DNA of 51,518 bases, taken from positions 1 through 51,518 of the forward strand of contig DRQG01000071.1 in NCBI GenBank assembly GCA_011369465.1. Direction: 5' to 3'. Source of the stretch: Caldithrix abyssi. GTDB taxonomy: Bacteria; Calditrichota; Calditrichia; Calditrichales; Calditrichaceae. A program made the position numbers and the translations under genes. The notes beneath the pieces are model-generated. The model searched no databases. It was given only the letters and a program-made list of their open reading frames with translations, and had not been told where the DNA came from. Positions 1 to 51,518 of this stretch are shown in pieces (within the stretch, counting starts at the first letter, position 1; each line of letters opens with the position of its first letter).

Positions 1-253
1 GCGGAATCAGTCGAACGCTCATGGTTAGGAGGCTGAACGTTCGGCGGTGGTATCTCAGATATGTCATCCTTCGACATAGCTCAGGATGACATGGTAGCGT
101 CATGGTGAGCAATCCCGCCTAAGCGAGATATGTCAAACTATGACACATTATCCTTCAACATCGCTTTGGATGATAACTCAGCGTCATGGTGAGCCCCGTC
201 GAACCATGGCGCGTTATTCTTCGACTTCGCTCAGGCCTGACGCCTGTCTATAA
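1..253. repeat. Cluster of dispersed palindromic repeats downstream of mdh
   Basis: This gene-free stretch is packed with short palindromes. One perfect 10-bp stem, ATGTCATCCT (61-70) with AGGATGACAT (83-92), encloses a 12-nt loop at 71-82. A second stem, GCGTCATGGT (181-190) with ACCATGGCGC (203-212, one G-U pair), also encloses 12 nt. A decayed copy of the first type lies near 148-175 and another fragment near 217-238. The same modules recur at 33211-33503. They may act as a 3' processing or termination signal for mdh, which ends at 254, but no U-tract terminator is visible. No coding potential was recognised. Confidence 0.75.
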
Positions 254-1210
254 CTACTTTGTCATAGCAATGACTTCATCCTTGGTTTTCTGTACGGATT
301 CCACCGATTTTTTAAAGGCTTCTTTTTCGCTGTCGGTCAAATCCATCTCGATAACCTTTTCCATACCGCCGGCGCCGAGAATGGCCGGAACGCCGATAAA
401 CAAACCATTCACGCCATACTCACCTTCCAGCAGTGCGCTAACGGCCATAATTTTCTTCTTATCAAAAATGATGGCTTCGGCCATTTCCAGCGCGCTCCAG
501 GCGGGCGAAACAAAGGCCGATCCGACGCCCAGCAATTTAACCACTTCACCGCCGGCTTTTCGTGTACGGGCTTCGATGGCGTCCAGTTTTTCCGGGGATA
601 CGAATTTTTCCACGGGCATTCCGGCAATACGGCAGGCCGAGCGGATGGGCAGCATATTATCCCCGTGGCCGCCCAGCACCATCGCTTCCACATTTTCCAC
701 GCTGATGCCGGCTTCCTGCGCGATGAAATAACGATAGCGGGCCGAATCCAGCACACCGGCCATACCGATCAAACGGGCGCGCGAGGGCTGCAAATTCTGA
801 TATAAACGATACACAATGGCGTCCAGGGGATTGGCAATGGAAATCACCATGGCGTCTTTACAAAACTTCTGAATGCCTGCACTTACGGCGTCCGTAATTT
901 TAAGATTGGTGGCCAGCAACTCTTCCCGGGTGGGCAGGGTGCCGTCCGGACGGGTGGTTCGCGGCACGCCGGCGGTGTTGATCACCATATCCGCGCCTTC
1001 GATTACATCATATTCCTTGGATCCTTCCACCTTAATATCGCTGGATATGACCGGTGACCCCTCGGCGATATCCAGGCATTTCCCTTTGGCCAATTCAGGG
1101 CCTTTAACATCTACCAGCGCAACAGTACGAGCCAACCGGCGGCGCACCAGTTCCTGAATGAGTACGCCTCCGATATTTCCGCCTCCGATGACTGCAATTT
1201 TGCTTAGCAT
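254..1210 (-). CDS. mdh: Malate dehydrogenase (NAD-dependent, LDH/MDH family)
   Basis: Cytoplasmic enzyme interconverting malate and oxaloacetate with NAD(H). The 318 residues match the usual family length. Visible signatures are the NAD-binding GGGNIG at 9-14 with the ribose-binding Asp34, substrate Arg residues at 84 and 95, the IANP motif at 125-128, Asp155/Arg158 in the LDSAR segment and the catalytic His182 in VLGGHGD. The ATG at 1210 is preceded by AAGGAG. The active-site loop between Arg84 and Arg95 is about five residues longer than in the usual R-K-P-G-M-S-R version. The gene ends a run nfnA-nfnB-mdh on the same strand (69-bp gap to the gene upstream), suggesting a joint role in balancing NAD(P)H. 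Identity is secure; the kinetic effect of the longer loop is unknown. Confidence 0.95.
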   Translation of the reverse strand: MLSKIAVIGGGNIGGVLIQELVRRRLARTVALVDVKGPELAKGKCLDIAEGSPVISSDIKVEGSKEYDVIEGADMVINTAGVPRTTRPDGTLPTREELLATNLKITDAVSAGIQKFCKDAMVISIANPLDAIVYRLYQNLQPSRARLIGMAGVLDSARYRYFIAQEAGISVENVEAMVLGGHGDNMLPIRSACRIAGMPVEKFVSPEKLDAIEARTRKAGGEVVKLLGVGSAFVSPAWSALEMAEAIIFDKKKIMAVSALLEGEYGVNGLFIGVPAILGAGGMEKVIEMDLTDSEKEAFKKSVESVQKTKDEVIAMTK

Positions 1211-1279
1211 TTTTTGCTCCTTCCCTTTTAAAACTGATATAAAGCGTTAAAAATTCGTATAGTTAATCCAGTCGATTTT

Positions 1280-2710
1280 TTACCATTTTCCTTCCATCAC
1301 ATATTCGTGGATGGCTTTGGCTGCTTTACGGCCGGCGCCCATGGCCAAAATAACCGTAGCACCGCCGGTTACAATATCGCCGCCTGCAAAAACGCCCTTT
1401 TTGGACGTTTTCATAGTTTCACTGTCCACAACAATAGTGCCGCGCTTACTCGTTTCGATCTCAGGTGTGGTTTGCTGAATTAGTGGGTTGGACCCATTGC
1501 CGATTGCCACCACGGCGATGTCGATATCCATAATGTATTCGGATCCTTCAATAGGCACAGGACGACGTCGTCCGGAATCATCCGGTTCGCCCAGTTCCAT
1601 TTTGATCAGTTTTACCGCTTTGAGCCATTCTTTCTCATCGCCGATGAACTCAACCGGATTGGTGAGTATTTTAAACTGCACGCCCTCTTCCTTGGCATGT
1701 TTTACCTCCTCCACACGGGCGGGCATCTCTTTTTCGGAACGGCGGTAAACGATATAGGCGTTTTTGGCGCCCAAGCGCAAAGAGGTACGCACCGCATCCA
1801 TAGCCGTGTTACCGCCGCCGAAAACAGCCACGTTTTTACCCCGGCAATCCAGAATAGGCGAATCGAATTCCGGGAAACGGTAGGCTTTCATCAGATTCAC
1901 GCGGGTTAAAAACTCATTGGCCGAATAGACGCCCACGAGGTTTTCGCCCGGTATTCCCATAAACCAGGGTAAACCGGCGCCCACGCCGACAAATACGGCG
2001 TCATATCCTTCTTCCTGCATTAATTCATCAACCGTGGTAGTGCGTCCTATTACGGCGTCGGTTACGAATTCCACGCCCATTTTTCGCAGGCCGTCAATCT
2101 CTTTACGCACGATTTCTTTCGGTAAACGAAATTCGGGAATGCCGTAAACCAGTACGCCGCCCAGTTCATGCAGAGCTTCGAATACCGTAACTTTGTGCCC
2201 CCACTGCACCAAATCATTGGCGCAGCTCAGCCCGGCCGGTCCGCTGCCTACAATGGCAATCTTTTTACCGGTGGATTTATTTATGGTGGGATATTCGATT
2301 TTTCCCTGTTTGCGTTCATAGTCGGCTACAAAGCGTTCCAGATAACCAATGGCCACCGGTTCGCCTCGTTTCCCCACTACGCAGGCTTGTTCGCATTGTT
2401 CTTCCTGCGGACAAACGCGGCCGCAGATGGCCGGCAAAGCATTATCCTCTTTGATTTTGTGAACGGCACCTAAAAAGTCGCCTTCCGCAATCAAATTGAT
2501 AAAATCCTTGATTTGAATATTGACCGGACACCCCTCCACACAGGATGGTTTGGGGCATTGAATGCAACGCAGGGCTTCTTCCTGAGCCATTTTGGCGGTA
2601 TAACCGAGGTTCACTTCTTCAAAATTTCTGCTTCGTTCCAGCGGGTCCTGTTCAATCATATGATGCCGCGGAATCTTCATTCGTTCTTTTGCTGTCAGTT
2701 GTTGTTGCAT
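1280..2710 (-). CDS. nfnB: NfnB/GltD-like NADPH oxidoreductase, iron-sulfur flavoprotein
   Basis: Resembles the small subunit of glutamate synthase and the large subunit of NfnAB/SudAB. Two tetra-cysteine motifs for [4Fe-4S] clusters lie at C49/C52/C57/C61 and C96/C100/C106/C110. An FAD-binding GSGPAG sits at 155-160 and an NADP-binding GGGNTAMDA at 298-306, followed by YRRSEKEMPAR. The 476-aa length fits. No glutamine-amidotransferase glutamate synthase large subunit is nearby; instead the gene directly upstream encodes the FAD/[2Fe-2S] partner. I therefore favour NADH-dependent reduced ferredoxin:NADP oxidoreductase (flavin-based electron bifurcation) over glutamate synthesis. An annotator may name it gltA or sudA. 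The ATG at 2710 has only a weak ribosome-binding site. Confidence 0.88.
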   Translation of the reverse strand: MQQQLTAKERMKIPRHHMIEQDPLERSRNFEEVNLGYTAKMAQEEALRCIQCPKPSCVEGCPVNIQIKDFINLIAEGDFLGAVHKIKEDNALPAICGRVCPQEEQCEQACVVGKRGEPVAIGYLERFVADYERKQGKIEYPTINKSTGKKIAIVGSGPAGLSCANDLVQWGHKVTVFEALHELGGVLVYGIPEFRLPKEIVRKEIDGLRKMGVEFVTDAVIGRTTTVDELMQEEGYDAVFVGVGAGLPWFMGIPGENLVGVYSANEFLTRVNLMKAYRFPEFDSPILDCRGKNVAVFGGGNTAMDAVRTSLRLGAKNAYIVYRRSEKEMPARVEEVKHAKEEGVQFKILTNPVEFIGDEKEWLKAVKLIKMELGEPDDSGRRRPVPIEGSEYIMDIDIAVVAIGNGSNPLIQQTTPEIETSKRGTIVVDSETMKTSKKGVFAGGDIVTGGATVILAMGAGRKAAKAIHEYVMEGKW

Positions 2711-2911
2711 AGCATCACCATTCGTTTCAGTAAAACTCCTTGTAAATTACAATTTACAACAATCATCAAATAAATTCCGGCTTAGAAATATAAAATTTAG
2801 TTTAACGCATATTGTTATTCGGGCTTATTTTCCAACCCACCCCGGCTCTTCTCCCTTCCCGGAAAAGAGGGGAAATACGTCAACTCTTTGTGGCCGTGTG
2901 AATACACTTTG

Positions 2912-3778
2912 TCAACCGGCATTTTCGATCGCTTCGATTTTTTTATCCAGTTTACATTCGTGTTCAAATTTTTCCAGTGCTTCCTTTTCGTACACACTGT
3001 ACATTTTGTTACGATCAGCCAGGTTATGAAAATCCACACCGTGGGCGTCAAACTCCGGCCCATCCACACAGGCAAACTTGGATTGACCGTTCACGATGAC
3101 CCGGCAGCCCCCGCACATACCCGTGCCGTCCACCATTATGGGGTTCAAACTTACCACGGTTTTAATTCCGTATGGACGGGTGACATCCGCCACGGCCTTC
3201 ATCATGGGAATAGGGCCGATAGCCAGTACAAAATCCAGTTTTTTTCCTTCATCTATCAGGGCTTGCAATTTTTGTGTTACAAAGCCATGGAAACCATAGG
3301 AACCGTCATCTGTTGTGATGTAGGCTTCATCGCTTACCTGTTTCATTTCCTCTTCCAGAATGACCAGGTCTTTGCTGCGGGCGCCGTTTATAGTAATGAC
3401 ATAATTACCGGCTTCTTTGAGCGCTTTGGCTGTGGGATAGGCGATAGCCGTTCCCACGCCTCCGCCGATGCTTACGGCTGTGCCGAATTTCTCAATATGC
3501 GACGGCTCGCCCAATGGGCCTACCACATCCATTATCGTATCCCCTGTTTCTTTTAAATTGAGGGCTTTGGTAGTTTTTCCCACGCCCTGAACCACTATGG
3601 TAATGGTACCTTTTTCCGGATCGGAATCGGCAATGGTTAAGGGAATGCGCTCCCCATGTTCATCCAAACGTATGATGACGAATTGACCGGCTTTGCGCTT
3701 TTTGGCTATGCGGGGAGCCTCGATCTGAAACAGTTTAATATCCTGCGCTAAAAACTCAGCTTTGACAATTTTGAACAT
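2912..3778 (-). CDS. nfnA: NfnA-like ferredoxin-NADP reductase subunit (FAD, [2Fe-2S])
   Basis: This 288-residue protein belongs to the dihydroorotate dehydrogenase electron-transfer/sulfide dehydrogenase beta family. The FAD-binding motif RIPLTIA is at 44-50 and the nucleotide-binding GGGVGTA at 105-111. The [2Fe-2S] ligands are Asp217, Cys222, Cys225 and Cys237 (D-G-T-G-M-C-G-G-C then C-V-D-G-P), the Asp-plus-three-Cys pattern known for NfnA. An upstream GTG at 3784 is in frame, but the ATG at 3778 fits the family N-terminus (MFKIVKAEF). GAGGTGG lies close before it. It is the first gene of the nfnA-nfnB-mdh run and should form a heterodimer with the protein encoded at 1280-2710. About 200 bp separates the two, more than usual for such a pair. 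Confidence 0.9.
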   Translation of the reverse strand: MFKIVKAEFLAQDIKLFQIEAPRIAKKRKAGQFVIIRLDEHGERIPLTIADSDPEKGTITIVVQGVGKTTKALNLKETGDTIMDVVGPLGEPSHIEKFGTAVSIGGGVGTAIAYPTAKALKEAGNYVITINGARSKDLVILEEEMKQVSDEAYITTDDGSYGFHGFVTQKLQALIDEGKKLDFVLAIGPIPMMKAVADVTRPYGIKTVVSLNPIMVDGTGMCGGCRVIVNGQSKFACVDGPEFDAHGVDFHNLADRNKMYSVYEKEALEKFEHECKLDKKIEAIENAG

Positions 3779-3935
3779 AACCACCTCACTCTTTGATATC
3801 CGCTGCTAAATCCACTTTGTATATAGCTGAACTCAATTTTATTAAATTATTCACAATTTTCGTGAAATTACCACGACACTAAATTTACAAAATTTTTTTA
3901 TAAAAAAAGAATTTTTTTGGAGTTAAAAAAGATAA

Positions 3936-5036
3936 TCACAACCGGACAAACATTTTTCCGGCCAGTTGTTTAATAACGCCCAGCAGTTCCAGGGTAAGTA
4001 AGGCAGAGAGGGTTTCCGAGGGGGACAAATCCGCTTTTAAAGCGATTTGATCCACATGCAAAGGTTCGGAATTGAGGATTTCATATACTTCTTTTTCTGT
4101 TCCTTTTAGTTGAGGGGTGGGAGGCTCATTTTTTTCTCTGGGTAGTGACAGATTCAACTGCCCCTGCAATTCTTCCAGTATATCTTCAATGCGGCTGACC
4201 AGTTTGGCGCCGGATTTGATCAGATTGTTCGTGCCGTCGCTCTTTCCCGAAACGATCGAACCCGGTACGGCGAAAACTTCCCGGTTTTGATCGGCGGCGT
4301 AAAAAGCCGTAAGCAGCGCTCCGCTCTTTTCGCCCGCTTCGGTAATCAACACGCCGCTGCTCATACCGCTTATTATACGGTTACGTTTGGGAAAATTACC
4401 GGATTCCGGTTTGGTGCCCATGGGATATTCGCTCATTAGCAAACCGTTTTCGGTGATTTGTTTATACAGCTTTCTGTTTTCGGTCGGATAGATACGATCC
4501 AGGCCGTTGCCAAGCACGGCTATGGTTTTGCCGCCGTTCCGCAGGGCTGTTTGATGGGCCAGCGTATCGATGCCCCGCGCCAAACCGCTGATAATGGCAA
4601 AACCGTTCTGAACCAATTCTCTGGAAAAACGTTCTGTTATCATACGCCCGTATCCGGTAGGATGCCGCGTTCCTACAATGGCAAAAGACGGCGCATCAAG
4701 GCAGGTCAAATCACCTTTTACAAAAAGAAAAGCAGGGGGATCATAAATACTTTTCAGCCGGCCAGGATAATGATCGTCCCAATAGGTAAGTAAATGCACG
4801 CCGTGTTTTTCGATTAGTTTGAGCTGAGTGTTGACAAAATCCGAATCCACACCGCGTTTAATATGGGCGATCGTTTTGCGCTCAACGCCTTCCACTTCCA
4901 TCAAACTGCGTTCGGGAGCGGATATAACCTGTTCCGCCGTTCCGAAGACAGAAATGAGTTTACGCATTTTGGCCGCGCCGATGGAAGGGATGGAATATAA
5001 TCCCAGCAGCGCTTCCACTGAACCTCGATACGACAT
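3936..5036 (-). CDS. dprA: DNA-processing protein DprA
   Basis: Cytoplasmic single-strand DNA-binding protein that loads RecA during natural transformation. The 366 residues show an N-terminal helix-hairpin-helix region (about 1-65), a Rossmann-like core starting with FAIVGTRHPTGYG (118-130), then SGLARGIDTLAH (150-161), FPKRNRIISG (215-224) and TEAGEKSGALLTA (232-244), and a C-terminal winged-helix region (about 305-366). This is the full classical layout. The start ATG at 5036 directly follows the obgE stop codon with no gap, implying translational coupling. An intact dprA hints at DNA uptake, although no competence genes are visible in the window. Confidence 0.95.
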   Translation of the reverse strand: MSYRGSVEALLGLYSIPSIGAAKMRKLISVFGTAEQVISAPERSLMEVEGVERKTIAHIKRGVDSDFVNTQLKLIEKHGVHLLTYWDDHYPGRLKSIYDPPAFLFVKGDLTCLDAPSFAIVGTRHPTGYGRMITERFSRELVQNGFAIISGLARGIDTLAHQTALRNGGKTIAVLGNGLDRIYPTENRKLYKQITENGLLMSEYPMGTKPESGNFPKRNRIISGMSSGVLITEAGEKSGALLTAFYAADQNREVFAVPGSIVSGKSDGTNNLIKSGAKLVSRIEDILEELQGQLNLSLPREKNEPPTPQLKGTEKEVYEILNSEPLHVDQIALKADLSPSETLSALLTLELLGVIKQLAGKMFVRL

Positions 5037-6032
5037 TTATTCGATCTCTTCTTCTTGTTGCGCTTTTTGGATAAGTTCGAAGAAATGATCTTTTAATTGA
5101 TCAATATTAGTATTTGTTGCCGCCGAAATGGCAATCACCGGTAGATTGCCGTCTATCTTTGGTAAATCCTGCGGATTGGTCAACAGGTCTGTTTTGGTTA
5201 GCACGATGAGCGACGGTTTGCGTACCAGACGCTTGCTGAAAGAGTACAATTCATTCCAAAGGGTTTTATATACCGCCTGCGGGTCTTCCTCTGTTACATC
5301 AATCAGAAAAGCCAGCGCCCGGGTGCGTTCTATATGGCGTAAGAACTGAAAACCCAGACCTTTTCCCTCATGAGCGCCTTCGATAAGCCCGGGAATATCG
5401 GCCACAATAAAATTCGTAAATTCCCGATACCTGACAATACCCAGATTAGGCGCCAGTGTTGTGAACGGATAATCGGCTATTTTTGGATGCGCTGCGGAAA
5501 TAGCCGAGAGCAGGGTGGATTTTCCCGCATTAGGCAAACCAACCAGACCGATATCGGCGATCAGTTTAAGTTCCAGTTCTATCCAACGTTCCTGCCCCGG
5601 TTCACCCACTTCCCATTCGCGCGGACTGCGATGGGTTGGTGTGGCAAAACGTGCGTTGCCCTTACCGCCGCGTCCGCCGCGTGCGGCTACATAGGTTTGT
5701 CCGTGTTCCGTAATGTCGGCCAGTATATCCCCACTTTCCGCATCTTTAACCAAGGTACCCAGCGGTACTTTGAGAACAATATCCGCGCCCTTTCTGCCGT
5801 GCTTATTGGAACCCATACCATGCTGTCCTCTTTTGGCCCGATATTCTCTGCGGTACACATAATCCATCAGCGTACGCAATTGACGGTCACCTTTGAGGAT
5901 GATACTGCCGCCGCGTCCGCCGTCGCCTCCGTCCGGGCCGCCTTTGGCCACAAATTTCTCACGATGGAAGCTCATACAGCCGCTTCCGCCCTGCCCGGCC
6001 AGTAAATGTATTTTAACATAATCGATAAACAT
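5037..6032 (-). CDS. obgE: GTPase ObgE/CgtA
   Basis: Ribosome-associated GTPase involved in 50S assembly and stress signalling. The glycine-rich Obg fold fills residues 1-158. The G domain follows: G1 GLPNAGKS at 165-172, G3 DIPGL at 212-216, G4 TKTD at 279-282 and G5 SAA at 303-305. The protein stops at 331 residues after the G domain, so the optional C-terminal OCT domain is absent, as in many bacteria. It is immediately upstream of dprA with no gap. The 123-bp gap before it probably holds the promoter, but no clean consensus was found. Confidence 0.96.
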   Translation of the reverse strand: MFIDYVKIHLLAGQGGSGCMSFHREKFVAKGGPDGGDGGRGGSIILKGDRQLRTLMDYVYRREYRAKRGQHGMGSNKHGRKGADIVLKVPLGTLVKDAESGDILADITEHGQTYVAARGGRGGKGNARFATPTHRSPREWEVGEPGQERWIELELKLIADIGLVGLPNAGKSTLLSAISAAHPKIADYPFTTLAPNLGIVRYREFTNFIVADIPGLIEGAHEGKGLGFQFLRHIERTRALAFLIDVTEEDPQAVYKTLWNELYSFSKRLVRKPSLIVLTKTDLLTNPQDLPKIDGNLPVIAISAATNTNIDQLKDHFFELIQKAQQEEEIE

Positions 6033-6155
6033 GGTTTCTTAATTTTGCTTAAACCGGAGATGGTACATGAGGTATATACAAAAAAATACTTTCTTTTAAA
6101 ATAAACGGCTTTTCAAATGATTCATTACAGTCAACCGATAAGGCAGACGATATTT

Positions 6156-7109
6156 TCACAACCTGCCCACAATGCCGATTCTGTGTATTGCACCGAGCGC
6201 GCCGTAGTTGGAGTAGGAATAATCCACTCTGTATTTATTCCAATAGATGCCCAGTCCGGCGGAGAGGCCGCCAAAACGCTGCGTGTTGTTCGTTTTATGG
6301 TCCTTATTTAAGCCGTTATCGTATCCCAGGCGTAAACGCAGCGATTCGCTTAGACGGAATTCGCCGCCAACGGAAAAATCCTTAAAATAATCACCCAAAC
6401 TTTCCCGCGGCTCATTCAGATTACGCAGACTTACCGACCATTCCAGCGGTAAATGAGCCAGTATTTTGCTGACTCCCAAATTCAGGCTCATCGGCAGTGG
6501 TTCTTTAGGCCCGGCATAAGTTTCGAAATTTGTTCCTAAATTAAGCAAGGTAACTGCAAAATACAGGTTATCTTCAAAAGGGGCGGCGTACATCAAGCCA
6601 AAATCCGCGGCAACCGCCGATGCGTTGTAGTTTTCGATCCTGGAAAAGGCATATTTAATATTTACGCCATACGAAAAATTCTTATCCAGATGATCGGACA
6701 ATCCAACGGCTAAAGCAAAATCATTTGCGCTGAATGTGTTGCCCGTTTTTTCGGCAAACCGGTTGGTCTCTTCCAGATTCCCGTAATCGAAATAGGTAAC
6801 CGCAACCGATAGAATACCCAGCCCTTTTACGGGTCGCGCGTATGCCGCCAAACCACCGTTGATATCCAACAGATAGTTACTGTAATAAAATACGAACTGT
6901 TGGTTTTCCGCAAATACCATACCGGCCGGATTGGTAAGGACGGTTCCCACATCTCCCCTTGCCGTTAAAAATGCCCCCGATGTGGCCGAAGTTCGCGGAC
7001 TGAAATCGGTTCGTAAAAATTCGAAGCCTGCTGTCAGGCGCCCTCCGGCAAAAAGATTTCCACCGAGGACCAGAAGTAATATTATATATCGCAACATAAA
7101 ATGACGCAT
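6156..7109 (-). CDS. PorQ-like outer-membrane barrel of the PorV/PorQ family
   Basis: A 317-residue protein with a hydrophobic signal peptide (about 1-21, ending NLFAGG) followed by a beta-rich sequence. It carries the family pattern of an early NPAG segment (TNPAGMVF near 58-65), alternating aromatic strands and a C-terminal strand. The stretch AVTYFDYGNLEETNRF near 102-117 resembles PorQ of the type IX secretion system. PorQ and PorV relatives act in the outer membrane. Its ATG (7109) lies 3 bp after the murI stop, with TGAGGTAA as ribosome-binding site inside the murI end, so it is likely translated from an amidase-murI-porQ message. The distinction between PorQ and another PorV/PorQ family member needs a profile search. 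Confidence 0.75.
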   Translation of the reverse strand: MRHFMLRYIILLLVLGGNLFAGGRLTAGFEFLRTDFSPRTSATSGAFLTARGDVGTVLTNPAGMVFAENQQFVFYYSNYLLDINGGLAAYARPVKGLGILSVAVTYFDYGNLEETNRFAEKTGNTFSANDFALAVGLSDHLDKNFSYGVNIKYAFSRIENYNASAVAADFGLMYAAPFEDNLYFAVTLLNLGTNFETYAGPKEPLPMSLNLGVSKILAHLPLEWSVSLRNLNEPRESLGDYFKDFSVGGEFRLSESLRLRLGYDNGLNKDHKTNNTQRFGGLSAGLGIYWNKYRVDYSYSNYGALGAIHRIGIVGRL

Positions 7110-7112
7110 GGA

Positions 7113-7982
7113 TTACCTCATATTGGCTAAATTATTTTCTGCTTTATGCATATTTGCAGGAAAACCGCTCTGGACAAGGAATTGATCGAAATCAACCCGT
7201 TCCACATTGGTGAGCGGTCTGCCAAGAAACCGGGAACCGATTTCCTCGAATTTGGCTGGTATATCGCTTACAAAAAACCGATCTTCGCCCGTTTTTTCTC
7301 CGGATATATTCAACAAGCCTTTTTCTGCGAGAAGCTGTTGCACTACCTTTGCCGTTTCCTTTCCGGAATCAATCAATTGTACCTTATCGCCCACAACCCT
7401 TTGGATGGTTTCTTCCAGCAACGGATAATGGGTACAGCCCAGGATCAATGTATCAATATGATTGTCCATCAATCCCTTAAAGTATTTACGCATTGTCAGC
7501 ACGGTAACTTCATCATCCAGCCAGCCTTCCTCTACCAGCGGCACCAGCAAAGGACAGGGTTGGCCCAACACACGGATGTTGCGATCCAGTTTAGCAATTT
7601 CACTTGCGTAAGAACCGCTGTTGATGGTGGCCGTGGTACCGATGACCCCCACTGTATTGTTTTTTGTTAGTCCGGCAGCAGATACAGCGCCCGGTTCCAC
7701 CACACCGACCACCGGTATATCCAGATTTCGGCGCAGTACATCCATCGCCAGGGACGAAGCGGTGTTACAGGCCACAACAACCAGCTTGATGTCAAATTGC
7801 ATCAGAAACGCCGCATCTTCCAACGCATATTGTTCAATAAGGCGTTTTGACTTGGTACCGTATGGAATGCGCGCCGTATCGCCAAAATAGATAAGCTGCT
7901 CGTCTGGCAGCAATTTCATGAGCTGCTTTACAACAGTAAGCCCACCAATACCCGAGTCAAAAATACCTATTGGTTTCCGCAT
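7113..7982 (-). CDS. murI: Glutamate racemase
   Basis: Cytoplasmic cofactor-independent racemase making D-glutamate for peptidoglycan. The 289-residue protein shows the N-terminal FDSGIGG (8-14), the first catalytic cysteine Cys72 in VACNTAS and the second, Cys183, in GCTHYP. The C-terminus is longer than the minimal family core by about 20-25 residues. It starts 2 bp after the end of the cell-wall amidase gene and is followed within 3 bp by the PorQ-like gene, giving a tight envelope operon. Confidence 0.96.
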   Translation of the reverse strand: MRKPIGIFDSGIGGLTVVKQLMKLLPDEQLIYFGDTARIPYGTKSKRLIEQYALEDAAFLMQFDIKLVVVACNTASSLAMDVLRRNLDIPVVGVVEPGAVSAAGLTKNNTVGVIGTTATINSGSYASEIAKLDRNIRVLGQPCPLLVPLVEEGWLDDEVTVLTMRKYFKGLMDNHIDTLILGCTHYPLLEETIQRVVGDKVQLIDSGKETAKVVQQLLAEKGLLNISGEKTGEDRFFVSDIPAKFEEIGSRFLGRPLTNVERVDFDQFLVQSGFPANMHKAENNLANMR

Positions 7983-7984
7983 AA

Positions 7985-9532
7985 TTATATGGAACTCTCA
8001 AAATCCGTTTTGTATTTAACAATACCATCGCAGATGGCATCGGCTATTTTTTGCTGGATGTTTCTTTGTTTTAACAATTTAGCTTCGTTTTTGTTCGATA
8101 TGAAACCCATTTCCACCAGTACATTGGGCATCGTGGCTCCCACCATCACCCAAAAGGGGCCTTGTTTTACGCCCCTGCTTTTAAGTCCTATGGGCTGCAA
8201 TTTCCTTTTCATAGAATTTTGCAGCGTAGAAGCAAAATATTGACTTTGTTTAATAAACGCATTTTGAGCCATGGTTGCAAGCACAAAATTTATACCCTTA
8301 TATCGACTTTGATCCGCTTCTTCCTCAAAATGTATCGACTGGTTTTCCTGCAGAACCACATCTTTGGCTTTTTCGTCTTTTTCAGCGCTGAGAAAATACG
8401 TTTCAAATCCGCGTACTTTTCGATTTCTGTTAGAATTACAATGCAAACTTACGAACAATTTCCCTTTGTTTGCATTGGCAATCTTTGTCCGTTTCCATAA
8501 GGGAATGAACACATCTGTTTTCCGGGTGAAAACGATTTCCACATCCGGTAATCTCTTTTTTATGGCTTTGCCAAGTTTAAGCGCCACAGGCAGTACAATG
8601 TCCTTTTCCCGTACCTTGCCATATCCGATGGCGCCCGGGTCTTTTCCGCCATGTCCGGGGTCAATAATAATTTTATCAACAATCCATTCTTTACGCTGTT
8701 TATCCAGTTCATCCTGCGTTTCATTTTTCTTTTCGGCAACTTCTTTTGTCTTAAGCGTTACATAAAATCCATTATTCTCTTCGTCCCGGATAATTTCCCG
8801 TGAAAGCACCTTTTGCCGTAGTTTAAAGGCCAGCGAAACCATCTGCTCAAACTGGATAACCTGAATTTCGGAAATCAATCCCGAATTATATTTTCGCGAT
8901 AGAGTATTTTCGTCAGCCGTTCCTCCGTAAATTTCCACATGCAGCCAGCCGTTGACAATTTTTAGCGAAATATCTTTATCCTGAAACCGTTTTGTTGTTT
9001 GTATATGAATTAGCGTACCGTTCTCTTTTGCCGATATAATCAGGTTGGTGATGTTAACATTTTTTTCGCCAATAATAATTTCACGTTTTTTTTCATCAAT
9101 GTGCAGCACATGGCCGCTAAAATTATTAAAGATATTTTCCAGTAATATAACCGGCACCCAAAGTGCGCCGTTCTGCCAAAATGGTTGTTCCGGGAATTGA
9201 AAAATTTGATTGTTGTTAATGATGATGAAAGAATTGTTCGCCGTCAGTTTGATTTTGGTTTTATCCACATACAGAACCGATTTACGACGGTCTGTATTGG
9301 TAAAGATGCCATAATTATTGGCTTCTGCAAAATCATTTAAACGTACAAACAACCGTTTATTAATATACTGATATTGCAGGGGTATTTTTTCTCCGCCCCG
9401 TTCTCTGTTTACAACATACCAGTTCTTCGTATTGTCATACTGAGCCGCTTTTACCGGGCCTGCAAACAGGTTAACCAGGCTTAATCCGCCACTTAATGAG
9501 GATAGAATTTTCAGAAATCGCCTGCGTATCAT
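7985..9532 (-). CDS. N-acetylmuramoyl-L-alanine amidase (Amidase_3), Tat-type signal
   Basis: Periplasmic zinc amidase cleaving the lactyl amide bond of peptidoglycan. The N-terminus reads IRRRFLK followed by a hydrophobic stretch and an A-x-A-like site near residue 30, a good twin-arginine signal. Residues about 33-150 resemble a copper-amine-oxidase-type N-terminal domain, and 155-262 an AMIN-like domain. The catalytic Amidase_3 domain starts at 286: zinc ligands His294 (DPGHGG), Glu309 (VREKD) and His364 (SLHCN), and catalytic Glu474 (LVEMGF). The protein has 515 residues. It begins the amidase-murI-porQ group and is divergent from the ABC exporter genes. Confidence 0.93.
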   Translation of the reverse strand: MIRRRFLKILSSLSGGLSLVNLFAGPVKAAQYDNTKNWYVVNRERGGEKIPLQYQYINKRLFVRLNDFAEANNYGIFTNTDRRKSVLYVDKTKIKLTANNSFIIINNNQIFQFPEQPFWQNGALWVPVILLENIFNNFSGHVLHIDEKKREIIIGEKNVNITNLIISAKENGTLIHIQTTKRFQDKDISLKIVNGWLHVEIYGGTADENTLSRKYNSGLISEIQVIQFEQMVSLAFKLRQKVLSREIIRDEENNGFYVTLKTKEVAEKKNETQDELDKQRKEWIVDKIIIDPGHGGKDPGAIGYGKVREKDIVLPVALKLGKAIKKRLPDVEIVFTRKTDVFIPLWKRTKIANANKGKLFVSLHCNSNRNRKVRGFETYFLSAEKDEKAKDVVLQENQSIHFEEEADQSRYKGINFVLATMAQNAFIKQSQYFASTLQNSMKRKLQPIGLKSRGVKQGPFWVMVGATMPNVLVEMGFISNKNEAKLLKQRNIQQKIADAICDGIVKYKTDFESSI

Positions 9533-9693
9533 AATATTCTTGAATAGATGTAGTGGTCGTTTGTATATAAATTAAACTTTTGTTATTCGGATTACGTAAA
9601 TTATGCACAAGTAATTGCCCGCAACTTTTTAAATTAACCAAATATATCATTTAATTCAATAAATACTGTCCACTCATAAAATTAGGAGGTGGG

Positions 9694-10599
9694 ATGGCTA
9701 TTCTCGAAGCGCATAATGTAACCAAACGGTTCGATCAATTTATTGCTGTTGATTCCATTAGCTTTCAAATGGACTCCGGCAATATTTATGGGCTGCTTGG
9801 CCCTAACGGAGCAGGTAAAACAACTACCATACGTATGATAATGAACATATTAATACCTGACAGCGGCACGATTACATTATTCGATCAACCGCTTACCGAT
9901 ACCATGAAACACCAAATTGGATATCTGCCTGAAGAGCGGGGTTTATATCCAAAAATGAAGACACTCGACTTACTCATATTCTTTGGCGAAATGCACGGGC
10001 TTACCCACAATTCCGCAAAGGAAAGAGCGCTGTTTTGGTTAGAGCGAATGGAGTTTAGTTCCGCACTGGATAAAACCATTCAGGAAATGTCCAAGGGTAT
10101 GCAGCAAAAGATACAGATAATCTCTTCTTTGATTCATGATCCTGATCTCATCATTCTCGACGAACCTTTTTCCGGTCTCGATCCCGTTAACATAAATATA
10201 ATCAAAGATATTATCCTTGATCTTAAAAAACAGAATAAAACAATCATGCTTTCTACACATTTAATGGACACTGCGGAGAAACTTTGTGATGAAGTTTTAT
10301 TAATTAACAATGGTAAAAAAATACTGGATGGCAATTTGAATGAAATTCGCCAGTCCTATGGAAAAAATGCTATTCAATTGGAATATACCGGTGACGCCTC
10401 TTTTCTTAAAAATTTGGATTTTGTGAAACATGCAAATGATTTTGGCAATTATCTCGAAATCGAATTAAAAGAAAATGGCACCCCGAATTTATTGCTCAAG
10501 GAGGCTATAAAGCACATAGAAATAAATAAAATGGTTGCAAAACAATCCAGCCTTAACGAGATATTTATTGAACTGGTAAAAGGAAAGGATATAAAATGA
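9694..10599 (+). CDS. ABC transporter ATP-binding protein (NatA-like)
   Basis: Cytoplasmic ATPase of an ABC-2 type exporter. Walker A GPNGAGKT is at 36-43, the signature is the variant MSKGMQQK (132-139) typical of the NatA group, Walker B is LIILDEP (152-158) and the H-loop is STHL with His189. The 301-residue length includes a C-terminal region of about 85 residues after the nucleotide-binding domain. AGGAGGTGGG directly precedes the ATG at 9694. The stop overlaps the permease start by 4 bp, so the two form one exporter. The substrate (sodium, drug or other) cannot be told from the sequence. Confidence 0.93.
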   Translation: MAILEAHNVTKRFDQFIAVDSISFQMDSGNIYGLLGPNGAGKTTTIRMIMNILIPDSGTITLFDQPLTDTMKHQIGYLPEERGLYPKMKTLDLLIFFGEMHGLTHNSAKERALFWLERMEFSSALDKTIQEMSKGMQQKIQIISSLIHDPDLIILDEPFSGLDPVNINIIKDIILDLKKQNKTIMLSTHLMDTAEKLCDEVLLINNGKKILDGNLNEIRQSYGKNAIQLEYTGDASFLKNLDFVKHANDFGNYLEIELKENGTPNLLLKEAIKHIEINKMVAKQSSLNEIFIELVKGKDIK

Positions 10600-11861
10600 A
10601 AAAGATCTTTACGTTGATCAAAAGAGAATACAAAGAAGCTGTATTCAAAAAAAGTTTTATAATCCTAACATTGCTTACGCCTCTACTGATGATTGCCCTT
10701 GGCGTGCTGCCATCGTTACTTATTATGATGGAAACCGAAGAATCTTTTACCATTCATATTATTGATGAAAGCGGATTGGTGGCTGCACGGATTGCCGAAA
10801 AGCTGGATTCAAAATTAAAAACCGGTGAACCTAAATATATAGTCAGAGAGGTAAAAGCGAATGCATCATCTATAAGAGATAGTCTAACTGCACAAAAGAA
10901 ATTAATCAGCGAGGATAAACTAGATGCCTTACTGTATGTTCCTGCGGCTATAGCGGATACCGGCAAAATAGAGTTTTATTCACAAAATGTGGCCAACTTG
11001 AGCTTGAACCGGGAAATAAAAGATGCCGTTAATAATATTATTTCCACATATCGTATTCATCAATCTGGTTTAGATCCTTCATTAATTGCCAAACTTACCA
11101 AACCGGTTCAGATGAAAACCATTAAATTGACGAAAGAAGGCAAAGAAACCGAAAGCGGGTTTTTACAAGAGTATTTCAGTACTTTTGTTTTTGTGCTTAT
11201 TCTATATATGAGTTTAATTCTTTACGGAACATCTATAATGAGGGGGATTATTCAGGAAAAATCCAACCGTATTATCGAAATTCTCCTTTCTACGGCAAAT
11301 GCCTTCCAGTTGATGGCCGGTAAAATTTTAGGACTTGGCGCCGTAGGATTAACCCAATATCTTATCTGGGCCAGCGTAGGGATTGTATTGGTGTTGTTTG
11401 GTGGAAAAGTTTTACCACAAACCGGTCAGTTTCTTAGCCTGGATCCTGTTATTTTCATCTATTTTGTGGTTTATTATATTTTGGGGTATTTTTTGTTTTC
11501 TTCCTTGTATGCGGCCATAGGAGCCATGACCAATAGCGATCAGGAAGCGCAAAATCTATCTACACCCGTAGTTATGGTTTTGGTTGTTCCTATTATAATG
11601 TTGGGATTTATTGTCAAAAATCCCGATAGTGCTCTCTCAGTATTTTTATCTCTCTTTCCTTTGTTTTCTCCGATAATTATGTTCACCAGAATTAATATTA
11701 CTCAGCCCGGCTTTTTAGAAATACTTTCATCCATAGTTATATTAATTTTAACGAATCTTTTTCTAATTTGGATAACATCAAAAATATACAGAGTCGGTAT
11801 ATTGATGTATGGAAAGCGGCCTTCCTTAGCGCAGGTATTAAAGTGGATAAGTTATAAATAA
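10596..11861 (+). CDS. ABC-2 family permease (NatB-like)
   Basis: Inner-membrane partner of the upstream ATPase. The 421 residues show the ABC-2 layout: one N-terminal membrane helix (about 19-44), a large extracytoplasmic domain (about 45-190) and a cluster of five to six helices from about 195 to 400. A conserved IIQEKSNRIIEILLS segment in the first cytoplasmic loop is typical of NatB/YhaP permeases. Its ATG overlaps the ATPase stop (ATGA), indicating coupling. A strong bidirectional terminator follows 16 bp after the stop. Confidence 0.9.
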   Translation: MKKIFTLIKREYKEAVFKKSFIILTLLTPLLMIALGVLPSLLIMMETEESFTIHIIDESGLVAARIAEKLDSKLKTGEPKYIVREVKANASSIRDSLTAQKKLISEDKLDALLYVPAAIADTGKIEFYSQNVANLSLNREIKDAVNNIISTYRIHQSGLDPSLIAKLTKPVQMKTIKLTKEGKETESGFLQEYFSTFVFVLILYMSLILYGTSIMRGIIQEKSNRIIEILLSTANAFQLMAGKILGLGAVGLTQYLIWASVGIVLVLFGGKVLPQTGQFLSLDPVIFIYFVVYYILGYFLFSSLYAAIGAMTNSDQEAQNLSTPVVMVLVVPIIMLGFIVKNPDSALSVFLSLFPLFSPIIMFTRINITQPGFLEILSSIVILILTNLFLIWITSKIYRVGILMYGKRPSLAQVLKWISYK

Positions 11862-11876
11862 ACGTTCATAATAATA

Positions 11877-11912
11877 AAAAAGCCGTCCCGACGAATCGGG
11901 ACGGCTTTTTTT
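11877..11912. terminator. Bidirectional intrinsic terminator between natB-like and porV genes
   Basis: A perfect 11-bp stem AGCCGTCCCGA (11881-11891) pairs with TCGGGACGGCT (11896-11906) around a CGAA tetraloop. It is flanked by an A-run on the left and a T-run on the right, so it can stop transcription from both the plus-strand exporter and the minus-strand receptor cassette. The apex CCCGA-N4-TCGGG is the same short palindrome that recurs in the dispersed repeats at 33263, 33338 and, in part, near 44710 and 44760. Confidence 0.93.
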
Positions 11913-11928
11913 ATACATGCTATTCCGT

Positions 11929-12969
11929 TTAGAATCCAAGTTTCAATGTGAACATATTGTTAGCATCGAAGAATTCGGAATTGCGGAATGCGTAGTCAAC
12001 CCCCAGCACAACACCGCCTAAATCAAAATTCACACCGGCACCCAGTGTAAACGTATATAGCGGTGTAAAATCCGTGGCTGTATTCATGGTATAAACATAA
12101 CCGGCACGAAGAGCGATCATGTTATCATAATTATATTCCGCTCCAAATTTCATAGCGTCATTTTCCACATTGTTATTCTGGAAAACACCGGTCAGAATAA
12201 CATCGTTCTTGTCTGCAACCGTTGCCTTATATGCCAGACCAATTTCCAGATACGCAGGTAACTGATCCGAAGAGGCTTCCACGTTGTAGTATTTTACCAC
12301 ACCGTCGGAAGTGGTTACCTTCTGTGTTAAACCGGAACCCTGATATTGCATATTCGTACCGATATTCTTCAGTAGTACGGCAAACGAAACGCCATCAATG
12401 CCGGCCAGATTCTTATACTGGATACCAAGATCGAAAGCAAAAGCCGTTCCGGTAACACGCGGAATGGATTCGTAAATCATCTTGGCTTTAACACCAACCT
12501 GAATGGAATTGGTCAGTTTATTGGCATAGGTTAAGCCCATCGTAGACCAGGTGGGAGAGAAGGTTGCCCCGGAGCTCCCATCCATATCCTGTATTGTTGT
12601 AAGAGGAATATCACCAAAATCAAATGATTTGATGTCAAAACCCAGTACGCCCAGGGAACCCATATCAATACCAAGGCCCAGGTAATTAACATTAATATCA
12701 TTAAAGATTGTGTTTCTGGTAAATGTCCCCATAAATCCGCTCGACATTTCCGATAAACCGGCCGGATTCCAATACAGGGCATCTACGCCACTTGTATATA
12801 CGATGTTTGCGCCGCCCATTGCCAAATCACGGGCACTTACCGGTTGCTGCACCTGTACACCTGCAGCAGTACCAATTCTGGCTTTATCACCGGCATATAA
12901 TGGCAGCGAGACAATGAGCAAGAGTACGAGAGTAATAACTACTCCGTATCTTTTATTCAGTTTTATCAT
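11929..12969 (-). CDS. PorV/PorQ-family outer-membrane protein (cassette A)
   Basis: A 346-residue exported barrel. The signal peptide covers about 1-26 (ends PLYAGDK). The family signature follows: SARDLAMGGANIVYTSGVDALYWNPAGL near 45-73 and a C-terminal strand ending FTLKLGF. PorV relatives pick up T9SS cargo leaving the translocon. It is the last gene of the receptor/secreted-protein/PorV cassette (19531 to 11929), 49 bp after the large secreted protein, and is closed by the terminator at 11881. It is paralogous to the protein encoded at 25999-27018, which has the same place in cassette B. Whether it serves T9SS or a different export or uptake step is unknown. Confidence 0.85.
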   Translation of the reverse strand: MIKLNKRYGVVITLVLLLIVSLPLYAGDKARIGTAAGVQVQQPVSARDLAMGGANIVYTSGVDALYWNPAGLSEMSSGFMGTFTRNTIFNDINVNYLGLGIDMGSLGVLGFDIKSFDFGDIPLTTIQDMDGSSGATFSPTWSTMGLTYANKLTNSIQVGVKAKMIYESIPRVTGTAFAFDLGIQYKNLAGIDGVSFAVLLKNIGTNMQYQGSGLTQKVTTSDGVVKYYNVEASSDQLPAYLEIGLAYKATVADKNDVILTGVFQNNNVENDAMKFGAEYNYDNMIALRAGYVYTMNTATDFTPLYTFTLGAGVNFDLGGVVLGVDYAFRNSEFFDANNMFTLKLGF

Positions 12970-13018
12970 AGTATACTCCCTATCTATATTCTAACACTGC
13001 ATTATTAAACGTTCATTA

Positions 13019-16000
13019 TTAATAGTATTCCAGAATTTGTCTGCTCTGTACAATGAAGACCTTGAGCACTTTTTCTTTACTCAAATCCGGCATATCAATA
13101 TGAACAATATAAACGCCACTAGCTACCGGCAAGCCTTTTTCGTTTTGCAGATCCCATCTGAAGAACTGGCTCTCATCATCTTTTTCCAGCTTTCTTACTA
13201 AAGCGCCGGCCAGATTGAAAATCCGGAACGTAGCTTTTTGAGGCAGATGGTTAAATGTTACAAAACGATTAAAGCGACTGGTTTCCTGTGGATTATCTGC
13301 GTAATACGGATTGGGGAATACATTAACTTTCTCTACATCCGCTTTAGCCTGTTGGTCACTTTGTGATACTTTTGGAGCTGTAAAGACAAACTTATCATCC
13401 GTTGTATTCGGTTTCGTGGTAAGCAGACGGAATACTGCGCCATCATCCGGCATGGCAGCGTTGTAATCATCCGGTGAAGTAGCGACCGTAACATTACCAC
13501 CGTTCCAGTTGACCAGTACCATACGGTGCATACCAGCCCAGCCGTCATACGCTCCGGAAGCCCAACCCGGTTGATAATACCAATCTGCTCTTTGGCTAGG
13601 ATCGCTTTCCAAAGCGGCAATCATATTATCGTAGCCTTGCGAACCCGGAGTATTATCCGTCGGATGGATCCAATAGAATGGGTCAGTCCACGGATCGTTC
13701 TGGGCACTTGACACCTCATGATCGGCCCAACCGGCAGGATCAGAGGGATAAATGGCATCATACATCAGGTTAAATGCGCCATTACCATCATAATCATACA
13801 GGTAGGGTACCAACTGGTAATCATCACCAGGATCATTTATATCACCGATATCCCACAGTTCAAACGGAACATCGAGTACGGTTTCTGTATTCCAGTTATC
13901 GAATGCTTTACCATTACCGGTAAAACGGATTTCAAAATCATGCGGAATAAGGTTATGAATACCTTCACCGCCGGCTACTCCGTATCCACCGGTGTACTGG
14001 AATGTCCGGGCCATAAAGGCATCAAACGAACCACGACTGCCGTTTGGCCAGGTATGAACAAACCAGAACGAACCGTTTGCCATATTAGGATAAATATTGA
14101 AATCCGGATCCGGTACAGGGAAACCCTGCCAGGGTGCTGCCGCGGTAGCAGGAGGATCAAGCGGTCCGTTACCGTTGGCAACCAACTGGAATGATTTCAT
14201 CGTGAGAGCAGGACCGGCCACTTTGACGAGCAATCCGTCAAAGGTCAGAGCATCATTGGTGCTCAAATCCAGCAATTGTTTCTGGAACATCGTTACCGTA
14301 TCGCCGCTTGTCTTATCCAGTAATCCCCAGAAGGTATCTCCGTAGGTAGCCGAATTGGTATCTTGGTCGATATGGAAGAAGATCTCATATTCATGTCCGG
14401 TTGTTGCGCTCGGATCGACTACAGTGATCTCTACCTGTCCGTCGCTGGCGCCTGTGTGTTCTACGGAAATTTCCTGTCCGGCAACTCCTTCATATTCAAA
14501 ACCCGGTTTGGGATTCTGCGGTGTGACCGCGTAGATAGTTGCGGATGATTCCAAAGCGCGGTCACGGATCAGATTCGGATCATAGTTGTAAGCCGTTACG
14601 GTAAAGTAGTACGTTGAACCACGATATAACGGCAGATTGTTAATATAATCTTTATCGATCTTAATATAGCGTTGAACACCGGCGTCGGAACCGAACTGTA
14701 CCGGCAATTCAACAACCGTACCATATTCTGCAGAGAACATGGATGATTTAATGATACGTACACCATTAATCCGGTCAAAGGTTGCAATACGAACCGCTTT
14801 CGGATCGTTTACGTTGGCTGTCGGACTTGGTAACTGATAGACATTATACCCTTCAAATTCATAACCGATAATCTTGGTATTTTCTGTCTTGTCTACCGCG
14901 TTAGCATCCCAACCCCAATCCAGTATGATCGCGTCTTCCAATGCAGTCGCTTTTACCAGAGGAGCATCCGGCGGTTTCGGTACAACCTTGAATAAGCTGT
15001 TATAAACTGTTTGAGCAACTTCGTCCGTGCTTTTCATATCGGCAACAGATTGAAGTGCATTACCACCCAGACCACCAATCACAGCTACAACAACTTCCTG
15101 TACATCGCCGCTTTTCATCGTGAACGGACCGGTGGACTGCAGCATACGGCGGTCACCCGGTTGATATTTAACACCATCCACATCACCTTCACCGGTTACC
15201 GGATCACCGTCCAATGGGAACTTGGTATTTTGCCCTTCATTAGGACCAGTGGTATGTACAAACCAGGTTACACTGTCCACATCTGTGGTGGGGGCAAAAC
15301 CCCGCAACAGATTATACCATTGCAGCGTACCGTCATAAACACCCATGATGGGGTCAGACCATACCGTACCGGAGCCAAAATAACCGTAAGATGTCATAGG
15401 CAGGTTTTTATGATCCGGAACTTTTTTCAGGTCAAATACGGCTGTATCACCGGGAGAAGGAACAATCGGGCCCTGGAAAAAGTCGTAACCAACTGCAGGA
15501 GGTGCCAGGTTAAAGGCATCATACTGCGCATCGGTTGGAAAGCCGTTGTAAGCGAACATTAAACTTAGCGTGGTATCACAACCTGTTAAGTCGTTACCAT
15601 AGTCTCCAAGGTCAGGGTCACACCATTGACAAACATACATGGAATCAATGGTATAATCGGACTTATTAATGATTCTGTATTTTTTAAATACGATCTGTCC
15701 CAAACCGGTTGTAGGCTGATTATAAGCCCAGGAAGTGGTCTGAACTTCCAGGCCAAGGGGAGGCGCACCGGAAAGATCGTTAACACGACCTTCGTTACCA
15801 TCGTTGATTACGAACCAAACCACCTGGTCTGCATTGGCGATACCGGGATAATCACCCTGTTCCGGGTCGGGCATGCCATTTTCGTCCAATACCGGATTGT
15901 ATTCACCATTTTCATCAACATCGTAATAAGGAGCGCCCAAATCAACGGGCCAGTTTTTCCAGTCATCTTTATACTGTTCGATCATGGCATCGGCCATAGC

Positions 16001-16507
16001 ATCCGTTACCTCAGCAGGAGTAACGCCATTTTTCTCTGCGGCGTCCTGAATAACAGCAGAACGGCTTAGTGTTTTCCAATCGCTACGAATACGATAAATA
16101 CGTGCGCGATCGTCATTGGGGTCGCCGCCCCACCATCCGGGTTGGGTACCGCTACGATAGGTATTACCACCTACGCGCAACTGCGGTTTTGATTGATCCG
16201 GGTCCTGAATAATACCGCCCCAAACCAAACCATCACGATATATTGCTCCAGCCGTGCCCCGGGGATAGTATCCACCGGAACCGCCGGTAAACGGATCATG
16301 AGCAGAAACACCATCATGCCAGTACCAGTAAGCCCAGTTACCGATATTGGTCAATGATTCGGTTGTTTTTGCTGCTGCTGATTTATTCAATCTTATCTGC
16401 GTTTGCGGATTAGCTGTATTTTCTCTGGCCTGGGCATCGCTTGTATAAAAGACCACCAGCGCACCCACCAGTAAGATCCAGAGAAAATTCGAGATTCGTT
16501 TTATCAT
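13019..16507 (-). CDS. Large secreted protein with variant T9SS-like sorting domain (cassette A)
   Basis: About 1162 residues. The start is set at 16507 (MIKRISNFLW) because AAAGGAGAGAAC lies just upstream; an in-frame ATG at 16540 would add 11 polar residues before the signal peptide. The signal peptide ends near SDAQARE. No lipobox is seen. The body is rich in Asp, Asn, Gly, Trp and Tyr, includes a short Ca-binding-like DVDENGEYNP segment and the cysteine-bearing CQWCDPDLGDYGNDLTGC, and holds Fn3-like parts. The last 95 residues form a sorting domain beginning VFPNPYYADNP with the ASGVYIVHIDMP strand, then an extra tail SRQILEYY. It lies between a TonB receptor and a PorV paralog; function unknown. 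Similar parts occur in the protein encoded at 27114-30332. Confidence 0.85.
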   Translation of the reverse strand: MIKRISNFLWILLVGALVVFYTSDAQARENTANPQTQIRLNKSAAAKTTESLTNIGNWAYWYWHDGVSAHDPFTGGSGGYYPRGTAGAIYRDGLVWGGIIQDPDQSKPQLRVGGNTYRSGTQPGWWGGDPNDDRARIYRIRSDWKTLSRSAVIQDAAEKNGVTPAEVTDAMADAMIEQYKDDWKNWPVDLGAPYYDVDENGEYNPVLDENGMPDPEQGDYPGIANADQVVWFVINDGNEGRVNDLSGAPPLGLEVQTTSWAYNQPTTGLGQIVFKKYRIINKSDYTIDSMYVCQWCDPDLGDYGNDLTGCDTTLSLMFAYNGFPTDAQYDAFNLAPPAVGYDFFQGPIVPSPGDTAVFDLKKVPDHKNLPMTSYGYFGSGTVWSDPIMGVYDGTLQWYNLLRGFAPTTDVDSVTWFVHTTGPNEGQNTKFPLDGDPVTGEGDVDGVKYQPGDRRMLQSTGPFTMKSGDVQEVVVAVIGGLGGNALQSVADMKSTDEVAQTVYNSLFKVVPKPPDAPLVKATALEDAIILDWGWDANAVDKTENTKIIGYEFEGYNVYQLPSPTANVNDPKAVRIATFDRINGVRIIKSSMFSAEYGTVVELPVQFGSDAGVQRYIKIDKDYINNLPLYRGSTYYFTVTAYNYDPNLIRDRALESSATIYAVTPQNPKPGFEYEGVAGQEISVEHTGASDGQVEITVVDPSATTGHEYEIFFHIDQDTNSATYGDTFWGLLDKTSGDTVTMFQKQLLDLSTNDALTFDGLLVKVAGPALTMKSFQLVANGNGPLDPPATAAAPWQGFPVPDPDFNIYPNMANGSFWFVHTWPNGSRGSFDAFMARTFQYTGGYGVAGGEGIHNLIPHDFEIRFTGNGKAFDNWNTETVLDVPFELWDIGDINDPGDDYQLVPYLYDYDGNGAFNLMYDAIYPSDPAGWADHEVSSAQNDPWTDPFYWIHPTDNTPGSQGYDNMIAALESDPSQRADWYYQPGWASGAYDGWAGMHRMVLVNWNGGNVTVATSPDDYNAAMPDDGAVFRLLTTKPNTTDDKFVFTAPKVSQSDQQAKADVEKVNVFPNPYYADNPQETSRFNRFVTFNHLPQKATFRIFNLAGALVRKLEKDDESQFFRWDLQNEKGLPVASGVYIVHIDMPDLSKEKVLKVFIVQSRQILEYY

Positions 16508-16561
16508 GTTCTCTCCTTTACCATCAGTTTTATCCAACATTAATTCTCCCGATCGTTCTGA

Positions 16562-19531
16562 TTAATAGACAATCTTAAGGCCAAACAGGATCTGTCTCGG
16601 ATGATCCCAAAGCTCAAGGCCTAACTGAGAAAGGTAGGAAGAACCATTCACCGTATTCAAAGCGCGATACGTTTCGAGGTACTGTTCCCCGCCGTAGTTG
16701 TTGTAGTTAGGTCCATACCGGTTCGGATCGGTTATGTATCCGTCATCTGTATCGGAACCGGTTTCCTGATATACGTTGAGAACGTTCTTTGTGTTAAACA
16801 AATTCGTTACACGAACATATACCGTAGCCTTCATATTGTCCATAATGTCAAAGGATTTGTCAATTCTCAGATCCACATTTGACGTCCAGGGAGTCGTGGA
16901 AGCGTTGATGGGCTCCAGAGCTGTTCTGGAACGTGTATCGAACATATAATCAACACCACCGTCGTACGGTCCGGATTGACCGCCGACATTTTTAACCTTG
17001 GTATACGGGTGGCCACTATTGAAACGATACATCAGATTGATGCCCAGTTGTTCCAGGATGGGGCCGCCGTCATCTTTGCCAAAACGATAATCAAGAATCA
17101 GATTGCCGCGATGTGTCTGAGAAAAATCCAGCGGAGAGAGCACGGTGGGAGGCTGCGCGCCACGGTCAACGGCAGAAATATAAGCCGTTTTACCGGAACC
17201 CGTACCTTCCGCATCGGTCAAGGTATAATTGAGTTGTGCTTGCATGCGGTTATAGCGACGCATAGTCAGTTTGAATTCCAGACCTTTATTTGTAGCAAAG
17301 TCGCCATTCCGTAGAGCATTGTAGGTTACTATCGGAGCATTGGGTTCAGGAGTGATACGCGTTGCCTGAATTTGTCCCTGTACGTTTTTGTAAAAACCGG
17401 CAATGTCGATAGCTGCAAAATCACCCAATTGTTTGTTAAAACCGAGTTCGTATGAAGTGGTGAAAATCGGATCAAATCCATAGCCAACCGGTGTCAGGTA
17501 GAAATAACCACCGGTAACGATCTGACGACCATATTGATAGTTATTGTAGTAGAAGTTGTTAAACTCCGGCATCTGAACGAATTTACCATACTGGGTATAG
17601 AATTTGGTCGTTTCGCTAACCGGGAAGGATATACCAATACGCGGGCTCAGATGGATATGCGGTTTAATCTTAACCCACTCGCTCGGTAAAATTGTACCGG
17701 TTGTTTGATCCACTTGAGCATTTCTTGGATTTCTTAAGGTATAATCATCCGGATCAAAATAATCCAAACGCAGGCCCAGATTAATGATCAGATCCTGATA
17801 TTCAATTTTATCGGTAACATACGCGGCACCGATGATGGGATTCCTCGGACCGTCGAAACCACCGTCATTGATTTCATTACCTTTCAAATCATAACCGTAT
17901 GTATTGCCAATATAGCTTCTGTAGGTGGTATACGGTATTTCATCCAGAGAATTATAATGGGCGGAGACGTATGGATAGTCCTGATCCAGAAAAGCCATAA
18001 TAAACGGATTAACCGAATATTGTCGTATGGTGTAAGCACGACCGTTGAAACCGAACTTCACCTCATGGTGTTTGGTCAACTGGCTTACCAGATCGATTCC
18101 ACCGCCAAAATAGGTTTGTTTACTCTTGTTATAGGTTTCATAACCGCCGTTTCTGCTGAATCCTATACCGTTAAACCAATATTGATAAGGACCGCGCCAG
18201 GCATCTCTGTAGGTAACTTCGCCATTGGTGGCCTGAGCAACAGCGCTACTATCGGCCCATTTCTGCCAGTCATTGCCAAAATAAGGATCTTCTTCATCCC
18301 AGGCAGAATAAAAATAGCTCAAATTAACATCATAATAGGTTTTGGCACTGAGAACATGGGTAAACTTGCCGGTAAACAACATATGATTATTTACGTCCTC
18401 TACCCAACGTTTATTAAGATATGTCAACATAGGGGAGCTCGTAGAGACGCTTCTGCGATTACTGAATATACCGCTTAGGCGTAAACGGAAAGGATCAAAG
18501 TTAAACGAAAATGTGGAGTTTAACGTATAACGGTCTCTCCAGTTATTGGGCGTAAAACCATTCGGATAGGTCAGAGTAACCGTATCCGGAAAACCTCCGG
18601 ATACATCCGGGTTTGCCGGGTTACCATCAATTCTGTTTTCCAGGGTATAACCGGTGCTGAAACGTTTTCTGGTATCGCCGATGCTTTCCCATTCACCGGC
18701 CAGGAAAAAGCGGATATTGTTCGTAATCGGTCCGCTTACCGTAGCCGCTAAAATATGATCGCGATAAGAATAGGTATCAAGGAATTTTTCGCCTTCAGAG
18801 GCAAATTTATCCGTTTCACCGGTTATTGAAAAATGGAAATCCGGTGTACCCTGTTTCAGCTGGGTTTTTACGATACCCGAGTTGGCGTCACCATATTCGG
18901 CACCGAAACCACCGGTCAACACTTTAACTTCCTCAATCGCTTCCTGAATAACATAAACCTGATTGGTTCTGTTAACCGGGTTCAGGGTAGAAGCACCGTC
19001 CACATAATACCCAACTTCCTCACCACGGCCGCCGCGGATATTTATAGCGCCATTCTGAATAACAACGCTGGGCATATAAGCCATAAAACTCTGAACACCT
19101 CGAATCGGTGCATTTGCGATTTCTTCGGTGGTAAATTTAGCTGCACTGTAGGTAACATGCTTTTCTACGAGCGGACGCTCGGCAACAACAACTACAGCTT
19201 CTTCAAGTTGAAGTGTGGTGGGTTGAAGTTGAAAATTTTGTTCGGTGGTAACATCTGCGGAAACTTTAACGTTCTGAACTGCAACGGGGGTGTAACCAAC
19301 ATAGCTGGCCTCTAAGGTATAGGTTCCAACCGGAACATTCAAGATAATATAGTAACCATCAACGTCCGTTGTAGAACCCATAAATGTACCTTTAACAACA
19401 ACGTTCACGCCCGGTAATGGCTCGCCAGATTCTTTGTCGGTAACGACACCAACAATTTTACCTGACGATTGGGCCAAAACAACAAAAGGCACAGCTAAGG
19501 CAAGTAATAGAATAAGCACTTTTTTGAACAT
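16562..19531 (-). CDS. TonB-dependent receptor with carboxypeptidase-regulatory-like N-domain (cassette A)
   Basis: An outer-membrane active transporter of 989 residues. The signal peptide is about 1-20 (ending VVLAQ). A carboxypeptidase D regulatory-like domain follows at about 24-110 (GKIVGVVTDKESGEPLPGVN). The plug domain is at about 125-240 (INIRGGRGEEVGYYVDG, then GGFGAEYGDANSG) and a long beta barrel runs to the C-terminal strand QILFGLKIVY, which ends in an aromatic residue. This layout matches SusC-like receptors, but no SusD lipoprotein follows; the next gene is the large secreted protein. TTTGGAGGTTAAGGG precedes the ATG. A consensus promoter, a CRP-like operator and a two-codon ORF lie in its leader (19594-19685). 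The ligand is not predictable. Confidence 0.93.
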   Translation of the reverse strand: MFKKVLILLLALAVPFVVLAQSSGKIVGVVTDKESGEPLPGVNVVVKGTFMGSTTDVDGYYIILNVPVGTYTLEASYVGYTPVAVQNVKVSADVTTEQNFQLQPTTLQLEEAVVVVAERPLVEKHVTYSAAKFTTEEIANAPIRGVQSFMAYMPSVVIQNGAINIRGGRGEEVGYYVDGASTLNPVNRTNQVYVIQEAIEEVKVLTGGFGAEYGDANSGIVKTQLKQGTPDFHFSITGETDKFASEGEKFLDTYSYRDHILAATVSGPITNNIRFFLAGEWESIGDTRKRFSTGYTLENRIDGNPANPDVSGGFPDTVTLTYPNGFTPNNWRDRYTLNSTFSFNFDPFRLRLSGIFSNRRSVSTSSPMLTYLNKRWVEDVNNHMLFTGKFTHVLSAKTYYDVNLSYFYSAWDEEDPYFGNDWQKWADSSAVAQATNGEVTYRDAWRGPYQYWFNGIGFSRNGGYETYNKSKQTYFGGGIDLVSQLTKHHEVKFGFNGRAYTIRQYSVNPFIMAFLDQDYPYVSAHYNSLDEIPYTTYRSYIGNTYGYDLKGNEINDGGFDGPRNPIIGAAYVTDKIEYQDLIINLGLRLDYFDPDDYTLRNPRNAQVDQTTGTILPSEWVKIKPHIHLSPRIGISFPVSETTKFYTQYGKFVQMPEFNNFYYNNYQYGRQIVTGGYFYLTPVGYGFDPIFTTSYELGFNKQLGDFAAIDIAGFYKNVQGQIQATRITPEPNAPIVTYNALRNGDFATNKGLEFKLTMRRYNRMQAQLNYTLTDAEGTGSGKTAYISAVDRGAQPPTVLSPLDFSQTHRGNLILDYRFGKDDGGPILEQLGINLMYRFNSGHPYTKVKNVGGQSGPYDGGVDYMFDTRSRTALEPINASTTPWTSNVDLRIDKSFDIMDNMKATVYVRVTNLFNTKNVLNVYQETGSDTDDGYITDPNRYGPNYNNYGGEQYLETYRALNTVNGSSYLSQLGLELWDHPRQILFGLKIVY

Positions 19532-19593
19532 CCCTTAACCTCCAAAACTTAGTAATAGATTTGTCCCAATTAAATAAACAGGCTGGTATGGAT

Positions 19594-19602
19594 TTACGTC
19601 AT
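19594..19602 (-). other. Two-codon upstream ORF (Met-Thr-stop) with strong SD
   Basis: In the leader of receptor A the sequence GGGAGGT (19614-19608), five bases, then ATG ACG TAA gives a start, one Thr codon and a stop. The SD is as strong as that of the receptor itself. About 62 nt separates this mini-ORF from the receptor ATG at 19531. Such start-stop elements can hold ribosomes on a leader; here that role is inferred only. Confidence 0.5.
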
Positions 19603-19634
19603 AAGGCACCTCCCTAACTTAATATACATACTTA

Positions 19635-19650
19635 TGTGAGCTTCATCACA
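19635..19650. promoter_or_regulatory. Perfect CRP/FNR-family operator TGTGA-N6-TCACA
   Basis: TGTGAGCTTCATCACA is an exact match to the CRP consensus half-sites with the correct 6-bp spacer. It starts 7 bp downstream of the -10 box at 19657-19662, so it covers about +1 to +16 of the receptor A transcript. Binding there would be expected to repress; activation would require another promoter further down. Confidence 0.65.
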
Positions 19651-19656
19651 GGCGAA

Positions 19657-19685
19657 AATATAGAACGAAACGGTTTTTTTGTCAA
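19657..19685 (-). promoter_or_regulatory. Sigma70-type promoter of cassette A
   Basis: On the minus strand TTGACA (19685-19680), a 17-bp spacer and TATATT (19662-19657) form a near-consensus promoter. The expected transcript start is near 19650, giving a leader of about 120 nt before receptor A. It lies downstream of the terminator of the neighbouring protease gene, supporting an independent transcription unit. Confidence 0.8.
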
Positions 19686-19812
19686 GAAAATTGAATAAAC
19701 CATTGTATTCTTAATTATTTGAAACGATTAAACTCTTTGATCGGATGATCTGCTTGTTAGGTCAATCAAAACATAAATTAAAATATAAAATCGAATAAGT
19801 CAAAAGAAAAAA

Positions 19813-19847
19813 AAGGTTTTTCCATGATCATTCTATGGAAAAACCTT
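19813..19847 (-). terminator. Intrinsic terminator of the subtilisin gene
   Basis: A perfect 13-bp stem, AAGGTTTTTCCAT (19813-19825) with ATGGAAAAACCTT (19835-19847), has a 9-nt loop. On the minus strand it is followed by a run of eight or more T residues (the A-run at about 19805-19814), placing it 32 bp after the protease stop. Confidence 0.9.
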
Positions 19848-19879
19848 GTAAAATTGGAGCGTATCGCTCTTCTGCCGCT

Positions 19880-22800
19880 CTATTTTAATAAAAGCATCTT
19901 TTTAACGGTAGAAAAGCTTTGTCCGTTTTTCATACGGATGGATATTTTATAAACATATAAACCACTGCTAACGGGCCGCCCGTTACTATTTGCACCATTC
20001 CATACATAAGCGTGTCTGCCCGGCTGCAATCCCGTTTCCATTACGGAAACTATTCGCTCTCCAACTATATTAAAAATATCAAGCCGAACATCTGCCGGAC
20101 GAGCTATCCGGTATTCAATAGTGGTTTGCGGATTAAATGGGTTGGGATAATTCTGATATACCTCAAATTCCGAAGCTATCTTCTCCCTCTCGCCCCTTTG
20201 CAATCCCGTAACGCCATCGGAATAATTGGAGGTGCGGGCATTGTTACCATAAGCAGTCATCCAGTACGAGTTACTTCCTTGTGTATCCGTAAATTTGGAA
20301 AGATGCACGCCGTTGCTGCCTCCTGTGGCAATTTCCAACCTATCGTCGTCGTCAAGGTCGTTGATTGCCGAAGAACCGTTGAGTTGGTCATCCAGCAAAG
20401 CGGGAAAGTTCGGATACATCATGCCCTCGGCTTTTAAGACGTATAAATACCCGGTCTGTGAGCTGAGCGCGATTTCCATCAGTCCATCATTATTTAAATC
20501 GGCAAATACGGGCGATGTGCTTATCGGTTCGTTAACCGGATAAGGGAAACCGTTCTTTGCCTGACCATCGCTGTTAACCAAATGAATGGTACCATCACTG
20601 CAGACAACCGCAACATCCAATGAACCGTCATTATCCACATCTTCCAAAGCAAGGGGCGCATTGACGGAGGTGTTTAATCCGTATTTCCAGTTTACGGTTC
20701 CCGTGGCCGATACTTGATAAAGTGTATCGTCATTGGTTACGAAGTAGATTTGCAGCTCTTCACCCGTCGTTCCGATCACCGGGGTTTGAATCGTTCGAGA
20801 GGGTAAGTCCAATGGAAAGCCGGGTACACTATCACCCTGCGCGGTTATTACATGCAGTTTTTTATCCGAGGAGCCGAAAACAAGTTCCACGATCCCATCG
20901 CCTGTAAAATCTGCCAGGGCGATTCCGTAGCGAATCGTACCGCCAACCGAATACGGGAATCCCGCCAATCCTGTGCTGTCGGGTTTTATTACATGTACTT
21001 CCCTGCCCATCGTTCCGAATATAATTTCCAGGTCGTCGTCGTTATCCAGATTTGCAGCGGCAATATTACCATACACCCGCTCATCCGTATCAATTTCCTT
21101 TTCCATATTTCCGGAACTGTCAAATATGCGTAAAAGTCCGGAACGATCCATAATTACAATTTCAGGTTGGCCGTCCGCATCCACATCCGCAACAATCGGC
21201 GGCGCGGTAGTGTACCCCCCTGTACTCACCGGGAATCCGGAAAGTACAGAGCCGTCAGTCTCTATTACCGTACAATAATAGTTATCTTCAATGGCAATAA
21301 TTTCTTTTTGTCCGTCGTCTGTAATATCTTCCAGCGCTATGGGTACATTGATATTTTCACCCCCTGCGGGGAATCCATCCGCTTCCAATGATAATTGGAC
21401 CTTTATTTCCTGCTCTTTTTGGTAGGGTGCCCCATCTTCCGTTACTGCGGTTACGGTAACGGGTATGCGTATCGGTTCGTAAACGGCATCTTCGAGAATA
21501 AACAAGGAGATCTCGTCACTCAGATTTGACAAGGTATCGCCGCTGGCCACATCACCGATAACCGCTATGGAGTCAATTAAACCCGCCTTTCCTTCCACGG
21601 CGTGGAGTGTGACGGTAACCTCACGTGCCGAACGCCATAACGGATTGTTTTCAATCTGCACACGCACATCTACGGTATCACCGGGTTTCAACCCGCTGCT
21701 GATTTCGGTTCCTTCGTTTATGAATACATAATCTTTGATTCTCAGGTCAGGTAAAAATCCGCTGGCAATGGCATTGTACACATTCACCCTGCCACTGCCC
21801 AGTTTACCTGCATAAGACGCATTCCTGTTGTCAATATCATCTGCGGTGCTGAGCAGGCGATCAACCAGCCAATCTCTGCTGGAATCCGGATACCAGGCCT
21901 TTAGCAAAGCAAAAGAACCGGCAACTACCGGCGAAGCCATCGAAGTACCGCTCCAGGAAGCATAGGAACCGGCATTCGCATGAATGGTGCTGTAAACGCC
22001 TACGCCGGGGGCGCTGATATCAATCACCTCGCCGTAATTACTAAAACTGGCCCGTTCATCGCCGGAGCTTAGAGCGGCCACGGCTATGCTTTGTTCAAAA
22101 TCGCTGGGATAATGAGGCTTATTGTCGTTGTTTGAGGCATCGTTACCCGCCGCGCAAACTACAATGGAGCCGTATGTTGTGCTGGCCTGTTTAATGACGT
22201 ATTTTTCATAAAAGGAATACCCTCCGGTACCGCCCCAGGAGCAGTTAATCACGTCTGCGCCCATTTTGGCACAATACAATATACCCGAATATCCGTCGAT
22301 AATATAGAAGGGATATTGCAAAGCATTATCATAGGCGTGTTTGGTTACCAGAATTTTGGCCCGATATGATATGCTGGACATTCCTATATTGTTATCGGTT
22401 TGTGCCGCAATCACTCCGGCCACGTGGGTACCGTGGCTCAATCCGGCCCCTTCTCCGGCTTGCGGCGGACGAACGTCGTTATCGGGCTGTTGTCCGATAT
22501 CTTTGTTTGCTCCTACAAAATCCCAGCCATGAAAATCATCAACATAGCCGTTGCCGTCATCATCCACATTATTGCTATCCACCGCGGTAATCTGCCCGTC
22601 GCCGTCCACATCTTCACCCGGGTTTACATAAAGAACATCCTGTAAATCGGGATGCAGGTAATCGAATCCGCTATCCACAACGCCAACCAGTATTTCGCGG
22701 CTGCCCGGGATCGAGTCTCCCCATAATGCCCATGCCTCCGGCGCCATAATCTTATCCATGTACCACTGCCGGCTCAAGTCGGGATCGTTCGGAATGTAAC

Positions 22801-23194
22801 GCGCGGCCGTAACCATGTGCTTATATTCCAGAGAGCCGAACTGAACATCGCTTATCTGTTTTAACTGATGAATAAAATCGTTTAGCTCTTCCGGCTTATA
22901 CGAGTTGCTTAAACGAACCCGGTATATTTTTGAAAGATCCACACCGTCAATAACATCGGTTTCATCTGCGGAAGTTAGCCAACGCTCCACCTTTACGGCC
23001 CCAATGGCTTTTAACAGATTATTAAGGGCCTGATTGTTTTTAACCAGTACACCATCTTTGGAAAGAGACCCGATTTGCAGTGCCGATGCCTGCGGCCGGA
23101 TATCAAACAAAATCTGGTTTGGATAATAACTGGTTTGGCTTAATAAGGTACAGAAAGATATAAGTACCAGAAAACCCGATCGTATTAGACTCAT
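19880..23194 (-). CDS. Secreted subtilisin-like protease (S8) with VCBS/FG-GAP repeats and T9SS sorting domain
   Basis: Cell-surface or secreted serine protease of 1104 residues. The signal peptide is about 1-20. A propeptide region runs to about 140. The S8 catalytic triad is Asp174 (GVVDSGFD), His254 (SHGTHVAG) and Ser418 (SGTSMASP), with oxyanion Asn351 in AAGN. An acidic insert at 195-220 (DVDGDG, then DDDGNGYVDD) looks like calcium-binding loops between Asp and His. Residues about 600-1000 hold repeated D-x-D-x-D-G/N motifs of VCBS/FG-GAP type, probably a beta propeller. The C-terminal 90 residues form a canonical T9SS type A sorting domain (YQNYPNPFNPQTTIEY to KKMLLLK). It has its own terminator and a CRP-like site about 100 bp upstream. 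Confidence 0.93.
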   Translation of the reverse strand: MSLIRSGFLVLISFCTLLSQTSYYPNQILFDIRPQASALQIGSLSKDGVLVKNNQALNNLLKAIGAVKVERWLTSADETDVIDGVDLSKIYRVRLSNSYKPEELNDFIHQLKQISDVQFGSLEYKHMVTAARYIPNDPDLSRQWYMDKIMAPEAWALWGDSIPGSREILVGVVDSGFDYLHPDLQDVLYVNPGEDVDGDGQITAVDSNNVDDDGNGYVDDFHGWDFVGANKDIGQQPDNDVRPPQAGEGAGLSHGTHVAGVIAAQTDNNIGMSSISYRAKILVTKHAYDNALQYPFYIIDGYSGILYCAKMGADVINCSWGGTGGYSFYEKYVIKQASTTYGSIVVCAAGNDASNNDNKPHYPSDFEQSIAVAALSSGDERASFSNYGEVIDISAPGVGVYSTIHANAGSYASWSGTSMASPVVAGSFALLKAWYPDSSRDWLVDRLLSTADDIDNRNASYAGKLGSGRVNVYNAIASGFLPDLRIKDYVFINEGTEISSGLKPGDTVDVRVQIENNPLWRSAREVTVTLHAVEGKAGLIDSIAVIGDVASGDTLSNLSDEISLFILEDAVYEPIRIPVTVTAVTEDGAPYQKEQEIKVQLSLEADGFPAGGENINVPIALEDITDDGQKEIIAIEDNYYCTVIETDGSVLSGFPVSTGGYTTAPPIVADVDADGQPEIVIMDRSGLLRIFDSSGNMEKEIDTDERVYGNIAAANLDNDDDLEIIFGTMGREVHVIKPDSTGLAGFPYSVGGTIRYGIALADFTGDGIVELVFGSSDKKLHVITAQGDSVPGFPLDLPSRTIQTPVIGTTGEELQIYFVTNDDTLYQVSATGTVNWKYGLNTSVNAPLALEDVDNDGSLDVAVVCSDGTIHLVNSDGQAKNGFPYPVNEPISTSPVFADLNNDGLMEIALSSQTGYLYVLKAEGMMYPNFPALLDDQLNGSSAINDLDDDDRLEIATGGSNGVHLSKFTDTQGSNSYWMTAYGNNARTSNYSDGVTGLQRGEREKIASEFEVYQNYPNPFNPQTTIEYRIARPADVRLDIFNIVGERIVSVMETGLQPGRHAYVWNGANSNGRPVSSGLYVYKISIRMKNGQSFSTVKKMLLLK

Positions 23195-23290
23195 TCGATT
23201 ACCACCCTGTAATATTTTATATAAGGTATTGTCTTATGTTCACTGTTCCGAATCGATTAAACCTAAAATATCAAAATTTTTACATTCGTA

Positions 23291-23306
23291 TGTGATTCAA
23301 ATCAGC
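23291..23306. promoter_or_regulatory. CRP/FNR-like site upstream of the protease gene
   Basis: TGTGATTCAAATCAGC has one perfect TGTGA half and a TCA half at 6-bp spacing. Its core TGATTCAAATCA (23293-23304) is also a perfect palindrome matching the inner part of the FNR consensus TTGAT-N4-ATCAA. It lies about 97 bp before the ATG at 23194, upstream of a TATAAA-like box near 23217-23222. Confidence 0.4.
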
Positions 23307-23321
23307 AATTATTATGATACA

Positions 23322-23355
23322 AAAAAAGCTCCGGACATGTACCCGGAGCTTTTTT
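23322..23355 (-). terminator. Intrinsic terminator after the 845-aa T9SS protein
   Basis: The stem AAAAAAGCTCCGG (23322-23334) pairs with CCGGAGCTTTTTT (23343-23355) around the 8-nt loop ACATGTAC. The symmetrical A- and T-runs give a U-tract on the minus strand, 22 bp past the stop at 23377. Confidence 0.9.
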
Positions 23356-23376
23356 GTAACGTGTGAGAACACGGTT

Positions 23377-25914
23377 TTATTTCAAAAGCAGCATACGTTT
23401 GTATAACTGAACGTCGCCGCTCTTCAGTTTATAGAAATAAATGCCGGAGCCTACCTGTTTGCCGGCATTGTTTAACCCGTTCCACTCCAGCTTATGCAGG
23501 CCTGCTTTTGCCTTTCCGTTATACAGCGTTGCAATACGCTGACCCAGTACATTATAAACATCCAACCGCATATCCTGTCCGGCAGCTTTGGCCGGAACTA
23601 CAAAAGGAATCGTTGTTTGCGGGTTAAACGGATTAGGATAATTATCACCGAGGATAAAACGGTCGGCAAACTCGGGCATACCGTTTCCTATGGCTGTTGT
23701 ATCTTGCGGATAATTTGCCTTGGACGTATCCACATAAACCCGGATCAGAGCGTTCACGGAATCAACCACACTCCAGGTAGTATCATCCACCTGCACATAG
23801 GTGTGCATATAGATGGGTTGAGTGGTATCTGCGGCGATATGCGGACTACGCGTATAGCGGTCGTACACAATAAAGAAAGCGCCGGTGTCAATTTCTACAG
23901 TCTGGTCAAACTGAATAGTGTTGAACATTCCCGGTTCCAAACCGGCGGAAATGATCTTTGAAGCCAATAAAGAATCCGGCATGCCGGTTTCCAGGTTTTC
24001 GCTGTAGGCATAGAACTTACCTTTACCCTGCCAATCGCGTCCATAGACCTTGCTGGTATCAAAAAAGGCGCGGATTGTACTGAAGGATACAGGAAAATAC
24101 TCGGGCGTAAATTTTACGGCCATTTTAACCCGCTTACCTGGATCATAATAGCCGTTCCAGTAGTTGTTGTCATACCGGAATTCCTTCAGAACGGAAGGAA
24201 CGATATATCCGCCCACAAAATCGGACCAATCGGAGGTTCCTTCATACTGGATGGCAGCGCGCATGGTGTAATAATATACCTGAAAAGGTTCGGCCGTCGT
24301 GTCCACAAAGGAGGATTCTGTAGTTATTCCCTGTAAATGGACATATTGGTCTCCCGGCGTAGTGCGCCAGATTTCGTAGGTCTTTCCTTCTTCCCAGTCC
24401 CAGGTAATCGTAATAGTCGTATCTTTATTATTGACTTCCGCATTCAGATTTTGAGGCGCATCAGGAGGATTAATGGGTGAGTAAACGACAATGTCATCTA
24501 CCATAAGTCCCGGCCCAATCGGATCATCGCCGTCGGAGTTGAAGAAAATACGCAGATAGACATCCTGCCCGGCAAAACGGGATAGATCGAGCGGAGAGGT
24601 GTTCGGTAAAGCACCCCAATAATAACTGAAGGATGTCCATTCTTCTATACCAGCTACATTATTATATACCCAATGCGACCAGCCCCAGGTTCCGTCACTG
24701 CGCTGTACCCAATCGCGCCAGATACCTTCAAAATCGGTACTGTCCACCGGACGCACCTGCACCTGCCACCAGTCTCCGTAATTATCATCCGCAAAATAAG
24801 GCAATTGCAATAAATCTACATAAATGGGCGAGGTATCCGGCAAAGCAATAGGACCGGTGGTGTAATAATTTTGCATCCAACGGTTATATGTAGAATCGAG
24901 TGAGAAGTTATCACTACCATGTTGAACCACTGCTATATTTGTTCCGCTGGGTAAAAACTCAGGATTTTCATCATAGGGCGGCACCAGGTCATTATGAGCG
25001 GTTACATGCCAGAGATCGCCCCCGGGAGGCGGTACAAAGAGGACGGATTTACCGACCATTTTGCCGGAGGTTCCGTAATTGGCAAAGAAAACGGTATCCG
25101 GTGAATACACTTCGATACTGTCGATTTGCCAGCCAAACAGATCCGGACCGCCGTCTTCCGTAGAATAGCCCATATCGGAGGCAAAGGCAAAACGCAGCAT
25201 AACTGCCGTATCGGCGCTGCAAAAATCGCTTAAATCGATGGTTTCCTTGCGCCAGGTTGTTTGAGCGCCGGCCCAGGAGGGAATGCCGGTTCCTTCATTC
25301 ATGCCCTGATCGGGATGACCAAAGGCCCAGCTACTGCTTACATTGTATGTAGAAAAATCCAGTACCTGCCAGGTGGCCCCGCTGTCGGTAGAGATGCGTA
25401 CATTCATTCCGTCCCAGCCGTCAAATTCACCGCCGGAGGCATCGGAGGCGCCGCCGGGATCTTCAATTTTATAGCGCTGATAAAACGTGAATGTTGCTGC
25501 GGTATCATTTAGCAGAATAAGCGGTGTTTCCATCACCTGGTACCAATGATTAGCATAACCGCCGTTGTCTCCAAACTCTTCGTTGGCCAGCCACCAGGAA
25601 GAGTCTTCCAGGGCATTCCAGGTAGTTAGATGCCAGTAACTGGGGTCCGGTTGCGGAATGATTTGTCCGCTGGTCCAGCGGTGCCAAACCCCGCCTTCTT
25701 CAAAATCTTCAAACCAGAGCACACCGCCCGGGAAGTCTTCGTTTACTTTGTTAAAACGATGATTCTGCGACGCCTTCACCTGTTCCACAGGCACCTTATA
25801 CTGCATCTTTTCCGGTGTGTTTTTTAACATATCTTCCCGGCTGGTAACTTCCGAGGCAAAAACACCACCCAATATTGATAGAACCAAAATAAACGTAGGT
25901 AAGTATGTTTTCAT
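23377..25914 (-). CDS. Secreted jellyroll/Fn3 protein with T9SS sorting domain
   Basis: 845 residues. The signal peptide is about 1-20 (ending GGVFAS). Two MAM-like or choice-of-anchor jellyroll regions are suggested: one near 65-275 (LWFEDFEEGG to WQIDSIEVYSPD) and one near 360-485 (GLMVDDIVVYSP). A fibronectin type III domain follows (PDAPQNLNAEVNN, near 487-570). The C-terminal 90 residues are a canonical T9SS type A sorting domain (LGDNYPNPFNPQTTIPF to YKRMLLLK). It starts 84 bp after the cassette B porV stop with no hairpin between them, so it may belong to the same transcript. I recognise no catalytic residues; an adhesive or carbohydrate-binding role is possible. Confidence 0.85.
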   Translation of the reverse strand: MKTYLPTFILVLSILGGVFASEVTSREDMLKNTPEKMQYKVPVEQVKASQNHRFNKVNEDFPGGVLWFEDFEEGGVWHRWTSGQIIPQPDPSYWHLTTWNALEDSSWWLANEEFGDNGGYANHWYQVMETPLILLNDTAATFTFYQRYKIEDPGGASDASGGEFDGWDGMNVRISTDSGATWQVLDFSTYNVSSSWAFGHPDQGMNEGTGIPSWAGAQTTWRKETIDLSDFCSADTAVMLRFAFASDMGYSTEDGGPDLFGWQIDSIEVYSPDTVFFANYGTSGKMVGKSVLFVPPPGGDLWHVTAHNDLVPPYDENPEFLPSGTNIAVVQHGSDNFSLDSTYNRWMQNYYTTGPIALPDTSPIYVDLLQLPYFADDNYGDWWQVQVRPVDSTDFEGIWRDWVQRSDGTWGWSHWVYNNVAGIEEWTSFSYYWGALPNTSPLDLSRFAGQDVYLRIFFNSDGDDPIGPGLMVDDIVVYSPINPPDAPQNLNAEVNNKDTTITITWDWEEGKTYEIWRTTPGDQYVHLQGITTESSFVDTTAEPFQVYYYTMRAAIQYEGTSDWSDFVGGYIVPSVLKEFRYDNNYWNGYYDPGKRVKMAVKFTPEYFPVSFSTIRAFFDTSKVYGRDWQGKGKFYAYSENLETGMPDSLLASKIISAGLEPGMFNTIQFDQTVEIDTGAFFIVYDRYTRSPHIAADTTQPIYMHTYVQVDDTTWSVVDSVNALIRVYVDTSKANYPQDTTAIGNGMPEFADRFILGDNYPNPFNPQTTIPFVVPAKAAGQDMRLDVYNVLGQRIATLYNGKAKAGLHKLEWNGLNNAGKQVGSGIYFYKLKSGDVQLYKRMLLLK

Positions 25915-25998
25915 ATTTATTTCCCTTATTTAGTTTAACGTTGGCTTAAATATACTTTATCAGTACTGTTATGCCTCCTTTCTTTTTACAATATCATT

Positions 25999-27018
25999 CT
26001 AAAACTTGAATTCCAATGTATAGTTGTGCACATAACCCAACAAGCCGTAATTGTTAAATGCATAATCTATCTTCAAATTGATACCCAGCCGGGTGAGGTC
26101 AAAGCCAACTCCGGCCGTGATATCCGCCTGATCATAGTTGATTTTGTACCCGGCGCGGAAAGCCAGCATGGCATTCCATTCGTATTCCATACCTATATTA
26201 TAGCGCAGAACATGATCGATCGGGTCGTTTCCTTCCAACAGCAGGGTAAGGCGATTGGATTCGCTGTACATAAATTCCGATTCGGCGCCTAACAGGTCGG
26301 TGCGAACACCCAAACGGAACAACAACGGTATGGGCCACTCTTCCGTTTTCCAGCGGCCGCCGTTTTCATAGCGGATACTGGTCTGATCATTTTCTATGGG
26401 CTGATTCAAATCCGGCCCGTCAAATTTCATTTTTCCGCCGAAATTGGACAGCACCATACCCAGCTTTATGCCGTAAATTCCGGTATCAAATTGAGAACCA
26501 ATGTCAAAGGCGATGGTGGAGGCTTCTTCACGAAACAAGCGCTCGCTGATATATTTGATGGTAACCCCCAGATCAAAGCGCGTGGTTAAACTGCGTGCTA
26601 CCGTGATACCGATGGCTGAATGGCCGGTATCAAACGTATCGCCGGTTCCTTCCGGATCTTCAATAGTGGTGCGTTCAATATCGCCGGAAGATAGATACAG
26701 CACCGATACGCCCACAGATGTATTGTTATCGATGGGAATGACGGCGCCGAGAAAGTCGTAGTTAATGCCGGCAAACAAATAAGTGCGCGAAACGCTGAGC
26801 GCAAATTGATTTACCTTTTGTATTCCGGATGGATTCCAGTACATGGCCGTAGCGTCATTCACCAGTGCGGAGTAGGCATCTCCCAGAGCGGTTCCTCTGG
26901 CACCCGCACCCAATTTTAAAAATTGCGCCGTTCCTGTGCCTACTTTCGAGAAATCATCCTGAGCGAAGGCGCCAATACTCAGTAATAATAGGATACTCAG
27001 CACAACTTTAAGTTTCAT
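25999..27018 (-). CDS. PorV/PorQ-family outer-membrane protein (cassette B)
   Basis: 339 residues with a signal peptide (about 1-19, ending GAFAQ). The family signature FLKLGAGARGTALGDAYSAL, then MYWNPSGI, lies near 33-65. It ends with the strand HNYTLEFKF, an outer-membrane barrel type terminus. The L-x-x-G-A-x-x-x-x-x-G-x-A pattern is closer to classical PorV than the cassette A paralog, which has SARDLAMGGA. CAGGAG lies before the ATG. It follows the 1072-residue secreted protein by 95 bp, matching the gene order of cassette A. Confidence 0.88.
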   Translation of the reverse strand: MKLKVVLSILLLLSIGAFAQDDFSKVGTGTAQFLKLGAGARGTALGDAYSALVNDATAMYWNPSGIQKVNQFALSVSRTYLFAGINYDFLGAVIPIDNNTSVGVSVLYLSSGDIERTTIEDPEGTGDTFDTGHSAIGITVARSLTTRFDLGVTIKYISERLFREEASTIAFDIGSQFDTGIYGIKLGMVLSNFGGKMKFDGPDLNQPIENDQTSIRYENGGRWKTEEWPIPLLFRLGVRTDLLGAESEFMYSESNRLTLLLEGNDPIDHVLRYNIGMEYEWNAMLAFRAGYKINYDQADITAGVGFDLTRLGINLKIDYAFNNYGLLGYVHNYTLEFKF

Positions 27019-27113
27019 CTATGCACTCCTGTTTATCGATCTGATTGAATGGATGTGTTATCCTTTTTTGTGAAACGTATTGTTCACTTCGCAGAATAAC
27101 ACACTTTTTAACT

Positions 27114-30100
27114 TTATTTGATAATGACGAATTTGCCCGTATAGGTTTGACCGTTTTCCGCTTCCACCACAAAAACATACAAACCGGGTGCAACATCCTG
27201 ACGGTTCACACTCAACAAATCCCAATCCAGGCTGCCGTCATACAAGCTGTTGTGTTCCAATGTAATCACATTTTCACCGGCAACGGTAAAGATGTGCACT
27301 TTACATTTAGCCGGTAAGTTCGTGAATTGTATCTTGCGGACAAAATCATCCGTCTCCCACTGAGCATGGACAATATAGGGATTTGGTACGACTTTAACTT
27401 TTGACAGATTGCTTTCGGTTACCTCTTCCACATTAAATACATTGGCCGTGTTGATCACAAAGCCATCACCCCGTTCGAACGGTTTGCGGATGGGAATCAG
27501 AAATTCATCGCCAGCCTCCCAATCCACGTTTTCATCCGTCCATTCAAAGCTAAAGCGGGATAAAGTAAGCACGGTATCGCCCCAGGCATCTTCGGGTATA
27601 TTGAAATCATACAAAGAGAAAGCCTGTCCGGATTCGAACTGAGTTCCGGTATTGGCAACCACTTTTCCTTTTACATTGGTAACCGTGTTAATTACTTCAA
27701 ACGGTATTTTAAACCGTTCCGTGAATTCGCGCGTGCGCGGATTGTATTTGTACGCTGTTTCCGCATCTTCACCGACGAAACGAATGATATAATCCGACCG
27801 TGTTTTTTTACGCAAAATCGGCTTAACAAAACGATAATCGCATTTCGACTCCGGAGTCCACTTCAGATCTTCATCGAGAATTACTATATCGTCCGTCATC
27901 TCCACAAACATGCGTAAACCGTCAAAAATGGGAATATTTTCCGGCTGGCTTTTATCCAGCACTGCGTAGTCTTTACTGTCTTTGATCAAAGTATCGCCCA
28001 GAGCCTTATCTATAACGCTAAAACGCTGTGACCCCGGTACGATAATGGTTTCTTCCGGATCCGAATAATCACAATCAAAAAGTACCTGGTACTCATGGCC
28101 TGTTATATCCGGCGGAACGATCACTTCCACTTCGAATTTTCCCGTTCCCACAGTGCCTTCCGATTTCTGAACTACCAGCTCCTTCAGAGTTGTGTTGCCC
28201 GCTGACCGATGGGGAATTGCCTTTACAATATGATCCAGCACTGTGCTGTTGGCCAGCAGGTTTTCCATAGAGGGGATTTCGAAGGTCAGATTTTTCGATT
28301 CGCCCACATTGTCGGGATCCGTAATAGGATCACCGGGGATAAAACCGCGGTCGTATGCACATACGGCATAAAGATATTCCGTACCGTTTGTTACATCCGT
28401 ATCTTCAAATTTGTAAACAACACCGGTGTTGTTACCCAAAAAACGATGCGGGGCAACCCGATCATAACCTTTAATATCATTGATCAAATCATACTGCGCG
28501 ATGGGTTTCCAGTAGTTCGTTTTGGTTTGCTCATCGTACATGGCTTCGCCCCAGGTTTTACCGTTATCGGTACTTTTGTAAATGCGAAAGCCTTCAAAAT
28601 CCTTATAACCGGTTATGATATCCACATCATTTACCGATGCGGCATCCCAATAGAGGGTTACTTTTTCATCCTCTTCTTTCACATAAACCTTAGGTGCTTT
28701 GGGTGCCCGTGCGCCCTGATAGTTATTATCATACATCAACTGAGCTATTTCTGCGTTCACTCTCAGATCGGCGGTATCGGCGCCCATTATAACGGCAAAA
28801 GAAAACGGAACCGAGTCGCCCGGTGCAATGGTGAAGGGGCCCGAAGACATGATAAACACACAGTCCAATCCGTCGGGGAATTCCAGTTCCAACCCTTCTA
28901 TTGAATCGAAACGCGGGTTGAGCGGACCGTCAACGATTTCACCGCCGATGTCATATTTTACGGGATGAAAATAGTGTTCTCTGTCGTAGGCATCGAGATT
29001 GGTGGTATCACCTGCCAGAATTTTATATTGAATCTCTTCTTTATTTGGCTTATAGGGTGTTCTCCCGTCACCGGAATAGTTATTCGGCGGCTGATCGGCC
29101 GCGCCCGGACGGTAATACCAGTCGAACCAGTGCCATCCGGTAAGCCCGAGTGGATCGCCGGGCAGGATATCGGGGAAACCATCGCCATCCAGATCAACCG
29201 GCTCTGTAGCATACGGCGTTTCCAGAAGTTTTACGGAGGCATAAGCCAGATCCTCATCGTAAATGCTCATAGCACGGACGTGTTTGGCGCCGTTGAATTT
29301 ATCATAGATGTACCCGTAATCCAGGTCGGTATTATAACCCATCATATCGTTCAGGTTGGAATCGTCATACCGGTATCCCAATATGTCCGTATTATACGCA
29401 TCGGCGTCAAAATAAAACCCGGCATATACACCCTCGTAGGTATAGCCGCCTGTTTCGGGGTAAATTTCATCCGATATATTGTACAAATACATGCGGAAGA
29501 AAATGATATCTTCGGAGATGCTGGCGCTGTAAGAGTAACCCGATACTTTTGCTCTTATGCCGATGGGATATCCCTGCGTCGTATCAATATCGCGGGTGGC
29601 AAAGCGGTCATCCAGTTCAAAATAGATATCCTGATCGGATACAAACACACCCTCCAGCTCATTTTGACCGGTACTGTCTGCAGGATCGATGGCATAAGGA
29701 CCCGGCCAAACATGTTCCTCGATACCCTGAGCGTTGGTTTTTAGCGGCCAGGTATCGGGGATATCGCTGGTGGCCATCAACGGATACTGATCTTCGGGAA
29801 AGGTGTACAACCCCTGTTCCCCATAATATTTGCCTGCCGTGGCCAGAGGATTGTGCAGATAAATCTGGGATTTTTCCCGTGACTCCCAGTCGCCGCGGTT
29901 ATAGTTGGGATAGGTGCGGTCCATCCACGATTCGGAAACCGTAGGCCCCCAATAGGTGGTATCCGTACCAAAGGTGCGGAACACCCCTTCCTTAATCATA
30001 TACATGTCTTTTTTGCCCACCGCCCAGGGGTAGGGATCACCATTCTCATCTTTGCCTGGGATTCCGACAATCAGGTCGATATCCGGAATGTAGGAAAAGT

Positions 30101-30332
30101 TACCCCAAAGTCCTTCCGGAGGGGTAACACCGCAAAACCTCCCAAAGTTATGAACGGCTATTTTCAGTTTACCTTTATCCAGATAGGCCCGGGCACGGCT
30201 GATGAGCGGATCATCCGGAGCCTCTGCAGTCGTTTTTTGCAGGCCCTTGTTCTTTTTTACAGGTACAATTCCCTGAACCGTAACAATGCCGGTAAGTATC
30301 AGTATGAATAATAATTTTATCATACGCACCAC
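27114..30332 (-). CDS. Large secreted protein with variant T9SS-like sorting domain (cassette B)
   Basis: About 1072 residues, probably starting at GTG 30332 because AAAGGA lies 6-7 nt before it; an ATG at 30323 would shorten it by three residues. The signal peptide ends near VTVQGI. The body is acidic and Tyr/Asp-rich, with a Ca-binding-like DLDGDGFPDILPGD segment, an SSGPFTIAPGDSVPF strand pair and Fn3-like parts. The last 90 residues begin VVPNPYIVHAQWE and end ENGQTYTGKFVIIK, a sorting-domain form without the NYPNPFNP motif. Shared segments with the cassette A protein (GPFT-x5-GD, ITGY-EFEGY/KDFEGF, V-x-PNPY) support common ancestry. The receptor gene ends 14 bp upstream. Function unknown; a receptor partner is inferred. 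Confidence 0.85.
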   Translation of the reverse strand: MVRMIKLLFILILTGIVTVQGIVPVKKNKGLQKTTAEAPDDPLISRARAYLDKGKLKIAVHNFGRFCGVTPPEGLWGNFSYIPDIDLIVGIPGKDENGDPYPWAVGKKDMYMIKEGVFRTFGTDTTYWGPTVSESWMDRTYPNYNRGDWESREKSQIYLHNPLATAGKYYGEQGLYTFPEDQYPLMATSDIPDTWPLKTNAQGIEEHVWPGPYAIDPADSTGQNELEGVFVSDQDIYFELDDRFATRDIDTTQGYPIGIRAKVSGYSYSASISEDIIFFRMYLYNISDEIYPETGGYTYEGVYAGFYFDADAYNTDILGYRYDDSNLNDMMGYNTDLDYGYIYDKFNGAKHVRAMSIYDEDLAYASVKLLETPYATEPVDLDGDGFPDILPGDPLGLTGWHWFDWYYRPGAADQPPNNYSGDGRTPYKPNKEEIQYKILAGDTTNLDAYDREHYFHPVKYDIGGEIVDGPLNPRFDSIEGLELEFPDGLDCVFIMSSGPFTIAPGDSVPFSFAVIMGADTADLRVNAEIAQLMYDNNYQGARAPKAPKVYVKEEDEKVTLYWDAASVNDVDIITGYKDFEGFRIYKSTDNGKTWGEAMYDEQTKTNYWKPIAQYDLINDIKGYDRVAPHRFLGNNTGVVYKFEDTDVTNGTEYLYAVCAYDRGFIPGDPITDPDNVGESKNLTFEIPSMENLLANSTVLDHIVKAIPHRSAGNTTLKELVVQKSEGTVGTGKFEVEVIVPPDITGHEYQVLFDCDYSDPEETIIVPGSQRFSVIDKALGDTLIKDSKDYAVLDKSQPENIPIFDGLRMFVEMTDDIVILDEDLKWTPESKCDYRFVKPILRKKTRSDYIIRFVGEDAETAYKYNPRTREFTERFKIPFEVINTVTNVKGKVVANTGTQFESGQAFSLYDFNIPEDAWGDTVLTLSRFSFEWTDENVDWEAGDEFLIPIRKPFERGDGFVINTANVFNVEEVTESNLSKVKVVPNPYIVHAQWETDDFVRKIQFTNLPAKCKVHIFTVAGENVITLEHNSLYDGSLDWDLLSVNRQDVAPGLYVFVVEAENGQTYTGKFVIIK

Positions 30333-30346
30333 GCTTGTTCCTTTCT

Positions 30347-33082
30347 TTAAAAAGCAAATTCCAATGTGAATTCAATCGCACGACGAGTACCGTACATATA
30401 CGGCCTATCAAACAACGTTTTGGAATAAAATCCCATGTCGATTAAGCGGTTAAGCTGCGGGCCCGGATCATCTGCTTTTCCGGTTGAGGGCCATATATCA
30501 ATGGGATTCTTCCAGTCAAACAGATTTTGCACCACCACTCCAAAAATCATGCGGTAGTTAAATATATTGATAAATTTCCGGAAATTCAGGTTAATAATGG
30601 TGTACCATGGACCCCGCTCGGAATTGGTTTCACCGGCTACATTGCCCACAACCGGCGTATATGGCCAACCGCTCATGGCCTTAAATATCAGGTTTAAACT
30701 TGTTTGCTGGAAAGGTTTAAATCCGAACAAGTCCAACCCCCGATCTTTGGGAACGTGTAAATTATAAAATAAACTTAAATCATGGGTGCGGTCGTAGCTC
30801 ATCAATATTTCACGTTTGGGCATGGTACGCGGTGTATGGGTGCTGCGATACCCTTCCCATGGGTCTCGTCTGTTTGCCGTAGCCCGCGAAAGCGTATATT
30901 GAAAAACGAGAGAAGACGTCTGCTGACGCCAACGAAGAACCACATCCACACCCCGCGACGTAGCATAATCCGTATTCAGAAAGGTAGTATATGAATAGGG
31001 AAACTGCGGAATACGCTCCGTTGAGGTCAACCCGGAATATTCCTTGGACCAGCCCATAAGCTGGACGATAACCTGATCACTCAATCCCACGTTCAAACCA
31101 AATTCATAGGCGGTCATGCGTTCATTGGTTAATCCGGCATTCCCGACAATCGGAGAAGGGGTGGTTATATCTTTGATGTCATTGATATAGGTATTACGGT
31201 ACGTGGGTCGTTGAACAAATTTTCCATAGCCAAAAGTAAAGGTGGCATTATCGGTTATAACATGCGAAAAACCCAACCGCGGACTTATGGCATATTCCCA
31301 CTTCGAATCCACTAAAACCTTGTCTTCCGGGTTGGCGTAGGGATCGGCCCAGGTTTTTGAATGGGCGTTGAACATATCCATCCGGATGCCGAGGTGAATG
31401 GTCATATAATCATATTCGATCAGATCCTGGATATAGAGACCAAATTCTTCCGGATGTTTGGTATAGCGTTCAACATAGGGCGAAATCAGCCAGGGCAGTT
31501 GGATTTCATTGATCATCAGGTTGTGTCTGCGATATGATGCACCCGTTTTAATTTGATGATGTTTGGTAAGCTGACCCAGTAAATTGAAAAATCCTTCATA
31601 CGTTTCGGCATAACTACGATGGTAATAACGGTCATGCCCGGAAATGGCATACTCAAAATAATAGGGATTGTTTTCATAATCGGGATCGCCGCGAGGGGCC
31701 TCATATTCATCCGGGTTTAGATAGCGGCCATCTTCTTTGCCGTTATCCGTAACCCCGTTAAACACCTCCTGATAGAAACGGGACACACGAATATCATAAA
31801 ACACTTTTTGTGACAGCTGATGGTTGAACATGATCGCCTGTCGGTCGGAAGTTTGAGTTACGATATTACGTCCTTCTTCGTGATATTGATAAAAGGAATT
31901 TGCCAGATTGGCCGTTCGGAAGGTGGCCTGTAAATTCCAGAATGAAGCAGAAAATTTCATCGAATTGGACAGGGGAAACGATACTTTGGAATACAGGTCC
32001 CAACTGTTAACAAATCCCATGCCGCGCCAACCGGGAATCGTATCCAATCTGTTTAAATGAAAATTGCGCTCGGAATCCTGGGGCTGAGACGGATCATACG
32101 TTAAATTGTCAAATTCATAAGCGCGAAAGGCACTGCGTCTTTTGTGTCCGGTAATGATGAACTTGACCTTGTTCCCTGTAAACGGCACCGGTCCGCCGAT
32201 GCCGCCGGTTATTTCTCGGTAATCCAGTTTAGCATCCTGTTCCAGAGCAATATCCAAAGGGGGCCTGGAATCGGGGCTGAAAAAGGTGGCCGGATTAGCA
32301 AAGCGTCCCAAATTGGATACCTGCACCCGGATATTACCTTCCAGCCGGTCTCCGCCATCCCGCGTAACTATATTGACCATCTGAGACATGGCGCCGCCAT
32401 ATTCGGCGTCAAATACGCCGGTCTTGATATCAATCTGGCGGGCGGCAAAGGGGTTTAACTGTGTGTAAGTATAACGACCGCCGTAAAAGGGATTGGTAAT
32501 GAACATACCGTCGATAGTGTAACCAATTTCCCCATAGCGGCCGCCGCGTACATGAATTTCTTCTATACCGCGGTCTTCAAAGCCGGGAATCTGCTGAACA
32601 CTACTTTCGATTTTGATAACACCAGCCTGTGAAGCGACCAGATCCGAAAAATCACGCACCGGCATGGTTTGTATTTCTTCGGTATTGATGGTTACTTTTT
32701 TTGCTGTTTCATCTTTTTGTACTTTAAAACCTTCCGCCGTAACAACAATTGCTTCACCTTCGGCAACCTCTTCCACCAGTTCAAAATTAACGGGTGTGGT
32801 TTGGTCCAGAATCACCTGCACACCCGGGTGTTTTACCGTGCGGTACCCCACATACGAAACGATGATGGTGTACTCGCCAACCGGAACGTTAATGATGTAA
32901 TAATCACCATCCGCATCCGTGGAACCGCCAAGATAGGTACCTTCCAAAATAATATTGGCGCCTACAAGCGGTTCTTTGGTACGTGCATCTACAACGTGGC
33001 CGGCAATTTTTCCGGTTGTTCCTGCAAAAAGAGAATAGGAAGCAAACAATATTAACCATAAACCACTGACAATCCTTTTCAT
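30347..33082 (-). CDS. TonB-dependent receptor with carboxypeptidase-regulatory-like N-domain (cassette B)
   Basis: 911 residues. The signal peptide is about 1-20 (ending YSLFAG). The regulatory-like domain (GKIAGHVVDARTKEPLVGAN) is at about 24-105, the plug at about 125-240 (IHVRGGRYGEIGYTIDG, then GVFDAEYGGAMSQ) and the barrel runs to the end (IEFTLEFAF). It is clearly related to receptor A: both have a YGKFVQ-P segment in the barrel and a parallel plug. The next gene starts 14 bp later. No SusD-like lipoprotein is present. No consensus promoter was found in the 100 bp upstream, but the repeat cluster at 33211-33503 lies just behind it. Confidence 0.92.
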   Translation of the reverse strand: MKRIVSGLWLILFASYSLFAGTTGKIAGHVVDARTKEPLVGANIILEGTYLGGSTDADGDYYIINVPVGEYTIIVSYVGYRTVKHPGVQVILDQTTPVNFELVEEVAEGEAIVVTAEGFKVQKDETAKKVTINTEEIQTMPVRDFSDLVASQAGVIKIESSVQQIPGFEDRGIEEIHVRGGRYGEIGYTIDGMFITNPFYGGRYTYTQLNPFAARQIDIKTGVFDAEYGGAMSQMVNIVTRDGGDRLEGNIRVQVSNLGRFANPATFFSPDSRPPLDIALEQDAKLDYREITGGIGGPVPFTGNKVKFIITGHKRRSAFRAYEFDNLTYDPSQPQDSERNFHLNRLDTIPGWRGMGFVNSWDLYSKVSFPLSNSMKFSASFWNLQATFRTANLANSFYQYHEEGRNIVTQTSDRQAIMFNHQLSQKVFYDIRVSRFYQEVFNGVTDNGKEDGRYLNPDEYEAPRGDPDYENNPYYFEYAISGHDRYYHRSYAETYEGFFNLLGQLTKHHQIKTGASYRRHNLMINEIQLPWLISPYVERYTKHPEEFGLYIQDLIEYDYMTIHLGIRMDMFNAHSKTWADPYANPEDKVLVDSKWEYAISPRLGFSHVITDNATFTFGYGKFVQRPTYRNTYINDIKDITTPSPIVGNAGLTNERMTAYEFGLNVGLSDQVIVQLMGWSKEYSGLTSTERIPQFPYSYTTFLNTDYATSRGVDVVLRWRQQTSSLVFQYTLSRATANRRDPWEGYRSTHTPRTMPKREILMSYDRTHDLSLFYNLHVPKDRGLDLFGFKPFQQTSLNLIFKAMSGWPYTPVVGNVAGETNSERGPWYTIINLNFRKFINIFNYRMIFGVVVQNLFDWKNPIDIWPSTGKADDPGPQLNRLIDMGFYSKTLFDRPYMYGTRRAIEFTLEFAF

Positions 33083-33204
33083 AAAAGCACCACTCTTCTG
33101 TTAGATAATCCCATTCTGATCTTAGTTTCTTGATAATAAAACTCGGTGTTACTTAATAATGTACACCAGCGATTCATTCCTTTTTAAAGTAAGCCGGACG
33201 AGTC

Positions 33205-33525
33205 GAATGCCATCCTTCGACGTAGCTCAGGATGACAATACAATATAGCGTCATAGTTCGACCCCGATAAATCGGGACAGGCAGATCTCAGGATTCGGAG
33301 ACTGAGCTCGTCGAACCCGTTATTCGTTCCCCTCGCCCCCGACACGTCGGGACAGACAAGACTCACCCTTCGACAGGCTCAGGATGACAATATTCACACT
33401 CAGAATGACAATAACAATATAGCGTCATGGTGAGCTACGTCGAACCATGACGAGCCACTGAACATCACAAATGTGTCATCCTTCGACGTAGCTCAGGATG
33501 ACAATATTCACGCCCAGGATGACAC
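33205..33525. repeat. Palindromic repeat cluster with complementary hairpin loops
   Basis: Contains three or more copies of two hairpin modules. Type 1: CATCCT (33211-33216)/AGGATG (33229-33234), and TGTCATCCT (33474-33482)/AGGATGACA (33495-33503), each with a 12-nt loop. Type 2: CGTCATGGT (33423-33431)/ACCATGACG (33444-33452), also with a 12-nt loop. The type 1 loop TCGACGTAGCTC is the exact reverse complement of the type 2 loop GAGCTACGTCGA. Partial copies lie near 33366-33390 and 33513. Short CCCGA-N4-TCGGG palindromes are interspersed at 33263-33276 and 33338-33351. Confidence 0.8.
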
Positions 33526-33677
33526 GCACCTATCACATGATGACATGCACTCGTGTATGCCAGCTAATCAAAGGAACAGAATACTACGCTTTAAAAACGT
33601 ATTCATGCAATGAATAAAAAATGGTTGAAGCTTTTCCGGACGTAATCCTTTACCGGTCTATCTTCCTGTAAATAAAA

Positions 33678-33708
33678 ACAAATGGCAGACAATCCGTCCG
33701 CCATTTGT
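33678..33708 (-). terminator. Intrinsic terminator of the 728-aa T9SS gene
   Basis: The stem ACAAATGGCAGAC (33678-33690) pairs with GTCCGCCATTTGT (33696-33708), with one A-C mismatch and a 5-nt loop. On the minus strand it is followed by a T-rich tract, 19 bp after the stop at 33727. Confidence 0.85.
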
Positions 33709-33726
33709 TGTAACACTTCAGGGTTC

Positions 33727-35913
33727 TTATTTGAGCAGAACCATCTTTTTCACTTCGGATTGATCGTCTAAGGTTAACTGATAAAAATAAACGCCCGAAG
33801 CTAAGCCGGTTCCGTCGAATTCGAACTCATATTTGGCGCCGCGGTTAACATTGCCGTTATACAAGGTGTTGACCAGCTGACCTGCGGCATTGTAAACTTT
33901 AAGCTGTGCCTTACCCGCTTTAACCGGTACAAACTCGATATGGGTAACCGGATTGAACGGGTTGGGATAGTTTTGTTCCAATGAATATTTGCGAGCAACC
34001 AGGGGATTGTCATCATCGATGGCAGCCGGTGGGAACAAGCCTCTGGCTTCGCGTACCCAAATCTGGTTCTTACGATCCACATAGGCTTCCGCTTGAGGAT
34101 CGGCACCTGTAGTGTCCACACATACATTATAACCAACCCAGACGGTTCCATCGGTACGGCTGTCCACCGTTTTAACCATATTCAATTCATATTCATCAAC
34201 CTGAGGCGTGCCGGTAATATTCACCCAACCGGACCAGTCAAAACCGCCGTTGGTTGAACGGGCAACGTAAATATCCGTTTTGTAATCTCTCTCATCTGTA
34301 TTGGGATCATCATCCACGCTATACCTCGGTAACGCGCCATACTCAACATTTGTTCTCGGTCTATCCAGCCAGGCCGCATAAAGATTGCCGGCATCATCAA
34401 AAGCCAAATCAATTTCGGAATCCCAGAACAACGTATGGGTAGGCAAACTTTCATCTCCGGCATACACGCCATTATTATAGGCGATGTGCCGTCCCGTCCA
34501 GTACGAAGAATCCACATCGTAAATGGCCACCCATTGCCCGCTATAATACGGTGAATACATAATACCATGAGCGCCGTCTACGCCGCCCCAGAAGGCGGAG
34601 AAACCGATATAAATATCATTGTTATCGGAAACAATCACATCCACCTGATCATTACAATACACTTCTGCAGGGCCTACATAAAGCACGGTATCGCCGTTAT
34701 CATTAACATACCACAAGGAATCCGAAGCCTGAACCTGAGAAGGGAAACCCAACTCGTTAAAAAAGCTTAACGTATCCCAGGCAGACCATGTATAACCATA
34801 ATCGTTGGTGGTTGTGTAGGTTACATACAAGGTGTCATAATATAACGATGAATCCACCGGATAATTCAACTGACCGATGGTGGCAATGACGCCAAATCCG
34901 CTGGCATTCATGTCGATAGCTCTGGTTAGTATGGTGACATCCGCATATTCCCAGATCGTGGGGTCGGTGCCCTCATCCCAGCTATAGGTCATGGAATTGA
35001 GCGGATCATTGGTATGTGCAGCCAGAGCTACCTGATCGTTTTGCAAACCGAACTGTTGCTGTTCCGCATCGCTTACCCAATGTGAAAATATGCCGGCATA
35101 ATGATAAACGCCCGAATTATCTTTAACCACATCTACCGCACCGCGCCATAAGCGGTTTTCCTTGGCGTCTGCAGGAAAAAGCGGATTCGTTACACCGGCC
35201 AGGTCCGGATGCAGCCAGCCGTCATCCATCAGCCAGTCCGGTGCCGTCCAGTCATATTCGGCCACATCGTTTACATAGCCTCCGTTGTAGTCCGTAACTA
35301 AATAGGGGTGAGATAAAGCCGCCTGGGTGGTGGGATGAGCCTGTTTATACCAATTAAACGCTGCAAAAGGATAGTCCAGGGCAACGGCTCCCGTGTAACG
35401 TCCGCCAACGCTGCCGTCATTGGACATATCCACTTCCACATGCGTGGCTCTGTAAAAGGAACCGTTATCCAGACCGCTGCTTACCTCGATTTCGTGAGCG
35501 CCGATATATCCGGTGTACGTATCGCCGGCAATGTGCTGGCGGTACACTGCAAAGAGGCGATCCACGCTATTTCCCAAAGCATCGGTTCCCTTAAAACGAT
35601 CGATGCCGCGGATACCGGAATCGATCCAGCCATAACCGTTCAGGGAACTATCGATGAGGCTGTACACTGTTTCACCGTTGGTTTTGTTGAGGCGCATGGG
35701 CGGGCGTACAAAACCGCTGCCGCTCGAACCGCTCGAGCTGGTCTGCATGGCCTCAGCAGCTTTTTCGATCGGTTTCGGAATAACCTTCATTGTTTTATTG
35801 GCAATCGAATAGCGATCGCTTAATTTAATAATTTTGTCCTGTTTTTCTTCCGCCTGGAGTAAAACCACCAAAGCAAAAGTGAGCAGAACGACAACAGTAA
35901 AAATCCTCCTCAT
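33727..35913 (-). CDS. T9SS-sorted protein with sialidase-like Asp-boxes (tandem paralog 1)
   Basis: 728 residues with a signal peptide (about 1-21, ending VVLLQAEE). The body has Asp-box-like motifs near the ends of beta hairpins (TTNDYGYTWSAWD; STNGGFDWSGW) followed by a segment ending DGTVWVGYN, suggesting a BNR/sialidase-type beta propeller. The catalytic arginine triad of true sialidases cannot be assigned by eye. The C-terminal 90 residues are a canonical T9SS type A sorting domain (LEQNYPNPFNPVTHIEF to KKMVLLK). It is paralogous to the next gene upstream; both share an N-terminal DSS-x-NGYGW motif and an A-x-EI-x-VS-x-GL segment. Each gene has its own leader, and a hairpin lies between them. 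Confidence 0.85.
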   Translation of the reverse strand: MRRIFTVVVLLTFALVVLLQAEEKQDKIIKLSDRYSIANKTMKVIPKPIEKAAEAMQTSSSGSSGSGFVRPPMRLNKTNGETVYSLIDSSLNGYGWIDSGIRGIDRFKGTDALGNSVDRLFAVYRQHIAGDTYTGYIGAHEIEVSSGLDNGSFYRATHVEVDMSNDGSVGGRYTGAVALDYPFAAFNWYKQAHPTTQAALSHPYLVTDYNGGYVNDVAEYDWTAPDWLMDDGWLHPDLAGVTNPLFPADAKENRLWRGAVDVVKDNSGVYHYAGIFSHWVSDAEQQQFGLQNDQVALAAHTNDPLNSMTYSWDEGTDPTIWEYADVTILTRAIDMNASGFGVIATIGQLNYPVDSSLYYDTLYVTYTTTNDYGYTWSAWDTLSFFNELGFPSQVQASDSLWYVNDNGDTVLYVGPAEVYCNDQVDVIVSDNNDIYIGFSAFWGGVDGAHGIMYSPYYSGQWVAIYDVDSSYWTGRHIAYNNGVYAGDESLPTHTLFWDSEIDLAFDDAGNLYAAWLDRPRTNVEYGALPRYSVDDDPNTDERDYKTDIYVARSTNGGFDWSGWVNITGTPQVDEYELNMVKTVDSRTDGTVWVGYNVCVDTTGADPQAEAYVDRKNQIWVREARGLFPPAAIDDDNPLVARKYSLEQNYPNPFNPVTHIEFVPVKAGKAQLKVYNAAGQLVNTLYNGNVNRGAKYEFEFDGTGLASGVYFYQLTLDDQSEVKKMVLLK

Positions 35914-35963
35914 AACCCCTCCTTATTTGGTTAATGTAACTATGTGTTCTTTATTTTAACAAT

Positions 35964-35994
35964 TCGATTCCATCGCTCAAAGCGATGGAATCGA
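35964..35994 (-). terminator. Hairpin after the 691-aa T9SS gene
   Basis: A perfect 14-bp stem, TCGATTCCATCGCT (35964-35977) with AGCGATGGAATCGA (35981-35994), has a 3-nt loop and lies 20 bp past the stop at 36014. The following U-tract on the minus strand is weak (mixed A/T), so it may stabilise the 3' end rather than terminate efficiently. Confidence 0.65.
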
Positions 35995-36013
35995 TATAAA
36001 GCTTTATTGTACT

Positions 36014-38089
36014 CTATTTAAGGTAAACCATTTTCTTTATCTCTTTTTTACCGGCCAGAGAAAGCTGGTAAAAATAAACACCGGCAGATAGACCATTTGC
36101 CTCAAATCGTATTTTGTAGTTTTGTCCTGCCGTAACTTGTCTTTCAAAGATACGTCCTACCATCTGCCCCGCTGTATTATACACGGTTATTTGTGCCCGT
36201 CCGCTTTGGTGAGCGTTAAACTCAATCACTGTGGCAGGATTGAAGGGATTGGGGTAATTCTGTTTCAAAGAAAATTCCTTAGCCACAGTCGGCAGAGGTT
36301 CATTATCAATGGCGGTAGGCACTCCGGATACCTCGCCGATCCAGATGCGGTTTACTCTAGCCATATAAATATCTTCATCGCCTACGAACGGGTCATCCAC
36401 ATCTACCAGATTATAACCGATGTAAACGGTGCCGCCGTTTTTAGTGGAAACGGTGTTGGCCATTTTCAATTCGTATTCATCCAGATCCGGTGTATTGGTG
36501 ACATTCACGCGCCAGCCCCACGTTTTTCCTTTGTCCTTTGAACCGGATACAAAAACATCCGTCATCACTTCCGGGTTATCTATAGTAAAATATTTTCCGA
36601 TATCGGAATAATTCAGGTCGAAACGTGGCCTGTCCAGCCAGGCGGCATACAAATTGCCGTCCGCATCCATACCCAGGTCCACTTCGGAATCCAGATAGAT
36701 CGGGCCGGAAGAGTCTCCTGCAAAGAAGCCGTTGTTGTACATTATGCGATGATTTGAAAACGTAGCGCCCTTGTCTTCACTTAAAATAAGGTGCAATCCG
36801 GTGTGGTGATACATGGGATACCAGCCGCCTACGTCACCGGTCAAATCTTCACTGGATACACCCCACATCTGCATGTAAGCTATGTAGATGTTATTGTCCT
36901 CGTCAACCAACACATCCATATCGAAATTCGTTCCCACAAAAGCAGGGCCTTCATACCAAATCGTATCGCCGCTCACCGAATCGATATCGGCAATAATGGA
37001 ATCCTGTTGTACAACCACGGTCGGAATTCCCAGGTCGTCCCATTCAAGGATAATCGGATCGGACCAGGTAACGCCGTAATCATTGGTAATCATCAGCATA
37101 GGACGCAATTCGGCATAGGCAAATCCTTCGCCGGCCGGGTGCTCTCCGTCGTGCCCGGTAGCTGCAATTACACCAAAACCGCTGGAGTTCATACTTACGT
37201 GGGGTGCTGGCATAGTAACTTTTGTAGGATCAATAAGTACCGGATTGGTGTTGATTGTCCATGCGTCCGTCGGATCTTCGGCCGTGGCGGTTAAAATAGC
37301 GTCATCTGTACGCGCGGCTTCGCTAGCCAAAAACCAGTTAGCATAAACCCCTACATAATGATATACGTTGTTAGCATCTTTAACAATGGATACGGGCCCA
37401 TTCCAGAGTCTGTTACCACCGGGTGAGTCATGATGAGTATAGCCCTCATCCATCTTTAAAGAACCGGTCCAATCGCCTCCGTTATTTCCGTAATCCCAAA
37501 GATAATCGCTGATCAGATACGGGCTTGAAATAGCCGGTTCCGTATCGGCATTGCCGCTCATATATTGATTAAAATGAATAAACGGCATATCGAGCGCCAC
37601 GACTCCCGGATAACGGGCGCCGACGGTTCCCTGCGCTATATCAGCGTTTAAATCCCCATAGACGAAAAGCTCTCCGCCTTCCAGACCGCCGCTTACATCT
37701 ATTTCGGCTGCTCCCAGAATTCCTGTTCTGGTATCTCCGGTTTGGTATTTACGGTAACCCAACAAAACAAAATCGGCCTCCGGATAATAATCCACAGAAT
37801 GAATAGCCTCATTCAACCAGCCATATCCGTTACGGGAAGAATCCACCAATACATGCGTTGCGTTTTCCGTTGTGCGCATTATCCGTTGTGCGCTTTTGGT
37901 AAGGTTATCCCGGTGGGCATATTTGGCATATAAATATTCGGGTATTTCTAACTGATTTATTTTATTTATAGCATATTGGGATTTTACAAGAGGGGGAGTA
38001 TATTTTTTGTTTATTTTGTAGTCGCTGGCTAAAAGGGTGGTGGAAAAAACGAAAATGAAAGATAAAAGTACTGTAATGGTTTTGTTCAT
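36014..38089 (-). CDS. T9SS-sorted protein with sialidase-like Asp-boxes (tandem paralog 2)
   Basis: 691 residues with a signal peptide (about 1-21, ending TTLLAS). Asp-box-like motifs appear at TNDYGVTWSDP, EDKGATFSNH and KDKGKTWGWR, followed by GGTVYIGYN, matching the layout of paralog 1. The C-terminal sorting domain has LKQNYPNPFNPATVIEF and ends KKMVYLK. No catalytic residues can be assigned. The likely role is a surface or secreted glycan-binding or glycan-acting propeller. AAAGGAGGAATT precedes the ATG. A TATAAT box and a CAGGT-N5-ACCTG palindrome lie directly upstream, and a CRP-like site lies further up at 38455. Confidence 0.85.
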   Translation of the reverse strand: MNKTITVLLSFIFVFSTTLLASDYKINKKYTPPLVKSQYAINKINQLEIPEYLYAKYAHRDNLTKSAQRIMRTTENATHVLVDSSRNGYGWLNEAIHSVDYYPEADFVLLGYRKYQTGDTRTGILGAAEIDVSGGLEGGELFVYGDLNADIAQGTVGARYPGVVALDMPFIHFNQYMSGNADTEPAISSPYLISDYLWDYGNNGGDWTGSLKMDEGYTHHDSPGGNRLWNGPVSIVKDANNVYHYVGVYANWFLASEAARTDDAILTATAEDPTDAWTINTNPVLIDPTKVTMPAPHVSMNSSGFGVIAATGHDGEHPAGEGFAYAELRPMLMITNDYGVTWSDPIILEWDDLGIPTVVVQQDSIIADIDSVSGDTIWYEGPAFVGTNFDMDVLVDEDNNIYIAYMQMWGVSSEDLTGDVGGWYPMYHHTGLHLILSEDKGATFSNHRIMYNNGFFAGDSSGPIYLDSEVDLGMDADGNLYAAWLDRPRFDLNYSDIGKYFTIDNPEVMTDVFVSGSKDKGKTWGWRVNVTNTPDLDEYELKMANTVSTKNGGTVYIGYNLVDVDDPFVGDEDIYMARVNRIWIGEVSGVPTAIDNEPLPTVAKEFSLKQNYPNPFNPATVIEFNAHQSGRAQITVYNTAGQMVGRIFERQVTAGQNYKIRFEANGLSAGVYFYQLSLAGKKEIKKMVYLK

Positions 38090-38126
38090 AATTCCTCCTT
38101 TAGATGGTCTAAATTTAAATACATAA

Positions 38127-38165
38127 ATTATATCCTTTTATTATTGATACCAGGTACTTAACCTG
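38127..38165 (-). promoter_or_regulatory. Promoter with CAGGT-N5-ACCTG operator at the -35 position
   Basis: On the minus strand a perfect TATAAT (38132-38127) lies 38 bp before the ATG at 38089. There is no TTGACA at the proper distance. Instead the inverted repeat CAGGTACTTAACCTG (38151-38165) is centred about 38 bp upstream of the expected transcript start. This is the place of an activator that replaces the -35 contact, or of a repressor. Confidence 0.55.
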
Positions 38166-38454
38166 TACAAATACGGAATTAATGTTCTATATTAATAAGG
38201 AATCATTTCAGGTTTCGACCTCGTGCAGCTTCCTGTTTGAACTTTATGCATCGAAACAAAAGACTTTTAAGCAACAGATTTTAAAAGCCCATTTTATCTT
38301 TTTTATACATAAATCTATATATTCAAATCTGGGAAATATTGGATTTGCGGGGGATATTTTCTATTTACCAATATTCTAAAGTGAAAAAAAATATAAAGAC
38401 ATTTTTCAATAAATACAAACGAATTCTTTTATCTCTCGCATAATGTCAATCAAA

Positions 38455-38470
38455 TGTGACGCAGGTCAAA
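38455..38470. promoter_or_regulatory. CRP-like site TGTGA-N6-TCAAA
   Basis: TGTGACGCAGGTCAAA has a perfect left half and a 3/5 right half at the standard 6-bp spacing. A TTGACA hexamer on the minus strand lies 5 bp downstream (38449-38444), but no good -10 box follows it at 17 bp. The site is between the PilZ gene and the tandem T9SS genes. Confidence 0.35.
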
Positions 38471-38600
38471 ATACTGCCAACTGAACAACATGGGGAAAAA
38501 CAATTATTTCGATTATGAATATTCGGACGTCCGGTAGGTTTTCCGGTTGAAAAAAGTAAGGTGACAAATTGAATGTAACGGATATTCTGTCGGTATCGAT

Positions 38601-38939
38601 CTACTTCAGTATATCCGGATAAACCATTCCGATTTTGCTCAGATCCTCTTCGCTCAAGTAATCAAATTGGATGCCTACCTGGTATTTTTTTTCGGCCAGT
38701 TTATTCATGTTCTGAACTGTTCCCCTGGTTTTCACCACATCATCACCTATCCCAATGGTAAGTTCGATCCGCTGTCCGGGAGGCATGGGAAGAGGAGCCT
38801 CGATGGCGATACCAGTACGGCTGATATCCAGGGTTTTGACCATCCCCTCATTAATCACCTGATTTTCGGCATCCAGCAAACGAAAAGCCAGTAGATTTTC
38901 GGTTTCGATGCGGGACGCACCCCTACCGTCAAAAAACAT
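38601..38939 (-). CDS. PilZ domain protein (c-di-GMP receptor)
   Basis: A single-domain PilZ protein of 112 residues. The c-di-GMP-binding signature is complete: Arg6-x3-Arg10 (RGASR) near the N-terminus and Asp38-x-Ser40-x2-Gly43 (DISRTG). A strong AAAGGAGG precedes the ATG. Free-standing PilZ proteins relay c-di-GMP to motility, secretion or polysaccharide machinery. It is the last gene of the group that includes a GDP-mannose pathway enzyme, so control of surface polysaccharide is one possibility, but the gap of 146 bp upstream leaves its transcription unit open. Confidence 0.9.
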   Translation of the reverse strand: MFFDGRGASRIETENLLAFRLLDAENQVINEGMVKTLDISRTGIAIEAPLPMPPGQRIELTIGIGDDVVKTRGTVQNMNKLAEKKYQVGIQFDYLSEEDLSKIGMVYPDILK

Positions 38940-39085
38940 GATAAACCTCCTTTTTAGCTGGATTTACAATTACTTATTGTCATCCATTTCCTGAGTTTAA
39001 TTTTTATCAATTCGTCAAATCGAGATTAGAAAGAAAAATATTCACTCGTGAGTTTGGGTCGCTACATTGTTGTATGGAATTAAAG

Positions 39086-39328
39086 CTACGAGATTTCAGT
39101 AGGTTCTATTAAAGCTGTCAGACGGTCCAACCCCAGTTTATTTTGCTTTAATTCGCTTACAATCAAACTGATACGTGTTTCAGTATCATCCTTACGGTTA
39201 AAGTAAAAATACTTTTTACCGTTATAGAAAACAAGCCCACCGCGAAAATTACCGCGATGATATTTTACTTCTATAGATAATTCTTCCAAGAGATCAAGTA
39301 GCTCTTGTAAAGTTTTTTCTGCTTCCAT
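39086..39328 (-). CDS. Small conserved-looking hypothetical protein
   Basis: 80 residues: an amphipathic N-terminal helix (about 1-18, EKTLQELLDLLEEL), then KYHRGNFRGGLV and a beta-rich core (FYNGKKYFYFNRKDD), then a helical end. The gene-like composition and position between manC and the PilZ gene support it, although the ATG has no clear ribosome-binding site. The pattern of a helix, a G-x-F-x-G-G turn and short strands reminds me of a small uncharacterised family found in other FCB bacteria; this is memory, not a search. Function unknown. Confidence 0.65.
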   Translation of the reverse strand: MEAEKTLQELLDLLEELSIEVKYHRGNFRGGLVFYNGKKYFYFNRKDDTETRISLIVSELKQNKLGLDRLTALIEPTEIS

Positions 39329-39405
39329 TGTAAAATTACTCGATTGAATCTACTCTGAAGTATCCTGCCAAAACCAGTAACTTTAACACGTTCCGGTTGT
39401 ATCAA

Positions 39406-40482
39406 TTACAAATATTTATGTTGTTCTCTGCGCCTCAAGGTGTCTACCAGATCCTTCACACGTTGAGAACGATCTTTTCGGCAGATGAGTATTGCGTCGT
39501 CGGTTTCTACCACCACCAGGTTTTCCACATCGATAGCCGTAATCAGTTTTTTGGAAGAATAAAAATAATTATTTTTAGAACCCAGAAGTAAATGTTCTTC
39601 GGCAATGACGGCATTCCCGTTTTTATCTTTTTCCGAGATATTGTAAACGGCTTCCCAGGAGCCAATATCGTTCCATTTAAAATCGGCTTCGATCACGCAC
39701 ACGTCGGAAGCGGCTTCCAGTATGCCATAGTCGATAGATATGGACTTGATTTTCGAATACACATCAAAAATAACTTCATCCATTTGAGGGGTATCCACCG
39801 CTTTGCGGATCAGGTGTAAACCATCTGTCAGATCGGGTTGATGTTCATCAAAATTTTTCATAATGGATGTGGTGGTCCAAATGAACATACCACTGTTCCA
39901 TAGAAAATCACCGCTTTTAATGAATCGTTTTGCGGTGTCAATGTTTGGTTTTTCGGCAAAAGTTTTCACCTTAAAGATGGTTTTTCCCAGATCGTCGGAA
40001 ATTATCTTATCCTTCTGAATATATCCGTAACCGGTTTCCGGATAGGTGGGGGTGATGCCCATGGTAATAAGGCACTGGTGCTGGCGCGCATAGTCTGCCG
40101 CTATGCGGATGGTTTCCCTGAAATTTTCCTCATCTTCGATTAAATGATCGGCCGGAAGGACGACCATTACTTCCTCTTTACCGCTTCGTTTTTGAATGAT
40201 ACTGGTGGCCAGCCCAATGCAGGGGGCGGTATTGCGCCCAAAGGGTTCGGCAATAATGTTTTGCGCCGGAAGTTCGGGAAGGTCTTCGCGGACCATGTCC
40301 GTTAGCTCGGCATTGGTTATAACCAGAATCTTGGCATCTTCCGTTAGTCCTTTAATTCGGTTGTACGTCATGCGCAGCATGGAATCCCCGCCCAGGATGT
40401 TCAGCATTTGCTTGGGTCTGGACGATCGGCTTCGTGGCCAAAAACGGGTTCCGATTCCTCCTGCCATTAAAACTATATACAT
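39406..40482 (-). CDS. manC: Mannose-1-phosphate guanylyltransferase
   Basis: Cytoplasmic nucleotidyltransferase making GDP-mannose from GTP and mannose-1-phosphate for glycan synthesis. The 358 residues start with MAGGIGTRFWPRSR (6-19), followed by RPKQ with the signature Lys24, AEPFGRNTAP (78-87) and PADH (110-113), with an EKP motif further on. It lacks the C-terminal cupin isomerase domain of bifunctional forms, so isomerisation must be encoded elsewhere. TAGGAG inside the end of the preceding TPR gene serves as ribosome-binding site; the gap is 7 bp. Confidence 0.95.
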   Translation of the reverse strand: MYIVLMAGGIGTRFWPRSRSSRPKQMLNILGGDSMLRMTYNRIKGLTEDAKILVITNAELTDMVREDLPELPAQNIIAEPFGRNTAPCIGLATSIIQKRSGKEEVMVVLPADHLIEDEENFRETIRIAADYARQHQCLITMGITPTYPETGYGYIQKDKIISDDLGKTIFKVKTFAEKPNIDTAKRFIKSGDFLWNSGMFIWTTTSIMKNFDEHQPDLTDGLHLIRKAVDTPQMDEVIFDVYSKIKSISIDYGILEAASDVCVIEADFKWNDIGSWEAVYNISEKDKNGNAVIAEEHLLLGSKNNYFYSSKKLITAIDVENLVVVETDDAILICRKDRSQRVKDLVDTLRRREQHKYL

Positions 40483-40489
40483 CGCTCTC

Positions 40490-41440
40490 CTACTCTGTTT
40501 GATTCAACTCTGTATCCATTTTTGCTAACCAGAATTTAGCGACTTTATTGTCCGGTTCCAACTCTAAAACGGTATTAAAAACACGACGGGAATTATCCAT
40601 TTCTTTATTTAAAAAATAGGTTTCGCCAAGATTGTTCAAAGCGGCGATATAGCGCGGCTTTAAGGTAAGCGCTTTTAGAAAAAGCTTTATGGCCGTTTCA
40701 TAATCTTCGTTTATTTTGTACAAAACCGCCAGATTATTGATAGCTTCCGGATAGTTACGGTTAAAATGGATGGCCCGCTGCAAATGGTACATTGCACTGT
40801 CCAGATCACCTTCGTAATAATAGGCCACGGCTATGTTGTTATGTGCCTTGGCAAATGTGGAATCGATCAGTAGCGCTTTTTTGTAACCGTCAATCTGTTC
40901 GATGTATTCATCTTTGCGCGCCGTTTCTTCACTGATTTCGAAGGCTTCACGGCTCAGGTTTCCCATAATGATGCTTTCCACCAACCGGCGGTTGCGGATG
41001 GCCGGTTCGTAGCCCGGGTTCCCGCCCAGCGCTCTGTTGAAGGCTGCCAGAGCGGCGTTATAACGGTTTAACAGAAACAACATATAACCCATATTATTTT
41101 GCGCTTGATAATAATCAGGCTTTAGGGACACCGCCTTTTTGAATTCATCCAGAGCCGCTTCCACATCGCCGTTACGGTGCAGGGCAATTCCCAAAAAGTT
41201 GTGTACCTCCGCGTCTTCCGGAATGATTTCCAGCGCTTTACGCCAGGACAAAATGGCCATGCTGTCATCCCCGGCCTGAAAATACGATATACCGTCGCTT
41301 ACATAATTTTCGGCTTCGGCCAGACGCATTTCTTCGCTTTCGGCGGTTGTTTCCGATTCGGATTCTTTGGGTTCCGATTTAAACCAGGCGCAGGAAGTAA
41401 GCAGTACGAGAATAAAAAACAAGGATACGATACGTTGCAT
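40490..41440 (-). CDS. TPR-repeat lipoprotein
   Basis: 316 residues. A lipoprotein signal peptide ends LLTSC with Cys17 as lipidation site, followed by an acidic Ser/Glu linker. From about residue 40 there are seven or so tetratricopeptide repeats with the usual A-x3-F/L...N-N-L/M-G pattern (for example AEVHNFLGIALHRNGD and YQAQNNMGYMLFLLNR). It is probably an envelope scaffold exposed to the periplasm. AAGGAGG precedes the ATG. It sits between dapF and manC. Specific partners are not predictable. Confidence 0.9.
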   Translation of the reverse strand: MQRIVSLFFILVLLTSCAWFKSEPKESESETTAESEEMRLAEAENYVSDGISYFQAGDDSMAILSWRKALEIIPEDAEVHNFLGIALHRNGDVEAALDEFKKAVSLKPDYYQAQNNMGYMLFLLNRYNAALAAFNRALGGNPGYEPAIRNRRLVESIIMGNLSREAFEISEETARKDEYIEQIDGYKKALLIDSTFAKAHNNIAVAYYYEGDLDSAMYHLQRAIHFNRNYPEAINNLAVLYKINEDYETAIKLFLKALTLKPRYIAALNNLGETYFLNKEMDNSRRVFNTVLELEPDNKVAKFWLAKMDTELNQTE

Positions 41441-41536
41441 ATTGCCTCCTTACCAACTGTATTGGTTGGAAACGATTCGATTTACCTTCGGGTTAATTCC
41501 ACCCGGGTTGTGGCTAACTCCCTGCCGGACCGCGGC

Positions 41537-42355
41537 TTATTCATCCACTGCGTAGTGGCCGGTAAACACAAAATGTGCCGGGCCCTCCAAAAAAATTCCA
41601 TCATGTTCAAACCGTACCTTTAAACGGCCGCCTTGTGTTACAACATCCATTTCGGTTGCCGAATTTCCGCTTATCTGTTTAAAAAGCAAGGCGCTGGCGG
41701 TTATTCCGGTACCACAGGACAAAGTTTCCGCTTCCACTCCGCGTTCGTAAGTACGCACTTCAATACTATTATTGGACAGGGTTCTCAGGAAATTAATATT
41801 CGTCCCTTCAGGCTGAAACATAAGATGATTTCTTAATCGTTTTCCGATCCCGGATACATCCAGGCGATCTAATTCTTCTCCCACATCAATCACCACATGG
41901 GGCACTCCGGTATCCACTTTTCCCAGTATTTTATACTTTGCGGGCAAATCCAATTTTTCCGTTTCAATCTCCGTTCTTTTTCCGTCCGTCAAAATTTCTA
42001 CCCGGATGCGATCTGCCGAATGATAAAATACGCGATGCGGCCCGTCGCCGGCCTTTAATACCGCAGGCGGGCGGCAATTTTCGAGCATAACATGAGTAAA
42101 AAGTACCGCCGCACGCAAACCGTTACCGCACATGGTCGATTCCAAACCGTCGGCATTATAATAGTGCATAAAAGGTGGATCATTCTCATCACGATCCAAC
42201 AATATCAATCCGTCCGCGCCAATACCAAGATGGCGATGGCACATGCGTTTCACTAAAGACGGGTTGAGCCGCAGCGGGTCATCTTTATCCTGCTTTATGC
42301 AAATGAAATCGTTTCCCGTAGCCTCAATTTTGGCAAACTTGATGATTCGATTCAT
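41537..42355 (-). CDS. dapF: Diaminopimelate epimerase
   Basis: Converts LL- to meso-diaminopimelate for lysine and peptidoglycan. The 272-residue protein shows EATGNDFI (11-18), the first catalytic cysteine Cys76 in STMCGNGLRA and the second, Cys214, in LSCGTGITAS. This is the two-cysteine cofactor-independent mechanism of the family. It lies 11 bp after the Ig-like lipoprotein gene, so both are likely cotranscribed; the TPR lipoprotein follows after 96 bp. Confidence 0.96.
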   Translation of the reverse strand: MNRIIKFAKIEATGNDFICIKQDKDDPLRLNPSLVKRMCHRHLGIGADGLILLDRDENDPPFMHYYNADGLESTMCGNGLRAAVLFTHVMLENCRPPAVLKAGDGPHRVFYHSADRIRVEILTDGKRTEIETEKLDLPAKYKILGKVDTGVPHVVIDVGEELDRLDVSGIGKRLRNHLMFQPEGTNINFLRTLSNNSIEVRTYERGVEAETLSCGTGITASALLFKQISGNSATEMDVVTQGGRLKVRFEHDGIFLEGPAHFVFTGHYAVDE

Positions 42356-42366
42356 AACCTGTTCTC

Positions 42367-44067
42367 TTATTCGGTCGGGATTTTCAGCAGTACGCCGCCG
42401 GTTTCCCAGCGTTTACGAACACGAACGGTATCCGCAGAGAAATAAAACGGTTCAGCGGGTTCAAACGGTTCCAATCCCCCGTAATCGTACTTTCCGTTAT
42501 TGTTCAGGTCAATAAAAGCGTCCAAAAAATACTGCCCCGGCAGAAGCGCTTCTTTATAAAATTTGCCGGGCTTGTTCAGATGCAAAGTAATTGGCAAATC
42601 TTCCTGCCCGGATTTGCGAATGTGCAGAACAACCGGCGCCGCCTGAGCGCCTTCCCAAACCACCTGCCCGGCAATTTCACCCAATTCCCGGTTAGATATG
42701 ACCGTGAAGGAATGCCGGATAGTGGTATCCTGCGCCGCGGTTCTCCATAAATCCCTGACCCGGCCGAGCTTCAGAATTGCCATATAAAGCGAATCCGTTT
42801 TTAATGGAGCCGAGGGAACAAATTCCGCTTTAAGCGCGCTTATAGGGTGCCAGTCCCCTTCCACCGTGTCCCCCGTTGATAAACGTAATACAAAACTGCT
42901 GTCAACCGTTGCCCAATCCGCGGCCACGGAGAATTCCGCCCGGACGCTTGTTTCCGGATGAATGTTTTGTGCGCTGTCCGCCGGCGTCAATTCCTTTAAA
43001 CGGAAGCGAGTGGTGTCCCTTCGGGTAGAGGCCGGGATAACCCGCCGCCCGGGATTGGGATTCATATTTCCGTTAAAATCTTTTAGAATAAGCGGTTGGA
43101 TGCGGTAATAGGCAGCGGAGTCCATTTTTTGCGTAAATACCCAAACATTGTTTTCCTCTTCTTCGTCCTTGTACCAGCCCAGCACAGTTAATGATTTTCC
43201 TGTAAGGCTATCAGTAAGGAGAATAAAAGACGAATCGGGCAAAACGACCGGCTCGCTGAAACGCAAATTGATGGTACGGTTATTCACGGCCCGAGCCCCA
43301 ACCAGATCCGGAGGCACCGTATCCCGTTTGCTCAGGTGGAAATCAACAAAGTTTACCGCCAGGCGTGATGAATCAATTCGTACATCACGATACGGTATGC
43401 CGATCCGTTCATACCGGGAATCGTAAAGCATGTTGTTATTCAAATCCTCAACCGCAAAAATCCTGTACCGGCCCTCTTTTAAAAAATTGAGATGAAAAGC
43501 GCCGGATTTGCCCGTTTGCGATACATAAAGCGGTTGCCGTTTCCGGGGATCAATGTCCGTCGTATCGTGCAAAAGATAAGCGAACGCCGAGGCTGTTTGC
43601 TCGTTGGACAAATCATAAATAGTTCCGCTGATGCTGCCATGATCAATTTTAAACCCCGTTGAAAAAGCAAACGAATGGCTGTTTTTCATTTTGTTGCCAT
43701 GTTCATCCGTGGTGCCGGCGCCAACGGTAACCACATAGGTTTGCTCCTGCCGCAGCGTATCCCGAATCAACAAGCGCACCACTTCCGCCGACTGCCATTC
43801 GATTTCGAACCGCAAAGGCGGCGAGACAAACAGACTTTGCTTAAATGTTCCCTCCGGAACCGGTTCGGAAAATTCGATTTCGATATATTCCAGAAGCGTA
43901 TCCACGGCAACAGAATCCTGGGCGGGAAAGCTGCGCAACACCTCGGGCCCTGTTTTATCTTCGGGGCCTCCGCCCGGCGCACCGCGGGTAGCGCAACCCG
44001 TAACTATAGCGGCCAGTAAAATGGAAGCAAATAGGATCAGATGTTTTATGTCGAGGTTGTTTTTCAT
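42367..44067 (-). CDS. Lipoprotein with N-terminal Ig-like (Big_5/SbsA-type) domain
   Basis: 566 residues. A lipoprotein signal peptide ends VTGC with Cys25, followed by the glycine/proline-rich ATRGAPGGGPEDKTGP. An SbsA-type Ig-like domain follows at about 38-140 (ETV-like pattern: PAQDSVAVDTLLEYIEIEFS, then TYVVTVGAGTTDEHGN). Prealbumin-like segments are seen near 145-250 (ISGTIYDL; DLNNNMLYDSRYE) and again at the C-terminus (DLNNNGKYDYGG). A second Ig-like part lies near 350-450. This domain set is common in FCB outer-membrane lipoproteins of unknown function. It is divergent from the gene at 44220. Confidence 0.85.
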   Translation of the reverse strand: MKNNLDIKHLILFASILLAAIVTGCATRGAPGGGPEDKTGPEVLRSFPAQDSVAVDTLLEYIEIEFSEPVPEGTFKQSLFVSPPLRFEIEWQSAEVVRLLIRDTLRQEQTYVVTVGAGTTDEHGNKMKNSHSFAFSTGFKIDHGSISGTIYDLSNEQTASAFAYLLHDTTDIDPRKRQPLYVSQTGKSGAFHLNFLKEGRYRIFAVEDLNNNMLYDSRYERIGIPYRDVRIDSSRLAVNFVDFHLSKRDTVPPDLVGARAVNNRTINLRFSEPVVLPDSSFILLTDSLTGKSLTVLGWYKDEEEENNVWVFTQKMDSAAYYRIQPLILKDFNGNMNPNPGRRVIPASTRRDTTRFRLKELTPADSAQNIHPETSVRAEFSVAADWATVDSSFVLRLSTGDTVEGDWHPISALKAEFVPSAPLKTDSLYMAILKLGRVRDLWRTAAQDTTIRHSFTVISNRELGEIAGQVVWEGAQAAPVVLHIRKSGQEDLPITLHLNKPGKFYKEALLPGQYFLDAFIDLNNNGKYDYGGLEPFEPAEPFYFSADTVRVRKRWETGGVLLKIPTE

Positions 44068-44121
44068 CGCTTTATTAATTTCGCATATATTTGCATTTGT
44101 TTCAACTGATAAACAATTTTA

Positions 44122-44150
44122 TTGACAGAATTGTTTTTACGGAGAATAAT
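44122..44150 (+). promoter_or_regulatory. Sigma70-type promoter of the 143-aa protein gene
   Basis: TTGACA (44122-44127), a 17-bp spacer and AATAAT (44145-44150) form a strong promoter. The transcript should start near 44157, about 63 nt before the ATG at 44220. Confidence 0.75.
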
Positions 44151-44219
44151 TGGGATATTTAGAAAAATAAAATATCATCCTAATAGAATCCGGTTAAAAT
44201 ATGCTACAGGAGAAGCGCT

Positions 44220-44651
44220 ATGAAAATAGTTTGGCAAATAGGTCTTTTGTCCTTTTTGCTCATCGGATCGGCCGCTGCTCAGAAACAAGAAGATACGGCG
44301 GAGTTTTTATCTTCTTTTTTAGAAGGCCGTTACGAGGTCATCGGGCGCTGGCCGGAAAGCGATTCGCTGTATGCCGGCAGTGTCGCCATTCGCAATATCG
44401 AAGGTCGGCTGCAAATGATCCGCAATATTAACGGTCATACCACTACCTGCACAGCCCGGATCGAACCGGCCGCTATGGCTGAGACACAGGTACTACGCGC
44501 CCGTTTTTCCGTTAACGGTATGTATTACGAAGCCACCTATCTCATTCATTCCGATCTGGACAACTACGCCCGTTTGAGCGGTTATGTGTATCAAAAGGGG
44601 AAACAAACAAAAAGGCCGGGATTGGAAGCTTTGTTTATCAAATTGGATTAA
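44220..44651 (+). CDS. Small exported protein of unknown function
   Basis: 143 residues with a clear signal peptide (about 1-20, ending GSAAAQ) and a mature part of about 123 residues. The mature protein looks like a small beta barrel or sandwich: alternating polar and hydrophobic strands such as RYEVIGRW, VAIRNIEGRLQMIRNI and ATYLIHSDLDNYARLSGYVY. A single Cys (TTTCTAR) is present. ACAGGAGAAGCGCT precedes the ATG and a good promoter lies at 44122. It is one of few plus-strand genes. I do not recognise the family. Confidence 0.85.
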   Translation: MKIVWQIGLLSFLLIGSAAAQKQEDTAEFLSSFLEGRYEVIGRWPESDSLYAGSVAIRNIEGRLQMIRNINGHTTTCTARIEPAAMAETQVLRARFSVNGMYYEATYLIHSDLDNYARLSGYVYQKGKQTKRPGLEALFIKLD

Positions 44652-44659
44652 AATATGGC

Positions 44660-44790
44660 CTGATGTGCCTTTCGGCTATGCTCAGGGTTCGGAGGCTGAG
44701 CCTTGCCTGTCCCGATGTGTCGGGATCGAAGCGTACACCGACAAGCGTTTCATTCAATTCCGACAAATCGGGACTCAGGGAACGTGGAAG
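44660..44790. repeat. Degenerate dispersed repeat of the TCGGGA/GCTCAGG type
   Basis: Between the 143-aa gene and the rplS terminator, fragments of the same family as at 33205-33525 are seen: TTCGGCTATGCTCAGG, GGAGGCTGAG, the palindrome TCCCGA-TGTG-TCGGGA (44710-44725) and CCGA-CAAA-TCGG (44760-44771). Order and spacing resemble 33260-33355. No gene is supported here. Confidence 0.65.
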
Positions 44791-44838
44791 TGAAACGTCG
44801 TTGTTCCTTCTACTTCCTTTATTCCCTGCAAAAACAAA

Positions 44839-44860
44839 AAAACCGCCTTGCGGCGGTTTT
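44839..44860 (-). terminator. Intrinsic terminator of the ffh-rplS operon
   Basis: The stem AAAACCGCC (44839-44847) pairs with GGCGGTTTT (44852-44860) around a 4-nt loop. A T-run follows on the minus strand. It lies immediately after the rplS stop at 44864. Confidence 0.92.
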
Positions 44861-44863
44861 GAA

Positions 44864-45205
44864 TTACTTCAGTTCTTTAATTCGTGCGGCTTTACCGCGC
44901 AGTTCGCGCAGGTAATACAACTTGGCCCGGCGCACCTTCCCGCGGCGTTTTAATTCAATTTTGGCCAAACGCGGGGAATGCAAAGGGAAAACCCGTTCCA
45001 CCCCGATACCGTTGGATATTTTACGCACCGTGAAGGTCTCGTTAATTCCGCCGCCTTTGCGTTTAATACAAACGCCTTCAAAAACCTGAATACGCTCTTT
45101 GTCGCCTTCGATAACGCGCACGTGCACGGCCAATGTATCGCCGGGGCGGAATTGCGGAATATCCGTGCGCAATTGATTTGCTGTAACTGTGTGTAATACG
45201 TCCAT
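44864..45205 (-). CDS. rplS: Ribosomal protein bL19
   Basis: Large-subunit protein at the 30S-50S interface. The 113-residue length is typical. Family motifs are [13 protein letters not shown] (19-31), [12 protein letters not shown] (42-53), [17 protein letters not shown] (58-74) and [20 protein letters not shown] near the end. It is the last gene of the ffh-rpsP-khpA-rimM-trmD-rplS operon, 18 bp after trmD, and is directly followed by a terminator. Confidence 0.97.
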
Positions 45206-45223
45206 AATTGTACTCGCCTGTTT

Positions 45224-45925
45224 TTATTTATTGATTTTAATATATTTTTCGTACAAATCGGGCCGGCGCTTACGGGTCAGGTCTTCCCGCTGGCGCAGGC
45301 GCCATTGTTCAATTTTTTTATGATCCCCCGAGGTTAACACCTGCGGTACTTTCACTCCTCTGAATTCTGCCGGACGCGTATAATACGGTGCGTCCAGAAG
45401 ATCGTCGGAAAAGGAATCGGTCCAGGCCGAATCAATATCCTTGATCACACCGGGCTGCAGCCGTACCAGCGCATCCACCAGGACCAAAGCGGCAATTTCG
45501 CCGGAGCTCAAAATATAGTCGCCGATAGATACTTCTTCAATTTTGTAGAAATCGTGTACCCGTTCGTCAATGCCTTTGTAGTGCCCGCAAATTATGACCA
45601 GATGTCCGGCCAAACTGTACCGGGTTACCAGGCTTTGCGTAAGCGTTGTACCCCGTGGCGAAGGCAGCACGATCTGCGCTTCATCTGCATTATGTTCCGT
45701 AAACAGCACATCCAGCGCCCGCACAATCGGTTCTACTTTAAGCACCATCCCCGGCCCGCCGCCGTAGGGATAATCGTCTATTGTTTTGTGCTTATCGTCC
45801 GTGTAATCCCTTAAATTGTGCACAACAATTTGCACGGCGCCTTTTTGCCGGCCTATTTTAATGATGCTCTCGTTCAGCGGGCCTTCCACAATTTTTGGAA
45901 ACCCGGTGAGGATATCAATTCTCAT
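45224..45925 (-). CDS. trmD: tRNA (guanine-37-N1)-methyltransferase
   Basis: SAM-dependent SPOUT methyltransferase protecting against frameshifts by methylating G37. The 233 residues show PYGGGPGM (53-60), GHYKGIDERV (114-123) and GDYILSSGE (135-143), which form the trefoil-knot SAM site, and the DSFSDDLLDAPYYTRP segment (170-185) with the catalytic Asp region. The start overlaps the rimM stop by 4 bp (ATGA), indicating coupled translation. Confidence 0.97.
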   Translation of the reverse strand: MRIDILTGFPKIVEGPLNESIIKIGRQKGAVQIVVHNLRDYTDDKHKTIDDYPYGGGPGMVLKVEPIVRALDVLFTEHNADEAQIVLPSPRGTTLTQSLVTRYSLAGHLVIICGHYKGIDERVHDFYKIEEVSIGDYILSSGEIAALVLVDALVRLQPGVIKDIDSAWTDSFSDDLLDAPYYTRPAEFRGVKVPQVLTSGDHKKIEQWRLRQREDLTRKRRPDLYEKYIKINK

Positions 45926-46437
45926 TTCAAAGATCGTCCGTCAAAAAGACCTTCCATTTCCCGAATTATCATTCGGCCGGATTGCGTATCGATGCTTAGA
46001 ATCACATCTTTGATGGCCGGGATCAAATATTCCCGACCGTCATCCCCGCGCACCACATATACGTCGTTGGCCGGATAGTTTTCCACGGCCGTAATCACGC
46101 CGAGCCGTTGTCCGGATTCATTCTCGGCAACCAGCCCGATCAGGTCGTGGATATAGTAAGCATCCTCTTCCAGCGGCGTCAGATCATCCTGCTCAATATA
46201 CAGCTCACGATTGCGCAGTTTCTCGGCATCGTTGCGGGAGTGCAGGTCCGTAAATTTAATATAAACAAAATGCCCGGTCAGGCGCACTGCCTCTACCGAC
46301 CAAGCCTGCCAGCGATCATCCTCTTTTATATACAGTTGCCTAAGTTCTTTAAAGTGCTCCGGAAAGGAACTGATAATTTCGGCTTTTACTTCCCCTTTAA
46401 TGCCCTGCGGCCTGAGCACCCTGCCTACCAGAAACAT
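45922..46437 (-). CDS. rimM: Ribosome maturation factor RimM
   Basis: 16S processing factor binding S19. The 171 residues begin with LVGRVLRPQGIKGEVK (3-18), the RimM N-domain signature. The PRC-barrel domain starts near YYIHDLIGL (93-101) and includes YLIPAIKDVILSID. No Shine-Dalgarno sequence is visible on the minus strand before the ATG; instead TACCTCCT, an anti-SD-like sequence, lies 10-17 nt upstream. Initiation may depend on coupling to the upstream khpA reading frame, which ends 21 bp before. Confidence 0.95.
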   Translation of the reverse strand: MFLVGRVLRPQGIKGEVKAEIISSFPEHFKELRQLYIKEDDRWQAWSVEAVRLTGHFVYIKFTDLHSRNDAEKLRNRELYIEQDDLTPLEEDAYYIHDLIGLVAENESGQRLGVITAVENYPANDVYVVRGDDGREYLIPAIKDVILSIDTQSGRMIIREMEGLFDGRSLK

Positions 46438-46458
46438 AGGAACTGCAGGAGGTATTTT

Positions 46459-46689
46459 TTATTCAAGAATTTCCAGAACGGCACGTTTACCGGCTTTTGC
46501 GGAAGCAGCCGCCAATAAAGTACGAATCGATTTAGCCGTTTGGCCTCTTTTGCCGATCACCTTACCCAAATCGCCTTCACCAACGCGAAGCTCGTAAACG
46601 GTAACGCGTTCGCCTTCCACTTCGGTTACTTCCACTTCATCCGGTTTGTCCACCAGGTGCTTCGCGATGAATTCTACAAATTCTTTCAT
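46459..46689 (-). CDS. khpA: KH-domain RNA-binding protein KhpA
   Basis: A 76-residue single KH domain. The core motif is [18 protein letters not shown] (the GxxG loop is GKRG). KhpA proteins bind RNA, commonly sit in the rpsP-rimM operon and may work with KhpB in regulation of cell division and translation. The start at 46689 ([12 protein letters not shown]) is chosen because TTAGGAGGT lies upstream; the in-frame ATG at 46758 would add 23 unlikely residues ahead of the domain. Confidence 0.95.
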
Positions 46690-46770
46690 GTTCCCATTAC
46701 CTCCTAAGTAATACCGACTATCGCTGTACTCACTAGTTAAGAATATGAAATGGATCAATCCACACTTTAT

Positions 46771-47343
46771 TTAAGCCTGCTTCTCTTCGTCTTTGGTTTC
46801 ATCCTTTTCCGCAGTTTCGGATGCTTCCGCTTCGGCTGTCTCTGCCGCCGGTTCGGTTGTTTCTTCCGCTGTGGCTGCTTCGGCTGCGGGCTGTTCTTCC
46901 GTAACCGGTTCCGCTTCTGCAGGAGCTTCGGCCGGAGCGGCTTCTTCTTCCGCGGTTTCTTCTTTGGCTGATTTTTTAGCTTTGGCTTTTTCGGCTTCTT
47001 TAGCTGCCAAACGTTCGGCGCGTTGAGCCTGCAAGGCTTCCCATTTGGCAAACTCTTCCTGTATTTTAGCCTCGTCGGCACCGTGCTTCATTAAATCCCA
47101 TTTAAGCCACAACCCCTTGCGTTTAAATAAACTTTTTACCGTATCGGTCGGTTGGGCGCCATTTTGCAGCCAGTAAAACACACGATCTTCACGCAGTTCC
47201 ACCTTAAACGGTTTCTGCAAAGGATCGTATGTGCCCACCAGTTCTATAAAGCGGCCGTCGCGTGGAGCGCGGCTGTCGGCTGCTACGATTCGGTAGTACG
47301 GCCGTTTTTTCCGTCCCATTCGGCGTAGTCTTAACTTTACCAA
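46771..47343 (-). CDS. rpsP: Ribosomal protein bS16 with long acidic tail
   Basis: Small-subunit assembly protein. The S16 domain fills residues about 1-85 ([38 protein letters not shown]). A helical basic segment follows to about 125. The last 65 residues are almost only Ala, Glu, Pro and Thr with a few Lys. The total of 190 residues is about twice the size of the E. coli protein. Extended tails are known for S16 in Bacteroidota relatives. The tail is in a continuous frame to the stop at 46771, so it is not a frameshift artefact. The gene lies 31 bp after ffh. Confidence 0.95.
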
Positions 47344-47374
47344 ATTCCTTTCCTCCAGTCAATTTAAAATCTGA

Positions 47375-48700
47375 TCAGGCAAATCCAAAAGGCATCCGGC
47401 CGATTCCCCGGCCGCCTTTGCCCTTGAACTGCTTTAACATTTTCTTCATTTGCTGAAACTGATTCATCAGTTGATTTACGTCCTGCACGCGCGTTCCGCT
47501 GCCGGAAGCAATGCGTTTGCGCCTGCTGCCGTTCAAAATGCGCGGATTGCGTCGCTCTTCCCGCGTCATCGAATTTATGATAGCTTCCACACGCACCAGA
47601 CCGCGGTCGTCGATCTGAGCGTTGCCCAACTGCTTGCTCACTCCGGGAATCATCTTAAGCAGAGATTCCAATGAGCCCATCTTTTTTATTTGTTGAAGCT
47701 GATCCAGAAAATCTTCCAGATCAAATTCCGCTTTTTTGAGCTTCTTTTCAAGTTTTTCGGCTTTTTCTTTGTCGATGGTTTCCTGGGCTTTTTCAACCAG
47801 ACTGACCACATCGCCCATACCCAAAATCCGGGAGGCAATGCGATCGGGATGAAAGATTTCCACATCTTCGGTTTTTTCGCCAACACCGATAAACTTGATG
47901 GGCTTGCCCGTTACGCTGCGTATGGAAAGCGCGGCGCCGCCCCGGGCATCGCCATCCATTTTTGTAAGAACAACCCCGTCAAAATCCAGCTTTTCCGCAA
48001 ATTCCTTGGCAGTGTTTACCGCGTCCTGCCCGGTCATACCATCGGCCACAAACAGGATTTCGTGGGGACGTACCCGCGCCTTGATGCGGGCGCGCTCATC
48101 CATCATATTTTCATCGATATGCAGACGTCCAGCCGTATCGAGAATGATGGTATCGCAGAATTGATTGCGGGAAGCGCTGATGGCGTTAAAAGCAATCTTT
48201 ACCGGGTCGCCGGCGCCCTCGTCATACACGGGGATATTGAGACCGCGGCCCAGTATTTTGAGCTGCTCGACAGCCGCCGGTCGATAAACATCGGCAGCTA
48301 CCAGCATCGGTTTGCGCCCGCTTTTGCGCAGATGGTTGGCCAGCTTGGCGGCAAAGGTGGTTTTACCCGAACCCTGCAATCCGCAAAGCATAATAATCGT
48401 CGGCGGTATCCCGGCGGTTTTTAATTGCGCCGTGGTGTTGCCCAGCAACCGCACCAGCTCGTCGTGAACAATTTTCACGATCATCTGGCCGGGCGTAACG
48501 CTGCGCAGAACATCTTCGCCAACCGCTTTTTCCTGAACCGTCGCTATAAAGTCTTTCACGACTTTATAATTCACATCCGCTTCCAAAAGCGCCCGTCGGA
48601 TTTCCTTCAGCGAATCCGCAATGTTTTTTTCGTTAAGCTTTCCGTACCCGCGTAGCTTCCTGAACGCCGATTCCAGCTTCTGCGTTAAATCTTCTAACAT
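47375..48700 (-). CDS. ffh: Signal recognition particle protein Ffh
   Basis: SRP54 GTPase targeting membrane proteins co-translationally with 4.5S RNA and FtsY. The 441 residues show the N domain (1-88), the G domain with GLQGSGKTT (107-115), DTAGRLHID and TKMDGDARGG, and the M domain (from about 325) with the RNA-binding segment RKRIASGSGTRVQDVNQL and a methionine-rich finger. It is the first gene of the operon ffh-rpsP-khpA-rimM-trmD-rplS. The promoter at 48737-48765 fits. The ribosome-binding site before the ATG is weak. Confidence 0.97.
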   Translation of the reverse strand: MLEDLTQKLESAFRKLRGYGKLNEKNIADSLKEIRRALLEADVNYKVVKDFIATVQEKAVGEDVLRSVTPGQMIVKIVHDELVRLLGNTTAQLKTAGIPPTIIMLCGLQGSGKTTFAAKLANHLRKSGRKPMLVAADVYRPAAVEQLKILGRGLNIPVYDEGAGDPVKIAFNAISASRNQFCDTIILDTAGRLHIDENMMDERARIKARVRPHEILFVADGMTGQDAVNTAKEFAEKLDFDGVVLTKMDGDARGGAALSIRSVTGKPIKFIGVGEKTEDVEIFHPDRIASRILGMGDVVSLVEKAQETIDKEKAEKLEKKLKKAEFDLEDFLDQLQQIKKMGSLESLLKMIPGVSKQLGNAQIDDRGLVRVEAIINSMTREERRNPRILNGSRRKRIASGSGTRVQDVNQLMNQFQQMKKMLKQFKGKGGRGIGRMPFGFA

Positions 48701-48736
48701 TATACCATTTCCATAGCCGAACGATTATGACCGCTA

Positions 48737-48765
48737 AATGTACGGAATTTGCTACTCGTTATCAA
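48737..48765 (-). promoter_or_regulatory. Probable promoter of the ffh-rplS operon
   Basis: TTGATA (48765-48760), a 17-bp spacer and TACATT (48742-48737) on the minus strand match the sigma70 pattern at 5/6 and 4/6 positions. The predicted start near 48730 leaves a leader of about 30 nt before ffh. Confidence 0.55.
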
Positions 48766-48862
48766 GACCCGGAGTATTTTTTACACAATATTATTTTTTA
48801 TGTGCACTTTCTGCAAAATTGAAATCTAATGGGATAAATACCGGGAGTATTTTGTTATGGCT

Positions 48863-48964
48863 TTAAGGAACTTTAACATTAAAATGGTTATTAGCAACAG
48901 TTTTGCCATCGGTAATTTCAATATAAACCGCTAAATTTGCGGCATAATCTATACGGATATGTAA
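48863..48964 (-). pseudogene. Possible decayed coding fragment (beta-sandwich-like end)
   Basis: A stretch of 33 sense codons ends at a TAA (48863-48865) and reads like protein: DYAANLAVYIEITDGK, then TVANNHFNVKVP. An in-frame TAG precedes it, and the neighbouring frame upstream reads GIPVVTYPY, so a frameshift may have split an older gene. There is no start or ribosome-binding site. It is short enough that chance cannot be excluded. Confidence 0.3.
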
Positions 48965-49259
48965 CTACCGGTATTCCTGCGCAAGCTACTGACTATGTCC
49001 AGCAGTAATGTTTTAAATTGATAGCGCTCAAAATTTGACACAATCTGAGAGAATAACATTAAATTAACAGTGTAATATCCTGTCTTTTTAAAGACAAAGA
49101 TAATCTATCAAATATTGTCCTGTATTCCAGATTATTCAGGACGGATGTGTATTAACCCATAATTAATGGTAGGATTATTTCCATTGAGAAAACATATAGA
49201 TATGACTAAACTTAACCGCATGTTAAAATTGTATATACTTTTTTTACATAGAGGTAAAA

Positions 49260-49421
49260 ATGGTTAAATATATTCCGCGCTATTTGGAACGCGGCATTAA
49301 AGAGGATTTGCAGAAAAAAATGGTTTTTATTGCCGGGCCGCGCCAGTGCGGCAAAACCACTCTGGCCAAAAACGGTATTTTGGTAACCACGGCGGAAAAA
49401 TTTTTAGAAAAATTGAGTTGA
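49260..49421 (+). pseudogene. Remnant of an AAA_14/DUF4143-type ATPase with internal deletion
   Basis: A 53-codon frame starts after TAGAGGT with ATG at 49260. Residues 1-38 read as the N-terminus of an AAA_14 (DUF4143-associated) ATPase: IPRYLERGIKEDL, then the P-loop FIAGPRQCGKTTLAK. Residues 39-53 (NGILVTTAEKFLEKLS including the junction) look like the extreme C-terminus of the same family. The usual protein has about 380-450 residues, so nearly the entire middle appears to be missing in frame. It still has a ribosome-binding site. Such ATPases are frequent in accessory regions and often decay. Confidence 0.7.
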
Positions 49422-49611
49422 TAACCATGAAATTACATCTATTTCAAAATAAATTTCAGTTTTTTTGCGAATCATCTGCGTGTTTCCAAATAAGGCAATT
49501 TAAGCGCAACCTGGTTTCATCTTGCTGCAGCTCACTATGGCCTGAACAGGAAACTTTACCTTACTAACATCTTGGCAGAAGCGGACGGCACCTGCCAAAT
49601 TACATACTTAT

Positions 49612-50166
49612 TTACCCCCCTGCGGTTTCGTCAATCCGCCGCCATGTAACCCTATCGCCAATCTTGATTTCATAGCGATCCGTAAATCCGGCAACGGTTT
49701 CCACCACAAACTGTGCCGGTTTGCCTGAAAAGTAGGTTTGTGTGCTTTGCGGTTTGGTGTATTTGTGGATTTGCACAATTTCCTTTTTTGCATTAACGAA
49801 AATCATATCCAGCGAGAGCGGGGTGTTTTTCATCCAGAAGGCCTGCGGCCCTTCCTGTTCAAAAATAAAAAGCATGCCCTGATTTTCGGCCAGATCGCGC
49901 CGGAACATCAAACCTTTGGAACGGCTGTAATCGTCTTGCGCAATTTCAATAAGCAGATTGGCTTTAACCGTTCCATCCTTCCCTATAAATTGAAGTTCAC
50001 CCCCGGGCAGTGTTTTAGGTTCCGACTTCACCATGCCTTGCCGGATGCCGGAATTCTTTTTAGGATAGAGCCACATTATCATCAGCATAGCTATAACCAA
50101 AAGCAGTATGAAAGCCAGCCAGGTATTGGCCTGCTTTGTCTTTTTGGGATTCTTTTTATTGGCCAT
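49612..50166 (-). CDS. DUF192 family protein with N-terminal membrane anchor
   Basis: 184 residues. A Lys-rich N-terminus is followed by one membrane helix (about 16-34, LAFILLLVIAMLMIMWLYP), which acts as signal anchor or uncleaved signal, placing the DUF192 domain (about 58-178) outside the cytoplasm. Family hallmarks are RSKGLMFRRDL, FIFEQEGPQAFWMKNT and PLSLDMIFVNAKKEIVQIH. The molecular function of DUF192 is not established. It lies 20 bp after the dehydrogenase gene and is probably cotranscribed. Confidence 0.9.
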   Translation of the reverse strand: MANKKNPKKTKQANTWLAFILLLVIAMLMIMWLYPKKNSGIRQGMVKSEPKTLPGGELQFIGKDGTVKANLLIEIAQDDYSRSKGLMFRRDLAENQGMLFIFEQEGPQAFWMKNTPLSLDMIFVNAKKEIVQIHKYTKPQSTQTYFSGKPAQFVVETVAGFTDRYEIKIGDRVTWRRIDETAGG

Positions 50167-50186
50167 ATTTTTAGATATCCTGTAGT

Positions 50187-51173
50187 TTATTTTTCCGGTA
50201 TCGGCCAGATGAACCCGCCGGTTTCCATCATTTGTTCCACCTGCCGGGCGCTTTGCTCGCTTTTGCGCCGGGTAGCCTCTATGGTGTTAAAGGCGTTATG
50301 AGGCGTGAAAATGACGTTTGGTTTGTCCGCCAGTTTCAGTGTGGCGATTACCGCGGGATGCCGGGCCGGTTCGCCGTTTCTCAAATGCACCGCCAACGCG
50401 CTTTCTTCATCGAACACATCCAGCGCCAGTCCGCCCAGATGCCCTTCCTCAATCAAACGCAGCAAATCCACCGCAGGCGAAAGCTCGCCGCGGGCGATAT
50501 TGATAAAAATTACGCCCGGTTTGGCCTTTTTCAAAACTTGGTAATTAAAATATCCCCTGTTTTGCGGGGTCAGATTCATAGCGCAAACAATCACATCGGC
50601 TTCTTTGATGCCGCTATCAATGTCCACATATTCCACATCGTCGAATCGTTTTACGATATCGACGCCCTGTACCTGCATATCCATACCCCGCCCAATACGC
50701 ACAACCTCGTGACCTATATTGCCCACGCCTACCACCAGCAGATTTTTGGCGGCGCATTCGTAACCGGACAGTCCGTCACGGTTAAACTGACGGAACTGTT
50801 CGATCTGGCGCGGCAGCTTGCGCAGCAGATTCATCCACAGGGTCAGGGCTTGTTCGGCCACGGCCCGGTTGCAGTACAAGGGCAGATACCCCAGCTCTGC
50901 GGTGGTTTGCGTCTGATTCCGATAGGCCAGCAAATGGTTGTACCCCGTACTGCGCGAGAGGATGGCTTTCAATTGGCGGCCCCATGCTTCGGGCAAAAGA
51001 GACTGGGTGCGTATGCTGATAAACGAGGCCGGCGGCCGGGCGTGTCCGCTTTCCTGGATGGTCTGCTTTGTAAAGCCCGCCTTTATCCGCGCATTCAAAT
51101 AGCGGCGCAGTTCCTGTTCTTCTTCTTCAAAAGTTTCGTAAAAGAATATGTCCCAATTTTTAGTGTCGCTCAT
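50187..51173 (-). CDS. D-isomer-specific 2-hydroxyacid dehydrogenase family protein
   Basis: 328 residues with the NAD-binding GVGNIG (149-154) and the acidic Asp172 of NAD preference, the catalytic Arg228 (NIARGEL), Glu257 (DVFDEE) and His292 (TPHNAFNT). The layout matches D-lactate/phosphoglycerate/glyoxylate reductase relatives. The N-terminal catalytic half is divergent (an RSTGYNHL segment is visible), so the substrate is uncertain; a glycerate or lactate role is possible. The ATG at 51173 has a poor ribosome-binding site. It appears to start a two-gene unit with the DUF192 gene. Confidence 0.9.
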   Translation of the reverse strand: MSDTKNWDIFFYETFEEEEQELRRYLNARIKAGFTKQTIQESGHARPPASFISIRTQSLLPEAWGRQLKAILSRSTGYNHLLAYRNQTQTTAELGYLPLYCNRAVAEQALTLWMNLLRKLPRQIEQFRQFNRDGLSGYECAAKNLLVVGVGNIGHEVVRIGRGMDMQVQGVDIVKRFDDVEYVDIDSGIKEADVIVCAMNLTPQNRGYFNYQVLKKAKPGVIFINIARGELSPAVDLLRLIEEGHLGGLALDVFDEESALAVHLRNGEPARHPAVIATLKLADKPNVIFTPHNAFNTIEATRRKSEQSARQVEQMMETGGFIWPIPEK

Positions 51174-51486
51174 TTAATCCGTTCCCATTAGGTTAATTAT
51201 TGAGATTACTATGAAAAGGAATACAATTCAAGTGGTCAAGAATATTGGACTAATGAATTTACTTTAAAATGGTTACAGAAAAAGTCATTCCGAACTTGAT
51301 TCGGAATCCCGCCGGACAACCCACCCCGATTCGTTAAAACCACCCAGCCACCACGCTACGCCCCTCCCTTCGCCGAAGAGTTTGTATGTTAAGGGGGTGA
51401 GAGAAAAGATAATAATTTGGAAAAATAAGGCATCCTTTCTTATTTATGGTGTTGTCTGATAAACCAAACAAGAAAGGAGCCTTATT
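51174..51486. other. 313-bp intergenic region with repeat fragments
   Basis: Contains the palindrome ATTCCGAA (51287-51294)/TTCGGAAT (51300-51307) with a 5-nt loop, and a C-rich stretch (about 51313-51372) resembling the one at 2828-2870 (both have CAACCCACCCC), so probably further dispersed repeats. The right part holds the hairpin at 51424-51486. No gene is supported before 51487. Confidence 0.7.
51424..51486 (+). promoter_or_regulatory. Hairpin sequestering the Shine-Dalgarno of the last gene
   Basis: AATAAGGCATCCTTTCTT (51424-51441) pairs with AAGAAAGGAGCCTTATT (51470-51486): 17 base pairs with one bulged A and a 28-nt loop. The right arm ends directly at the ATG (51487) and contains the whole AAAGGAG ribosome-binding site. 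It could also be part of a terminal inverted repeat of a mobile element. Confidence 0.6.
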
Positions 51487-51518
51487 ATGAATTCTAAAAA
51501 TGAACTTAGAAAACTCAA
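51487..51518 (+). CDS. 5' end of an unknown gene (cut by window edge)
   Basis: ATG at 51487 follows AAAGGAG at a good distance, and the frame stays open to the window edge, giving MNSKNELRKL and one further residue. Too little is present to name it. The preceding inverted repeat that hides the ribosome-binding site is reminiscent of transposase genes, so an insertion sequence is one possibility. Confidence 0.5.
   Translation, partial: MNSKNELRKL

What the first reader, a model, noticed from the sequence alone, without database searches (positions are those of the whole stretch)
11929..33082. Two paralogous receptor / giant secreted protein / PorV cassettes: a possible SusCD-like system built on type IX secretion
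The same three-gene order occurs twice on the same strand: 19531-16562, 16507-13019, 12969-11929, and 33082-30347, 30332-27114, 27018-25999. Each has a SusC-like TonB receptor, a secreted protein of more than 1000 residues without lipobox, and a PorV-family barrel. In Bacteroidota the receptor's partner is the lipoprotein SusD. Here the partner would be a T9SS-sorted protein delivered by its own PorV paralog. Tight spacing inside each cassette (54 and 49 bp; 14 and 95 bp) supports cotranscription. That the three proteins form one complex is inference.
Basis: partly seen in the sequence, partly recalled or inferred. Interest (0 to 1): 0.75.

Follow-up and report, generated by a model that had tools for sequence, protein, structure and literature searches.

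The report
TonB receptor, T9SS cap, PorV cassette
Bacteria in several little-studied phyla carry many copies of a three-gene unit that pairs an outer-membrane import channel with a large surface protein and that protein's own carrier barrel, and the neighbouring genes suggest it does the nutrient-capture job that SusC/SusD does in gut Bacteroides, with a different partner delivered by a different secretion route.

Summary
The two cassettes are homologous at all three positions. The same order (TonB-dependent receptor T, giant secreted protein G, PorV-family barrel P) occurs nine times in the window's genome, in 15 of 17 cassette-type receptors of a closed relative (random placement: 0.0005 expected), and in 50 of 73 untruncated G loci sampled without regard to T or P across Neomarinimicrobiota, KSB1, Calditrichota, Ignavibacteria and WOR-3. 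G occurs in 35 of 36 genomes of the phylum. T, G and P co-diverge among paralogues of one genome. Several cassettes sit inside polysaccharide-utilisation-like loci (LacI, GH94, GH2, GH9, glucoamylase, CBM). The T9SS translocon gene sprA is in 24 of 25 cassette genomes; SusD-like PF14322 exceeds its cut-off in only 2 of 25. The unit works like SusCD but is not SusCD: G is all-beta with a PorZ/PorU/type-A-like C-terminal domain, no lipobox and no SusD fold, and T fails the SusC cut-off. Best explanation: a TonB importer with a T9SS-exported surface partner held by its own PorV-family carrier. Physical complex formation and substrate are inferred. I found no description in the open-access literature searched.

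The parts
30347..33082 (-). T_B: TonB-dependent receptor, 911 aa: signal peptide, CarboxypepD_reg-like N-terminal extension (24-112), TonB box (EAIVVTA, ~110), plug (~125-240), 22-strand barrel
   Evidence: Pfam CarbopepD_reg_2, Plug, TonB_dep_Rec; AF2 pLDDT 81, pTM 0.82; Foldseek; TonB-box comparison
27114..30332 (-). G_B: giant secreted protein, 1072 aa: signal peptide, all-beta N-terminal region (~45-535), FN3-like domain (~545-665), beta domains, type-A/PorZ/PorU-like CTD (~975-1072; KVVPNPY...GKFVIIK)
25999..27018 (-). P_B: PorV/PorQ-family outer-membrane barrel, 339 aa
   Evidence: NF033709 190 bits (cut-off 90), PF19572 PorV 40 bits; PDB hit PorV of the SprA complex 6h3i
16562..19531 (-). 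T_A: TonB-dependent receptor, 989 aa, same architecture as T_B
13019..16507 (-). G_A: giant secreted protein, 1162 aa (1173 if started at 16540), CTD at ~1053-1154
   Evidence: TIGR04183 25.1 bits (cut-off 23), PorZ CTD E 1.9e-12; homologous to G_B
11929..12969 (-). P_A: PorV/PorQ-family barrel, 346 aa
   Evidence: NF033709 158.7 bits; homologous to P_B
19880..23194 (-). S8 subtilase with FG-GAP repeats and CTD, 1104 aa, between the cassettes; ordinary T9SS cargo
   Evidence: PF00082 E 1.9e-48, FlgD_ig/Por_Secre_tail
23377..25914 (-). MAM-like secreted protein with type A CTD, 845 aa, downstream of P_B; ordinary T9SS cargo
   Evidence: TIGR04183 34.6 bits; PF20773
33727..35913 (-). secreted protein with type A CTD, 728 aa, upstream of T_B
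   Evidence: TIGR04183 42 bits
36014..38089 (-). secreted protein with type A CTD, 691 aa, upstream of T_B
   Evidence: TIGR04183 40.8 bits

Best explanation
Each cassette encodes a surface nutrient-uptake system that works like SusCD but is built from other parts. G is made with a Sec signal peptide, exported through the T9SS translocon SprA by its C-terminal domain, and handed to P, its own PorV-family carrier encoded just downstream, which stays bound and holds G at the cell surface (as SprF/PorP holds type B cargo). There G captures or presents the ligand above T, a TonB-box, plug-containing 22-strand importer with a SusC-type N-terminal extension, and T imports it using TonB energy. Paralogous cassettes serve different ligands; several clearly sit in glycan operons. 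Shown here: the conserved gene unit, protein architectures, presence of SprA, scarcity of SusD, sugar-operon context of a subset. Inferred: export of G, retention by P, contact of G with T, and ligand import.
For: Nine T>G>P triplets in the genome; 15/17 cassette-type receptors but 0/9 other TonB receptors followed by G then P in a closed relative; upstream T in 56 and downstream P in 52 of 73 untruncated G loci drawn only on G, from several phyla; median gaps 13 and 12 nt. Mantel among nine paralogous cassettes of one genome: T-G r 0.75, T-P 0.68, G-P 0.74, p < 0.01. SprA in 24/25 cassette genomes including this one. PF14322 over cut-off in 2/25 and, in the phylum, 4/36, none here. G in 35/36 genomes of the phylum. 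T has a TonB box and importer fold. The G CTD matches CTDs of PorZ (49/52) and PorU (46/52), and type A TIGR04183 in 31/52. Locus context: LacI, CTD protein, T, G, P, GH94, GH2 and CBM30-glucoamylase in this genome (L002) and in Melioribacteraceae (L067); GH9, GH2, GH16, amylases and sugar ABC transporters elsewhere; about a third of 57 cassette loci carry at least one such gene by a loose homology test. Precedent for dedicated carriers: type B CTD/SprF pairs (PMC12618676, PMC9143113).
Against: No complex was modelled or measured. About two thirds of cassettes, including the two in the window, have no recognisable sugar gene beside them. Some Neomarinimicrobiota G proteins stand without adjacent T and P (L031, L032, L035, L036, L042), and one closed relative keeps the order in only 7 of 12. 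The CTD is below the type A cut-off in many members. In Flavobacterium, type A CTDs all use one PorV (PMC12618676), so dedicated carriers for a type-A-like CTD would be unusual. Only one SusD model (PF14322) was searched. Co-divergence also follows from simple operon co-inheritance.
Confidence: 0.6

Rival explanations
1. The operon is a real functional unit for one nutrient, but G does not touch T. G is a surface or secreted binding protein held by P that concentrates substrate or organises enzymes, while T imports the products independently, as in loci where TonB receptors and secreted enzymes are merely co-regulated.
For: Many other CTD proteins (29 of 82 upstream, 24 of 92 downstream neighbours) are co-encoded and need not touch T; variants with two or more G per T exist (T-G-P-G in L006; four G behind one T in G029).
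Against: G is the only cargo kept in fixed position between T and P across phyla, and its divergence tracks T.
Confidence: 0.22
2. T is not an importer of nutrients here but helps export, assemble or energise G or P across the outer membrane, as the TonB-dependent Oar protein has been proposed to do for PopC in Myxococcus (from memory, not checked here).
For: Tight linkage of T to a secreted protein; one WOR-3 cassette genome showed no SprA.
Against: SprA is present in 24/25 genomes and G has a T9SS-type CTD; T looks like a normal TonB-box importer; sugar-operon context points to import.
Confidence: 0.07
3. A surface-coat or adhesin family: G paralogues are FN3/Ig-like surface-layer or adhesin proteins and the receptor is carried along for other reasons.
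For: G is FN3/Ig-like; Foldseek hits include FN3 ectodomains and an S-layer protein.
Against: 0 of 9 other TonB receptors are linked to G in the closed genome while 16 of 17 cassette-type receptors are followed by G; hydrolase, phosphorylase and LacI neighbours.
Confidence: 0.08
4. Chance adjacency or a recent local tandem duplication with no functional meaning.
For: The two window cassettes are neighbours.
Against: 24-29% identity between copies, nine dispersed copies, conservation across phyla, null expectation 0.0005.
Confidence: 0.01

Closest known systems
SusC/SusD (RagA/RagB) TonB-dependent glycan or peptide uptake systems of Bacteroidota
   Same: TonB receptor with CarboxypepD_reg N-terminal extension followed immediately by a large surface partner; many paralogues per genome; PUL-like loci with glycoside hydrolases
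   Different: Partner is an all-beta FN3/Ig-rich protein with a T9SS CTD and a plain signal peptide, not a helical SusD lipoprotein; a PorV-family barrel is a fixed third member; the receptor fails the SusC model and folds closest to FepA/Cir/BtuB-type receptors
Type B CTD substrates with cognate PorP/SprF carriers (SprB-SprF; PG1035-PorP-PorE)
   Same: Dedicated FadL-like outer-membrane barrel encoded immediately downstream of the T9SS cargo and proposed to retain it at the surface (PMC12618676, PMC9143113)
   Different: CTD is type-A/PorZ/PorU-like, only 1 of 52 matches the type B model; carrier is of the PorV, not PorP/SprF, family; a TonB receptor is part of the unit
T9SS attachment-complex proteins PorU-PorV and PorZ-PorQ
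   Same: CTDs of G score best against the CTDs of PorZ and PorU; PorZ and PorU are among the Foldseek hits
   Different: No match of the body of G to the sortase or PorZ models outside the CTD; many paralogues; linked to a TonB receptor
BtuB-BtuG vitamin B12 receptor with a non-SusD surface cap
   Same: TonB receptor with a non-SusD surface-exposed partner; BtuB1-BtuG1 appears among the hits of T
   Different: BtuG is described as a lipoprotein (entry title); G is a T9SS-type cargo with its own barrel

Membership tests
SusC/RagA (TIGR04056) | Passes the curated subfamily score | tested here: not met
   71-75 bits for the window receptors against 368; 43 of 44 cassette receptors match at E<1e-3, for T_B over the N-terminal extension and plug only
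SusC/RagA (TIGR04056) | CarboxypepD_reg-like N-terminal extension, TonB box, plug and 22-strand barrel | tested here: met
SusD/RagB | SusD fold (helical TPR core) or SusD Pfam match in the partner | tested here: not met
   No SusD family match, all-beta model, no SusD among Foldseek hits shown
SusD/RagB | Lipobox / surface lipoprotein | tested here: not met
   No lipobox in the window giants; pattern found in 2 of 52 relatives, probably by chance
SusCD-type uptake locus (works like) | Placement in glycan-utilisation loci with hydrolases and regulators | tested here: met
   Met for a subset, about a third of loci, not for the two window cassettes
T9SS cargo | N-terminal signal peptide plus C-terminal T9SS domain | tested here: met
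   TIGR04183 over cut-off for G_A, at the cut-off for the G_B CTD alone
T9SS cargo | Translocon SprA in the same genome | tested here: met
   SprA in this genome (one 2091-aa frame) and in 24/25 cassette genomes
T9SS cargo | Secretion depends on SprA/PorV | not testable with these tools
   needs a mutant
PorV/PorQ family | NF033709 over cut-off | tested here: met
   158.7 and 190.2 bits against 90; all 44 cassette P match the model
PorV equivalog (NF033710) | Over cut-off 250 bits | tested here: not met
   67.8 and 79.3 bits
Type B CTD cargo / PorP-SprF carrier | TIGR04131 CTD; PorP/SprF-family barrel | tested here: not met
   1 of 52 CTDs matches TIGR04131; P matches PorV_fam

The most novel reading that the evidence does not exclude
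A further class of TonB-dependent surface import complex, in which the extracellular partner is exported by the type IX secretion system and kept at the surface by a dedicated PorV-family barrel, serves as a main nutrient-capture system of several FCB-superphylum lineages (Calditrichota, KSB1, Neomarinimicrobiota, Ignavibacteria, WOR-3) that have few or no SusD proteins. It would also show that type-A-like T9SS signals can have dedicated carriers.
Probability: 0.5. Interest if true: 0.85.

Novelty: new variant of a known kind. Interest (0 to 1): 0.75.

Why it matters
How polymer-degrading bacteria outside Bacteroidia capture large nutrients at the surface is poorly known. A phylum-wide unit with up to 18 G matches per genome would let annotators recognise their nutrient loci, would link two systems studied separately (TonB import and type IX secretion), and would extend the one-cargo-one-carrier principle of type B T9SS cargo to type-A-like signals. 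Each step can be tested in cultured members.

Tried and rejected
Pfam and PDB sequence searches of the giants found no body homologue. The idea that T exports G in the absence of T9SS was tested by searching SprA and judged unlikely, since SprA is present in 24/25 genomes. A sequence relation of G to the GH94 supersandwich, suggested by Foldseek, was tested by profile comparison and not supported (hhalign probability 0.9%). A tree of P paralogues clusters cassette P better than shuffled labels but not as one clean clade (4 changes, long branches), so a single origin of P is not claimed. Mantel tests could not separate G body from CTD in their correlation with P, so they say nothing on which domain P binds. 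Residue-level coevolution between T and G was not tried: too few sequences for about 2,000 columns. Literature searches gave no description of the triplet; subscription papers and preprints were not covered.

Full report
Observation. The cassettes are homologous position by position: receptors 26% identical over the full length, giants 24% over 634 residues plus the C-terminal domain, PorV-family barrels 29%. I call the three T, G and P.

How general it is. PorV-family genes of the window's genome were located and 20 surrounding stretches read. T>G>P in that order and on one strand occurs nine times; further copies are cut by contig ends. In one cassette a 204-aa reading frame lies between G and P. 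In a closed 5.0-Mb genome of the same family, 16 of 17 cassette-type receptors are followed by G and 15 then by P; none of nine other TonB receptors is. Random placement of G and P gives a mean of 0.0005 triplets. A second closed genome has 7 of 12. A scan of named genomes with the G alignment alone returned 80 loci from Neomarinimicrobiota, KSB1, Calditrichota, Ignavibacteria/Melioribacteraceae, WOR-3, Cloacimonadota and others; among 73 untruncated G genes, 56 have T directly upstream, 52 have P directly downstream and 50 have both. Median gaps are 13 and 12 nt. In 36 genomes of the window's phylum, 35 have G, with up to 18 strong matches each.

Unit evolution. Among the nine paralogous cassettes of one genome, where species history cannot confound, pairwise distances of T, G and P correlate (T-G 0.75, G-P 0.74, T-P 0.68, all p < 0.01). 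The cassettes diverged as units. This is expected of partners but also of plain operon inheritance.

What the proteins are. T: signal peptide, CarboxypepD_reg-like extension, a TonB box of the form E-x-[VI]-V-V-x-A in nearly all of 44 receptors, plug and 22 strands in the model (pLDDT 81, pTM 0.82). The closest solved folds are PirA, Cir, FptA, FepA and BtuB, with no SusC or RagA in the first 50, and TIGR04056 scores far below its cut-off. G: signal peptide, no lipobox, an all-beta model (pLDDT 81, pTM 0.74) with FN3 and Ig-like domains; Foldseek finds FN3 proteins, PorZ and PorU, and GH94 phosphorylase structures with probability 1.00 but low TM-score. The GH94 resemblance is not seen in sequence and is only a lead. 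The CTD is the best conserved part; it matches the CTDs of PorZ (49/52), PorU (46/52) and the type A model (31/52), but type B in only one. P: PorV/PorQ family, all 44, with solved PorV as best relative.

Machinery and absence of SusD. SprA, the T9SS translocon, is encoded in 24 of 25 cassette genomes, including this one; the exception is a 1.2-Mb WOR-3 genome. A SusD-like domain (PF14322) is over cut-off in 2 of 25 cassette genomes and 4 of 36 in the phylum, none here, while a Bacteroides control rings.

Context. Beside cassettes lie LacI regulators (8 of 82 upstream neighbours), GH94 phosphorylases (6 of 92 downstream), GH2, glucoamylase, GH9, GH3, GH16, CBM20, sugar ABC transporters, alpha-amylases and CBM9. 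In this genome the L002 locus reads LacI, CTD protein, T, G, P, GH94, CBM30-glucoamylase-CTD, GH2; the Melioribacteraceae locus L067 has LacI, CTD protein, T, G, P, GH94, GH2, CBM30-glucoamylase-CTD. The genome has only two GH94 genes, one of them here, and three LacI genes, two on cassette contigs. By a loose homology test 19 of 57 cassette loci have at least one such gene. Others neighbour glycerol-3-phosphate oxidase (L005), AstE/AspA-like enzymes, M16 peptidases or TRAP transporters. The window cassettes have only CTD proteins and a subtilase beside them, so their substrate is unknown.

Mechanism. In Flavobacterium type A cargo all uses one PorV, whereas type B cargo has cognate SprF/PorP carriers encoded downstream (PMC12618676) to which it stays bound (PMC9143113); a FadL-family barrel that anchors a surface protein is also known in the Bacteroidota BAM complex (BamG-BamH, PMC12611786). 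The simplest model is that P is the dedicated carrier and anchor of G, and that G serves T as SusD or BtuG serve their receptors. The gene unit, architectures, machinery and context are shown; export, anchoring, contact and import are inferred.

Verdict. Not SusCD by membership (SusC score, SusD fold and lipobox not met), but the best-supported reading is that it works like SusCD. I rate it a new variant of a known kind. No report of it was found in the open-access library, which lacks preprints and most subscription journals.

Noticed in passing
L006 (own genome) 7210-15136 and G029:C1:1984183-1992089: A conserved variant cassette T-G-P-G, with a second, shorter G directly behind P, in two genomes of one family.
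   Followed up: partly
G029:C1:979049-997388: One T-G-P followed by three further G genes in tandem: one receptor may have several alternative surface partners.
   Followed up: no
L075, L083 and L093 (Ignavibacteria/Melioribacteraceae), start of G: These G proteins carry a haem-type CxxCH motif (CISCHKDL in L075 and L083, CSSCHTNL in L093) just after the signal peptide, suggesting a haem-bearing version.
   Followed up: no
L031, L032, L035, L036, L042 (Neomarinimicrobiota): G homologues without adjacent T or P, in a conserved setting of metabolic genes.
   Followed up: no
own genome, L001-L020: CTDs of cassette G proteins score 86-133 bits with a G-derived CTD model and other CTD proteins only 19-39; several non-cassette PorV-family genes also lie within one to two genes of a CTD protein.
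   Followed up: partly
window 6156-7109: A third PorV-family barrel (NF033709, 176 bits in the genome scan) with no T or G beside it.
   Followed up: no
L007, L068, L070, L079, L080 upstream of T: SurA/PPIase-type periplasmic chaperone genes (Rotamase, 5 of 82 upstream neighbours) close before some cassettes.
   Followed up: no
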